Assembly: GCA_017506865.1 (NCBI GenBank)
Contig: JAFCMP010000113.1
Location: 186,001 to 250,000 of the forward strand
Length of the DNA: 64,000 bases
Direction of reading: 5' to 3'
Source: Tribonema minus
Taxonomy: Eukaryota; Sar; Xanthophyceae; Tribonematales; Tribonemataceae
The notes beneath the pieces were generated by a model that saw nothing but the letters and a program-made list of their open reading frames with translations, did no database searches and had not been told where the DNA came from. Positions within the stretch are counted from its first letter, which is position 1. Each line of letters opens with the position of its first letter. Position numbers and translations under genes: made by a program. Positions 1-64,000 of this stretch are shown in pieces.

Positions 1-452
1 CTGGTGGGGGAGGGTGCTGCAACTACCCTGGCTGCGTAAATGATGCGCATCCGCCCCTCTCCGCCGCGGTAGCGCTGCGTGGTGTCAATGTGAGCTTGGG
101 CCACTGCGACAAATCTGCCCCACAGGTCATCGCCGCTCGCGCCAGCAGATTTGTGGATCAGCTGCGCCAGACCTGCGGCACCGGCTACGCACATGATGCA
201 GCCCAGAACAAACTTGGCGACAGACTCCAGGCGCCTGTACACCCGCAGAGTGGCCCCCGACAACGAGTCCGCATGTCCCATTATGTGCTTCACCACCATG
301 AGGGCAGACCGAATCTGTTGTTCTCCGGCCCCGCACAACTCATCCACGCGATGGGGGCTGGTAAGCACCTGACATGGCACACGGGCGCGTTGATGGCGGA
401 GCTTGTCGACATCATGAAACATCTTTACATGGCCACAGCGTATCAAACACAA
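1..452 (-). CDS. Open exon of an unrecognised protein, continues past left edge
   Basis: Reading leftward from about 452, the minus strand stays open to the window edge. The exon would start after a TTTGTAG acceptor (bases 454-453) in phase 0, which matches the phase 0 donor of the exon ending at 1739, so this may be the third exon of the phosphoribosyltransferase-like gene upstream. The translation has normal protein character: a stretch around VYRRLESVAKFVLGC is followed by a hydrophobic segment (CIMCVAGAAGLAQLI) that could be a membrane or buried helix, then a polar part with HIDTTQRYRGG. I do not recognise the family. A rival plus-strand frame (90-506) is also open, but it starts only at GTG and has no splice support. 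Linkage to the 1739-3119 exons is inferred from phase only. Confidence 0.4.
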   Translation of the reverse strand, partial: MCLIRCGHVKMFHDVDKLRHQRARVPCQVLTSPHRVDELCGAGEQQIRSALMVVKHIMGHADSLSGATLRVYRRLESVAKFVLGCIMCVAGAAGLAQLIHKSAGASGDDLWGRFVAVAQAHIDTTQRYRGGEGRMRIIYAARVVAAPSPT

Positions 453-1738
453 CTACAAATGGCTGACCGGCGATGCCGCGGAATCAAAGGTATTCGTGGC
501 TGCTGAGCTGGGGCTGCTGCCTCCATGCCGAGAAACGTTGAACTTCAGCACAACTTCATGTACAACTTGCAGTTGTACATAGAGTAGTAGTTGATGCCGA
601 GGTGAAGGCAGTGCCTGGGAGATCCGACAATAAGCTCGCACTCAACCACCACCGAGAACCTTTCAGTTGAGTGAACCGGGGACTTAGGCCGATTTTAGTT
701 GTGAAGGCTTTCAAGGCCGATGTATTTGTGAAGCCCGAACCCAAACAGGACGCAGCCCCTCTTATCTGGTCCAGATATCCATACCGTGAAACTTGTGCTC
801 TGTACCGACATACGTTTTAAAGAACCCACGTACACAAAGAGAGAGCATCCAATCGTGAATCTTCCTGATTTTCATGAACTGAGGGGCCTGGATCACATCA
901 CTGAGACACATAGTTGAGCAACATGCACGACATACAGCAACAGTCAAGTGCACATGGTCTTCAGCCGCTGAAATGTCAGCTGCTTTGAGGTCTACTTGCA
1001 GAACGAGGTCCGAAAAACAGAACCCAGCATCAAACCACATCAGGTATGCGAGTCTGTTTTTGACCCTGTCGGCATTTAGAAGTTCGTTGCTGCATTGCGA
1101 ACTCAAGTGCGGGATGAGATGTAACGACACCATGAAGTGGTCAGGATTTGATGATCATAGTCAGAGCACTACCATTAATGTTCTTGGCGACCCTTCTTGT
1201 GCATTTCAACTTCTGCCTACCTTCCAAGCCCTAGCCAGTAATACTGCATGGTGATAGGATTCCAGCTGTTCCCGCGTACGCAGGTACCTTTACACCCAAA
1301 AGTGCCAATCTAAATCACACTTTGGAAACACCCGATCAAGCAGTGCACAAAGCGGGCATCATTTGCAAGTGAAGATGCCTGTGAAATTTGAAATCCACTT
1401 TCTGTTGTGACCAGTGCATTTCCCCTAACATTTGCCGAGCACATGACTGTGAAAATTTAAACTACAGTACTTGTGCAACTTCAAGTTGATGAACGGACAA
1501 AAAAGGCGATTTCTGGTGTGATACACTGCACACAGCAGAATATGTGCATGACTGGAGACGTGGGGCGCATCGATGTGAATTTGTGAATACTGGAAGAGAC
1601 AAGGGAGGATCACATCAGCGGTATGCACTGCAGGCACAGTGAAATCTGCTGGACATGCACCGATACACTGTGACGTCATGACATGTAATCTAGGCTCACA
1701 TGTGCTGTACATGTGCTGTACAGTGAGTGACCACTCAC
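453..1738. other. Probable intron, no supported exon
   Basis: This 1.3-kb stretch lies between the GTGAGT donor at 1738 and the acceptor at 453 on the minus strand. Composition is more AT-rich than the flanking exons. A minus-strand open stretch at 762-1133 has no recognisable domain or clear splice sites. Several AACTTCA/TGAAGTT motifs typical of introns in this window occur, for example near 540-560 and 1478-1490. I see no RNA gene. Confidence 0.4.
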
Positions 1739-3119
1739 CTCCACGTCATAGGTGATCGTGAGCTCCTCGCCGCCAACCCGCTGCTTCACACGCCACAGCT
1801 GCTGCAGTCGTTCGTCGGCTGCCACGGCAGGGCACTGCTGCCACCGCACAGCATCGCTGGCATCAGCTCCTTCTTCTGGGTCGACCAAGCCGTGGGCTGT
1901 GCAGTACCGGGCAAGTGCCTGCCAGCGCGATGTGGACTGTGGCAGCGCCTGCATGCAGCTCCGGTCGCTCCAGCAGGTTGCAGCTGAGCACGCCGCTGGC
2001 GCCAGTGTCGACGACGTCGTCGACGGTGGCGAGCAGGACATGGTCGCTGGCCACGTCGAGCGCCGCCGAAACGACAAGTATGCTTGCGCGCTCGACATCT
2101 GCGGCGGTGGGTATGGCCTTGGCGCCGGCATCTACGCTGCGCTGCGGTACGGTGGCGGTGCGTCGCAGCAACTGCTGTACAGACACGTGGAGTCCGTGCG
2201 TGCTGCCGTCTTCCATCATGTGCGCGACAGCAGTCCTCAGCTCCGGGAGCAGTCCAGCATCGCCTTCTTTGTGCCCCGGGTATGGAGTGATTACCACGTG
2301 TGTGCGACCATGCTCCTGTGCATGGCCGATCACACGCCCCACGGCCTCCACCACCCACGTGGCCACAGCGCACGCACCGCTGTGAGGTATGTCGCCGGCT
2401 TTGCCAACCCTGGCGGCCAGGGCGCTCAGCAGCATGAGGTCATGCTGCTGGCATGCAACCAGCTGCACTCCCTGTTGCCGAGTCCGAATTGCGACTGGCC
2501 GATCAGTAGCCGCTGTTTCCGCCGCCACCGCCGCTTGTGCTTGCGCACCAAAATCAGTGCCCTGCACATTCAGAAGGCGGTACCAATGAGGAGGAATTCA
2601 GTTCTCCCCAGTCGATTGTAGAAGATGTCACTGACATTGTGATGCGGCCCGTGTAAACATCCACAACAGTTACTGAGCGGGCGCCTATGAACCACACCTC
2701 ATTTCTAATTGGGCTATCCACCAGAAGCTTGACCAGTGTTTGCGATCGTCTTTAAGACAGCATGCGCGGACTGCAGATGCAACAATCAGTCACTGACAGC
2801 AGCAATTGGGCTTTGCATAAGCACACAACCAGCGATAGTATGCTCCCCCAGTGCACTGCAAGATTCGATCCGATGGTCCTGTGCTCACCTGCTCGGCCAG
2901 GCCCCTGATGTCGAGCAGGCCACGGTCTCCCAGCGAGGATGCGTTAGCCACTGTGAGGTCAGTGACCGCCGCCGCGGAGTTCAGCCGCTTACTCTTGGAG
3001 CAGGATAGCTTCGGCTCGATCAACACAGCATCGGACAGCGGCATGAGGCTGTGCGTCGCCAACTCCCCCCCTTGGACCGCAGTCGACATTTCTGGTGTCG
3101 CTTTGCGCTTCTGAGACAT
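1739..3119 (-). CDS. Phosphoribosyltransferase-like (ComF-like) protein, N-terminal exons
   Basis: Exon 1 (3119-2889) starts at ATG with MSQKRKATPE and ends at a GTGAGC donor. Exon 2 (2561-1739) follows a TGTGCAG acceptor in phase 0 and ends at GTGAGT. Exon 2 carries a PRPP-binding loop, VDDVVDTGAS, inside the context LLATVDDVVDTGASGVLSC. Upstream are a strand and loop ITPYPGHK and a segment LLRRTATVPQ, the order seen in ComF and related type I phosphoribosyltransferases. A following AGAATVHIALA segment fits the last strand of that fold. The domain frame then closes about 125 bases before the donor, and a second frame (WQALARYCTAHGLVDPEEG, reading on to the donor) takes over near 1905-1920, so there is a one-base frame disruption. 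Substrate is unknown; PRTases of this type are assigned by motif only. The basic N-terminus KRKATPE could be a nuclear signal, but this is speculative. Confidence 0.5.
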
Positions 3120-3128
3120 GCTGCAAAG

Positions 3129-3183
3129 TGTCTCTCTCTCTCTCTTCTCTCTCCCTCTCTCTTGTCTCTCCCTCTCTCTTCTA
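3129..3183. repeat. (CT)n simple repeat
   Basis: Near-perfect run of tctctc and ctccctctct units directly upstream (on the minus strand) of the ATG at 3119, so it would lie in the 5' leader or promoter of the phosphoribosyltransferase-like gene as a GA-rich tract. Confidence 0.9.
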
Positions 3184-3350
3184 CTTGGCGCGCTTTTTTC
3201 CGAAGGCGACGGCAAGCGAGTCCCTGAGCGAGTGCGAGTCTGGCACCTGGCCCCGACTGCTGCGTAGGTGACTGTGGACATCGGACCTGCGCTGCCTCCA
3301 CCAGCACTTGCCGCCGTACACCGCATTTGCTGCCCCAGCACCTCACATCT

Positions 3351-3681
3351 GGACACTATCTTGGGACCTAGCGGTACCCTTGATTGTTAATACACACACT
3401 TTTTCAGAGTCTTGTCCGTGGGGAGGGTTAGCGATGCGGCGACGGCGCAGGCAGGTGGCGGCTTCGCCTGCCTGGTGGCCGACGCCGACGCAGCGACCGA
3501 GTGTCAAGCCTGCTGCCTGCTGCACCAAGATCATCAACGCGAACGCCAACACCTGCAACCACACCGTCGAAGACCGGAGCCTATCCGCCGCCGTCCCTGC
3601 CGCCGGCGATGGCGCACGCCTTCAACCCACAACCGACACAAAGGACACTATCTTGGGGCCTCGCGGCACCCTTGATTGTTC
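3351..3681. repeat. Pair of diverged direct repeats about 292 bp apart
   Basis: The block at 3351-3389 (gacactatcttggg, then cccttgattgtt) recurs at 3643-3681, and weaker similarity continues on both sides (gcgaggcgg-type tracts at about 3430 and 3730). This looks like an old tandem duplication of about 290 bp. Open frames here differ between the copies and show no known domain, so I do not call a gene. Confidence 0.6.
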
Positions 3682-5247
3682 GTCATACAACTCTGCGGAG
3701 TGTTGTCCAAGGCATGTGGTTAGAGAGCGGCGCCTGTGCGCGGCGACTGGGCAGGCGGCGGCAGCTGTTTGGCCGGAGCGGCGCGGAGGAGCAGGAGCAG
3801 GAGCAGCAGGAGGAGGGAATTCGCAGCAGGGGTTCCAGTGTGCGGCCGTGGACACCGGGGGGGGTAAACACTAGCGAATAGAAGGGCGGGTTTTAGTGGA
3901 TATGCTTGCTTTAGTGACAGCATCAGCCTTTGCAGCACCAGTGCCTGGCACTTAGTGATCCATCACCATTGTCCTCAGTTCTGGGCGCTGCTGTTAGTAG
4001 CCCAGGCCTGCACAAAGCTGTTCGCGGTTAGGACCATTTTGGCAGAGACACGGGAGGCCTCAAAGTAAAACATTCTTTATAGGCGAGGGACCCTTCAGGG
4101 CGCGAGCCTTCTTAAGTCATGGCGCGCGCAAGCCTCCGCACTACTGTGGACATATGGTGCAGATGCCTTCTCTCAATGTTGACATCATCTCGTGGACATA
4201 TGGTGCAGATGCCTTCTCAATGTTGACATCATGACTATCAAGAAATCTCAAGAAAGCTACAGTACCCTAGTGCATAAGGTTTCTGGTTTGATCATGCTAG
4301 AACATTGCCTGCACTGACTGCATGTCGAATTTGCTTCAGCAGACTCTACTGTACATTGGAGCATTTGTTACGATCTGAACACCATACTGGATCACTCGAT
4401 CAGTGAAGCCACTAATGCTCAGCCAACAACATTACTTGCAGACAGGTGGTGCTGTTGATGCCAGTCATGTTATGTAGCACCACAACAGCACAGGCAGATA
4501 CAACCAAGGAGGTCTGCCAATAAAAAAACTTGGGAGCACATAGGTTTGCGCCCGGGGACTGATCACCACTCGTCATTTGTTCACCACACATGCAGCGTAT
4601 GTGGAGAAAATGCATACCAGCTGCAGACGACAGTGTTGATGGATCAACGACAAAGCGCAAATGGCTTTTGAGAATCTACTTTCACAAAGCTTCTTGAGCC
4701 GTGACCTCCCTTTGTGTAGGTTGCAGCACCTCATTCAGGTAGCTGCGCATGTGCTCATGCACCGGGGGAGCTTGCCATGCTACACTGGCTGGAGCAGCTA
4801 CAACATTGGCAGCGCGCTACCGCAGACAATTGCGCTGCGAACCGCGACGACATAACGACGATACATACGGGAGCGCACGGCGTGCCCGCCGCTGCCAGGC
4901 ACCAGCCTCCGGGAGTGGCAGCACACCCGCTGCAGTGCATCCACCGCCACCACCGCAAGTACGACAGCAATGCGGGCGACGGAACGGAAACGACCATGTA
5001 CCCCGGCTTGCACCGCCTCGAACGCATCTTACGCTACAGAAGCAGTACGCACGACGCCGGCCGCGGCAGCGTTCACATGAGCGTGCGCAGCGCACGGCGA
5101 CTGTCATGTCAAGGGGGAGGCGTGTGCAGCACGCCTCCGCGCGCCTTGCACCGCGCGTGGTGATGCAGCATCGCTCCGCAGCGAGGCGACGCTGCTGGCA
5201 CACGAGTCGTGGCGACACCACCGCGGTATGTATGCATGCACAGCGCA
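3682..5247. other. Intergenic or intronic, with one 46-bp tandem duplication
   Basis: No exon can be supported. At 4146-4191 the sequence gtggacatatggtgcagat...acatcatctc is repeated immediately at 4192-4235 with two bases missing. GC content rises sharply after about 4800 and long open frames appear on several strands at once, as expected from base composition alone. Confidence 0.4.
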
Positions 5248-5423
5248 TCAGGCCGTGGCGGCAGCGAGCGCGCGTGCGGCACGCCTCCGCAGCGCCTGCG
5301 CTCGCGCGCGCAGCGCATCGCGCGCTGCGGCGCCGCGCTTCCCCGACTCCAGCCTGCGCGACCGCAGAGCACGAAGCACAGGATCAGGCCAGGGGGTCGC
5401 GCGCGGCATCGGCTGGGCGCGCA
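5248..5423 (-). CDS. Possible exon after a long polypyrimidine tract
   Basis: On the minus strand an 18-base C run (5425-5442 region) is followed by TGCGCGCCCAG, an ideal acceptor. The frame PMPRATPWPDPVLRALRSRR... runs on as an arginine- and alanine-rich helix-like stretch. A second frame, compatible with the phase 2 donor of the upstream membrane exon (ending at 5792), reads ARPPGLILCFVLCGRAGW. I cannot decide between them, and neither matches a family. Confidence 0.25.
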
Positions 5424-5791
5424 GGGGGGGGGGGGGGGGGGGACAAGGGGCAGGCTGCTGGCTCCATGTTGCAACAGCTGCAGGGTGCGCGCGGCACATG
5501 GTCACAGCATGTTTGTGCGTCACCACGGTATATTGCTTGTGAAGAACCTGCACACCTGCTGTGCCCCAGCATGCTGAGACGCATAGCAGTCAAGTGCATG
5601 ATGTGCTGATGCTGCTGCTATGTGGGCAACCATTGCAGCGATCCTTCTGTGCAGTCGAACGCATTGCACCCATGGTGCTGATTTGTGAGTGCTGCCATTA
5701 CCATCAGAAGTGCGGCCCAATAACATAGCAGCTCTCAAGGCGACTGCAACTTTTTTAAATCATATCAATGGTTGCGTGTTGCGTCACTCAC

Positions 5792-8700
5792 CAGAACAGC
5801 GTCACGGCCAGCATCAGCGGCAGCGTGAGCACTGCCATCAACAGCCGCAGCAGCATGAACATGTGGTCGTGGTAGCCGGAAAACAGGATCATCGCCACCA
5901 CCACACCGCTCCAGGCAAGCAGCAGCAGCGCGCCCTGCACGTGCAAGCGGCGTTGAACAGTGAGTGGCGACTGCGGTAGTTAAATGACTTCTTCATGGAG
6001 TTGAGCTGCTATGGTCGACCAACAAGATTGTGCTTGACTACAGCATGATTCTAGTATCAAGGCAGCCCCCCCCCCCCCAGTGTTGCATCCCAACCAGCCT
6101 CCCCCCCAGTGAGCTGTGAACTCAACCCCATCGTGAGTACACCGAGAGCCGAAGCAGCACAGCATACGTGCGACGAGCCTGGCTCCAAACAAGACCACAA
6201 CCCCCCACCGCCGCCACTGCCACCGCCAGCACCAGCGCCACCGCCGCCACCTCTAACACCATTCCCACCACCGCCACCAGCAGCAGCACCACCAACAGCA
6301 CAGCCAACACCTGCCGCCACCACCGCCGCCACCATCACCACCAGCAAAAACGAACACGAGCACCAGCGAACACTCGCCGCCGCCACCACCCGCCACCATC
6401 ACCACCACCAGCAAAAACAGACACCACCTCACCTCCAGATAGTCGCGGCGCATGACGCCGTGCGCCTTCACCGCGTCCTCGACGTCGTCCTCCGCGAGGT
6501 CCGCGCGCCGCAGCAGGCGCGCGCGCCGCAGCTCCACGGCGCGCGCGCGCACGTCGCCGCGCACGCCCGCTGCCTCCTCCAGCCCCGCCCAGAACTCCTG
6601 GCACGCGCGTGCGACACGAGCAGAGAAGATGCGTTTTGATACGAAGGCCTGTGCGTGTACTGCCCCTGACGTGATCACACTGTGTGGAAGGCGCGCCGTA
6701 GCAGAAGGCAAGGCCGCGAGAATTGCTGCTGAAGTTCAACTTCAACTCATAAGGCCGCGCACGCACGCCGCCTCCTCCAGCCCCGCCCAGAACTCCTGCT
6801 GCGCATACGATACGAAGAGGGGAATATGCACTTTCATACAACTGCGTGTGCAATGCACATGGTGCGAGTATTGCCCTGGCGCGCGTGAGCCGCGCGTATC
6901 GCACGTGGGGAAGGCGCTCGTGGTGGAAGGCGCATTGTGGCGGAAGGCCGCGATAACTGTTGCTGAAGTGAAACTTCAACTCATACAGCCGCGCACGCCC
7001 GCCGCCTCCTCCAGAGCCGCCCAAAACTCCTGTTGCGGATACGATACGAAGAGGAGAAGACGCGTTTTGATACGACAACACATTGATGTACTGTCGCCGG
7101 CGCGTTTGAGGCCTCATGTATCGCACATGTGGAAGGCGCTTGTGGCGCAAGGCAGCGAGATTTGCTGCTGAACTTCGACTTCAACTCATACAGCCGCGCC
7201 CGCCCGCCGCCTCCTCCAGTACCGCTCAGAACTCCTGGCGCGCGCATACGATGCGAAGAGACGAGGAGAGGATACGTTTGGATACAATTGCGTGTGCGTG
7301 TGCTGCCTCCTGGCGTGCGTGAAGCCGCGCGGATCACACCGTGTGGCAGGCGCGCCGTGGCGGAAGGCCGCAAGAATCGCTGCTGAAGTGCAGCTTCAAC
7401 TCATACAGCCGTGAATCGCACATGTACTACTGGAGTCCACTGGCACCGGTCACTTCACTTCTCGGAAGACGAAAGCCAGTAGGTCCTTCCTATATGTCCT
7501 GAAGCCACAGGCGCTCGGACACTAAGCGGTGGTATCAGAACTCTCATGCCGCGCTGGAACTGGACTTTCTTAGCCTGCGAAGCTACTAAAGTTGACCTTC
7601 CCAACCTGCTGACAGCCAGTTGCGCTATTGCCTGAGGCCATTGCACAACACACGCCTCTGGAGCTTTGCACATCCATCCTCAACTCAGCCAGCAGCTCGC
7701 AATTTATGCACAACCAATGTACTATCAGCACTGTTGCGCGCGCCGCACCTCTCCCTCGTTGTCATCCCCTTCGTCCCATTCTGCTTCCTCCTCCCGTCCC
7801 GCTGCGCCGGCCCGCTCCCCCTCCGTTTCGTCAGGCTCCAGGGCCCAATCCAACAAGTTCAAGTTCAACTCCTCGTCGTCCGCCGCTCCGCCGCCGACGC
7901 TGCTGCCGCCGAAAGCGCTGCCAGTCTGCTCCGGCACCTGGTGGGGTCGAGGGCTGTTGAAGGCGCTCCTGAGACGGATTGCGTGTCGTAGGCAGCAGGG
8001 TAGTTATTGGAGATGCCAGTGATGGCTGAAGCAGGTATGCCTGATCAGCCGCAACGGCAGGACGAGCGCGACCACTGCTACGAGCCGCACGCCGCACAGA
8101 AACAAAACAATGAGCCAGTGGGTCGGTTGCGCGTTGCAGCGCCGTCGCAGCGTTGATCGGGATGCACCTCGGTCTTTGCGTGTGGACGTGCTGCACACCG
8201 TACAGACTCACTGTACAGGACTCAGTATGGGCTCAACTGCACGCCAGCAACGATGGTGCCAGCCAACACACACACCAGGAGCGTGGCGCAGCGCCAACAG
8301 ACAAGCTACCGGGCACCAGACTGCGTGCTCCTACACGCGCCTGTAGACGACGACAGTGATGCCGCCGTCCGCGTGATGCCCGCCTGACGCCACGGCCGCG
8401 CGGCCCCCACAGCAGCGTGCCCCACTGCACACAGCTTCTGCGGTGAACGCGGGGTCAGCGCGAGATAAAAATCAAGGGACACAACACACACCCCTCACAT
8501 CCCATCGCCATGCACGTACTTGGGTGCGTCAGCAGCGGGCGACGCAGCGCCGAAGCCCGGCTCTGCGCGCGGCGACGCCGCCGCAGGGCCCGCGCGGCAC
8601 AGTTGGCGGATGGCCGGCGACGAGAGCTGCACGGTGGAGGGGCTGTAGCTGGCGCTGCCGACGCCGCTGCTGAGCCTGCTGCGCATGGAGGAGACGCCGC

Positions 8701-8857
8701 TGTCATCATCGCTCAGGTCGGGGGTGACGTCGGGCGGGGCTGCGGTGTAGAAGGGGGTTTGGGGGGTGCGGGGTCGGGGGGGGGGGTCGCTGAGTTCAGG
8801 GGGGTAAGATGAAGGAGGTGACATCGCCCATGCCTCGCGCCGCTTGGAAGATGTCAT
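5792..8857 (-). CDS. Putative membrane protein with acidic, Ser/Pro-rich N-terminal part (partial model)
   Basis: Four exons with good splice sites read in this order. 8857-8520: Ser/Pro-rich start MTSSKRREAWAMSPPS, GTACGT donor, phase 2 out. 7937-7749: 63 codons, acidic, ELNLNLLDWALEPDETEGE. 6597-6433: 55 codons, helical, EFWAGLEEAAGVRGD to MRRDYLE, GTGAGG donor. 5934-5792: two hydrophobic segments, LLLLAWSGVVVAMILFSG and MLLRLLMAVLTLPLMLAVTL, GTGAGT donor. The last three exons agree in phase 0; at least one exon with length 1 mod 3 is missing between the first and second. The layout suggests a cytosolic acidic domain followed by a membrane region near its C-terminal or middle part. I do not recognise the family. 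The end of the gene left of 5792 is unresolved. The acceptor side of the 6597 exon is tandemly repeated upstream (see repeat at 6556-7410). Confidence 0.5.
6064..6430. repeat. Poly-C run and CCA/CCG triplet-rich tract
   Basis: A C run at 6064-6079 is followed by a long stretch of cca, ccg and cac triplets (about 6200-6420). It lies in the intron between the 6597-6433 and 5934-5792 exons of the minus-strand membrane gene, so it is a G-rich intron tract in the transcript. Confidence 0.75.
6556..7410 (-). repeat. Tandem array of exon acceptor junctions, about 210-220 bp units
   Basis: The start of the exon at 6597 (GAGTTCTGGGCGGGGCTGGA on the minus strand, with its CAG acceptor) recurs upstream with the neighbouring intron near 6770-6800, 6995-7030 and 7195-7235. 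Each copy keeps AG plus the codons for EFWAxLEEAA and then diverges into a stop or another frame shortly after. Each unit also carries a GAAGTTxAACTTCAACTC motif and a gatacgaagag block. The intact exon is the most downstream copy, so the others would act as decoy or alternative acceptors. Confidence 0.8.
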
Positions 8858-9306
8858 GATCAGGCAGTTATATCAAGTAGGGGGAAGGTGGCTGCACTCG
8901 AGCAGCTACACAAAGGTGTGAAGGTACAACCCCCTAATTGAGCAGATATATCTGAACAACGATAATGTTGAAGTTGTGATGTGATGCAGGCAGCCCAGAG
9001 CAACAAGCCGTAGTAGCTGACTGTTGCTTTTGATTAAGCATGTGGTTGCATTACAGAAACGACACTGGCAGTCGACAGGCACGATCGACAGCGAGGCAAA
9101 GAAGATATGCGTGCGCGCAATGTACCATCGTGTTCACATTTGCCAGCGTGGAACCCTGATCTCGTTGAGGGAGACACAGATCCGCATCTCGTTGTTAATA
9201 AATAGCAGTTGGCGACACAACTTGCAAGCCTACGTTACGCTTGCGATCAAATGATCCCCAAACTATTCCAACCCAATCCAAGTTGAAGTACGTAGAGTCA
9301 TCGTAC
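8858..9306. other. Spacer or intron, nothing recognised
   Basis: AT-richer stretch between two minus-strand exons (9307 and 8857). It may be an intron if the 9400 exon belongs to the membrane-protein gene, although the phases (1 out; 0 or a new start in) do not join directly. No repeat or RNA seen. Confidence 0.35.
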
Positions 9307-9400
9307 CATTGTCGCCCCACCGAGTGGGCGTGTAAGCAAAGACCTCATCAGGATTAGGCAAGAAGTCCGCGGGGGTCAGCTCCTCCAGCTTCTTCGCCAT
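9307..9400 (-). CDS. Probable first exon of a minus-strand gene
   Basis: ATG at 9400 opens a 31-codon frame, MAKKLEELTPADFLPNPDEV followed by FAYTPTRWGDN, ending at a GTACGA donor in phase 1. The residue mix is protein-like and the start faces the aspartate aminotransferase gene 160 bp away. I do not recognise the N-terminus. It may be the true first exon of the 5792-8857 membrane gene, with an unseen exon in between, or of another small gene. Confidence 0.45.
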
Positions 9401-9560
9401 CTGAGCCGCTCTCTCGCCTACAACGTGTAACGTTGCAGTTCTGCTCGGAGGGGGAATAAGGGGGGTGTCTCGATTTCGATTGCCATACAAAACTGCGCGC
9501 GTGCACCTCTGAGCGTAGCGGAGGCGAGAGCTTTAGGCGGTAGGCGAGGGGGTGATAGCA
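9401..9560. promoter_or_regulatory. Short divergent promoter region
   Basis: Only 160 bp separate the minus-strand ATG at 9400 from the aspartate aminotransferase ATG at 9561. Both 5' leaders and any shared promoter must fit here if both starts are right. No TATA box is evident. Confidence 0.35.
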
Positions 9561-12500
9561 ATGCTCGTGAGGTCAGCAGCACGCGGAGCGGCAGCAGTTC
9601 GGCCACGGTCCACACCCTCTGCAGCACCATGCCTGCAGCAGTGCAGAAGCATATGGTCAGAGATGCCCATGGGGCCTCCTGACCCGATCCTGGGCCTGAC
9701 GGATGCTTTCAATAAGGACTCGGACAAGAGGAAGGTGTCATTGGGCGTTGGAGCGTACCGGTGAGAGCTGCTAATCACCACAAAGCTGCAAACCATCGCT
9801 CTTGGCCGTGAGATGATTGAAGAAGCTTGATTGCGCAGCTGCGAGCCCTGCGTGTGCAACGGCGACGCTGCAGCTATTTTGTTACAGGATACACCTCCTG
9901 GTGCTCTGGACCGGCTCGCAGGCATGCTTGTTTTCATGTTGGTGCCCTTGAAGCAAGGCGTCATTGGCGTGAATGGTGTTAGCCGTGCATGCAACAGCAA
10001 CTTGCGCACTTGGACAGACTGAAGCCGCGTTCGCTGGGCTAGACGCAGAAATGCCATGCGCCCACATCCTGCTCTCAACACCGGGAGAGAGCATCGCCGC
10101 ACCACAATGAGCAGGTTCCGAGGTCTGGTTTGAGATCGTGTGCTGCAATATCAAGGTGTGCACGCTAGTATCTCAAAATATCAAGGTGTGCACGCTAGTA
10201 TCTCATTGCATCACCTCTGCGCTTTCACTGCACTGACGCACACTCACAGAGGCGATGATGGCAAGCCATACATCCTGGAAACGGTGCGCAAGGCGGAGCA
10301 GCTAGTGATCAGCAAAAACATGAACCATGAGTACGCTGGCATCGCCGGTGGGTAATGATTTGCACCGTGCATGCATACTGGTAATCACTCTACACAAAGT
10401 TGGATTGCGCTCTTGCCACGATGCTTTTCAAAAACAGAGCCTGTGATGCATCAGCACACGCACTGCCTCCAGGCACTGCCACACACCTTATACACACGCG
10501 GTACTCGGGTTCCTGGAAGCTCAAGCACGTTGACAAGCTATTGCGCACTAGTACTTCTGTCCTGGACATCGATGACTGCCGCTGCAACAGGGCAATAGGG
10601 CCCACAGCCCACCGTAGCTCCTCAGAGCGTGCTGCTATTCAAAGCGAAGTATTTCAAAGTATGTGATTGCAGGGGTGCTGATGCGATGATGCCAAACAAT
10701 TATCCCTGTCCGAAGGCGGATGTGTGGACGAAACTGCGTAACTGACCACTGAGCATCGCACCCAGCATCACAGATGTAACAGCCGCCATACAGGAGCCAG
10801 AGTAGCCGTACGGTGCACCTGCGCTTCGGGATAGGGGGCAGGTTGCAGGTTGCAGCCCCCTGTGGCCTCGGACCACGCAAAGAGAGTTCCTGCAGTAGTG
10901 AAGTGCGTGTTGTGTGCTATCAGCTCACTTGCACCACGGCTGCTCAGACAAGCGTACTTTGCAGCTTTTGAGGCTGACATTCACATGTATGTATGCTTTG
11001 TGTTGCGTACATGGACAGTGCCATTGCACGCCAAACAATGCCAAGTCTGCATAAGGGGAGAGCGGGTGCTGTTGCGATGATGCCAAACAATTATCCCTGT
11101 CCGAAGGATTATGTGTGGATGAACACGCGTAACTGACCACTGAGCACACAGCAGCCGCTCGCCCCTCGCACTCTCCTCGTGTAACACAGTCAGTGGGCGC
11201 TGAGATTTCTCAGCACGCAGCAGATCTTGCATGCTACAATCAACAAGACGTGCGCGCGCGTACTTGCCTTGCGTTTTTGTGCATTGGTACGAATCGGTGC
11301 GTGGGCAGTGGCTGGTCTCCGGTCTGGCATCACTATCTCGTCGCTGCCAGTTGTACAGCCTGATGGGGCTGTCTGGAAAGGCAGGTAGGGGTATGTTACT
11401 CCAAAGTACACCACAGACCCTGCCTATACCTACGTACCCCGGGGCGCGCCGATGGCAATACACCTGCGTGTGCTCCGCGCAGTCTCTTTTCCCGCCTGCT
11501 TGGTGTCCCCGCCTTTGTGGGCTGTAGTGCGCTCAACAACAGTGCTTGGCGCCAATGACGCAGCCGCGCTCAAATGCGCACGTAAACCGTTGAGTCACTC
11601 ACAGCATGCGGTGTCGCTGTCCCGTTCCGCTCAGGCGTACCGAACTTCGTGAAGCTGTCCCTGGAGTTTGCGTACGGCACGGACTCGCAGGTAGGTGCGC
11701 ACATGCGGCAGCCACCTGAGCGCTGCGCAGTTCACCGCTGCACCCCTGCACAGTTCACCGCTGTACCTGCCAGTGCATGCGTCGGCCTCTTCCAACGATG
11801 ACCCTGTTGTGTGAGCGCCTAGGCTTGGGGTTAGGTGTAGGTAGGTACCCTGTACCCGTCGCCGTACGCACCGTCGCCAGCGCGAGCGCCCTCTTGCGCT
11901 GCTGCAGTGCGCGCCACCGGCGCAGGCGCTCTGCGCACGGCGGCATCGTGCGGCAGGCGCGCACTTTGAGCAAGGTCACGGTCACAGACCGTCGGGTTGT
12001 ACGTGCCGTCAGCGTGTACATCCCCTGTTTAGCGATGCTGCCGCGCTTGATCGTGCAGAGAGCCAGTAGTCTTATGTATGCATCTCCGCTGCACATCTGA
12101 GTCGAAAGCCTTGAAGTATCTGGAAGTTTTATCAGGCACCCGCCCATCTCAGCGCTGCATCCTCCTCATAGCGATGCCGTCCGTGCGCTGCTTGCGTGCC
12201 GCTGTGCGTGCGCTTATTGCCGCTGCTGCTGCTGCTGCGTGTGCTGCTGCTTCAGGCGCTCAAAGACAAGCGCGTCGCGGGCGTGCAGGTACGCCAAAAT
12301 ACGTACCTACCCTAAACCCTAGTTAGTGTGCAGGTTGCAGCCCTAGGGCAGGCGCGCAGTGCAGACGCTCTTTATGAGCGCTGCAGACCAGTGTCTCGTA
12401 AGAGCGTGTCGTGGGACGCGACGTGTGCATGGAGCGTCACTGATCATAATGTTTTACTGTAAATCACATCACAACTTCAAGTATGCTGGCTCTTGTCGCT

Positions 12501-15500
12501 GGGGGCTCAAGCGCCCCCTGCACGTGTGCCAGTGGGCAGGCAACGCAAAGTTGCGGGCGCGGGCAGGTTGAACTGGCGCCCTGTTCTTTGCGCTGGCCAC
12601 AAAGGCTTATGCTACAGTTCATGTACTTGAAAAGAGTGCAATACTGCGGCAGCGTGCTGGCGCGCATTACTCGTCACAACCCTCAGACACGCAGCTGGCA
12701 GGTGTTATAATCAAATCAGCTGGCAGTTATGATAGCAAAAAAACGCAGACACACCTCTTTCATCTCCCTCTCAACGATGATAGAACTAATAGAATTGATT
12801 GCAGTCACCAATATCAGAATGCGTGCTGGACAATGCTGCCCAGTTGGACTGCCGGCGGTGGGGTGGCGCGGAAGCAATGATGCCAAACAATTATCCCTGT
12901 CCGAAGGACGACGTGTGGATAAATACGCGTAACTGACCACTGAGCTCAAGCGCCGCCGCCGCCAACCAATGCAACTGGTGAATTCATGAGGCCAAGCTGC
13001 GCGTCAGCTGATCTGAAGTCTAACCCTAACGTACTCACAACTCTAGAAGAAGAAGCAAACGTATACCACAAAATAATCGAAGGCACTACATTATGCGCTG
13101 CGCGCCCGCTGCTCCTGAAGCTTTGTGAACGGAGAACATATGGTTGATGCAAAAAAGGTGATGGCGTTGCGTTCTGTGTGCTTGGTGTGTAGCTGGATTG
13201 TAAAACGAGCGCAGCCACCTACACAGCAAGCGATCACACCAGGAGTGCCTCCCCCCACACACATTTGCAAACTGCAACTTGCAACCGCAGACGCTATCGG
13301 GCACTGGCGCATGCCGCGTCGTCGGCGAGCTCCTGGGAAAGTTCCAGGGGGCCAAGGCGGGGGGCGGGCGCCCCCCCATCTACGTGCCCAACCCCACGTG
13401 GGGCAACCACATCCCCATCTTCAACAACGCCGGGATGGAGGTGAGAGGAGATGCAAGCATGCTAAGTACTGTTGAGGTTCATACAGATTCGTTGACCACG
13501 TGATATTTAGGTAATGGAGGTGAGAGGAAGTATATGTTGAGGTTTATACAGTTTCTTTGATATATACCACTTTAGTCTTGGGAGGAGCATACACAGGCAG
13601 GTGTGATGAAGCTGGGTTGTAGGAATTTGGGGGAGTCTCAGAGGCACTGCTCACGTGGGGCAACCACAGCCCCATCTTCAATAATGCCGGGATGGAGGTG
13701 AGAGGAGATGACAACGCATGTATGTCGCACGGTATATCTCTGTCTCGCATACTTCGAAGTACATGTGTTCACCAGGCCTATCATCACAATGGTTCATTTC
13801 TAGGGTTGGGGTTGTGTGCGTACTTTGACGCATTACAAAGTTTCTGCACTGACGTTGTTCAGCTTGCCGGTGCAGGTGCGCAAGTACCGCTATTATGACC
13901 CCAAGACCGTCGGCCTGGACTTTGAGGGTGAGTGTGTCTTTCAGAATATTCGACTTAAGAGTTGTTGTTGCTTGATTCTTCGCATCCGCGTCCAATGCTG
14001 CAGTGGCGATCGCTTCTCCATTATACCACTGCTCTGACCCCAACGTTGGTTTTCTGAGGGTGGTTGCTGCAGTGCCTGTTAATGTGTAATGCACAGTTGG
14101 CAGGGGCGTGCCCTTCAGGCAGCACAACTCTGCCGAGCCATGTACCTCAACAGTGACATCTCTTGCTTTTGAGCTCGTTGCTATAGCACGTTCTCTGCTA
14201 TGGCTTGGCATATTTGTAATACCGGATACCCCTAAACTCAGCGCCCCCCCCTCCCCCCCGAACACCCCCCCCCCCCGCCCCCTTTCTCGCCCCCCCGCAC
14301 CCCCCCACTACCCGTACCTCTTAAATGCCACAGGGCTGATCGCGGACGTCGAGCAGGCCCCCAAGGGCTCCGCATTCCTGCTGCACGCATGCGCGCATAA
14401 CCCCACCGGCGTGGACCCCACCCTCGACCAGTGGCGGCAGATCTCGCAGGCCATGAAGGTGAGCAAACCCCCTTCTATCGTGGTTAGCGGTGGTGAGGAC
14501 TGCCACAGGTGTGGTCGCAAGTGTTTGCGATGCCACGAAGACCAGTGAGGGCACACGGAGGTCCGTGCCTATCTCTATGTATGTGGGTACACACTAACGG
14601 GCGAGGATACCTGCGTCGACCAGTGGCGGCAGATCTCACAGGCCATCAAGGTGAGCAAACCCCTCCACAGTTGGGATGAGAGTAAACGAGTACTTTATGA
14701 GGACAGGGATGGCAGTTGTGTACTCGTCCTGTACTTGTGTACTCGTCCTGTAGGAGTACTCATGCTGTACGAGTACTGCTTCAGAAGTCATGTACGGGTA
14801 CGAGTACCTTTACGAGTGCTTACTGGTGACGAGCACTGCTGCAGGTGTGGTATCGAGCGGTTGCGGCGTTGCTAAGGTCGCACTGAGAGCAGACTGAGGT
14901 CCATATATACATGTGTGTATCCACATGCGTACCCAGTGGCGGCAGATCTGGCAGGCCATGAAGGTGAGAGAGCCCCCTACACGCTGTTGCAGTGATCAGG
15001 GCTGCTGCAGTTGCGATCTTTCACGCTGTTCAGACGCGAGGTTCATAGGTTTCTGCATGCATAATATATCGTTCTTTTGATTCGTTTCCATACAATACAT
15101 AATGCATACCTTCGGCGTGGACCACAGCCTCAACCAGCAATGGCAGGCCTTACGGGCGACAAGTGAAACCCCCTGGTACCCCCCCCCCTTATCGACTTAG
15201 GGTTAGACTAATCCTAAACCTAAACCAAAGCCACTGCCACACCACCACACGATCAGTTTTTTTTTGTGGGGAATGCTTCGCTACCTATCCTTGACTGTGC
15301 GCTGTCCTCCTATGTTCTGCTCGGACCCATGTGCGTTCGGATGGCATGTCTGCATGCTTCAACTCGGTCATGGTCTTCCGCATGCATACATGCGATGTTT
15401 TGAAGCATGCGATGTTTTGCATGCGTCACAGTATTACGAGCGTACACGAACTGTGTGCCCTGCTCTCGCTGTATACATTGCGGCTGCGAGTAAGCCTACT

Positions 15501-16844
15501 CCAAGCTTTTGCGCGTACATGAGCCACGTGTCCTCAACACTCTCTGCATTGCTGTGGCTCCGCATCGTCGCCAGGCGCAGGGGCACACGCCTCTTCCAAA
15601 CGCGTGCTTTTCGCGCATGCACAAACCGTGTGTACTCAACACTCTTTGCATTTCTGTGCGATGTCGTCAGGCGCAAGGGCACGTGGTCTTCTTCGACTGC
15701 GCGTACCAGGGCTTTGCCAGCGGCGACGCCGAGCACGACGCGGCAGCGCTCCGCATGTTTGTCGCTGACGGCCACAACGTAGCGCTGGGACAGGTGATCT
15801 TGAAGTTGTTGGTACTTCAACTGTGCTCGTTCGCTTAGGCGCCGCGTCGCATGATGCATTTTTTTACTTTACGGCAGCGCTGTGCATGTTTGTCGCCGAC
15901 GGCTGCAACGTGGCGCTGGGGCAGGTGACAGTTGAAGCTGTTGGTACTTCAACTGTGCTCGTTCGCTTAGGCGTCGCGGCGCATGATGCATTTTTTACTT
16001 TAGGCAGCGCTCCGCATGTTTGTCGCCGACGGCCACGACGTGGCGCTGCAGGTGATCTTGAAGTTGTGCTTGAAGTGTGCTTCTTTACGCATCGCATGAT
16101 ATATGCTTGCACGCTAGAGTGTTTTCTGCAAGAGTTGGGCGATTTGGTCCACACTTCAGGAGTACGTCAAAGATGATGCGCAGCGCTGTGCATCAGCCTT
16201 TGTCACTTCATGCACGGTAGTATTACAGCAGGCGGCGTGTGAGGCCTGCACGGGACCGTCGGGTGCGCTGAGCGTTGTGCCCTGCATGCGCCACTTCACT
16301 GACACCCCCCCCCCCCCCCCCCCAACGCCCCGCGCCGCGCGCAGTCCTTTGCCAAGAACTTTGGCCTGTACGGCGAGCGCATCGGCGCGCTGAGCGTTGT
16401 GTGCGCGGACCTCGAGGAGGCGGCGCGCGTGGAGTCGCAGTTGAAGTTGGTGATCCGCCCCATGTACAGCAACCCGCCCGTGCACGGCGCGCGGCTGGTG
16501 TCTGAGATACTGAGCGACGCTGCGCTGCGCGCAGAGTGGGCGGGCGAGTGCCGCGGCATGGCGGAGCGCATCACGGCGATGCGCGTGGCGCTGAGGTGAG
16601 ACAAGAGTTCAATTAATTGTTGTGAACTTCAACAGTTTGAACTTCAGGGCGCGCTACGCAGGCGCGGCGCCGCGTCACCGCGCGCGCGCGCCGCGCCGGA
16701 CGCCATCGATGGACATGCGGCCCGAGTAGTGATGCAAGCGTCACGCTTCAGGCAGCCTTTGTGAACTTCAATGATGCTCACACTCCAGGCAGGAGGACTC
16801 CACCTACCTTTGTGGTGCATGCAATGAGCACCGTGTGTGTGCGT

Positions 16845-16881
<37 letters not shown>

Positions 16882-18135
16882 GGGGATTCTGCGGCGGCGG
16901 CGCGAGCAGCGGGCGTGCGAGCGGCGACAGTCGATAGCAGCAGCGCTCGGCAGCAGCAAATAGCATGTAGACATGTGTGCGCGCGCGTGTGTATGTATGT
17001 GTGTGAATGACGAACTGCGCGTGCTGCGCGCTCCCGCCCGCTCGCCCGCGCGTGCAGGGAGTCGCTGGAGAAGCGCGGCAGCGGCCCTCGACAGCAGCAG
17101 CGCTCGCCAGCTGCGAGCGGCCTATAAACCTGCCCATGCCTGTGTGTGTATGTGCCTGTGCGTGTGTGAAGGCATATGAACCTCTTCCGTGTTTGTGCGT
17201 GCGTGCGTGAATGACAAACCGCTCCCGCCCGCCCACTCACCCGCGCGCAGGGAGTCGCTGGAGAAGCGCGGCAGCGCGCGCGACTGGTCCCACATCACCG
17301 ACCAGATCGGCATGTTCTGCTACACGGGGCTCACGACGGAGGAGGTGCTCAAGATCCGCGCCGACAGGTGCGTGCGCGCAACCCCTAGTCCTAACCCTAC
17401 GCCCCATGTGCGTCCTAGCCCTGAGTGTACAACCCCTAGCCCTAGCCCTAGGCCCAATGCGCTTCCCAGCCCTGAGTGTACTGCCAATTTCAACGTCAAG
17501 AAAAAAGCAGCTCTGTGAGGTGCCACAACTGCCGAGCACTGATCGCCCGCTCGTCCAGCGCTGGGCACATCGATTCCAAGCACGCGTGCGGGAGGGAGAC
17601 GCACGCTTGCGTACACGTGCGGGCCGCTGCGACGGAACAAGTAACCGCTTCAAAACAACAAAAAAAACAAGTCGCATCAAATCCGCCTCAGGTCTGCTGC
17701 TCTTTGGCACGTCTACTTCACGAGCAACATGCGCTAATCTGTGGTTATCGTGGGCAGGGGTACACGATGTATGACAACGATTACTCTGAAGTTTATGATG
17801 ACTTACAGATGATTTGTGTACATGATACCATATTGGTACATCTTCTCCATGGTGTTAGACTCGTCTACATATATGGTTACAGGGCAGGCTACAATGTATC
17901 ATGAGCATGTGCTTCCCGAAGTGTATGATGATGCGATGCACGTGATGTGTTACATGCTACATGCTGGCAGGTCAATCTTCATCTTCAACTACCTGTAAAT
18001 CGTTCTTGGCGCCCGCTGCTCGCTGCTGCGCGCAGGCACGTCTACTTCACGGGCGACGGGCGCATCTCCATGGCGGGCCTCACGTCCACCAACGTCGACT
18101 ACGTCGGCGAGAGCATCTTCCAGGTGGCGGGCTGA
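9561..18135 (+). CDS. Aspartate aminotransferase, mitochondrial type
   Basis: PLP enzyme interconverting aspartate plus 2-oxoglutarate and oxaloacetate plus glutamate. Eleven exons join in phase to 434 codons plus stop, the usual length for the mitochondrial form: 9561-9760, 10250-10347, 11635-11690, 12256-12288 (33-base microexon, [11 protein letters not shown]), 13291-13440, 13876-13927, 14334-14458, 15671-15793, 16345-16595, 17251-17367, 18036-18135. Visible motifs: [19 protein letters not shown], the phosphate-binding SGTGA loop, [21 protein letters not shown], the Schiff-base lysine (about residue 283) in [14 protein letters not shown], and the C-terminal [10 protein letters not shown] arginine. 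The N-terminal 30 residues are rich in Arg, Ala and Ser without acids, as in a mitochondrial presequence. Introns hold three snoRNA-like copies and several repeated splice junctions. Family assignment is certain; targeting is inferred. Confidence 0.95.
10674..10762 (+). ncRNA. Probable C/D-box snoRNA, copy 1 (intron 2 of the aminotransferase)
   Basis: A terminal stem GGTGCTGATGC (10674-10684) pairs with GCATCGCACC (10753-10762) with one bulge. Just inside are a C box ATGATGC (10686-10692, 6 of 7 to RTGATGA) and a D box CTGA (10749-10752). The internal antisense element TTATCCCTGT (10700-10709) sits directly before a D'-like CCGA and is complementary to ACAGGGATAA, a highly conserved large-subunit rRNA sequence. 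By the D'+5 rule the middle G of GGG would be 2'-O-methylated, the job of yeast snR38-type guides as I recall them. The host is transcribed in the same direction. Confidence 0.7.
11065..11156 (+). ncRNA. Probable C/D-box snoRNA, copy 2 (intron 2 of the aminotransferase)
   Basis: Same-length core as copy 1: C box ATGATGC (11077-11083), guide TTATCCCTGT (11091-11100), D'-like CCGA (11101-11104), C'-like TGGATGA and D box CTGA (11140-11143). The outer stem has changed sequence but can still pair (GCTGT-GC with GC-ACAGC). Unpaired spacer bases differ from copy 1 while boxes and guide are identical. Confidence 0.7.
12862..12957 (+). ncRNA. Probable C/D-box snoRNA, copy 3 (intron 4 of the aminotransferase)
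   Basis: C box ATGATGC (12877-12883), guide TTATCCCTGT (12891-12900), D'-like CCGA, D box CTGA (12940-12943). The outer stem GGCGC (12865-12869) pairs with GCGCC (12950-12954) and an inner GC pairs with GC next to the boxes, with different bases from copies 1 and 2. The paired changes support a folded RNA rather than a dead repeat. Confidence 0.7.
13651..13700 (+). repeat. Copy of aminotransferase exon 5 donor junction
   Basis: The end of exon 5 (CACGTGGGGCAACCAC, then CCCATCTTCAA, GCCGGGATGGAG and GTGAGAGGAGATG) is repeated about 250 bp downstream inside intron 5, with a few substitutions. The donor GTGAGA is kept. A weaker fragment (atggaggtgagagga) lies between them near 13514. Confidence 0.85.
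14600..14965 (+). repeat. Two copies of aminotransferase exon 7 donor junction
   Basis: The exon 7 end, CGACCAGTGGCGGCAGATCT then CGCAGGCCATGAAG|GTGAGC, recurs at about 14618-14660 (CGACCAGTGGCGGCAGATCT, ATCAAG|GTGAGC) and 14935-14970 (CAGTGGCGGCAGATCT, ATGAAG|GTGAGA). Both copies keep a usable donor. Confidence 0.85.
14687..14835. repeat. Minisatellite of gtactcgt-type units
   Basis: Irregular short repeats built from tgtactcgtcctgtac and acgagtac, some as inverted pairs, within intron 7 of the aminotransferase. Confidence 0.7.
15845..16060 (+). repeat. Two copies of aminotransferase exon 8 donor junction
   Basis: The exon 8 end (GGCAGCGCTCCGCATGTTTG, TCGCTGACGGCCAC, GTAGCGCTGGGACAG|GTGATCTTGAAG) recurs at about 15872-15935 and 16003-16062, with the intron side (ttgaagttgttggtacttcaactgtgctcgttcgcttaggcg) also repeated between the first two. 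Period is about 127 bp. Confidence 0.9.
16306..16322. repeat. Poly-C run before exon 9 acceptor
   Basis: Uninterrupted C run forming the polypyrimidine tract of the exon 9 acceptor (16345). Confidence 0.8.
16838..16880. repeat. (GT)n microsatellite
   Basis: gt/tgtg repeat with a few interruptions in intron 9 of the aminotransferase. Confidence 0.95.
17040..17085 (+). repeat. Copy of aminotransferase exon 10 acceptor junction
   Basis: GCAGGGAGTCGCTGGAGAAG then CGCGGCAGCG at about 17055-17085 duplicates the exon 10 start (17247-17276), including the CAG acceptor, about 192 bp upstream. After the shared part the copy lacks the coding continuation. Confidence 0.85.
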
Positions 18136-18232
18136 GGAACAGGGCAGCAGCGCTCCACACCCTCTGACCGCAGCACCTCTGCGCAGTCTGCTGGCTGGCG
18201 ACGCTCCGCGCGCGCCGAGTCTCGGTGGCAGC

Positions 18233-18480
18233 GCTCGGCAGTCTGAGTGGCAGCGCTCAGCGGTCTGAGAGTGGCAACGCTCAGGGTCTGAGTGGCAACG
18301 CTCAGCAGCAGTATCAGCAGTCAGAGTGGCAATGCTCAGCAGTCTGAGTGGCAACGCTCAGGAGTGTGAGCAGCAGTGCTCAGCAGACTGGGTGTGGAGC
18401 GGCAACGCTTTCAGGAGACTGTGGAGTGGCAAACGCTCAGCAAAGGGGGGAGCATCAACGCTCAGCAGACTAGAGACGAG
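18233..18480. repeat. Minisatellite, 20-22 bp units
   Basis: At least ten imperfect units of GTCTGAGTGGCAACGCTCAG begin about 100 bp after the aminotransferase stop codon, so they may lie in its 3' UTR. Confidence 0.85.
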
Positions 18481-19887
18481 GCAGCGCTCGGCGGGCTCAA
18501 GGGCACCACCACCCCAGCGCTCAGACGCAGCAGGCCGCGGCGTTTTTGTACCTCATTTCCGAGGTGTGGTAGTGGCATTTATGGGTCGTGCTCGCTGCTG
18601 AGGCGAGTGCACAGGGGTTGTCCCCCAAGACAGCAGCCGCTGCGGCGTCCGAGGTTCATTGCCAGGGGGGTTTTGGGGGGCCACTTTTTATAATGGGCTG
18701 GTTTGTTTAGGGCCTTGATACACATTACCACTGGCCCTTACCCCAACAGGCTACATTGTTTATATCGTCGTGCATCTGGGTGTTCCGTCTGTGTATGCCT
18801 TTCATGCAATCATAATGTTGCGATGTTTTGCATCGGCCACTGTTTGAAGACTGAAGCAGCAGCGATGTGCCTGCATGTGCTTTGGTCTTGACATCTGGAT
18901 GCTGCCAACTCGGAAGAAAACAGCGCAGTTGTCAGCTGCATGGCATATGAACCAGGAGCCAGACTGCAAAGTGGTGTCTGTTTCATTTGCATGCGGCACC
19001 TGAGCCTGCAATGGCAAAGATGAAAGCAGCAATGTTGACTCACTGACTGTGCCACTGCTTATTGTTGCAAAAAAACAGAGCAGCTTGTCAAGTGTCATTA
19101 AGGACTGTTGTGCAGTGGCGGAGCAAAGCCCTGCAGCATTCTTCAATCAGCTTTGACACATCTTCTAGGAGCAGGACAAAAACACGACCGCATCGTGAGA
19201 AAAGCTATCCCTGGCAATGATCACACACAGAGCAATGGCGGCCATCATCATGTATCTGCGAGAGTTGTTGCGTCGCATGCAGCTGAACACACCAGACAAC
19301 CTCGCACAACAACAGGAATTGCGCACAGATCAGAGTCCCGATCTTGATGTGTTACATTTGCTTCGCGGGCACCATTGAAGGGAGTCCTAATCAGGAGCGG
19401 TATGCATAACCGAAATATCATCAGGAGTGACACCATAGCCAACAAGGAACTGCCCATGAAGAGCGCCACTTTGAGCGCATATGCAGTAGAATACCCCCCC
19501 TCCCCCCCCCCCCCCCTTCCCCTTTCAATCGCTAGTTGCTTACGCTATGCCACATTGCCCCGGGAGCACTGCCATGCAGCGGTCACGCCGGAGCAGCAAA
19601 ACCCCACCACAGTAATGGCGCCAACAGTCTTGCTGCGTGAGAGACATGCACCCGATATCCAGCGCCCCACGTTGTCGTGTGCAATACAGAGTTGTACCCC
19701 CCCCCCCCCCCAAATCCTGCCTCGAAGCCTACTCCGCTCCGCACTCGTCTTTTGCAGGCCTGCTGCCCCCCTACGCAGACCGGACACTCAACACGCCGAC
19801 AGCGCTGGCGGCAGCAGCACCGGCGGCAGCAGCAGCAAAGCCAGCGGTGCACGCCCCCATTTCCTCCCTCTCTCGGCGTTAGATACG
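18481..19887. other. Convergent intergenic spacer
   Basis: Lies between the 3' ends of the aminotransferase (+) and the DJ-1-like gene (-). The middle (18700-19480) is notably less GC-rich than the genes. C runs occur at 19496-19515 and 19696-19711. Short open frames here show no domain. Confidence 0.5.
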
Positions 19888-22495
19888 TTACTTCCCCCCG
19901 AGCTCCTTGAGCAGGGTCTCCGCGACGGCGCCGCCCGAGGCGGGGTTCTGCCCGGTGATGACGCGCGCGTCGCTCAGCGCAAAGGGCGCCCACGCGTCAG
20001 ACGCCTTCTCGTACGTTGCGCCGCGCGCTTTGAGCTCGTCCTCCGTGAGGAAGGGCATGTACTTGTCGAGCTGAACCTGTTTTTCCTCTTCATTGGAGAA
20101 GCCGGTGACGCGTTTGCCGCTAATGAGGGACGCGCCGTCAGAGAGCGCAATGTTCAGCAGCGCGCACGCGCCGTGGCAGACGGAGGTGACGTAGCCGCCC
20201 GCCTCGTAGATGGAGCGCGCGAGGGCCTGCGCGCAGCGGCGGCGACGGCAAAACGGTGAGGGAGCGGCAGGGCGGCAGCGCGTCGCGGCGGCAGCGCCAG
20301 CGCCAGGAAAGACGGGCATTGCAGAACTAATCGGCAGCGGCGCAACATTGAGCGGCGCATGGCACACGGGCGTCGTGTCAGCACTGGCCTCGCAGATGGA
20401 GCGCGCGAGCGTGTGAACCGCTATCCTAACCTCTTTAGTATTTCGCAGGCCTAGCCTTCAAGGGCCGCAAGCTTACTGCGCAAAGCGGCGGCAGACCGCT
20501 TGTTGTCAGGAAAGTCCCAGACCGCGTCCGCACGCGCAGCGGATGGCCGCAAAGCCCCCAAACCCTGACTGCACACCAATCCCAAGCTGCAATCGTTCTC
20601 AAGCCGCAACCCTCGCAGGCCGCGCATTGCAATGCGCACATCAGCGGCACGCGCACCTGCAGCTCCTTGTTGTCGGGGAAGTCCCAGACGGTGCCGTGCC
20701 CCCCCGTGTAGTAGATGGCCGCGTAGTCCGCGGCGGAGACCTGCGCGGGCGTCTTGACGGCGCCGAGGCGCGCCATGAAGGGCTTGTTGCCGTACCACTC
20801 CCAGTCCGTGTCGTCCGCCATCTCGAGGCTGTGCGGGTCGATGGGCGTGTAGCCGCCCATGGGGCTCACGTAGTCCACCTGGCAGCGGCGGCGGCGGTCG
20901 CGTGACAGTTTCGCATGAGAAAACGGTTCGTGAGATTTTTGGGGGCTGTGTGTCAGCCCGGCACAGCAGGTTCACACGGGTAATTTTCAGTTACGGGCTG
21001 TGCCGCGTCGATGAACATGTAGCCCGCCCAGATGTCGCGTAATCTACGTGACGACAGGTTCATGACAGCTTTGAAACAGTTCGTTCCTGCGCTTTTGCGG
21101 AGCATCACTCCAGAGACATCAAGGGACTCCTGGCGCCCGCGCTCCTCTGACAGCAGCTGCCGCTGAAGTGATCAGCAACCAATATGGCGAGGCCGAGATG
21201 TAGCCAGGATATGCACTTGGCGTCTGCTGCCATCAGAGCGCACACGCGTTTGGCGGTGCCGTGAGCATTGCAGCGGCAGCAGCATAGAATTTGCACTGGT
21301 CCAGTGATGCGGCGCACGTCGTATATTAATTTAAAGTCTGCAGTGGTTTTTGGCAATTCCTTGCATAATCTTTGTACATGCGTTCTGTTTTCGTGTGTTC
21401 GTATGATCTTCTGTACTACTTTGACGTGTCATCCAAAGGGTTTTCAACATTGGGCCTGCGGCGGGCAAGTGGCAGCATTGCACTTGCACTGGGGGTATAG
21501 CGTAGCGCACCGCGTGTGATGAGAAACCTATGGCCGTCGACTGAGAGAGAGTCGGTATGACAGCCACCCAGCACTTCTACTATGGTACTACGCGCATGGC
21601 AGCTGCTGCACTGAGATCGCTTGCTGATACTGGCGTAGCGCACCGCGTGTGATGAGAAACCTATGGCCGTCGACTGAGAGAGAGTCGGTATGACAGCCAC
21701 CCAGCACTTCTACTATGGTACTACGCGCATGGCAGCTGCTGCACTGAGATCGCTTGCTGATACTGTAAGTGGCCACTTTTTCAAGCGGAACAGCTACTTA
21801 GCAGCGGCGCAGTAGACATTCAGTGCATGAGATTGTTCCGTGAGTGCAAACACTCTTTTTGACAGTAAGTTCACTCACACTATCCCTTTACTACCTACTG
21901 GGCTGTGACAGTTGAAGGTTTTTCATGGCGTTTCAGAAAAAAGAATGACACTGCAGCATTGCGCTGCATCAGCACAAGAATCACCATCACTAGTATCGAG
22001 AGATTGCCTGTTCAAGCTGTACACACCTCACACAATCATCTGGAACAAAAAGCAGACACCACTTGTGCGCAGCTGCCAGAATTCAAAGCAGAAGCTAGCA
22101 AGTAGATCACGTATTTTGAGGCCTACCTCATAGCCAGCCTCCTCGACCTTTTTTACAAAGTGCACGCACTCCCCCAGCCACAGGCCTGCACACGCAGGGA
22201 CAAGGTGCGATGAAGTTGTCGTTTTTAATCCTCGTGGTGACTTTCTGGCCGCGTGAACGGCTTGCGTGGCTACAAGAGGGCCATGCGTGGGGATCCATGA
22301 GCGCATGAGGCATCAAATGCAACAGGTCGCCGAGAGGACGGGATGTGTAGAGGTTATCACCACCACCTCGATCCTCGGAATTGTGAATCTTTGCAGCGCG
22401 CCTCTGTCACGCGCTTGCTTACCTGTGGGCCTCTTGACCAGGTCAGGAGGGTACCGCTCCACCGATGTCACGACGACGAGGATCTTCTTGCCCAT
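19888..22495 (-). CDS. DJ-1/PfpI family protein, Hsp31-like
   Basis: Four exons join in phase to 230 residues: 22495-22423, 22185-22127, 20878-20657, 20226-19888. The N-terminus MGKKILVVVTS is the first strand of the flavodoxin-like fold. Exon 2 supplies GLWLGE with the conserved glutamate at residue 30. Exon 3 has DYVSPMGGYTPIDPHSL and the GGHGTVWDFPDN loop. Exon 4 has the nucleophile elbow SVCHGACALLN with Cys about 135, and ends ITGQNPASGGAVAETLLKEL. Length and spacing match the eukaryotic Hsp31/YDR533C-type branch, known for glyoxalase III (methylglyoxal to lactate) and chaperone activity; the exact activity here is inferred. It is probably cytosolic, as no signal peptide is seen. Intron 3 holds copies of both flanking exon edges, and intron 2 a perfect 133-bp tandem duplication. 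Confidence 0.9.
20385..20530 (-). repeat. Copies of both exon edges within intron 3 of the DJ-1-like gene
   Basis: ctcgcagatggagcgcgcga (20388-20410) duplicates the start of exon 4 (ctcgtagatggagcgcgcga, 20206-20225). ttgtcaggaaagtcccagac with cgcgtccgcac (20500-20530) duplicates the end of exon 3 (ttgtcggggaagtcccagac with ggtgccgtgc, 20674-20700). Both edges of one intron have been copied into it. Confidence 0.75.
21500..21765. repeat. Perfect 133-bp tandem duplication
   Basis: 21500-21632 and 21633-21765 are identical by eye. Each copy contains GTGATGA, CTGA, GGTATGA and CTGA in the order of C, D', C', D boxes, but flanking bases pair poorly and the strand is opposite to the host intron (DJ-1-like gene intron 2). 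Confidence 0.9.
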
Positions 22496-23248
22496 TTTGC
22501 TTGCGTTTTTTGTCGAGAAGTGAAATGATTGAAATGTTGACTTTGGTTTGCAGAAGTTGAAGTTATCGTCGTCGTCACGGAGAGGCCGAGTGCGGAGCGG
22601 GGCACGATGCATATGTTGACTGACACCCCTCCGGAGCCCACATTTTACTCTTAGAAATAAAAATCAGCGCGCAGTACATTGCTTTGCTGCATTCGATGCA
22701 AATTGGGTGTGCGCAAAAAGATGTGATGACAGCTGACGTGGTGGTACTCGAGTATTCTCCCTGCTTCAACACAATGGCACGGTGTTCAGCAGCAAGATCA
22801 CGACACAAGACGGTACTACAGTTCATGTCTTTTGCCATTGAACAACTGCTCCACTGTCAATTGTCACCATCTCAGTCACCATTATGATCTGTCCTAGGCA
22901 AGGTCAAAAACACAGAGGCACAGGGTACTGTGAGTGTGCTTATGACATGCTCGCATTCGTCTTCCTGACACGCGGCTCATGTGCTGCTGCCTTTTACAAT
23001 CGACCTGGTGTGGCTCGCGGCAGCCAGGAAAGAGAACTTTCAAAGTTCCATTCGCGAACTTGAGCTTCAAGTGATGCTGTTGAAGTTCGGCCGGTTCTCG
23101 TGCAGGCTTTTGACTTGACGTTGACAGAGGCAGTGAGGGCACTGAGGGTGTGATGCTGCTGCAGATCAGGTCCCTATGGTAAACGACGAGAACCATATCC
23201 GCCATCTCCTTGCGATGGTAGCTACCTACCTCAGCTGCGGCTAGCTGG
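22496..23248. other. Intergenic, AT-richer, upstream of the DJ-1-like gene
   Basis: Probably the promoter and 5' leader of the minus-strand DJ-1-like gene. It contains several AAGTTGAAGTT and TTGAAGTT motifs (22555, 23060-23085). No coding evidence. Confidence 0.4.
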
Positions 23249-24089
23249 GGGGTGAGGTATGAGCAATCGGGATTCGGGTCGACGCCCGACCCAGTTCTCG
23301 GCCCCCGACCTGACAAACCTCAAACAGTCTCAAACCTCCAAAACCTTGAAATATCAGCTCCCTTGCCGCGCAGCTACGCTATCATTGGTGTAGAGTCCTA
23401 GCAGCTGCTCATCATGAAGTCTCCCGTGCAAAATGCTTTACGACTGTCTGACACAGCACGGCTGGGTCCAAAGGGCCGTAGCTGTGGGCTGATGAGCTGC
23501 TGGTGAAGGCAACTCTGTCTAGTCTTTGATCATCAGCAAAGGGTGCCAGGCACAACCGAGGTGCACTGTTCCTAGCGCAACCTCGAGGCGGGGAGCGGGA
23601 GCAGTGCAGGCGAAGGTGGCACGAATTGTGAATGGTGCCGCCAACTCTCAGAGATTGGTAGCTGACCACGCTGCAGGGGTTATGGTGATGAAGCACTGCA
23701 GCGCTCCCGTAGTGCCTGTATCGCCATCGCTTACTGTTTGTCGTCGCGCTTGCGAGTGAGACCCCGGGAATGCGTCAAGGAAAGTTCCACAGATTATTCC
23801 AGCCCTAACCCTACTCACCCTAACCCTAACCCTAAACCCTAACAAAAGTAGCCCTAGCCCTAAGCTCACACGCCTGTGGGTTGGCGACTGACCCTACCTT
23901 CACGGCACTTGCTCTGAGCCATGGAGGTTATCACTGGCAGCAAGAAGTTACATAGTGTCACCGGACATCACCGAATGTAGTCGATTTTGGCCGGCATCGG
24001 TTTGACAAAACGGTTTGGTTTGAGTCGACCGACCGACCCACTTTTGAAATTTATTTCGACCCGAATCCCGATTGCTCATACCTCACCCC
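23249..24089. mobile_element. Non-autonomous DNA transposon-like element with 34-bp TIRs
   Basis: A 34-bp sequence starting GGGGTGAGGTATGAGCAATC at 23249-23282 is repeated as an exact reverse complement at 24056-24089. Outside the repeats both ends carry TGG (23246-23248 and 24090-24092), a possible 3-bp target duplication. The 841-bp element encodes no recognisable transposase, so it would need a helper. Internally there is a telomere-like CCCTAA tract at 23803-23865. Class is uncertain; 3-bp duplications are typical of PIF/Harbinger and CACTA elements, but neither family's diagnostic ends are seen. Confidence 0.7.
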
Positions 24090-26949
24090 TGGGCGCCAGG
24101 GGCGCCAGGTGCGAGGTTGTGAAATTGACGATCAAGCGCACTGCTGCAAACAAGAACAGGTGTACACACTCGGCGGCGGCGTTTGAGTGGTTGTCGTTGC
24201 GACACTTTCAGACTGTCATACGACATGTAGATTCCTTACAGCTAGATGCCAATCATCTGGGCTTTTTCGCGCCCTGAGCGAGAATTAATAAAAAGTACAC
24301 ACTGCTGCAAACAAAAATAGGTGTACACAGAAGTGGGCACTCCATCGATTCGCCGGCAGCTTAGCGATCGAGACTCTGCGCCTTGCAGTGCTGGGTTGCC
24401 TTTTCATATCTGTGCCCCACACGAGCTGTATGATCACTGTAGCGGACAGTCTTCTTGCGGACCCCTTCATTGCACTTGTTTCCAGCTGCAGACGGAGCCC
24501 CAGCGTGCAGCCACAAACTGCCACTGCAGGTGTCAGCGGAACTGGACAATGCAGACCAGGACCAGGTCATGATGGCCGCTGAAGGCCGCGCACGCATGTT
24601 CAACCCACGGCCTGCCCGACGTGTTGCCGAGGGGCTACTGTTACACCTGAATGTTTTGCACAAGGCCCTCATCACCATCAATGCCTGCTTAGGCACCATG
24701 ACAGCGCGCCGGCTGGCAGTCGCACACACGGCCAGCCGCTGCACAGGACCAGCAGCGGATGCAGCAGCTGAATGGGCACCCCGCGCACGGCGGAGCCTGC
24801 AAAGGATCTGCACGGCGTCATCAGAGGCTCTGCGCAGCGATGACGCGTGGCTGCCTCCGCCCTTCCTGCCACCGCCAGCACTGTTATTGCCTCTGAACCT
24901 GCCAGGACGATGTGGCAGATGCTGGAGCGGGGGTACGGGCTGACCGTGGCGCAAGCGTCAACCGCGGCATATGCGCAGCCTACACAACGGAGCTGCCGTA
25001 TGGCAGCAGCAGCAGCAGCAGAAGCAGCGCCGGCGGCGCTGACTGTGCATGGCTGTGTCAAAAGGCCGGCGGCGCCGCTCTGCAGTCGGACTACTATTGC
25101 CAACACGTCTGGGATACCTACTGATATATCTGGTGTTCAATACCACCACAAACGCCTGGTTGGGCCGCAGAACGCCCTCTTGATGGCGCGGTGGCACTCG
25201 TGCCCTCTCACCCATGATCAACATATGGCCTGTCCATGTGGGGGCACGTGCTGGCACTGGCAGATTGAAGGGGGGAGGCCAGCGTCAACGTCAACCGCAA
25301 TCTTTGCGCTTTTGCACGTGCTGCAGTGTTATTCGGCGGCTCAGGCATGCAGGCACCGCCACTTGCCCCGCCTTATCAAGTGGTATGATGCCTGCGCTGA
25401 ACTGCTTTGGAACAAAGTGCTCAGCACGGAGGGTTAGAGGTAGGGTTAAGGTCAGGCGATTGCTTCTCCTTTGGCGCACCACGGCTGAGGGCGCTCTAAA
25501 TTTGCCGCTGCGCACCGGGCGCAGGCAGGTGATAACCAATTGGAGGACTTCAAAGACACCACTGAGGCGTACCTGCCCGAGCGGGTGTTTGAGCAAGCTT
25601 GTGCAGAGGATGAACCACGTGCATGCGTTGGCGGTGGCAGCGATCACCTTGATTCGTCTTTGATTAGTGCTGCAGCACTCACATCTGCACATGAAGGTCA
25701 ATGAAGAACTGTTCTGATCACAACCACAGCGTGTGAGCGTCGCATGGCAAGCCGGAGTGTGCTTCGGCGCGCCAGTCTGAAAGCGCCTCTTTGCTGAGCA
25801 CGTTAGCAGCTCTGCGCAGGCAGCGCCGTCGCATCAGTGGCATGACGCCAAAAGAGCATGCTGCTGCACCTAGCTACGTTGCTGCCAGTACGTTTGAGGC
25901 TCAGCTGGTGCTTCTAACTTCACATGCCAGTGCACTACATTCACCGCCAGCTGCATGCATGCCAGCTCAAGTGCAAGAAGACCATCGCGGCGGCGGCGGC
26001 AGCGGCGGCGGCTGCGGCTGCGGCTGCGGCGGCGGCCGCGGCTGCGGCGGCAGCGTCGCGTCGTGTCGTGGTGGAGGCTTGCAACATGTTGACGTGAGCA
26101 TCGACAGCATGTTAGGGTCCAGCATATGACATAGGTGTACGTGGGGGGCTGTTTGTGTTTTTTTTTTTTAAGGCCTGAACAGCAAAAAGACTGGGGAGTA
26201 TGTTCAATTGGCTACGATGAACTGTCGCTGAGAATCATTGCCAAATTTGTCTCAACCTTGGTCAGATCCCTCTGACATTGCATGAAGACCGGACTAGCTG
26301 CGGTATCTGCATAATAACAGCTGCCCCTTTTTGCAGCAGGCAGATTGAGTGTACACGTGGCACTTGGCGATCACCTCACGCTCTCTGTCGTGTATCCGGC
26401 AGAGGAGAGGAGCACACACGATGAAGCTCTAACACCATGTGTCACGGACTTGCCCTCAGTCAACCCTTCTAGATCGCAGCAGCTGGCAGCATACCTTGAA
26501 GTGCGAAAAGCACGGTTGAGAGTTGTGTGACCGTGTACTGCAGCATGATAAAAGAGATGTGAAAGATCAGCTGTGTCAACACACGCCACAGCATGTTGGT
26601 CCCCGTCCACTCGCAGCTGCCCGTCGCTGCGCGTAGTGGTGTCTAGTCGCCTCAGGCGCATTGCTCCTTGTGCCCACCATGAAGTCGGGTGGGCACACAG
26701 CGGCCTGCGCAGTGATGGGCACGGCCTGCGCAGTGATGGGCAGCGCTGCGTCGTCACGCCATCGTGTGGCTCGTGACACACACGAATGGCCGCCGACCTG
26801 AGCTTGGCCGAACGGGCGCCGCCTTCTATGAGTAGCCTTGGGTGAAGAGGCAGGCAGAGTGTGCTCTCCCTCCCCTGCGCGCCATACGTGCTTGCGCAGC
26901 AGACCCTAGCAGTCGACCCTCAGGCACGGGGCGGTTTATTCCCCGCAAG
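24090..26949. other. Intergenic region with possible unassigned exons
   Basis: A plus-strand frame from about 24529, after a CACTGCAG acceptor, reads VSAELDNADQDQVMMAAEGR and continues protein-like to about 24840; a GTACGG donor candidate lies near 24933. The minus strand is also open here (24678-25106), so the call is weak. At 25976-26094 a plus-strand stretch reads CKKTI, about 20 alanines, SRRVVVEACNML and then GTGAGC. At 26695-26745 a short unit (gcctgcgcagtgatgggca) is duplicated. None of this matches a family, and no full gene can be assembled. Confidence 0.3.
25990..26075. repeat. (GCG/GCT)n triplet tract
   Basis: Run of gcg, gct and ggc triplets encoding poly-Ala or poly-Gly depending on frame; see the surrounding region for a possible exon. 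Confidence 0.85.
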
Positions 26950-28202
26950 ATGGAGACAGCCTTTGATGAGCTGGAAGGAGGCCCAGCCACGCTCAAGTTT
27001 TCATCATCACGCAGCGTGCACAAGGCCTCCGCGGTCAGTGGGGCTGCACCAGTCTCCACGGTCGCACCGCCTCCATTTTCTCGTCGTGCCGAGCCGGCGT
27101 GCAATGTGGTGGGCTTCATGGCTTGCGGTTTGACAGGCGTGGTAAGTCTCGATTTTTTGCGTCAAGCGTGGTGATGCTTGCGTGCGCGAGCCTGAGCTTG
27201 TCGGCTGCATAAGCTCTCCCAATCAATGTGCTGTCCTTGCGTATGTTTCCAACGGTGTGTTGCGAGGTCCCGCTGGGGCCTGCAGTTGTTTTTGGAGGTG
27301 CTGTCGGGTGGTCGTGTCTGGCGCTATCTACCATCATGTAATCTCGGCGCGGCACCTGGCCACCGCGCTGCAGTCAAGTGGGACCACGGGCAGCTGCGTA
27401 GTAGAATCCGGATTTACTTGTGCAACCTGACTGTGTGTGGAGCAGCTTGATGGCCTGTCGATCAACTCGATGCAACGGCTCCGGCCGCCACCGTTACCGC
27501 GTGACGAGGAATCATCTTATCTTAACTTAATTCGTATATCAACAGAGCACAGCTGTGCGTGTTTCTCCTCATGTTTTATCAACAGAGCAGCTGCGCGTGT
27601 TGCTCTCCAGAGTCAGTTTTGTGCGGCACCTGCTGCCGCAGCAATCGATCTTCTGACCTGGTCGAATCGCCCTCGCCCCGGCTCCTTCGCAGCTGCTGAT
27701 GTACGCCAACACCGGCTGGGTGGACAAGGCCTTCATCGAGTTCGTCATCCCTCACGCCCTGTGCCAGGGCGGCGTCGTGCAGCTGCTGGCGGCCATCTGG
27801 TCCCTCGTCAGGGGCCACATGCTGGACGCCACGTTCCACATGCTCTGGGGGGGCTTCTGGCTCGCTTGGGGGACGCTCCGCGTGCTGCGCCTGCAGGGCG
27901 TAACCTGGGGCCCTACCTCCCCCGACTTTGCCACCGCGCAGTGCCTCTTCCTCATGGAGTGGACCATTGTGGCGATCGTCATGTTCCTGGTGGCGCGGCA
28001 CAAGCGCCCGTTTGCGGTGCGCTTCGCGTTCGGCTCGCTCGCCGTCGCGCTCGCGCTCCTCGCGCTGACGCCGTGGACGGCCGCCGTCGGCAAGATCGGC
28101 GCGTACGTCGGCATGCTGTCGTCGTCGTCGTTCTTCTACGCGGGCGCCGCGCAGCTCATGTTCGAGGTCAACAGCATACGCTGGTGGGGGATGAGCGCAT
28201 GA
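26950..28202 (+). CDS. GPR1/FUN34/YaaH family membrane protein (acetate transporter family)
   Basis: Two exons in phase 0: 26950-27141 (GTAAGT donor) and 27693-28202 (TTCGCAG acceptor), 233 residues. Exon 1 gives a soluble N-terminus METAFDELEGG and a first membrane segment with AEPACNVVGFMACGLTGV, in place of the family's usual NPAPLGL-type entry. Exon 2 carries five hydrophobic helices, including GGVVQLLAAIWSLVRGHMLD, HMLWGGFWLAWG, LFLMEWTIVAIVMFLVA and a final GMLSSSSFFYAGAAQLMF. The order (G-x-Q-L-L-A, then FWLAWG, then YAG) is the family signature, with six predicted helices. Fungal and algal relatives take up acetate with protons; bacterial YaaH/SatP does acetate/succinate. The substrate here is inferred. 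The long open antisense frame across the gene is a composition artefact. Confidence 0.85.
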
Positions 28203-30052
28203 GGGCGAGCGCTGCTGCTGCTGCTGCTGCCGCGGTGCCCGCAGCGTACATACCCCCTTCCCCCCCGCCCCCCCATTTGCCAAGTCTCGGTGAGGTGCGC
28301 ATGCTGCAGGTTGCGTGTGAAAAAATGTGGCCACGTTCCGCACACAGCGCCGTGCCTGGCCCTCCCCCCCCCGGTGGTCGAGGTTTATCAGAGTAGAGGA
28401 ACCCCTATGCATGCTCCCACCCAAGTAGGGCAGCTCCCACCCACCCCACTTTGCTGCCCCCCCCTGTCGCAACGGCAGAGTGAGCATGCCACCCCGACAG
28501 AGTCGATTCGTATGCGTATTGCGTGCCCCGTGATTCGATGCCACGGGCGCAGACCAATGGCAGCCTAGCACCGCTGGGCGCCAGTTGCGCTTGAATGGCA
28601 GTCCGCCCGTCCAGAGCATGTCAACATTTTGAAATGCACTCCATGCTCTGAGTTGGCATCCGCTGCGGCGCCAACCGTGACGCAGCGCATCTGCGTGATC
28701 TTCGGCTGCTGTCTGTGCTCTTTCTTGCCTTGCGCGCCCACACTCCTGACAAATTGCAGAACTCCATTCGCTTGCTTGCTGGCGTGCCCGGCGCCTTGTA
28801 CAGTGTGCACACTGTGGTCGCCTATATCTTGTCAGCGCATTATTGCACAGCTCGGCGTGCTGATGGTGCACTTCATGTAGGGTTCTGGAGTCTGCTTCAG
28901 CATCAGCTGCCACGCATGATGATCCTGGTGCATTGCAGACACGCCATTGGCTGCCCGCGCTGCCATCCGTTGTGATGTCTAGACAGAGCGTGTGCGGGTC
29001 GCAATCACCAGTGCTGATGTGTCGCTGACAGAATTGAAAGGCCGAGAAGCTGCGTATATAGACGGTACAAAGAATGATGGGGCCTGCCTGCCTGCGCATC
29101 CACTTGAACTTGAAGTTGCTGTCTGGCAAGAGCGCAGACTGCAGCTTGGAAAGCACTTGCGCCTCATTTGTACAATGACTGTGGCCAGTGTGCGCACCTG
29201 GGGGTCCAACGCACAATCCTGTATTGCTGGGGCAACCAGAAGACTGCGCCTGAGTACTAGTTGGAAGTACATGAAGACAAAATGCAGTGCTTTCTGCTGC
29301 TAGATCGCAGCAGAAACAGCCAAAGCAACGGACACAACAGCACACCAGGGAAGAAAAGAAAGCAGAGCGTGCGACGTGCGCAGCGCCCTAATGTCCGTTG
29401 ATTACGCCTGTGGCGCGCAGGTTCAGCAGCGGGCACTTCCGGGTCGCAAACTCTGCGATGTGCATTGCTCCGCCGCTCGCTGCTGCTGCTGCGAAACTAG
29501 TGCAGCGTTGCGGCCGCAGCCGCGCAGCCGCTGCGCACGGCGGCGCTGCAAGGTCGCGCGGGGCGGCGGCGCCAGCGCAGCGCAGCTGCCGCGAGCGCGC
29601 TTGTGAACCGTCGCTATTGGCAGATCGCTCACTGCACGAACGTCGCTGGGGAACAGCGGCGGCGTGCGGCGCCGTGGCCGCACAATCTCACCCGCGCGCT
29701 GCCGCTGCCGCTGGCGCAGTGGGCAGCGCCCAGAGCGCATCTCAGCGAGGGTTCTGACGCGCTCCTCATCTGCCCATGACAAGATTCACTACTGCACGAG
29801 TGTTGGCGTCGGCGCGCGGCGATGCCCGGACGGCAGCAGCAAGGGCACGTGTGACGTGCCGCAATGCGGGCTGCGTCGACCGGCGCGCACTGCGCTGCAC
29901 GAGACCCACGACTCGACTCGACGCTTTGCGCGCTGCCGCACGGACGCACGCGCGTGCGCACAAGAGAAAGGTGAGAAGCAGGCGCGCCGTCTGCGGCGCG
30001 TGGAGCGCGTCGCACGACTCCACTACTCGTCGTGCAGGAATCTACTCTGACT
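28203..30052. other. Convergent intergenic spacer
   Basis: Between the 3' ends of the acetate-transporter-family gene (+) and TRM112 (-). A CTG run begins just after the stop codon (28212-28230). 28560-29350 is less GC-rich with no clear exon; 29400-30000 is GC-rich with overlapping open frames on both strands and no recognisable domain. Confidence 0.45.
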
Positions 30053-31461
30053 CTACTTGTCGTCGCGCGGGCACTCGCCCTCCGCGATCATCATGTCCGG
30101 TATGCCGTGCGCGATGGGGAAGCGCCGCCCGGACTCCGGGCACACGAGCGCGCCCGCGACGACGTGCACGTCCATGAGGACGCGGTGCAGCGCGCGCAGG
30201 AAGGCCTCGTCGCCCAGCAGCGCGTCGCTCACCGCCTCCGGCAGCATGTCCTCGGGCAGGCCGACCTGCGCGGCAAGCGTGCGGCGCGGCGGCGGTGGCG
30301 GCGCTGTCAGCGCGAAGGCATGTCATTGCTCGGCCGGCCAGCGCTCGCGCGCACATGACTGTGTGACAAGAGCTTCGAACCTAGGACCGCCTCGTCGCTC
30401 AGCAGCGCGTTGCTCACCGCCTCCGGCAGCATGTCCTCGGGCAGGCCTACCTGCGACGGCGCGCGGCGCGGCGCGGCGCGGCGCGGCGGCGGCGGTGGCG
30501 CGGCGTTGGATGCGCGCGGCGAGCGGCGGCAGCGGCGTCAGATCAATCAATCAGTGATGGCAAGTCTACGACCAGCTGTGATGTAAGCGACGGCGCAGCG
30601 CGGCGGTGTCGCGCTTTGCACCGCGCCATCCCGTGACGGCCTCTGGCGTTTCCTCTGACATTCCTGTGAACGCCTGATCTTTTGCATGTGAAGATGAAGG
30701 CGGACGATTGTCGAAAACATCGTTGCAGCGCCGACAAGGTCCCAGGGATACTGCTGCGCCACAAGTATTGCACTCGCATTTGCTGTCTGTAAGTTAAGGA
30801 GGTTCGAATGTAGGGTTGCTAGCAGGTGACTGGATGCTGGTGTTTCAGTTCATGCAGCACAGCGGCTTGGCTTGGCAGATTATCATCGCACCAAGCTGAG
30901 TGAGCACGAAGCATATCATCACTGCCTTGAGCGCAGACCAGACGAAAAAACAACGGTGTCCTCCAAAGCGTCTGCAGGCATGACTGACACAGGGTGCACC
31001 TGAATGTCCTCATCCATGTACGCCATTGACATTTATTTGCTCGGCCCGCAGGCACTAAGGAATCCGACTTCTTTATGACAAAGTAACTGACGTCAACATG
31101 ACATCAACACGACACTACGCCGTGCACAACAATGTGCAAAACTTCAGAAGTCTCATCGCAGGTAGCGATCCTGGTTTCCCGGAAGGCGAAAAACATGTAC
31201 AGTCCCTCATCGCACACAGTTCATTGCAGCAGATCAATGCCCGCCCTGGGCCTAAGTACAATTATATCAGTCGCGCTGTCTCACCTGCTTGACGGCCTGC
31301 CTCAGGGCGGGCCAGTTCAGCGTGGGCGCGATGTGCTTGACGAAATCGGGCCTGAAAGGCGACTCCTCCATCTGCACCTCGCTGGCCTCGATGGACAGAG
31401 GGTAGCCTTCCTCCACTCCTTTGATGGCGCAGCGCAGCACGTTGTGGGTCAGCAGACGCAT
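30053..31461 (-). CDS. TRM112: TRM112 homologue, activator subunit of methyltransferases
   Basis: Two exons in phase 0: 31461-31285 (59 codons, GTGAGA donor) and 30265-30053, 129 residues in all, the usual size for TRM112. The N-terminus MRLLTHNVLRCAIKGVEEGY and SFRPDF-type segment (SPFRPDFVKHIAPTLNWPAL) match the first half of the family. The C-terminal half has LHRVLMDVHVVAGALVCPES, GRRFPIAHGIPDMM, the most conserved TRM112 block. TRM112 is the small partner that stabilises several SAM-dependent methyltransferases acting on tRNA, rRNA and the release factor eRF1. The intron contains an extra copy of the exon 2 acceptor region. The gene lies in tandem with a tRNA pseudouridine synthase. Confidence 0.93.
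30388..30458 (-). repeat. Copy of TRM112 exon 2 acceptor junction
   Basis: About 66 bases matching 30205-30270, including the CAG acceptor and the codons for VGLPEDMLPEAVS, recur about 185 bp upstream in the intron with four or five substitutions. GCG triplets follow in both copies. Confidence 0.9.
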
Positions 31462-32023
31462 CTTTGAGGCTGTTGTCTCGCCGTCGGCGATACACCAGGT
31501 TGGCGCGTAGTGGAGCAACCATAACATCAACAACATGTGGTGATGAAGTTAGTGTTGAAGTTGATCAGTGGTGACGCTCCTCTGTGTGATTGATACTGCA
31601 TCAGTATCGCAAGGGCAATGTAATACTGTGTGCATAGTAGCAGCATGCGTTGTGCCATTTCAGACATCCTGAGGGATCAGCCAGCTCGAGGCGACCAACC
31701 AATGCTGTACCTGATGACTCAGTAATGCTTGACTCCCCACCTGCAGGCTTGTCCAGGACAGTCTCAAAACTGTGGGTTTGCCCCTCGGACGACAAGCGTG
31801 CATGTCAATGTGCACCTACATGGTGCACAGTGAAGCTGTCGCCAGCATTCATTGCCCCCCCAACATAACTGTGCCTCAACCTGCAAGATAGCGCAGTAAG
31901 CATGCTCACCTGCACCACCGCCACCAGAGACGCCGTCACCGACGCCGCCGTGCCGCCGCCGCAGCTGTGCCAGCGCCCCCCCCCCCCCCCCCCCCCCACC
32001 TCCTCCCCCTTTCCACACAAGAT
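31462..32023. other. Spacer between TRM112 and the TruA-family gene
   Basis: Upstream of the TRM112 start and downstream of the pseudouridine synthase stop, both on the minus strand. A minus-strand frame (31795-31600) reads SSEGQTHSFETVLDKPAGG with a possible GTGGGG donor, but cannot be tied to either gene. A C run lies at 31977-31996. Confidence 0.35.
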
Positions 32024-32155
32024 TCACACAACCATATCGTCTGGACCGGAGTCATAGCCGCCGCCCGCGCCCTCCCCAAACGGGTCCCACACGGGGTCGT
32101 ACGCTACGCCGCGCAGCATGAGCCCCTGCGGCGGTGCGCACAGGCCGCCGCCGCT

Positions 32156-32186
<31 letters not shown>

Positions 32187-35100
32187 CTGCCGCCGCCGCC
32201 GCTGCCGCTGCCGCCGCCGCCACCGCCGCCGCCGCCGCTGCCAGCGCTACCGCCGCCGCCGCTGCCGCTGCCGCTGCCGCTGCTGCCAGGCGCGGCGCGC
32301 GCGTCGAGCGCTGCTGCAATGGCGTCGGGCGGCAGCGCTCCGAGGCCGACGCGCAGCAGCGCGCCCGTCATGAGGCGCACCATGTGATACAGGAAGCGAT
32401 CGCCGCGATAGGTGATCTCATAGCGGTGGAGCGGCGGCGCGCCGCGGGGGGGTGCGGGGAGAGGGGTGATCTAGGGGGGAAGGGGAAAGGGGGGGGGGGG
32501 GGGTCAGAAGCTGGGGGGGTCGTTTTCAGTTCTGATGCAGGTGGCGTAGCTCCATTTTTTGAACGGCTGATGAAATTGCTGTCGCTTTATGACAGCCGAA
32601 ACGTACAGGTTCGTGTGCGCAAGTTGCAGGGCACTTGAAGCGGAGTTGAGGTCTTGGGTCTCTCCGCAAGTAGAGTGTAGACGGAGCCAAGTACACCTTT
32701 CCATACCCTGCATACCGTATGAATCACACCCTCCCTTGCGTGCATCGTCTACATTATGAATGTGCCACATGCACGCTATGTATCATATACCGCATCTGAC
32801 CCCTTACATGGTTGCGGTTTACGTGCCACAAGCCCCTTCCCTATTCAGACCGCATACCCTTCACTGCACACTGTATACCGTATTTACCCCTGGTCTTGAT
32901 GCTCTGCACATGGCGCACAGGGTCCTAATCCCTCTGTCCTACGCACGATATATCATTTTGCCTACTGTGGATATGGTGGCACTGTTTGACTCGTGGCCAC
33001 TGACTGCAGCAGCGGCGACCACGGGTATTGTTGGAATGCACTCACGGCTAACCATCCCTTGTCACCTGGACCTCTACGATCTTTTGATTCGTTTTTCACA
33101 ACCTAAACATACCACATGCGGTGTACCCTATACCCCCATATACCCCTCGCATTGATGCTCTCTGCGCATGGCGCGTGGTGTCCTGGTCCCTCTACAATAC
33201 TCACCCTTTACTGCATATACATACAGTATGTGGCATACCCTATACCATACATACCCCTCACCTTGATGCTCTGCACATGGCACATGGGGTCCTGGTCCCT
33301 CCACGCACCCCCGTCCCTGGCGCTGCCCCGTGGCGCCCCCCTGAACGCGCTGAAGTCCTGCGGGGTCCGCGCACAAGAAGGGTGGTTTTCAGTTGAACTT
33401 GAAGTTAACTACAGCAGGCAGTGCTCGAACACCCCTGAACGCGCTGAAGTCCTGTGGGATCCGCACGTCACAAGGGTGATTTCTAGTTGAACTTGAACTT
33501 AAGCAGTGCTGAAACCCCTGAACGCGCTGACGCCTTGCGGGGGTCCATATGCAAGAAAGGTGACTTGCAGTTGAACTTGAAGTTAAGCACGCAGCGCCTG
33601 AACACACGCCCTTTTGTGAGCAAGCGGGGCTCAGCTGAGGGTCAGGGTAAGCCAGTACGAAGTATACCCGGGGAGCTAGCCCGACCTGAGTGCTTCCACT
33701 TGTCGATTTACTGGCGTGGCTTCTGACAGTTGGACGCCAAACGCTGGCGCGCGTATATCAGGTGGCGAAGATCAGAAGAGGGCTGTGACCTGCCACGGCA
33801 CAGCAGTGCCAGGCTGCAGGCTGCCCGCAGGCACGTACCGCAAGTAGCGCTGGACCGTTGCAAAAAGTACGCTTCAACTACACGTCAGGACCTGCAAGAC
33901 CCTGCCAGCAGTTGCTCAAAGTCTCCTGGCAACCTGCCCCAGCTTCAGGGTGTGCACGTACGATGCAAATGACTTGTGGTCCAACATCAAAATGCACAAG
34001 GTTTCATCGCAACAGCTGCAAAGTGTCAGTTCTGAACTACACGCCCCCTTTGGTGAAGGTGTACAATGCCACCGTCGTGCTGCGCACAGCCTGCCCCTGC
34101 AGCAGCCTGACCGACACGTGCTACGATGCATGAGGAGCGCTGCTGCGACGCGGCGCCGCGCTCCAGCGTTTGCATTCGGCGGCAGTGTATCACGTGTGTG
34201 CACGCACTGAGTGCGCGTACACACAACACTTCAAGCGCTGTGCTTGCACGCCACGCGTCAGTGCGGTGCCGCGAGTCGAGCATCGCCCTGCTGTGCGACA
34301 AGTGACAGTGTTGAAGTTTCAAAGTTGAAGAAGTGACGTGCCTGGCGCCAGCGGCACAGGTGCAGCGCCGCGGCCTCCATCGCGTCCACGTCCAGGCCAC
34401 CCACGTTATCCGACGGCACGCAGTAGTTCCACTGCAGCAACGCGCATGGACATGGGCACAGGGAGTCAGGTGCTGAGCAGCAGTTTCCGCTGCGCGAGCG
34501 CACGCGTGCAGCACGGGGAGCGAGCCACGAGGTCAAGGATACGCAAGCGGTCAGTCCGGTCGCTACGCAGGCGTAGCGCTCCTTGCTCTATGAAAACTCC
34601 ACTGCCACCGAAGCAGCACGCGCCAACGGTGTCCAGCCAGCCGCAGAAGAGCACGCACGCGCGCGTTGTCGAGCCTCACGTCACGCAGCAAGTTCATGCG
34701 GCGATACCATGCGAGTTCACACCAGTCCAGCCACAGTCCACCCGCGTACTGCACGCCGCTCACCTGCGTGTGCCGGTCCAGCGGGTCCAGCGCATGCGGC
34801 GGACCCACTGCCAGCCTATACGTGTACTCCTTGCCAATGGCAGCGACAGACGGGTGCCACAGCCCACCGCTCCCCGCTACCGCTGCCGCCGGCCCCGTCG
34901 CTCCCGCCGCCGCAGAGCCCTCCGCAGTCGCCGCTCCCGCCACGGCCGCCGCCGCTGCTGTCGCCGCCGCCGCCGCCGCCGCCGCTGCCGCCACCGTCGC
35001 CGCCGCCACCGGCGCCGCGCCTGCCGCCGCCATGAGCAGCGCCGCGGCAGCAGCGCTCGCGGCGACCGGCGCCATCCGCTCCTCCGCCGCCTCCGCCGCC

Positions 35101-36729
35101 GCTGCCGCCGCCTCCGCGCCGCCCGCCGCCGCCGCCGCGGCGAGCAACGCCGCGGGCTCGCGCACCGCCGCCACGCGCCGCACGCGGATCTCCGGCGGCA
35201 GCATGCGGTTGAGCTTGTGGCGCAGCGCCGCGGCGTCGCCGCCGAAGGGCGCGGCGGCGGCGGCGCTGCCGCGCGGCGCCGCCGCGCTGAGCAGCGCCAC
35301 CTGGCCGAGCGCGTGCACGCCGGCGTCGGTGCGCGACGCGCCGTCGAGCGTCAGGACGGTCTCCGACTGTGCGCCGCCGTGGATCTGCGATGGTGGCGGC
35401 GGCGGCGGCAGCAGCGGCGGCGGCGGCGGTGTGTTGAGTGCGGCGCCCTGGGGCCTGGCGGTGGCGTGAGAGCGGCGGGATGCGGCGGCAGCGGCTGCGG
35501 CGCAGCGCAGCAGGGCCGGTGAGCGCTGCTGCAGGGGGTGCACGTATGAGGGGCCTGTGTTGTCATGCTGTGTTTTTGGTGATAATTCTGGGAGGGCTCG
35601 GATGCGTGCGGCGCCTTCCGAGTTGAAGTGGAGGAGCGCCGCCTAGCACCGCAAGAGGGAGGGACGGAGCTGCGCCGCGTGATGACGTGCGCATACCGAT
35701 GGCAGCACCGGCAGCGTTCAGCACTGCGCTGGCGTTACTTAGACGAGTGGAAGGGTCTGCGTGTATTCAAGCTTCAATACAAAAGTGTCTGCCCAATTTC
35801 CGCTTGCCGTCCTCAGCGGCAGGTAAGCTGCCCCCCTTTGAACTGGCAGGGACATCTGTGAGGGTGAAAAAAAGGCTTTGTTTGGTGCTCAAGTTGAGTA
35901 TCTCTACACCCTTCAAGCCTTCAGGCGTGACAGCACACGCGAGGGGTGTGCTCAGTTCAGTGCAAACGTGTCTACGCGCTGCAAGCGTTCACCGGCAATG
36001 TCAAAATAACGCGAGTACGAGAATTGATAACGATTTTAGTAGTTTAGAGGGCGCAAATGGTGTAGCGAGGAGCATGAGCTTGTGCAGACCAGTCTTTTGC
36101 CAGCGGTACAAATCTGCCAAGGCGTTAGCGAATGCATCATGCAACACCCAATTTCGGATGAGCGTAAACAATGGTTTATGCTGCGACATTATGCCTCACA
36201 CAATTGACGCTTTAGGCAGGTCCATCTACTTACGCGCTGATGAAAGCAGTAAAGTAGAAAAGTATCGCTGTTCCCTGCGCTTCAAAACACATCTTGCAAC
36301 AACGAGTCTACTGCAACGGTCTGGTGATGTGGAGCTCAGGCAGGAACCCTGGCCACGGGGATACTAGGGGTTCTGCTGCTGAACACAACTGCGTGCATAA
36401 AGTCCCACGACACATGCAAAATATCGCATACCCGGTGTGTTTCAGTGCATGATAATCTGCAGCTAAAGTTGGCAGGGCACCTGTTGCAACTTGGACAGAA
36501 GGACGCTGCTGACGCTAGGTTTCTTGCGATCCCCGACATCTGACCACCCAGAAAACGGACTGCCGTCGTACGCTATCAGCAGCGCTGTTCGTCTCAAGAT
36601 GACAAGATCCTCGCCAATTCCCGATACGCGTCCATTTGCATCGCTTGCTGGTGGAGCGGCACTCAAGCCAAAGCAGAAGCGTGCTAGCAGACCAGGCCCT
36701 GATGCTACCACAGCGATCCGCCAAAGCAT
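32024..36729 (-). CDS. tRNA pseudouridine synthase, TruA family
   Basis: Exons found: 36729-36481, 35384-34764, 34431-34342, 33357-33309 (end uncertain), 32470-32024. Exon 1 has LLIAYDGSPFSGW and SVSSVLLSKLQQ. Exon 2 has the catalytic block SRTDAGVHALGQV with the nucleophilic Asp, LPPEIRVRRVAAV, and IGKEYTYRL. Exon 3 has GGLDVDAMEAAALHL. Exon 4 has DFSAFRGA. Exon 5 has YEITYRGDRFLYHMVRLMTG, LLRVGLGALPPDAI and PPQGLMLRGVAYDP. All are in family order. TruA-type enzymes convert U38-40 of the tRNA anticodon arm to pseudouridine. Two low-complexity insertions stand out: about 100 mostly Ala residues in exon 2 and about 45 Gly/Ser residues in exon 5. Exon 4 leaves phase 1 while exon 5 starts in phase 0, so one exon is missing. 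Exon 3 appears to use a GC donor. Confidence 0.9.
32145..32295. repeat. (CCG)n triplet tract in TruA exon 5
   Basis: Runs of ccg, gct and cca triplets encode Gly/Ser on the gene's strand, inserted between the ALDARAAPGSS and LCAPPQGLMLRG segments of the C-terminal part. Confidence 0.9.
33330..33612 (-). repeat. Tandem array of TruA exon 4 acceptor junctions, about 90 bp units
   Basis: Three units each contain CCCCTGAACGCGCTGAAGTC (the exon 4 start on the minus strand, DFSAFRG), a CxGGGGTCC block with the acceptor, and an AGTTGAACTTGAAGTTAA motif: 33337-33430, 33431-33512, 33513-33600. The copy nearest the rest of the gene (33357) is taken as the exon. Confidence 0.85.
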
Positions 36730-37111
36730 TTGCCGCCGTGTGCGAGAAAAAAGCAACACATCAACTTCAAGTATCTTTGTAACTGTCGGAGCCGCAGCTC
36801 AGTGTGTTTTTTTTAGTGATTTTGCCGAGCCCTCACACCCTGACCGAAGGTGCAGCAGCCGAGAGTACAGCCGAGAGTACCATTGCCCGCTGGCGCCGAG
36901 CCACGCGAAGGGACTGCGCGTCAACGGGTGCCACAAACGTAAGCGCCCTTTTCAACACACCTGAGCAGGCGCGCTCGACGACGCTTTCAAGCCCGTGAGC
37001 TCGCGTGAGCTCGCTGACCATATACACCCAAGTTCTGCACCAGCAGCGTCGCAGCAGATAACCATTGTTTTCCTAGCACAGCCACCCCACTGCAGGGGGG
37101 AGGAGGAGATC
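36730..37111. promoter_or_regulatory. Divergent promoter region, TruA-family gene and DENN gene
   Basis: The 382 bp between the two start codons must carry both 5' leaders. It holds a T run (36808-36815) and a short duplicated gagagtaca unit (36861-36880). No clear core promoter element. Confidence 0.35.
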
Positions 37112-37842
37112 ATGGCTGAGGGAGGGGATCATGTGTACGAGCTATACGAGATTAGGCAGCGCATGAAGGAGCTGGAGGTGGAGAACAGGTCCCTGCTGAG
37201 GGAGGTGCAGCGTATGGAGAGCGCTGCAGCCGCTGCCGCTGCCTCGCCCTTCAGCAGCAACAGGAGCAGCAGGCCACCGCGAGCCTCCTCCATGGCACCC
37301 GCGCTGCTCGAGGAGGACAACGAGGAGGAGGACGACGAGACCGACGCAGTGTTCTCAGCGGTAGACAGCGCCAACGTCGGCGACGACCTGTGCTGGAACT
37401 CCGGCGACAGAAAAGCCAACATGCTCACCAGGCCTCTGCAAAGCCGACTGTCCCTGCCCGTAAAACGGGCCTCCGTGCAGTGGACAGCTCCTCCCAGGCG
37501 CATGCCCTCAGTGGACTCCAACGACTTCGCCGGAGCCAGAAGACTGGGGTCGCAGCCCAGAGGCGGAGCTCTCACCCCGCTGCTGCCCGCTCTGGAAAGA
37601 CGGCTGTCCGGCAGCGACGACACTCGGAGCTTTGTTGAGTTCGTGGAGGTGGGCGTGTCACCCGCGGTGTTGGCGGGGGTCACGGTGCCCGCCACGTGGC
37701 TGCAGCAGCCGCAGTGCATCAGCAGGTTTCCGGCGCGGTGCGGCGACGGCGAGGGCGGCGGCAGCGGCGGCGGCGGCGGCAGCGGCGCGGGCGGGCTGGT
37801 GATGCAGCTGGAGCGCTTTTGCGCGCCGCAGGGGTGAGTGCC

Positions 37843-37881
<39 letters not shown>

Positions 37882-39155
37882 CTCAGGCGTACTGTAACAA
37901 TAAGGCTGCGCGCCGCAGAATGCGCCCCTCAGCACGCGCGCCGCTACACGAGGACTGTGCACTGGCATGCAAACTTGCTTGACCTTTGGGCTTGCGAATT
38001 GTACTGATAGGCGGCGCCTTATGCGCGCTGTCGCTGATCCGCACCAGATGTTTCGCTCGCTGGCGCAGGCACGCGCAGTGGCGGTGTGCAGATCTGGTAC
38101 CGTGTGGCGAGTGTGTAGCTTGCAAACGCCCGGTGGACGCTTACGAGTGGTTTCGGCCTGTTGTCGGTATCGCTCAGTAGGATTTTCTGAGCAGCTGCTA
38201 CGCCTCACCAACTTTATTTTCCAAAACCAGTCTAAGCTGCAAATTCGCTCTTTCATTGGGACCTTAGGCACAGCAAATCCTGCTACTTGTCGCTTAGCAA
38301 TAGTGCTAGAGTCCTGCAGAACACCTCTGTGTAGTAGCAGACGCCAGCCGCGGTTGCAGCAATATGCGACATCAAACTTTGCAGTGTGTCACTGTGCAAG
38401 CAATGACAATGTGAGACCAGCAAAGCACAGCAAATCCCGCTACTTGGCGTTGAGCAAAAGCGCTCGAGTCTGTCAGCACACATGTCCCTGTGGCAGCAAA
38501 AGCCAGTTGCGGTTGCAGCAATATGCACCATCAAGACTTTGCGGTGTCTCACTTTTGCAAGCAATGACACTTGTGAGACCGCAGCCACACGAGCGCTGCC
38601 TCATGTACGCACCCGGGAGACAGCACGCTGGTCAGACGCGCTACAACAGCATTTGCTGTACCTCAGAAGTATATTGCTTACAACAGCGTTGCTCACAACA
38701 GTGTCATCTATGACAATAATGTGCCAGCTTTACTGAGCATTGCTGAGCGTTCGCCGCAAGCAGCAGCAGCGAATGTGCGTCGCGCCGACCTGAGTGGTCG
38801 CCCCATGGTGCAGCGCTCAGCGCCTGTTGGTTCTGCGCGCACCCTCGAATCCCCATCCCGTAATCGCCACTCCTCTAACTGCCGCCGCCGCACCCTCACA
38901 CTCCCGCAATACACATACATACCGCCCGCCGCACACACCCCCGCCGCCGCACTCGCCACCGCCGCAACTGCCGTTGCCGTAACCGCCGCCGCCGCTGCCG
39001 CCACTGTAGCCACTGCTGCCGAAACCGCCACCGCCGCTGCCGCCGTTGTGACCGCCGCTGCCTTAACCGCCGCCGCTGCTGCCGTCGTAACCGCTGCCGC
39101 TGCCGCCGCCGCTGCCACCCGCCGCACGCGCGCAGGCTCACGCTGGAGGTGCACC

Positions 39156-39194
<39 letters not shown>

Positions 39195-42100
39195 CGCGGC
39201 AGCAGGCGCCGCACGGCGCGCACCTCGACGCCGTCCACATCCTGCAGTTCACGGACGGCGAGGGCAACCCGACGTACGCGGCGTGCCTCACAGTGACGGA
39301 GCGCGTGCGCGCGCCGCCGCCGCCGCTGCTGCGCGCGCTGCTGCGCCGCCGCTGGGCGCGCGCGCGCGCGCGCGCGCGTCGTGCGGCGCTTCTGCTTCCG
39401 CGCTGCCATGCTGCGCCGCGGCGCGGAGCACGCTGCCATGACGCAGGCGGCGCTGCCGCCGCCGCTGTCGCAGCAGCAGCAGCAGTGCGCCGCCGCGCCG
39501 CACAAGCGCAGCGCATCGAGCCCGGCGGCCTTCACGTTCATGGACACGGTCATGTCGGCGCTGCAGCGGCGCGCCGCGGCGCCGGCGGAGGGCGCAGCGG
39601 CGGCGGCGGTCCCGCCAACGGCGCCGCCAACGCCACCGCCGCCGCCGCCGCCGCCGCGGCTCCGATCTGCGGCGGCGTCGCCTGCGGCAGCGGTGAGTGC
39701 TGCTGTGTGCGCGTGGCCTTGTGTAGGTAGTTGCTATTTGAAGCGTCACGGTGAGATTTCTGGGCACACGGACGTTATTGGACAAGGCTCGCGCACGGCG
39801 GCGCCAGAGCTTGTACGGGGCGCATGGGCTTCCTGCCCTCTGTTGCGCCATCTGGTGGTCATTCACACTGGTTCTCACCACCTTACTTGATGCACGCCGC
39901 GGGCAACGGCGCCGCCGCCGCCTGCTATGGCGACGACGACACGACGCGCCCCGGCAGCAACCAACCCTCTCAACACTAACCCTAAGCTGCTGAGCCCACC
40001 CCTCGTCGATGTCAGCACTGCCGTGATACGCGCGGCGGGCGCCACCGTAACCGCCTTTTCCCAACCCCAATCCCCCTAAGTTGCTCAATTCTAACCCTCG
40101 TCGTTGCCAGGGCGGGCGGCCGCTGAGCACTGCCCTGATGCGCGCCGCCGGCGACGCCGCCGCCGGCACCTTCTCTCAACCCTATTCCTGAGTTGCTCAA
40201 TCTGACCCTCGTTCCAGGGCGGGCTCTGCCAACCCTAGCCCTAACCTGCTGAACGTTCCAGGGTGGGTCGTGGGCCGCCGCCGGCGCGTTCTCCGACGAC
40301 GACGACGACGAGGACTGCTGCGAGATGCGCCCCGCCACCAACTTACCCTAATAACCCTAACACTTGACTGCTGCAACCCCCCCAACCCCTTTTCCAGGGT
40401 GGACGGCTGCTCAGCACTGCCCTGATGCACGCCGCAGGCGACGCCGCCGCCGGCGCGTTCTCCGACGACGACGACGAGGACTGCTGCGAGACGCGCCCAG
40501 GGAGCAGCCGCGAGTCGCTGGATAGCGGGGGGAGCGGCAGGGGGCGCGGGGGGTCGGACGCGGGGAAGCGGCTCAGCGGGGGGGGGGGGCGCGGGGGGGG
40601 ACGCGTGGGTGGTTGTTGCTCAGCGCTGCCTCGCGCTCGTGAGCTGCCACCCGGTGCACCCGTTCATGGTCAAGGCGAGTGGTGTGTCAGTTAAACAGTG
40701 TAACTGCCGCTTGAGGGGGGTGCGGCAGTGAGCTGCTGGTAGGTAGCAGCGGCAGTCGGAGCGGGGGGGGGGGGAAGGCCGCAACTCTGATGTTTGTTGT
40801 GGCTGTTGAACGTATGCTTGAATTGTGTACTTGAATGTGTGTGCGGTGCAGGTGGCAGTCGGAGTTAGTGGCAGTGAAGGTGGCACTTCTGACGGTCATG
40901 GCTGTAATCGCAGGCGGAGGTGGCGGCGGGTGGCAGTGCATTGTCGGTGCGCCAGACACGGGAGCAGTGGGGGTCGAGGGGGAGGGAGGGGGGGAGGAGG
41001 TAGTGCTGGTAGCGCTGCGCAGTGCTGTCGCTAGGGGACGGCAGCCCAGAGCGTCACCAGACACTCAGCGTGCCAGGAGGCAGCCGCGCTGCAGTTGCGG
41101 TGGCATGCAAGCGGCGTGCGCGCCGCGCCCCAACGACGCTGACGCGGCGCACGCCTGACGTCACACTCGCGCGACTCCTCATCCCTGCCTCTCGGTACCT
41201 TGCCCCCCTCCCCTCACCCCCCCCACCACCGCCGCGCTACGAACGCGCAGGTGCTCAAGGCCATCGCGGACGGCGAGCGCAATGCCCCCGTGAACCACAT
41301 GCGCAGTCCGTCGCCGCCGCGCCTGCCGCCGCGCCCGGCGTCGCTGTCACGCGGCGCAGCGGCGGCGGCGGCGGCGGCGGGCGGCGGCAGCAATCCCGGC
41401 AGCCCGCTGCTGGCGCTGCGGCAGTCCGCTGCGGATGCGTCGCCGCCAGCTGCGCGCAATGCGCGGGAGCGGCTTCTGGACAGGCTGCGGTCTGAGGTGC
41501 GTATGCGTTATTGAAGTTGGCGCGTGATTGCGTGCCGCAGTGCTTCCTCCGACCCGAAGCAGATGATGATGCACCGCACTGCTGAGGGCCAGGTGGACCC
41601 CCCCCCCCCCCACACGCGATGCTGATGGACTTGTGCAGGCCAGGGCTAGAGCCCCTGCCCCCCCCGCGCCGCCGACGTTCCACTGTGTCAGCGCGGCCGG
41701 CCCTCAACCGGCTAGCGGGGATGGCTTCAGGGACTGAAGCATGTATGTAAGGACTACTTTTCGGTTGTCTCGGTGGTGGTGCGACTTGCGTTTTAACTTG
41801 AAAGCACTCCGAGTGACTGCCAAAGCTGGCACAGGTTGGCACAGGCAGCCTCGGCATCCACCTCCTCACCATTGCCGCTTGTCCGACGCGTGCGAAGTGA
41901 ACCCCCGGCTGATAACGCCTCCTCCCGTGCCACACCCAACTTCAACTATACACAATGTTCAACTTTTGCCCCTCGCACGCCACCATGCGTCTGGATCAAA
42001 GTCGCCCCAAGCTATTGGCGCGCGCTCACGCGCCACACTTCAATTTCAACAACCTGTGCTGCGTTGAATTTCTGCGCCGCGCACCACCAGGCGCCTGTAC

Positions 42101-45100
42101 CAGGTCGCCCCGCGTCCTGCCAAAACTCAAACTTCAACTATCCAAAATGTTGCACTTTGGCCCCGCGCGCGCGCCACCAGGTGCCCGTGTCAGGTCGCCC
42201 CGTGTCCCGCTAAACATCTAACTGCAACTACTCGCAGTGTTGAACATCAAACTATAGCTACTCACAATGTCGAACTTTGATCCCGTGCGTGCGCCGCCAG
42301 GTGCCCGTGCCAGGCCGCCCCGAGTCATCGCCATGCGCTCCTGCGGGCGGCGGCGGCGGCGGAGCGGACAAGCTGACCATCCTGTGCCCGCCATACGCGC
42401 CGGTGGAGGTGGACCCACACCCGGAGCCGCTCGAGGTGGGTGGGACGAATATATAGACAAGTTGAAGTTTGATATAGGGTTGAGGGTGAGCTGGGGTTAA
42501 GACTCGGATTAGGATGAGATTTGTTGAGGGTATGGGTCAGGGCTCGAGTCTGGCTTGGGTGTAGCATCAGGGTTAGGGTTAAGATTAGGGTTAGGGTGAG
42601 GCTAGGGTTAGTCTATGCGCGAAGACGCGTTTCGGTTTATGGGGTGTGGAGCAGGGCGAGGGCCTGGGTTGCGGTTAGGATTAGGGTTAGGATGAGATGA
42701 GCATGAAATTGGTAGAGGGTGCGGGGTTCACGGCTGGGGGTGGGGTAAAGGGCAAGAATGAGGGTTTGGGTAAGGACGTGGACAAGGGTTAGGATTAGGA
42801 TCAGCGCTGAGAGCCGCAGAGAGTGGCCGTGTGCTGTGAGGGCGACGCACCTGTGCTGTGAGGGGTCTGCGGGCCTCAAACTGGGAGGGCACATTGAGAA
42901 TGCCGACAAGTACAACTTTGACTGGGAAGACAGGTGCTAGTGGACAAGGGGTAGTGGGGGGGGGGTGCCGTTTGGCGATGTCATGTGGAGTGATCGTCGT
43001 GAGCTTGGATACACTATGTCACAAGGGGTGCATGTAGACTCTGATAGCGAGCTCAACATGGATCGTTCTGGGCTTTCTGGTGCCCTCAGCAAGGACCTTG
43101 TACAAGTACAACCGGGAGCTCTGCAGCACTGATTTCACCTCTTCTGGTGTCCCTGCGGGGGGCACTAACGCGGCAGTACCTGCGGTGCACCAGCTGCGTG
43201 CGGCCGCTGCTGGAAACGGTGGCAACAACTTCAACAACTGCATATGACCCTGATGCTAGCCACTTGATGTCGAAGCACAGTGACACGCCACACCGCCATG
43301 CATTGGGGCCATTACGCCCCCCCCCCCCTCCCCAAGCTTCAGTCGAGCGCAGTTGTGTCCTGCACGGTGCTGGAGGCGGCTCAACCACCCCCACCCCCCT
43401 ACCCCCCCCCCTCCCCCCCCAAACCTTACCCGAACTCACCAACTACTCACGCCTCCTGCCATGCCTCCCCCTCCCCCCGCGTGCTGCGCAAAGCAGCTCT
43501 GGTCACGTATTGTTTGTTGTGCCAATGTTGTCGAAGCGGCGTTACCCTTAGTTTCAATCCTTGCACCTAAACCAATTACGCCTCTTACAATACTTCCCCC
43601 CCCCCCCCCCTCCCGTCCCCCCAGCTCTGGTCGAGTGCCGTCCTGTTCTGCACGGCAACGCCGGAGGCGGTGGCGCGTGCCGTCCAGCTGCTGCTGCTGG
43701 AGAAGACGCTGGTCGTGACAGGCAAGGACATGGGCATCGTGTCCATGGCTGCCACCGCGCTGCTGTCACTCATGGAGCCGCTGCAGTGGGAGGGCATCTT
43801 TGTGCCGGTGCGTAGGGTTAGGTTAAAGTTAGGGCTAGTCTCTGCAGCATACATATATGAATTAGTGTCTGTGGCCGCCACCGCGCTGCTGTCGCGCATG
43901 GAGCCGCTGCAGTGGGAGGGCATATTTGTGCCGGTGCGTGGGTTAAAGTTATGTTAGCCTGTGCAGCATGCATGTGTTTCGAGATGAAACGTCTATGGCC
44001 GTGATTGCATTGCTGTCGCTCGTAGAGCCGCTGCAGTGGGAGGGCATATTTGTGCCGGTGCATGGGTTAGGGTTATGTTAGCCAGTGCAGCATGCATGTG
44101 TTTCGAAATGAAACGTCTATGGCCGTGATTGCATTGCTGTCGCTCGTAGAGCCGCTGCAGTGGGAGGGCATATTTGTGCCGGTGCGTGGGGTCAGGGTTA
44201 TGTTAGCCGCTGCAGTAGTATGTGTGTACGTGGTGCCCAATGTTGTGACCGCACTCCGCTGTACTCCCACTGTACTCCCAGTGTACTCCGCTTGTCGCGC
44301 AGGTGCTGCGCAAGGTGCTGCCGGAGCACCTGTACTTCAACTTTGAAGCGTGCACTCTGGTATCATAACTTGTACTTCTATGTCTTGCGCGGCGTACCCG
44401 TCATCGCCAAACGTCCCAATGGCATGCGCTCTGCCCTTTGAATTCCGCCTCGCGCAGGTGTTGCCCAAGGTGCTGCTGGAGCACCTGGACTCTCCCGTCC
44501 CTGTCGTCGCCGGCGTGCAGGCACCCTTCTCCGTGCCCAAGGGTTCGCACATTGCGGTCCTAGACCTGGACGCCACCGTGAGTATATACTTATAAATTAT
44601 CATACATGTACCCAGGCGCTGGCAGCGTGTATAGCCGTTGTATTCTAGTGGCGAGCTCTGCGACAGCCCTTAGTTTACCATTCCTCGCGACGCGTTGCAA
44701 GCGTCTGCTGGCGAACGTAGCGGCGCAGCAGTGTGCATTTGTCGTTCTCCGTGCCCAAGCGCTCGCACATTGCAGTCCTCGACTCGGACGCCACGGTGAG
44801 TATTGTCGGTACCTAGACACCCTGCGACAGCCCTCTGCGTGTCGTCCCTTGCGACGCGCTGAGAGCTTCCGCTGGCAAACGGAGCGACACGGCCTGAAGT
44901 ATGCCAGACGCAACTTGACTTCCCCTCCACAACTTCAACTTCACCTTGAAGTACACGAAAAACCCTTCACAGGCCCGGCGGCGCCTGTCCTCCGCGTTTC
45001 GTGTAGAATCCTCGGCCTGCATGCCGCGGTGAGTATGCATGTATGACAACAGCCCCAGCGCGCCCAACGTTTCAAGTAGGTCCTGCGGTGAGCGCTGGAG

Positions 45101-47779
45101 TCGCGATTGCCGTTACCGTCAGGGCGGCGACAAATATTGGACAAGGGCAAGGGTCTCCCCAGAACTCAACGGAAACCGCTGCGCTCGTTGACCTGGATGC
45201 CGCAGTAAGTGCACGCATCACAAGTTGATTCGCAACAGACCTTGACTCCAAGTGCCATGGGGTTGGGAGCCTGCTGACAAGCAGGATCGCGTCACTCTTA
45301 CCTTGCCTAGTTCCAGGGTTGCCTAGCCTGGCCCCAACTTTATCCTAACCCCTTTGACTGTTTCCACTGTTGGTGGTAGAGGCCGCAACAGCAGAGCGCG
45401 TGCGTGGCTGAGCCAGTGGCGGTGCATCAAGCAGTTGCGGATGTTGCAGGCGGTGACACTCCCCTTAGGGCTTGCACCTCGCGGCCTTGTGCCTAGGGCT
45501 TGGTCCCCGCGTCCACAGCAACGATGCGCGTCAAGTTCAGGAAGAGTCTAGAAACACAGAACAGAGCACCCGCAACCCGCAACACACTGCGACACGGACG
45601 CGCACCGCGCAGCGCAGCACAGCCGCCGTCGGCGCGCACGCAACCTCACACCGTGACGCTCCGCCACCGCCGCGGCCGCCGCCGCCGCCGCCGCCGCCGC
45701 CAGCGCCGCCGCAGGCGTTGCGCCAGCTCATCGTGGACGGCCTCCACGACGCGCTGCCGCCGTGCACGGAGAGTTGAATTCCGCAGAGCGTACGCTCGCC
45801 GTAACGCCGAACAGTGCGCATCCGCCCCGCGTCGATAACACAGCGCGGCGTCATCAGCGTACGCAACCTTACCTTGTGACACTCCGCCTCAGCCGCCGCC
45901 GCCGCCGCCGCCGCTGCTGCCGCTGCAGGCGTCACGCCAGCTCGTGGTGGACGGCGTGGACGACGCGCTGCCGCCGTGCACGGAGCTCGCCGCCGCCATC
46001 GCCGCGGCCAACACGCTGGGGGCCACCGCTTCGGCAGCAGCGCTCAGGGGCTACGTGGGGGGCGCCAGGGGCGGCGGTGGCGGCGGCGGCGGCGGCGGTC
46101 CCGCGCGCGCCGCGCAGCTGCGCGCGCTGCAGTTCATGTCCGGCCTCACGCCCGCGGAGCTCAGCAGCGTGAGTCGCAGTCGGTCTCGATGGCAACTTCA
46201 ACTATTGTCTGCAGAGTAAAAACTTCCATGAGTAGCGCGCAGTTCAACTTCAACTTGATGTCTGCGGTGTGAGCGGCAGCAGGCGGTCGCTGCCCTCAGA
46301 TCAGCATGTTTGTTGCACTCCCACCGGCTCTAGTGGTATGCACAGTTCAATTGAACGTCGTGTCCAGCCTCATGCCCGCGGAGTGCGAACGCGGTGATTG
46401 CAGCTTCACTCCACACTGGCCACGCGCGAGTCGGTCATCTTCAACTTCATGTTTGGCCCGACGCCGCGCGGCTCAACGGCGTGAGTGGTAGCAGACGGTG
46501 GAAGTTGGTCCACCGAAGTGAAAACCGCATCTCCTGGACCGTTCACTCGGGATCAAGCTCAACTTGTTTGCAGTCATGTGTTTCAACTTCAACTTTGAGT
46601 CTGGCCTCGCCGCCGCGGAGCTCAGCAGCGCGCGTCGCAGGCAAATGGCTGCTGCTGCTGCACATCACGCAGTACCCATGCATATCCTCTAGAGCAGCTC
46701 ATAGAAGTCTCACCATGCCCCACACCGGTTCCTGCACCACCATAATCATCAATGTCAACCCCCTCATCCCAGCTCCTTCATTCCTTGCGTGCGCTGCAGG
46801 TGCGGAACGTGCGCGCCGTGGTGCGCGATTTCGTCATGTCCTTCTGCAGCGACGTCGCGCAGCCCGGGGCATGGCGCAGGTATGTTACTAATCAAAATCA
46901 ATACTTCTATTACAAGTATCAATACTCCGCTGTCAAACAGCAGTTGAATAGCTTGGTGGTGATTCACAAGTGAGCAGCGCCGCGCAGACGCGCAGTTATG
47001 GTTTACAACTCAACTCTAACCTAATTAGAACGCGGAACGCCAGGCCCAGCACTGTGGCAGCTGTCCATGCAAGACACACTCAATCAAGCTCCACATCAGG
47101 CTGCGACTGCAATGCAAGCGTACCGTTGCACGACGAGCTGCCCGTGTCAATGTTGGCGCGCTGCCGTGCGGACGCACCGCTGGGGACCTATCAGTCGCTG
47201 ACGGCGGCAGACGCTGAGGTGCGCGCGCTGCGGCTGCAGGGCATCTTGATTAGGGTTAGGGTGAAGTTGTTCCCATGCGCGCTGTGTTGTGCGTCTCATT
47301 CGGGCCGAAAATCCACGTGCCGCGTCAGCACCACCCTACTGTACATGCATATGCGTTCATAGTGTCCCGTCATTGACTTGCACTCCTCTGGCTTGCCCCT
47401 CGGAAGCCTGCTCACGCAATACGCGACACACGTATGCGCCGCAGCGTCACGCCGCAACAACGCTCAGCCAATGCCCTCCTCCCCCCCCCCTCCCCCTCCC
47501 CCTCCCCCCTTTGTGCGCGCCGCCGCCGCCGCCAGGTACGGCTGCCTGAGCGAAAGCGGGCGCGACTTCACCTTCTTCCCGGAGTGGATCATCGACCCGC
47601 TGCGCACGCAGCTCAACTACCGCTCCGGCGTCGTGCACACGCAGATGTTCGCGGGGCTCGTGCACCGCTGCCGCCTGCTGCAGGGCGCCGCCGCGGCGCC
47701 GTCGCCGCGCGCGTCGCCGCCGCCGCCGCCGCCGCCGCAGCGCGCCGCTGCCGCCAGGACGCCTGCGCACGCGCGGTGA
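37112..47779 (+). CDS. DENN-domain protein (putative Rab guanine-nucleotide exchange factor)
   Basis: Exons: 37112-37833, 39136-39692, 40398-40674, 41251-41496, 42301-42435, 43625-43807, 44458-44577, 45929-46168, 46800-46879, 47536-47779; roughly 930 residues. The N-terminus (about 40 residues) is a short coiled coil followed by an acidic stretch. uDENN: SFVEFVEVGV, QLERFCAPQG joined to LTLEVHP, then VHILQFTDGEGNPTYAACLT and CLALVSCHPVHPFMVK. cDENN: LWSSAVLFCTATPEAVARAV, LLLLEKTLVVTG, MEPLQWEGIFVPVLPKVLLE and DSPVPVVAGV. dDENN: VRAVVRDFVMSFCSDV and FFPEWIIDPLRTQLNYRSG. DENN proteins activate Rab GTPases in membrane traffic. Two frame breaks, in the (GC)n run near 39357-39380 and the G runs near 40579-40600, interrupt the conserved reading frame. 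The 40674 exon seems to use a GC donor (AAG|GCGAGT). Most introns carry repeated junctions. Confidence 0.88.
37844..37880. repeat. (CAG)n microsatellite
   Basis: About twelve CAG units start 10 bases after the exon 1 donor of the DENN gene. Confidence 0.97.
38271..38582. repeat. Diverged tandem duplication of about 155 bp
   Basis: Blocks cagcaaatcctgctacttg, gttgcagcaatatgc and gcaatgacaatgtgagacc occur in the same order at 38271-38425 and 38427-38582, in intron 1 of the DENN gene. Confidence 0.85.
38930..39125. repeat. CCG/GCT triplet-rich intronic tract
   Basis: Imperfect runs of ccg, gct and aaccgccgc just before the exon 2 acceptor of the DENN gene; it stays open in one frame but is interrupted in the others and has no domain. 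Confidence 0.75.
39885..40397 (+). repeat. Array of DENN exon 3 acceptor junctions
   Basis: Three diverged copies of the exon 3 start (CCAGGGTGGACGGCTGCTCA, GCACGCCGCAGGCGACGCC, TTCTCCGACGACGACGACG, ACTGCTGCGAGACGCGCCC) lie upstream at about 39888-39952, 40109-40175 and 40258-40337. CCCTAA-type tracts (39960-39980, 40185-40250, 40345-40390) separate them. Confidence 0.85.
41975..42330 (+). repeat. Array of DENN exon 5 acceptor junctions
   Basis: The exon start at 42301 (GCGCCGCCAG|GTGCCCGTGC, CAGGCCGCCCCG) has upstream copies at about 41975-42007, 42079-42115 and 42171-42206, each followed by AAACTTCAACTA-type sequence. Unit length is about 95-110 bp. Confidence 0.85.
42480..42795. repeat. 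Interstitial telomere-like tract (TTAGGG/TAGGGT variants)
   Basis: Many short TTAGGGTTAGGGTGAG, GGATTAGGATGAG and GGGTTAAGATTAGGG blocks fill the intron after the 42435 donor. Units are degenerate, with no long perfect run. Confidence 0.8.
43325..43624 (+). repeat. Acceptor-side copies of DENN exon 43625
   Basis: agtcgagcgcagttgtgtcctgcacg... at 43335-43385 and a weaker agctctggtcacgtattgtt...gaagcggcg at 43494-43545 resemble the exon start agctctggtcgagtgccgtc...ggaggcggt (43622-43672). C-rich tracts precede each. Confidence 0.65.
43741..44205 (+). repeat. Four-copy array of a DENN exon donor junction, about 125 bp units
   Basis: The last 67 bases of the exon ending at 43807 (GCCACCGCGCTGCTGTC, ATGGAGCCGCTGCAGTGGGA, GGGCATCTTTGTGCCG|GTGCGTAGGGTTAGG) recur at about 43868-43935, 43995-44060 and 44120-44185. 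All copies keep GTGCGT or GTGCAT plus GGGTTAGGGTTATG intron sequence. Confidence 0.95.
44290..45215 (+). repeat. Copies of both edges of DENN exon 44458-44577
   Basis: Upstream, GCAGGTGCTGCGCAAGGTGC, then GCCGGAGCACCTG at 44301-44336 copies the exon start. Downstream, TTCTCCGTGCCCAAGCGCTC, then ATTGCAGTCCTCGACTCGG, GACGCCACG|GTGAGT at 44741-44800 copies the exon end; more diverged donors follow near 45005-45035 (CATGCCGCG|GTGAGT) and 45190-45210 (GATGCCGCA|GTAAGT). Confidence 0.8.
45700..46640 (+). repeat. Copies of both edges of DENN exon 45929-46168
   Basis: Upstream, GCGTTGCGCCAGCTCATCGT, GGACGGCCTCCACGACGCGC at 45714-45775 copies the exon start. Downstream, diverged copies of the end (GTCCGGCCTCACGCCCGCGG, AGCTCAGCAGC|GTGAGTCGC) lie near 46360-46385, 46440-46485 and 46595-46640, each next to a TTCAACTTCAACTT motif. 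Confidence 0.75.
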
Positions 47780-50073
47780 CAGCGCGCTCGCTCGCCGTGA
47801 CGGGCGCGGCAGCGCTGCTTGGTAATCAGGTGCGCCGCGGATGAGGGGGGGGAGGCGCTGCCGCGCCGCTGCTGCGCGCGCGCCGCCCGCAGCTGGCGCC
47901 GCCGCCGCGCACTGAGCTGCCCTTGCGCGCGAGACCGAGGCGTGAGGAGCTGCTATGACAGAAGTGTTGGGCTGGATGAAATCATGGCGGCGGTCGCGCA
48001 TGCGCAGCGCACGCTGGCGCGCGTGCGTCATGTCAAGGGCGCAAGCCGCAGCTCCGGCGGCGGCAGCAGCAGCGGCAGCGGCGGCGGCGGCGGCGGCGGC
48101 GGTGACCGGCGCTGCAGCTACTGCCGCTGCGCACGCCTTACCTTGCCATGGCGAGACGTGCATGGTGCGATGGGTCGTGGCGCCCGGCGCAATCGCTGGC
48201 GCAGTTGCGGTAGGGGCGGTGCCGCGTTCTGAGATGGGCTGCCAGCGCTCAAAGGCCGCAGGCGCGGTTACCTACGCACTGTGTCTGAGTTACGGCCCTC
48301 ACCCTAGCAGCACCAGGTTGGGCAGATGTGTGGCAGTCTGTGGCAGCGCGCAGCAGTCTGCCATGGCAAGACGGGGCATGCGTCCGATGTGCATGATGCA
48401 TTTCAGTGATGTAGAGCAGCAGCTCACTGTGCGTGCCAGTTCAGCATATCCGTGCGGTGGGAGTGACGTGCTGCACAGTCATCAAGGCTGTCTTTCAAAG
48501 GAATTTCATGTGTCGTCTGTTGCGCGGCTTAGCGAGAACAGGCGCCATCTACTGAGCACCGCTGCAGTGTTTCCGTGTTGAAGGGCCGTTGGTCATCTTT
48601 TTGGCATCGTTTGGTGGCAATAGCCAGCCTGCCGCTGTGTTTGGGCATTATCAGTCAATTGTCACCACACTGCGTGCACGAGCAACAGCTACTGTAGAAG
48701 TGCAGTTGAAATACATGACAGGAAATGTTCGTGCCCACTTCTGATTTTTGTTCTACACGTGGTTCGTGCGGTGCTGGTATGCAGCAAGATCAGGAAGGGT
48801 GATGCACATGTATGCACATGCAGCATATATGTGCCTCATCACTGGCGACTGGTGAGAAATTGAAAACCGTCCAAAAAGACTCAAGCGGAAGCACCTCGCA
48901 TATGCTCAACGGCACACAGTCGTATGCATGTATGAGCGTCACCATACGGTCCACAATGGACAAAAACACTCAGTAGGCCCACACTTCACAGGACAAACAC
49001 TCGCCGTGACAATCAAGTTGTACAGTTCACATGACACAGACGCCCCAGGTTGACGCCTTCCGAGGGCAAGCGCTTTGTGCAACGTGCCAGGACCCCAATT
49101 CGCAAGCAAGAGTAGTTCAGCAGCGGTGCAGCACAGCTTTTGTGACACCAGAAGCTGCAGCGCATTGACTGCTGAACCAACCACTAGCAGCAAAGCATGC
49201 ACCAGAGTCGCTGCTGAACCGTGCTGTTGCGAACAATTGCCATGCCATCCGTTCACAATGCAGCAATCCTTTCTCAAGCTTTCAGTGCCCATGAGCGAGC
49301 TGGTGGTGATCCCGCGACCCCTTTTCCTGCATCCTGCAAGACTTGGCAGCATTGCCCCTCGGTATGCAGTCGGACACCCCCCCCCCCCCGCCCGCCATCC
49401 CTGTCCCCTTCCAAACATTGTCACGTGCAGCACACGAACGTGCTCGTGACTGCAAAAGGTCACCTGCGCTTCACCTAGCCTCGCCGAACATCAGTTGATT
49501 GTCACTTGATGCTTTCATCCGCCATATCGCCCGGGTCGCTCCCGCGTCTGTTGTTCCGCCCCTCAAGCTCGCGCCACCTCCATTGACAGCACTCGCGCAT
49601 GCTGGCTTTCCACGATTTGCTGATGCACACGCCCCTGCAATCTAAGCCTTGCGCCCACACAGCGCAGCAATGCGCAAGCGTGCGCCGCGCCTGTCTCACC
49701 CGCCGGTCAACGGAGCAATGATGCACAGGCCCCTTCGAGTCCGCCTCCTCAGACCTGATGCCTCTGCGCATGCAGCACTCGCCGAGCTCGCGCCGTGCTC
49801 GTCTGACGCGCGTGCCGGTCAATGTGCAGGTTTATGGTCTTTGCAGTGCCGCGGTCGAAGTGCACGTGAACGATGAGCACGCGGCGCCATGCCTCCACCG
49901 CATGTGCCATAGGAGCAGTTGGCGCCCGCTGTTGTGCATGCTATCACGTCATGTGCGCAGGGGCCGGGTGATGAGCGCTGTAGCTGAGCGCTGCTGTGGT
50001 CTGAGCACACGCGCAGATGCTGAGCGCTGGCTCTCCAGCAGCAGCAGCAGCAGCAGCAGCATGCTGCCAGCGC
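47780..50073. other. Convergent intergenic spacer
   Basis: Between the 3' ends of the DENN gene (+) and the coiled-coil/PHD gene (-). GC-rich with (GGC)n at 48055-48100 at first, then AT-richer from 48250 to 49500, where I see no exon. C run at 49378-49389 and a CAG run at 50037-50061. Confidence 0.5.
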
Positions 50074-51236
50074 TCAACACTTGTGCCCGGGCAGGCACGC
50101 GCTATGGCACCGCGTGCCGCACTCCCTGCACGGCAGCATGAGGCCATAGGGGGTGTCGCCGCACACGAGGCAAGTGTCGCTGCCGCCGTTGCCGCCGCCG
50201 CCGCCGCTGTTGCCGCCGCTGCCGCCTCCGATGCTGTTGCTGCCGCCACCGCCGCCGCCGCCGCCGCTGTTGCTTGTGATGCTGACGGAGGTGCAAGCCC
50301 TGTCATTGGCAGTGCTGTACGGTTTGGAAGCCCGCGATACAAACACTTTGATGTCAGCTTTGGCATAACCTGCAATAGCAATAGCTTTATGAATGTAGAC
50401 ATGCTCTACTGACACAAAGCAGCGAGGGGAGGGGGAAGAGAGGTCGGGGGCGGACATTCTGCGCATGCTAAAAGCACAAGTTGAATGGCAGTCAATCACT
50501 GCAGGACAGCTCACCTGCCCCTGGCATGCACCCCACTTGTACTGCTATTCTGAACGCCTGCAGCAATGACTGAAGTTGCCAGGAACACAAGACCTATCGC
50601 AGCAGCATCCAGCACGCTGGGCATGGCAGAAGGCTGTCGTCCACACTGCCATGACTGCACCTCGCGCGCATGCACTCACAAAAAGCACAATCTAGTATAA
50701 ATGAGTCACACACGAGTCATGGCATCGCCACATGCGGCAGCGCTCACCTCAACTTCGCCTCGCGCGCCGCTGCAGCCTGCGCCCCCCCCTCCGCCACATC
50801 CCTGCCAAGGCCGAGCCCCCCCCGCCTGCCCTCCGGCTTGAGCGACAGCTTGCGGCGCTTGACGCGGGCGCCATCCTCCTCAGGCTCCGCGCCGCTGCCT
50901 CGAGCGCTGCTGCCGCCGTGGCCATTGCCATCGCCTCCGCCACCGCTCTTACCAGCATTGTCGACGTCACCGCTGCGGCCGCCGCTGCGTGCTCCGCCAC
51001 CTATGCCTCGGCCGTTACTCCCAATGTCGTTGTCGCCTCTGTCACTGCTCGCGGCGATGGTGGCCTTGCGAGTGCCGGCGCTGCCGGTTTCACTGTCAGC
51101 GCCGCCGCCGCTGCCGCCGCCACCGCCGTCGCCGCCGCCTTCACCTCCGTTGCGGCTGCCGCTGCTGCTGCCGCCACCGCCGCCGCTGCCGCCGCTGCCG
51201 CCGCCGCCACCGTCGCCACCGCCGCCGCTGCCGCCA

Positions 51237-51268
<32 letters not shown>

Positions 51269-54200
51269 ACCGCCGCCGCCGCTGCCGCACGCCCGCTCGA
51301 GCGATGACACGGGCCGCGTGAGCACGGGCTGCTGCGGAGCGCTGGGACTGCGTTTGCGTTGCGCACGCTCCGCCGCGCCCTCCGCTGCCGCACTGAACGC
51401 CACGGGAGCAGGCTTGGGCCCGCTGATGTGCAGGGCCGCTGCGGCGTCGGCGCTGTCGGCGGCAGCTGCGGCGGCGGCGGCGCACTGCGCGGGAGCCACG
51501 CCGTTCCTGGCGGCAGCATGCGCGGGCGGGCTGTCCTCGCGCTCAGGCGATGCGTCCGCAAGCTGTCCCTCCGCGATGGCCCGCAGGCCTGCGGCGTGGA
51601 TTGCGACATGGGCTTTGGTGACTGGAGCCGTGGTAGTGGCCGTCTTGAAGGCGCCGACAAGCAACACAAGACTTGCCGCAGTGCAACATACATGATACTC
51701 CAGAGAAGACTGCGGGGGCCCCTGGTACACACTAGTGCCAGCAACCTCACTCGCGATTGGCACTGCTGGCAAACTCACTAACGATCGCATGCAGAAAAGC
51801 CTCGTCATTGCGCATTGCGCGCACTAATGAGCACTGCCACACCCGACACCTCACGACAGTTTGGAACCACGGATGCTGGGCCAGACCACTGGAACACACA
51901 ACAAGTCAGTGCCGCTGCTCACCGATGCTCTGCCCGGCGTTGAGCACTGGGGTGTCCTGCGTTGAGCAGCGCTGCGATGGCGTGACATCGTGCTGGCCGC
52001 CCGAAGAGGGGGTGCACACGGCGGCGCCGGTGCCCTGTAGCAGAAGGACAGCGGCGGAGTGTCAGGCATCATGACCGTGACATGCAGTGTTGTTGACATG
52101 CGGTCGGCAGTCGGGGCCATGAAGCATGCTAGGACTCTCTGAAACCAGCGTACAAAGCGCGAGCTACCCCCATTGCGGTCTAACCCTTACCCCTTGACTG
52201 ACTCGGGATGACACCATGCGCGAGTAGTATGAGTGCTGTGCCCTTCAGGATGGAAAGATGGGTCGAAGATGGTAACCCCCATGGCAAAGTCAAGATGAAA
52301 TGTGTGTTTGGCCCGCACATGCCACTCACATGAAGGAGTTCAAGAGTACACTGCATTCTTGCAAGCGCTGGTGGCGTACCGTCTACTTCTGCATCAGGTA
52401 ATGGGTATTGAAGCACTGTGCGAGTCACTTCTCAAACCTCAAGTACCGCCATACCTGAGCCTCAGGCGTCTGAGTAGAGGCGGATGCAGTCACTTTTGGC
52501 GACCGCGCTGCTGCGAGAGCGTCCGCGGCAGCAGCAGCCTGCTCCTGAGCCGCCGCCTCAGCTGCCTCCAGCTGCTGCTGCAGCGCTGCAACCTGATGAG
52601 CGCTGCCCTGAGCCTCCGCAGTTGCCTCCGCCACCTTGAAGTTGGCAAGGGGTACAGGGGGCAATAGGTTGGGAAAGAAGGCAGCGATGCTTTGCGAACA
52701 AGGTGAAGGGTGATGTACTCGTAGCTCATCTTTTGTGTATTGGCCCCTAATTCAACCAAGTACATGCAGTATGTGCTGCTCACAGCGGATCCAGGAAGAC
52801 TGAAAAACTTCAACAAAACATGCTTTCTGTAAGCACATTCAGAACTTCCTGCATATCCACTTATGCTCCACTCATCATAGTATGCCTGGCCATGCGCTAG
52901 TAGCAAAACATCAGCTACTTCAACTGCTCAGACACACGCGCGGCACGAAGTGCAAGTGTAACAAGTGCGCGTCTCCCGTGTGTACACAACTTCAACACCT
53001 TCCCGGGCTGTGTTGGGAGCTGACATGCGCAATGCAACACGCAGAGCCGTGCGTGAGCAGGCCGCCGTGTTGCTTCAACCCACTTCTGATGTGCCATCAT
53101 AGCCACATAAACTTCAACTCCTTCTGCTCGACCTTGAGCATGAGACGCACCTGATTCCTGAGGGTCTCGCACCCCTGGCGCAGCCGGTCCAGCGCCTTGG
53201 CTTGCGCATCGATGACCTGCGCCGGGAGAGTCAGCGCTCAGCGCTTTAGAGACTCGTTCCATCATGCACAATCAGCGGCAACGCTTTCAAAGACAGGGTC
53301 CACATCATTAAGTGTAGAAAGGGGTGAAACATCAGAGAGAGGCTTGGCGTTGCATTGGCAGGGCTTGCCTTACGCACTGTCACTAGAGCGGGTGCTGCCA
53401 TGGGTGCGCCAAGGGGACTGCTGCATGCAAGCACGCAATGTCTGAAGCAAGGTATCACCATGGTCAACTTCAAGTTGAGGTCAGGCAGTTGGGCAGTTGG
53501 AATCTGTGCGCCCGCTGGTCCTCACTTCAATGAAACGTCCATGCAATGTGCTTCAAAGTTGTCTCCAAACACATTTGCCTGTGCATAAGCTGAGTACCCC
53601 TTGCTGCAACACAGGGGTCGACTGCTGCAAGCACATATGTAGAGCGGCGCACAGGGCCCCTCGTCATACCCTGCAAATGCAGACATACCCATATCCATAG
53701 TGTACATACCCCACCCTGCAAGTGCATACACACCACCCATATTCATAAGGTACATGCCCTACCCTGCATGTGCTTTTATACATACCCATATGCATACTAT
53801 ACATACCTACATGCTGAAATGCACTACATGCTGAAATGCACTACATACTGTACACACCATACTCAAATCATATCCATAGTATACATACCCTACCCGGCAA
53901 GTGCTAATACACACCCATATGCATACTGTACACACCGAGCTCACACACGCATGCCCACCTCCTGGCTCTTGGTCTGCGCCTCCGCGCCTGCAGTGATCAG
54001 CGCCTGCGCCGCCGCCAGCCGCTCTCTCAGCTGCGCGATCAGCGCGTCCTCCTCATTCGCCTTGGCGTCCCTGCGCCGCAGCTGCGCGTGCGCGGCGTCC
54101 AGCTCCGCCGTCAGCCTGCTGCACCTGAGGAGGCGCACCGTCGTGGGACATTGCACGAGATTATCGCCACATCTTCGTGGCCAGTGCCGTGGTTAATGGT

Positions 54201-57147
54201 TCGTTCCAATGATTACGCGTTTTGTCAGCGCTCCAAGGCGACGTTAAGGTTATGAGCTGCGTGACGTCGCGGAGCTGCGCGCGCGCGGCGTCCAGCTCCG
54301 CTGTCAACCTGCTGCACCTGTGGCGCAAGGGAGAAGTTCCACAAGATCAACGCCACGTCTCTGTGGCCAGTACCATTGGTATCATTGTTGATGATTGATT
54401 CCAGCGGGTACACATTGTGTCGGCGCTCCGAGGCGCTGGTAAATGAGCCGCATGCCGTAACGATTGTCGAGCCATATCTGTAGGAAGCACCTGTGTGATG
54501 CTCGATCACGTGATGGCCGCCTCTGCAAGCTTACACTCTCAGAATTTCTGAGTCTCACAGGCTTGCGCCTCTGCATGCATCAAGCTGCGCCAGCAATCAG
54601 ATCCCTCACCAACGTCGCCTGCCACTCGATCCGTCACAATGCTGCCTCAGCATAAACTGCAGCTGCCGCAGTGTATAGTCCTCACCTCAGCATTCAATAC
54701 AGTTTCAGACATCATGTGTTGCTCATCGTTGCAACTGACCTGGTCGCCAGCTGCGAGCGCTCCTCGCCGAGCGCGCGCCCCTCGCTGAGCGCTGCCTCGA
54801 GCCGCGCCCCCAGCTCCCGCGCCGCCGCCGCCTGCCGCTTGGCCAGCGCCGCGCCCTGCCGCGCAGCCTCCTCCGACACCGCAAGCCCCGCGCACGCCTC
54901 GGCGCACCTCTGCAGCAGCAGCGATCAGCGCGCAGGGGGGAGGGGGGGTGGTGCAGCTGCTCAGCGGGTCAGTTGAAGTCGCGGACCCCGCGCACGCCTC
55001 GGCGCACCTCTGCAGCAGCAGCAGCAATCAGCGTGCAGGGAGGTGAGAGGAGGGAGGAGTGGTGCAGCTGCTCAGCGGTTCAGTTGGCGCTGCAAGCCCC
55101 GTCCCGCACGCGCCTCGGCGCGCCTCCGTAGCAGCGATCGGTGCGAGAAAGCGCGGCTGCTGAAGCATGTAGAGCGAGGCTCCAGAGCGCGCCTCGGCGC
55201 GCCTTTGCAACGGCAATGAGCGCGCAGGGGGCGAGGCGTGGTGCACGTGCTCAGCGCCCGGCCTGCCCCGAGCACGCGGCGCGTGCCCTGAGCACGGCTG
55301 CGCAGCAGCGATCAGCGCAAGAGGGCGAGGCTGGAAGCATGCAGCCATCACCAAGCATAATTGCAATTATGCCCCATCCATTCTGCGCCAGCATGGCGCA
55401 TGGCACGGGGATGCGGCTGAGCAGCTGCAACGGCCTGTGCACACGCGCCGCTTGCGGCCGCCATCACTATCAGTGCCCGATGACTACACACACACCGACA
55501 CGAGCCTCCAAAACAGACAGAGTCCCGTGGAGTACTTACTTGACCATGTCGAGTGCGAGGCATGCCCAACGAGCGGCGCGCGAGTACACGAACGCGACGC
55601 GCTTCGACGGCGCACGCCGCGCCTGCGTGATGCGGCTCTGCATAAATCATGTTGAGTGCGAGGCGAGTTCAACAGGGAATCGCGCGAGCAGACGAGCGCT
55701 AAACGCGTTAACGGCGCACACGTAGTACCTGCGTGATGCGACTATGCGTGGCCTTGAGGTCGTCCTGCGCGCGCTTCAGGTTGGCGACCAGCCCGTGCAG
55801 GGTCTCGCGGCTTGCGGTGAGCCCCTCGATGTGCCGCTGCATGCTCGCGACCTGCACCGCGCGTTGCGACACCGGGGACGCGAGTGCGTGCGCGCGCGGC
55901 CACGGTGTAACGGCTGCTTTAGCAATGGGGGAGTCACGCGCTACTGTTGCCGATGATCAAATGACGCTCCAAGTGCCGTTAAGCGTACCGCACGCAGCAG
56001 GCTGGCTGTCAGCGGCGGAGGTGGGGTAAGAGGTGGGGAAGGGCAGGTGATTCATAAGGTGAAGCCACGTTCACTGAATTACTGAGCGTCGGATGACGGA
56101 TGCGCGCTCGTCTCTGAACTAACAGTTGATGCGACAACTGTGCACCAAAGTCTGCACCCTTGTCGATGTGGGGATGCAACGCTCTTCAAAGCCAAGCGCA
56201 TGGAATCGTAACTCACACAACTGACCCTCAGCTGTCAGAGACGGCTGTTGCAACATCAACTGCGTGATCCTGCCATCACTTTCCTGACACCTGTGTACTG
56301 GATGTGCTCAATTACCTTTACGATCAGGGTGTTGAGGCTGAAGAAAACTTCAGATTGTGAGAGTGTGAGCAAGGTATTCCATTACATCATCAACACCAGC
56401 GGTCGTGATGGACTTTCATGGTGAGACCTGCTCCGTTCCTGCTTTGCATGATCTTGCAGTGCGAGCTCCTCGTAACAACCTCCATCCGCGCCCTCTGGCT
56501 TGAGAGCAATCGGACGAGCAGAGCGTCAAAACTTTTGCCAATGCATTACTGCCCTCCTTCGTCGCAACCGCGCCACCAGTGCTGCTGCTGCTGCAGCGCG
56601 CAAGAAGGCGCCCTGTCACGTCAGTTCGCCCACCCACCTGTTGCCCTAGCTCCCTCTCCCTGATGGCAGCCTCGTGTCCCTCCTTGAGCTTCTGCTGAAG
56701 CTGCGCCACCTCCGACTGCGCAGCCTCCCTGTCGTTGATGGCGGCACGCAGCGCCCTGGCCGTCTCGCGCTGCTTGCCATTGGCAGCAGAGACCGCCTGC
56801 CGCAGTGCCTCGTTCTCCACGGCCAGATCTTCGAGCTGGCCGCCGTCGGAGGACTCCTGCAGCTGCTTCTTCTGGGGCGTGCCCTCGTCGATCTGGTGAG
56901 GTCGCGAGGAGCTTCCGTCTGCCAGTAAGTTCTTGATGAGCATCAGCAGTTGATCGCCCTGTCGTCAGGAGAACGGGACGTGGCAATTATGGGATCCACG
57001 TGCGTGTGACGACAAATTAGATTTTGAAGCAAGTACGAGATCACGCGACGCCCTGCTGCTCAGAGTTTAAAAGGCTTTGCTTCAAACCTTGCCCAGAGTA
57101 TTGGGATGGAAGGCACTCGCCTGCATCACGGTCTCTATGTGCGACAT
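50074..57147 (-). CDS. Coiled-coil protein with a C-terminal PHD-like zinc finger
   Basis: Nine exons agree in phase from ATG to stop, 724 residues: 57147-57121 (MSHIETVMQ, GC donor), 56958-56638, 55851-55729, 54909-54740, 54124-53959, 53216-53151, 52634-52455, 51643-50748, 50299-50074. Exons 2-7 encode heptad-like helices (NEALRQAVSAANGKQRETAR, SRETLHGLVANLKRAQDDLK, RLTAELDAAHAQL, VAALQQQLEAAEAAAQEQA). Exon 8 is low complexity with Gly/Ser runs and a basic patch VKRRKLSLKPEG that could be nuclear targeting. The C-terminus has CLVCG, LPCRECG, RCHSACL, then PGHKC and stop: the first six ligands of a PHD finger (C-x2-C, C-x2-C, H-x2-C) with the last pair missing or atypical. A chromatin or scaffold role is only a guess. 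Missing exons remain possible. Confidence 0.65.
51100..51300. repeat. (CCG)n triplet tract in exon 8 of the coiled-coil/PHD gene
   Basis: Runs of ccg, gct and cca triplets encode poly-Gly with Ser and Asp on the gene's strand. Confidence 0.9.
54245..54325 (-). repeat. Copy of the coiled-coil gene exon 5 acceptor junction
   Basis: gagctgcgcgcgcgcggcgtccagctccgctgtcaacctgctgcacctg (about 54270-54318) duplicates the exon start at 54124 (cagctgcgcgtgcgcggcgtccagctccgccgtcagcctgctgcacctg). The following 40-50 bases (caacgccacgtctctgtggccagta) are also shared with intron sequence after the exon. Confidence 0.85.
54888..55220 (-). repeat. Array of coiled-coil gene exon 4 acceptor junctions
   Basis: cgcacgcctcggcgcacctctgcagcagcagcgatcagcg at 54892-54930 (the true exon start) recurs at about 54988-55033, 55098-55145 and 55180-55220 in decreasing similarity, each followed by gcgcaggg and gaggxgtggtgcagctgctcagcg. 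Unit length about 95-100 bp. Confidence 0.85.
55540..55728. repeat. Diverged direct repeat of about 100 bp
   Basis: catgtcgagtgcgaggc...gcgcgcgagtacacgaacgcgacgcg (55546-55600) resembles catgttgagtgcgaggc...cgcgcgagcagacgagcgctaaacgcg (55648-55707), in the intron after exon 3 of the coiled-coil/PHD gene. Confidence 0.6.
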
Positions 57148-58072
57148 GGTCGACTCAGAAGATCCGCTGGTACTGTGTCCTGATGAAACTGGTGCAGCAC
57201 CCTCAGAGCATGTGTTGGCTGCAGTATCAGGATGATTGCCACTGCCCTTCACCATGCTGCACCCCGCTGCTTCTCGCCCGCGTGCGTCGTGTGGGTGCAA
57301 TCCAAGTTTTTCAAATTTCTTCAACTGAGCGCCATTCACACCAAAGTAGGGCATAGGGTTTCCCATGTGACACTTTTTCATACCACAAACCATGTCAGAT
57401 CATGATCATGAAGCGTTGCAGCTGTCAATTGGCGCAGTGCACCGTAAATGGCATGCGGCCGTCCTTGTGGGCTCGGCGCCGTGGTCTTGCACGTCCAGCG
57501 TTGTGTGGTCCACGTCGAGTATTCAGCGTGGTGACTACACTTGCTTGGAAGAATTGAATGCGATCAGAGCATCTGAAACACTCCATAGTGCAGAACGCCA
57601 CCCGTCTTGGACACCACATGTGCCATGCGCGCACAATGGTGACATTGCTGCACTTTCTGGATTACAAAGCGGTTTTCGGAGTCGTGCTCGAGGAGCGGAA
57701 TCATCTTTTTCAATGAAAGTAAATGCATGTGGCCCCAAGTACGTGGACATACCGACAACAAAGCCAAGCAAATCCAGTTCACCCAGAGTCCGCTCAACCG
57801 TTCGCGAGTCAGACTGTAACGGTAAGTTTCCATCGGTTTGACTCTGTATCCTGCGATCTTGATCTCCTTGTTGTAGTAGCAGCGCCACCCCCATTCGGCT
57901 TCTTGTTGCATATTACAGCTCTAGCTGCTGTTCCTCCACGTCGTAGTGCAACTTGCTGCAGCACCAAGGACACACACACGGAGCACAGCCGCGACTGCAG
58001 CATTGCTGCTGAGTTTGGCAATGGGTGACTGTCGACAATGAGGCCCTCATGACTTGATACTTCCAGGTAGCC
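57148..58072. promoter_or_regulatory. Divergent upstream region, coiled-coil/PHD gene and C2-domain gene
   Basis: 925 bp, clearly less GC-rich than the flanking exons. A minus-strand frame (57894-57535) reads TVERTLGELDLLGFVVGMST and on without known domain or good splice sites; I leave it uncalled. No core promoter element stands out. Confidence 0.35.
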
Positions 58073-61000
58073 ATGAGTAGACCTGTGCCGCCCTCCAGCC
58101 CGCCGCCAACACAGAAGCGGGGAGACGACGATGAAGCAGCCCCATCCCTCACTCCCGTCAAGAGACCTCCCGGTGCTCCCCCCGGCTCTCCCGATGCCGC
58201 CCCGGTCATCAAAGCACCTCCCAAAGCCCCCCCACCAGCCAAGCCGCCAGCACCAGCGTCACCGCCCTCACCGAGTGGGCCAGCACCCCCGTCTGCACGC
58301 CAATCCCCCAGAGCAGTACCAGGGGGGGGTGCAGCAGCTCCACCCCCTCGGGCACCAGCAGGGCCCCCGCCCTCTTCCCCGCCCAAGCCTGCTTCACCGG
58401 GCGCCAAGCCACCGCCTCCATCAGCACCGCCGCCATCCTCTCCGCCCAGGCCGTCGCCGCCGCAGTCGCCGCCGCCGGGCGCGCCGCCGTCTACCGGCGC
58501 AGCAGCAGCAGCTGCTGCGTCGCCGCGAGCGCCGTCGCCGCCGCCATCGCGGCCGCCTGCGCCTGCGACGCCTGCACCGCAACAAGCTGCGCCGCCAACA
58601 CCAGCAGCAGCAGCAGCAGCGAAAGAGGAGGGCGTGGAGCTGCCTAAGACGGAGCAGGAGGGAGCGCGGCAGCTGCAGCAGGCGGCGCCGCGCGCGCACC
58701 CGGCACTGGGCAAGCCCGCGCCGCCGCCGCGGCCGCCGCAAGGCGTGCCGGAGGATAAGCCCCCGCCGCAGGTCAGGCGCAGAGAGCGGTTACGCCGATG
58801 TGGAAACTTCAAGTACTAGGTGCAGATATAGACTTGGCATTTGGTGTACACAATGAACTAGGGTCAGGTCAACTGCAGGACATCAAGGCGTAGCGGCACG
58901 TGCAAGTGCCATCGACACAAGCGGTCTGTGAGAAAAGTGTCAATGGTCACGCGGATGCACTCAGATTCGGACGTCGCGACAGACCAGCAGCATCGCCAAA
59001 TTGTCACCAGTTGTTACCTTTGGTCGGCTGCTGTCTGCGTCAAGCTGACGCTTTTTACACAGCAGTCAAGCAGATGCAGCAGCAATGTGGCAAGCCCTAC
59101 CAGCCCCGCTGCCACCGCAAGCACACGCTCTGACACCAGAGATCCCACGCCACATATGTGCACGGCGGCGCACTGCCGCACCTCACACCCTGCGCAAGTG
59201 CGCCTCTCCAGGACGCCGACAAAATCAACTTCTAACTGTTGCAGTTGATGTTGGTGGCTTCCTCCGCGCAGGCGCCGCCGCGCAGGCCCAGCGTTAAGGG
59301 GCTCTACGGCTCATCTCCCGATGCGTCGCCCCCCGGCTCGCCGCCGCCGGCAGCAGCAGCAGCAGGCGCAGACCCTGCAGCAGCAGCGGCGCTCGGAAAG
59401 GATGCCGCTGCGGATCCGGACGCGCGGGCGCTGGTCAGAGTGGGGGATCAGGGGGGGGCAACCCCCGGGGGGCAGGTCAGCGCGAGGGGGGTGCAGGGGG
59501 CGCCCAAGGGGCGGCGTCCGCCGCCCGGGCCCCCGCCCGGCACGGTGACGCCGCGCGCGTTACGCGGGTGAGTCCCGTCCCGTTACGAAAGTTGTAACTG
59601 TACAAATGCTGTAACTGTGAGCGCCACCTGGGCCCCCGCCCGGCGCGGTAACGCCGCGCGCGTTACGCGGGTGAGTCGCTTAGCCCGTAACGAAAGATGT
59701 AACTGTTACAAATGTTGTAACTGCGAGCACCGGCCGGGCCCCCGCCCGGCACGGTGACGCCACGCGCATTACGTGGGTGAGTCGCTGCCCTTTACGAAAG
59801 TTGTAACTGTTACAAATGGTGTAACTGCGAGCGCCGCCCGGGCCCCCGCCCGGATGGTGATGCCGCGCGCGTTACGCGGGTGAGTCGCTGCCCATCACGA
59901 AAGTTGTAACTGTACAAATGGAAACGATTCAAAACATCGAAGAGTTCTAGGTGACAAGGGATGGTTAGCCGCAAGTGCACCCACCAATAACCGTGGTCAA
60001 ATGTTGTATCTGTGAGAGCCCCCTCGAACTGACATTCAGCAGCAGGCAGGTTCAGATGTCAGCGCGGTCGTTGTACGAAACATGTGCTGATGCTGGTTGC
60101 ACAGCGTGGCTCGGGCTCTTGCTGGTGCAGAGTGCAAACAAGCTGTTTGCCCAGTGAGTAGAGGTGGCCATGGAAGAAGCTGATGGCAGGATGGCGGGCT
60201 GCTAGTGCAGCACTGGCAGCAATTGCTGCCGCGGTGCAATGGCAGAGCTTCAGTGGTTTGCTGGGGAAGTCCATGTGTACGATGTACATCTGGGGGAGGG
60301 GGGGCGCGCTGCGATTGGCAACAGGCCTGCTCAGCGACCACGCTATGTTGGTGCCATGAGCATCGGTGGCACTGTGTTAAAGAGAGACCTTGTGCCTAAT
60401 TGACATTGACGAGCTCTGCTGCGTATACACCACAAGCAGTAGATAGGGCAGCAGTTACATCCACACCAGGGGGCGCCGCCCCTTCCGTGGCGCGGCTGCG
60501 GGGCCAAGGTTGCACCCAAGCGCTTCGCATCAAGCGCCTCGCGCGCTGTGCGCCTGCCTGTTCATCTCTCAAATGCCATCATCGCAATTGAATGACTCCT
60601 GACGGCACGCCCATGACAGCACACCCATTCGCCCCCGCACGCACTGCCATCTGCGCAGCGCTGCGCCTGGAGAGCGGCCAAAACCCCCGGAGGCCCCCCC
60701 AGAACCGGACCCTGCGCCCACCGCCACCGCCCAGGAACCTTTCCCAGAGGACGGTGCCGCGCCCGTGCAAGAAACGGCGCTGGTGGAGGTGGCGGCGGCG
60801 GAATCGGCACCGCCATCGACTGCAGCGGCGGCGCTGGCGGACGGCGCAGCAGCGGCGGTGGCGGCGGCGGCCGTTACGCTGCGCAACGGGCGGCTGAGCG
60901 TGCGCTGCGTGAGCGCACGCGGCGCGCGCGCGCGCGCGGGGCCGGCGGCGTCCGCGGCCGTGAAGCTCACGCTGGGCGCCACCAAGGGCGCTCAGGTATG

Positions 61001-64000
61001 TATGTATTGTTGTGTGTGCGCACTTCTGCTGCGTGCGGACTGGCAGCGGCGAGGCGCGCGCAGCGTGTGCCGGTGGTGGTGGTGGTGGCGGTGGTGCGCT
61101 GCGGGAGCAGCAGTTGTTGCAGCCGGTGTAGGGACCAGTATGTGTTTGGCAGACGGCGCGGCTGCGGCGGCAGCGGTGGCGCGCCCTGATGGGCATGTTG
61201 CTGCTGCCGTCTTACAAAGATATTTTGCGCAATATGGCTGTGCAGGCATCGACAGCGATGACCTGCGCCGTGAAAAAGACAGACGTGCATGCAGCGCACT
61301 GCGTTCTTACTCAGGCAGAGAGACTATGCAGCGTTGCTCATACACCGCCCGCTGCGCCCCGCACCACGACTCTCTTGACCGACTGCACAGCGGAGCAATC
61401 TGCGCGCAGCAATTTCTTTACCGACTCTCTCCTAACATATGCACTTGCGCTTTCATGATGCATCTCTGTCACAGTGCGCTGCGCCCTCACAGTGTGCGTT
61501 GCGCTCTGGCCTGCTCCTCCTGCCCGCAGGTGCAGCGCAGCACCGTGCTGCCGTGCCGCGGCGACGCCCCCTCCTTGGCAGCGCTCGGTCGCGTGCGGCA
61601 GTTCCGTTGGGCCAGAAGGACTTGAAATTGCAACCGTTCACTTTTGCCCCCTTCGCACCCCCCTTCCCCCCCCCCCCCCGGATGCTCGCAGGTGCAGCGC
61701 AGCGCCGCGCAGCCGTGCCCCGGCGACGCCCCCGACTACCGCCTTGAAGTTCTCAAGTTCAATCTGGTGACGCCCCAGAGCCTCGCCGCCGCCGACGGAG
61801 CGCTGCCGCTGGCCGTTGAGCTCGTCTCCGAGGGGGCGTGGGGGGGGGAGGAGGTGCTGGGGGGGTCAGCCTCGACGCGCGGCGCTTCATGAGCGCTGAT
61901 GCCGCGGGGCACTGGCACCCCGTGGAGCTGCCGCTGGACGCCGGCGCAGGTGAGGCAGGGGGTGGGGGGGGGTGCCTGGCTCTCAGTTGGTGGGTGCCAG
62001 AGATCGGGTTTCATTGGGAAGAGGGGGGGGCTGAGGGGGGGGGGGGGGGGGGCACTTGTGCGGAGCACTGATGGCGACGCCCGCGTCGCCTCGCGCCCAG
62101 GACGAAATGCCCGGGGGCGGTGAGGTCTGCCATGGGGAAGAGGGGGGGACGGGGAAGGTGCGGGGGGGGGTGGGGCGAAGGCAGCGTCAATATACTTTGC
62201 CTCATGAGCTGCGATGCTGTGCCAGCGGACGCCGGTGCAGATGAGCCGTGCAGCGACTGTCCATCGACATGCCCGCCGCTGTCAGGGCATGCAAACCTCC
62301 AGAATCGGGGTTGGGGGGTGCAAATGGGGGGAGAGGGGGGGGGGGGGGGTAATGCTGCGTGGCACCGCCACGCAGTGGATCTACGTGTCACAGTGGCGGC
62401 AAGGTACGTGCAGGGCGCAAACACACGTGCCGTGCACAGACACACGCGCGATGCCGTGGTGCACGCAGGCGCCACAGCGGCAACGGCGTGCGCTTGCATC
62501 AGCGCCTGTCTTCTCGGGTGAGCTGTTGCTGTGGCAGTCACGGGGGGGCGGTGCGCGCTGCGAACTACGGCCCCCTGGCGCGGCGCGGCCCAGAATCCCC
62601 CAGGGTATACCCTAGGTAGCTTTTCACGCTAGAAGTAGGGTTAGGGCCAGGGTTAGGGGGGCCTCGTACACTGGGTCGTGCAACCTGCGCCGCGGCGTGC
62701 GGGGTGGATGCCGGGGCGTGAACACGGCGCGCACGAGCGCTGCCGCGAGTCACAAGCAACGACAGCACCCGCACGCGCAGTGGGCTCGGGATCACTGGCG
62801 TGCCCCCTGCTGATGCAGCGTGTGCAGCGCTGGCGGGTGCGGCGGTGCGCGGCGCTCGGCGCTCGAGCGCTGCCGCGACGGCCCTGCTGACGCCGTGCAT
62901 CACACAGGCGCCGCGCGCGCACGCAACTGCACTGACACCACGCGCCCGCGTGCTCTCAACCCCTGTCGGCTCGTGCTTTGTCCGCTGCTGCCGTGCGTCC
63001 AACGCCCTGCCTCTCCCGTCGTTGTTCGCCTGGAGTTGCAGTTGGAGCCACTGGTCAGCATGGCCGTCGAGACAGTGCCTCTCACTCTTGCTCGCTCGCG
63101 CTGCTCTGCTGCTGCGTCTCACGCCCACTCGCCCTCGCATCCGTCGGCCCGCGCGCCTCCGCTGCCGCCGCACGTCGCCGCCCCCCGCGCACGCGCCGCC
63201 GCCGCCGCCGCCGCCTGCCGCGCAGCCTCACGCGACCGCTTTCCTATGCGTTCAATCCATACCTACTCGCTGCTCTCACCGCCGTGTTTTCTTGCATGCC
63301 GCGCCCGTCACGGCGTCTCTCGCAGGCGCCGTCGTCAAGATGGCGCACGAACGCACGCGCGAGAGCGCACGACTCATGCCTACTCGCGCCGCACACCTAT
63401 TCGCTGCTCTCACCGCCGTGCTCCCTCCCATGCGGCGTCGCTCGCAGGCGCCGTCGTCAAGATGGGCGTGCGGCTGGAGCTCATGTTCGAGGCGGCGCTG
63501 GTGGGCATGACCGTCGTCGCGGTGCACGAGGGGCGCGCGCTGCGCGTGGGCGAGCGCAGCAGCGCGGGCGTCGCGCTGCACCCCTACGTGTCATTGGAAA
63601 TGGGGCAGGGGTACACGAAGCGCAGCGCCACGGTATGTTCATGCACATGTATACACACATGAAGAATATATACAGACGCATGTTCCTCAGATGGGTTTAG
63701 GGCTAGGGTTTCAGCGAGCGCGGCAGCGCGGGCGTCGCGCTGCACCCCTATGTGGCGCTCGAGATGGCGCAGGGGTACACGAAGCGCAGCACCACGGTGC
63801 GTACATACATTCAGATAGACGATACACCTCGGTAGTGTTTTACAATGTAGGTGCAGGGTAGGTGTTGGGGGAGCGCAGCAGCGCGGGCGTCGCGCTGCGC
63901 CCCTATGTGGCGCTCGAGATGGGGCAGGGGTGCGAAGCGCAGCGCAGCGCAGCGCAGTGCAGCGCTCAGAAAGATGGCGCCACCGCGCTCAACAATCTGC
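58073..64000 (+). CDS. Proline-rich protein with C2 domain(s), continues past right edge
   Basis: Exons: 58073-58771 (233 codons, about one third Pro, start MSRPVPPSSPPPTQKRGDDD), 59272-59567, 60659-60995, 61692-61949, 63448-63632; the first three join in phase. Exon 3 starts a C2-like fold: VTLRNGRLSVRCVSARGARA and AAVKLTLGATKGAQ. Exon 4 continues with DYRLEVLKFNLVTP, and ends in HWHPVELPLDAGA after a frame break in the G runs at 61835-61866. Exon 5 opens another C2-like block: VRLELMFEAALVGMTVVAVH and HPYVSLEMGQGYTKRSAT. C2 domains bind membranes, often with calcium, but the calcium-binding aspartates are not evident here. The long Pro-rich region may be a disordered linker. The remainder lies beyond the window. 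At least one additional short exon near 62550-62595 (PLARRGPESPR) is possible. Confidence 0.6.
59515..59890 (+). repeat. Four-copy array of a C2-gene exon donor junction, about 104 bp units
   Basis: GGGCCCCCGCCCGGCACGGT, GACGCCGCGCGCGTTACGCG and GGTGAGTC (exon end at 59567) recur at about 59629-59676, 59735-59782 and 59840-59886, with the intron part acgaaagttgtaactgttacaaatg also repeated. Confidence 0.95.
61520..61575 (+). repeat. Copy of C2-gene exon 4 acceptor junction
   Basis: CTGCCCGCAG|GTGCAGCGCA, GCACCGTGCTGCCGTGCCGC, GGCGACGCCCCC (61521-61572) copies the exon start at 61692 (GTGCAGCGCAGCGCCGCGCA, GCCGTGCCCCGGCGACGCCC). The copy is followed by a different frame. Confidence 0.85.
62630..62665. 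repeat. Short TTAGGG-type intronic tract
   Basis: gtagggttagggccagggttaggggggcc; a similar tract lies at 63694-63712. Confidence 0.7.
63310..63960 (+). repeat. Copies of both edges of C2-gene exon 63448-63632
   Basis: Upstream, TCTCGCAGGCGCCGTCGTCA, AGATGG at 63318-63345 copies the exon start. Downstream, GCAGCGCGGGCGTCGCGCTG, CACCCCTATGTGGCGCTCGA, GATGGCGCAGGGGTACACGA copies its end at 63722-63800 and, with a short GCGCA-repeat ending, at 63876-63960. Confidence 0.9.

Follow-up and report, generated by a model that had tools for sequence, protein, structure and literature searches.

Tandem exon duplication copies exon sequence in tandem within a gene, and the arrays described here, from the genome of an alga, share this property with it. 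It differs in that the entire exon is copied, with both splice sites; this is rarely so in the alga, where only 1 of the 85 arrays detected in 264 kb encloses a whole solid exon (solid denoting, here and below, a coding log-odds of at least 10 in the HMM gene finder used).

For potato, PMC4974935 describes one gene in which tandem duplication across an intron-exon boundary produced a new intron. As in the alga, the unit there crosses a boundary, taking in the 3′ portion of an intron along with the 5′ portion of the exon after it. The potato case, however, concerns a single gene and a new intron, whereas in the alga roughly a fifth to a quarter of the tested junctions are affected, on donor and acceptor sides, and the copies lie in an existing intron. 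Boundary-crossing tandem duplication is thus already known, but no account of junction-spanning arrays recurring genome-wide was found in the limited collection of literature searched.

The AGGT tandem-duplication model (Rogers 1989) and internal gene duplication (Gao & Lynch 2009), as covered in part by PMC4974935 and PMC2891723, resemble the arrays in that a short internal tandem duplication occurs near splice-like sites. In the Rogers model it is exonic sequence that is duplicated, the GT of one copy being used with the AG of the other; the units in the alga, in contrast, hold intron, so that a copied edge is followed by intron. In the aligned copies the copied edge adjoins intron, and only 2 of the 85 arrays reach a solid exon at each of their ends, which is not the pattern of a Rogers-type exonic duplication. 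Introners are alike in that repeated sequence is found at exon-intron borders, genome-wide and in protists, but they are dispersed related introns (PMC9860276, PMC7789003), whereas each algal array stays at its own locus and repeats 15-106 nt of exon. The introns of Amoebophrya, for example, are described in the latter source as dispersed elements with direct repeats of 3-5 nt.

Junction-spanning arrays in the window and the genome sample

The window (the whole stretch of 64,000 nucleotides that was analysed, G000:C113:186001-250000) belongs to a genome of 158 Mb in 554 contigs. Together with 20 stretches of 10 kb, each from another contig and at positions chosen by hand, it makes up a sample of 264 kb, or 0.17% of the genome. 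No nuclear RuBisCO small subunit was found in an exon-by-exon search of the genome. There are 92 matches to the chlorophyll-binding protein family, one of which has fucoxanthin chlorophyll a/c proteins as its nearest PDB entries. These two results together suggest a red-type plastid.

Exon edges were taken from our own two-strand HMM gene finder and are predictions made without RNA. Eight stretches served as seeds, six of them within Pfam matches (two of those below the cut-off) and two picked by eye, and training used the whole sample, i.e. the window and the 20 stretches from other contigs. The consensus learned was approximately AG/GTGMGY for 317 donors and GCAG/G for 312 acceptors, the slash marking the splice site. 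Arrays were detected by self-alignment, with periods of 40-700, a score of at least 55 bits and removal of low complexity. The filtered set comprises 24 arrays from the window and 85 from the 264 kb as a whole. Nineteen of those in the window hold the edge of a solid predicted exon; the other five, at 3351, 10673, 21500, 38268 and 53690, do not. The 19 are given below, followed for contrast by the most similar tandem duplication of the window.

6556..7421, minus strand: acceptor-side array upstream of exon 6433-6597; exonic part 42 nt; periods from about 198
13395..13720, plus strand: donor-side copy, aspartate aminotransferase-like exon 13291-13440; exonic part 46 nt, 93% identical, distance 257; Pfam Aminotran_1_2
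14405..14978, plus strand: donor-side copies, exon 14334-14458; distances 192 and 505
15741..16067, plus strand: donor-side array, exon 15671-15793; period 131
17033..17276, plus strand: acceptor-side copy, exon 17251-17367; self-alignment
30198..30497, minus strand: acceptor-side copy, exon 30079-30303; self-alignment
32866..33304, minus strand: donor-side copies, pseudouridine synthase exon 33262-33357; Pfam PseudoU_synth_1
33338..33605, minus strand: acceptor-side array, same pseudouridine synthase exon 33262-33357; self-alignment
39888..40498, plus strand: acceptor-side copies, exon 40438-40588; self-alignment
42078..42326, plus strand: acceptor-side copies, exon 42301-42435; self-alignment
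43739..44225, plus strand: donor-side array, DENN-domain exon 43625-43807; three copies at distances 126, 250 and 374; Pfam DENN
44295..44491, plus strand: acceptor-side copy, DENN exon 44458-44577; distance 155
44527..44803, plus strand: donor-side copy, DENN exon 44458-44577; distance 218
54077..54458, minus strand: acceptor-side copy, exon 53959-54118; period 193
54892..55256, minus strand: acceptor-side copy, exon 54740-54909; self-alignment
59519..59921, plus strand: donor-side array, exon 59272-59567; period about 103, four units
61521..61733, plus strand: acceptor-side copy, exon 61692-61853; distance 162
63258..63465, plus strand: acceptor-side copy, exon 63448-63610; self-alignment
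63547..63945, plus strand: donor-side array, exon 63448-63610; periods 164 and 319
21500..21765, no strand assigned: tandem duplication off predicted junctions; 133 bp, 100% identical, microhomology not seen by eye

Across the 264 kb, a solid exon edge lies inside 58 of the 85 arrays at one end (in 2 of the 58, at both ends), and the edges involved comprise 30 donors, 28 acceptors and 2 CDS ends. The remaining arrays are 25 without a solid exon edge, 1 enclosing an entire exon and 1 inside an exon. This last, at L008 8577-8716, is the sole array wholly inside a solid exon, and its period of 81 is a multiple of three. It is apparent that junction arrays are not local to the window; they occur in many stretches of the genome, with donor and acceptor sides equally used. 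The existence of such arrays, put forward in the original prediction from the window alone, is borne out by these counts. Thirteen of the 15 intervals offered there as examples overlap filtered arrays; 45700-46640 was recovered at looser settings only, and 20385-20530 at neither. Two of the exons named, 43625-43807 and 44458-44577, were returned with identical coordinates by the independent gene finder, and two more with shifted edges (45929-46168 as 45844-46168, and 63448-63632 as 63448-63610). Some exons do carry arrays on both sides, as had been claimed (10 of the 50 array-bearing exons). The arrays of the window lie in six predicted gene models, where at least seven genes had been named. 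The unit size had been given as 90-220 bp; the smallest periods of the 85 arrays have a median of 142 and a 5-95% range of 79-389, and units are mostly of 70-400 bp.

Twenty-two predicted gene models in the 264 kb bear arrays. Seventeen of them were submitted to Pfam, at least partly, and 13 of these scored over the curated cut-off, the families including aminotransferase, DENN, pseudouridine synthase, ABC-F, PP2C, S8e, condensin and dynein. The predicted pseudouridine synthase exon sequence also contains a long GCC-type tract, 32144-32280, which is glycine-coding on the minus strand.

Copies of exon edges were also sought directly, by comparing up to 60 nt of exon plus 8 nt of intron with the neighbouring intron of the same junction, other introns serving as the control. 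At a score of 34, a copy was found in the adjacent intron at 74 of 348 junctions (control 0.2), and these junctions had 131 copies in all; at a score of 30 the number was 82 of 348 (control 0.4). Roughly a fifth to a quarter of the tested splice junctions therefore bear decayed copies of their own edge. The best pair is less than 95% identical in 82 of the 85 arrays, so that assembly duplication is an unlikely source of most of them. Very similar arrays are few in the 264 kb; the three most similar are those at window position 21500 (100%), L016 5200 (99%) and L009 1-530 (97%). None of the three is at a solid junction, and duplication as such is therefore not junction-specific. Arrays were found at 2 of 29 CDS start or stop edges and at 58 of 355 splice edges; the former are too few to separate splice edges from other borders of constraint.

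Placement relative to exon edges

Observed placement was compared with three nulls, in all of which gene models were used with each array collapsed to one unit. Uniform placement would put 16.9% of units across one edge and 72.6% clear of any edge, as against the 58 of 85 arrays that span an edge. Under the genic null, among units touching one edge or none, 43% would be expected to touch an edge, and 45 of 53 did so (p 3e-10; the two exon cases left out). In the local null, each unit was placed within the array's own gap between solid exons, up to 1500 nt. Here 20.9 of 53 arrays were expected to span an edge and 47 were observed, a number as high being reached in 0 of 20,000 simulations; 30 further arrays have no such gap. 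The original prediction had named repeat boundaries no closer to splice sites than chance as the result that would count against it, and the association stood.

As slower decay of exons could prolong detection, the array search was repeated with all solid exons masked. An edge was then spanned by 24 of 33 genic arrays, against 32% expected (p 2e-6), and by 28 of all 54 arrays, against 14%. The near end of the unit lay 8-100 nt into the exon in 24 of the 54, and 8-100 nt short of it in 3. Four other settings gave the same asymmetry (24-34 into the exon and 3-5 short), as did a threshold of 45 bits with arrays having enough intron to stop short (31 and 5, respectively, among 68 arrays). When copies were sought via the junction-near intron only, 19 of 35 had a clear exon edge, 9 were borderline and 7 had none.

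The exonic part of the units, of 15-106 nt, is shorter than under the null (median 49.5 vs 67; KS p 2e-5) and is uncorrelated with the period (rho 0.17, p 0.21); random unit placement would presumably give such a correlation. Base composition differs as well: the G+C content of the intron edge is.51 at junctions with arrays vs.59 at those without, and the G+C step is.17 vs.13. The step is a possible contributor to the junction bias, but it leaves the scarcity of units stopping short unexplained.

Placement is thus not independent of gene structure, even with selection on exons allowed for, given 47 of 53 arrays against 20.9 in the local comparison and 31 against 5 at the exon edge. With edges that are gene-finder predictions, these results suggest that duplications are preferentially made, or preferentially kept, where exon meets intron.

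Candidate origins of the arrays

The reading preferred here, at a probability of roughly 0.4, is that tandem duplications of 70-400 bp recur, are started at or biased to junctions, are spliced out and decay. A high background of short tandem duplication would be combined with a preference for junction-spanning units, in which 15-106 nt of exon edge is joined, through the splice site, to the intron beside it. Splicing would stay at the outermost original site, leaving the extra copies inside the intron, where they would do little harm and would decay as neutral sequence; some arrays grow to three or more copies.

The main rival, and the closest, is that duplications arise everywhere and that arrays last where a constrained exon edge acts as an unchanging master copy. 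Copies so anchored would stay similar, would keep recombining and expanding, and could not collapse without damage to the exon, while unanchored intronic arrays would vanish. This must be regarded as a serious possibility, if one short of probable. Apart from the two exon cases, 28 of 34 multi-pair arrays lie at junctions, vs 30 of 49 single-pair arrays, an enrichment that persistence or expansion would account for no less than a bias at birth. Single-pair arrays show a less pronounced step at the exon edge (13 into the exon vs 4 short, among 44), and this, like the off-junction position of the three most similar arrays, favours persistence. The excess survives the masking of exons, however; the step is present in arrays at least 85% identical (15 vs 1, among 26); and in age junction arrays do not exceed the rest (p 0.77 and 0.59), all of which argue against persistence.

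As to how a duplication biased to junctions might be made, a break or template switch at the junction could be followed by overlapping synthesis from both ends and then by end joining. The unit would in that case necessarily span the junction, and its exon and intron tracts would be independent in length. Such independence matches that observed between exonic part and period. By eye, clear microhomology is lacking in the two most similar duplications (133 and 325 bp), both off-junction, as would be the outcome of end joining. It is conceivable, though rather unlikely, that a DNA lesion is directed to splice junctions as such, both intron ends being cut or acting as template-switch sites, and that the spanning duplications slowly enlarge introns genome-wide by adding exon-edge copies. 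The source might be, for instance, a splice-site-recognising transposase of intron-generating elements, or stalled splicing-transcription complexes.

If the bias at birth is real, exon-intron borders would be duplication hot spots, linking splice sites to DNA damage, and would be a source of intron growth, of decoy splice sites and perhaps of new introns; the origin of new intronic sequence and new introns becomes a testable question in this alga. If persistence alone is responsible, constrained edges would still serve as anchors for repeats. Gene finders will call exon-edge copies as false microexons, as our own did.

Chance with survivorship, in which random duplications are purged from exons and seem junction-linked as introns are short, is improbable. 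It does predict some excess, as the genic and local expectations given above make clear, but the observed counts are well above both, the exonic part is shorter than it should be, and units stopping just short of the junction are scarce.

State and decay of the copies

Copies selected as decoys or alternative exon edges that tune splicing were at first favoured, since copies found via the exon edge were far more similar to one another at that edge than on the intron side (.81 vs.65; 69 pairs in 30 arrays). In a search from the intron side, 19 of 35 copies had a clear edge, and in these the identities were.887 for exon and.892 for intron. Whole units were then compared at 30 junctions with arrays aligned over at least 85% of the period (several of them sharing an array), and the exon part was.918 and the intron part.851 identical. 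With one neutral lineage in the exon part and two in the intron part, the neutral expectation for the former is the square root of.851, or.922, from which the observed value does not differ (p 0.77). The intron-side and whole-unit searches suggest that the decoy signal was a product of ascertainment and neutral decay, and the interpretation was dropped.

Other features of the copies agree with this. Differences at parent codon positions 1, 2 and 3 amount to.082,.078 and.146, where a neutral copy of a coding parent predicts 1:1:2. Copies score lower than their parents as donor sites (p 5e-6; 63 copies) and slightly lower as acceptor sites (p 0.03; 50 copies). Retention of splice dinucleotides, which had been noted in the original prediction, was confirmed in mappable copies (GT or GC in 57 of 63 donors, AG in 39 of 51 acceptors), and together with the high identity of the exon-like parts it might be taken to favour selection. 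The frequency of gaps is lower in exon parts than in intron parts by a factor of 8.5, as against one near 2 under neutrality; this is the one result that leans toward decoys, and it may be due to low complexity of the introns or to the need to recognise the edge. Divergence thus proceeds at the neutral rate for substitutions, with gap rates fitting less well, and by their substitution pattern the copies look like neutral, non-coding debris. Of the two explanations offered originally, a junction-targeted process or selection for decoys, the junction association holds beyond the uniform, genic and local nulls, but decoys, given neutral divergence and weaker splice sites, are very improbable.

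The extra copies are probably spliced out, with the original outermost site still used. Pfam scores with and without the copies are mixed, and no claim on protein use is drawn from them: the aminotransferase scored 229.8 bits without copies and 222.3 when two of the three were retained, whereas scores were higher with copies for ABC-F (187.7 vs 177.3), PP2C (76.5 vs 68.0) and dynein (70.5 vs 61.2).

Transposable introns (Introners) or other dispersed repeats are the least credible source of the copies: Introners were detected in 175 of 3,325 eukaryotic genomes and are 6.5 times likelier in aquatic species (PMC9860276), and one dispersed element of about 135 bp occurs in the sample, but in an all-against-all comparison of the 264 kb only 453 of 34,319 array bp matched another sampled locus, only 1 of 85 arrays was more than half covered, and genome searches with three array regions matched elsewhere through short stretches only, with no second full copy found. 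By these alignments, array DNA is locus-specific and not a dispersed repeat.

Two versions of one region, L025 (C144) and L026 (C223), are collinear over 10 kb and 97.9% identical in aligned columns, with an equal-score kinase match on C278; they are either haplotigs or a segmental duplication. Between them, 214 of 9,964 aligned columns differ, and none of the eight gaps, two of which are at the ends and the longest of which is 34 nt, is by eye a clear tandem duplication.

Several other repeats were noted. The dispersed element, possibly a small transposon, lies at 24171-24305 of the window; its identity to L022 3085-3218 is 99%, and stretches of L006 and L011 resemble it. A 45-bp stretch, L016 6044-6088, matches dozens of places in the genome, with local repeats in several. 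Stretch L009 contains a group I intron at 7182-7523 (Rfam RF00028) and, elsewhere, a repeat array of about 236 bp. In the window, AACTTCAACT and its complement (e.g. at 6735, 33393, 33487, 33571 and 46243) are about 18 times as frequent as a 4th-order model predicts, and words related to it reach their highest density in introns, on both strands. Short telomere-like runs of CCCTAA/TTAGGG are scattered in the noncoding DNA of the window and of L005-L024 (e.g. 23803-23843 and 42569-42611); CCCTAACCC occurs 1.4 times per 10 kb in the window and 19 times in L006, in all cases outside predicted exons.
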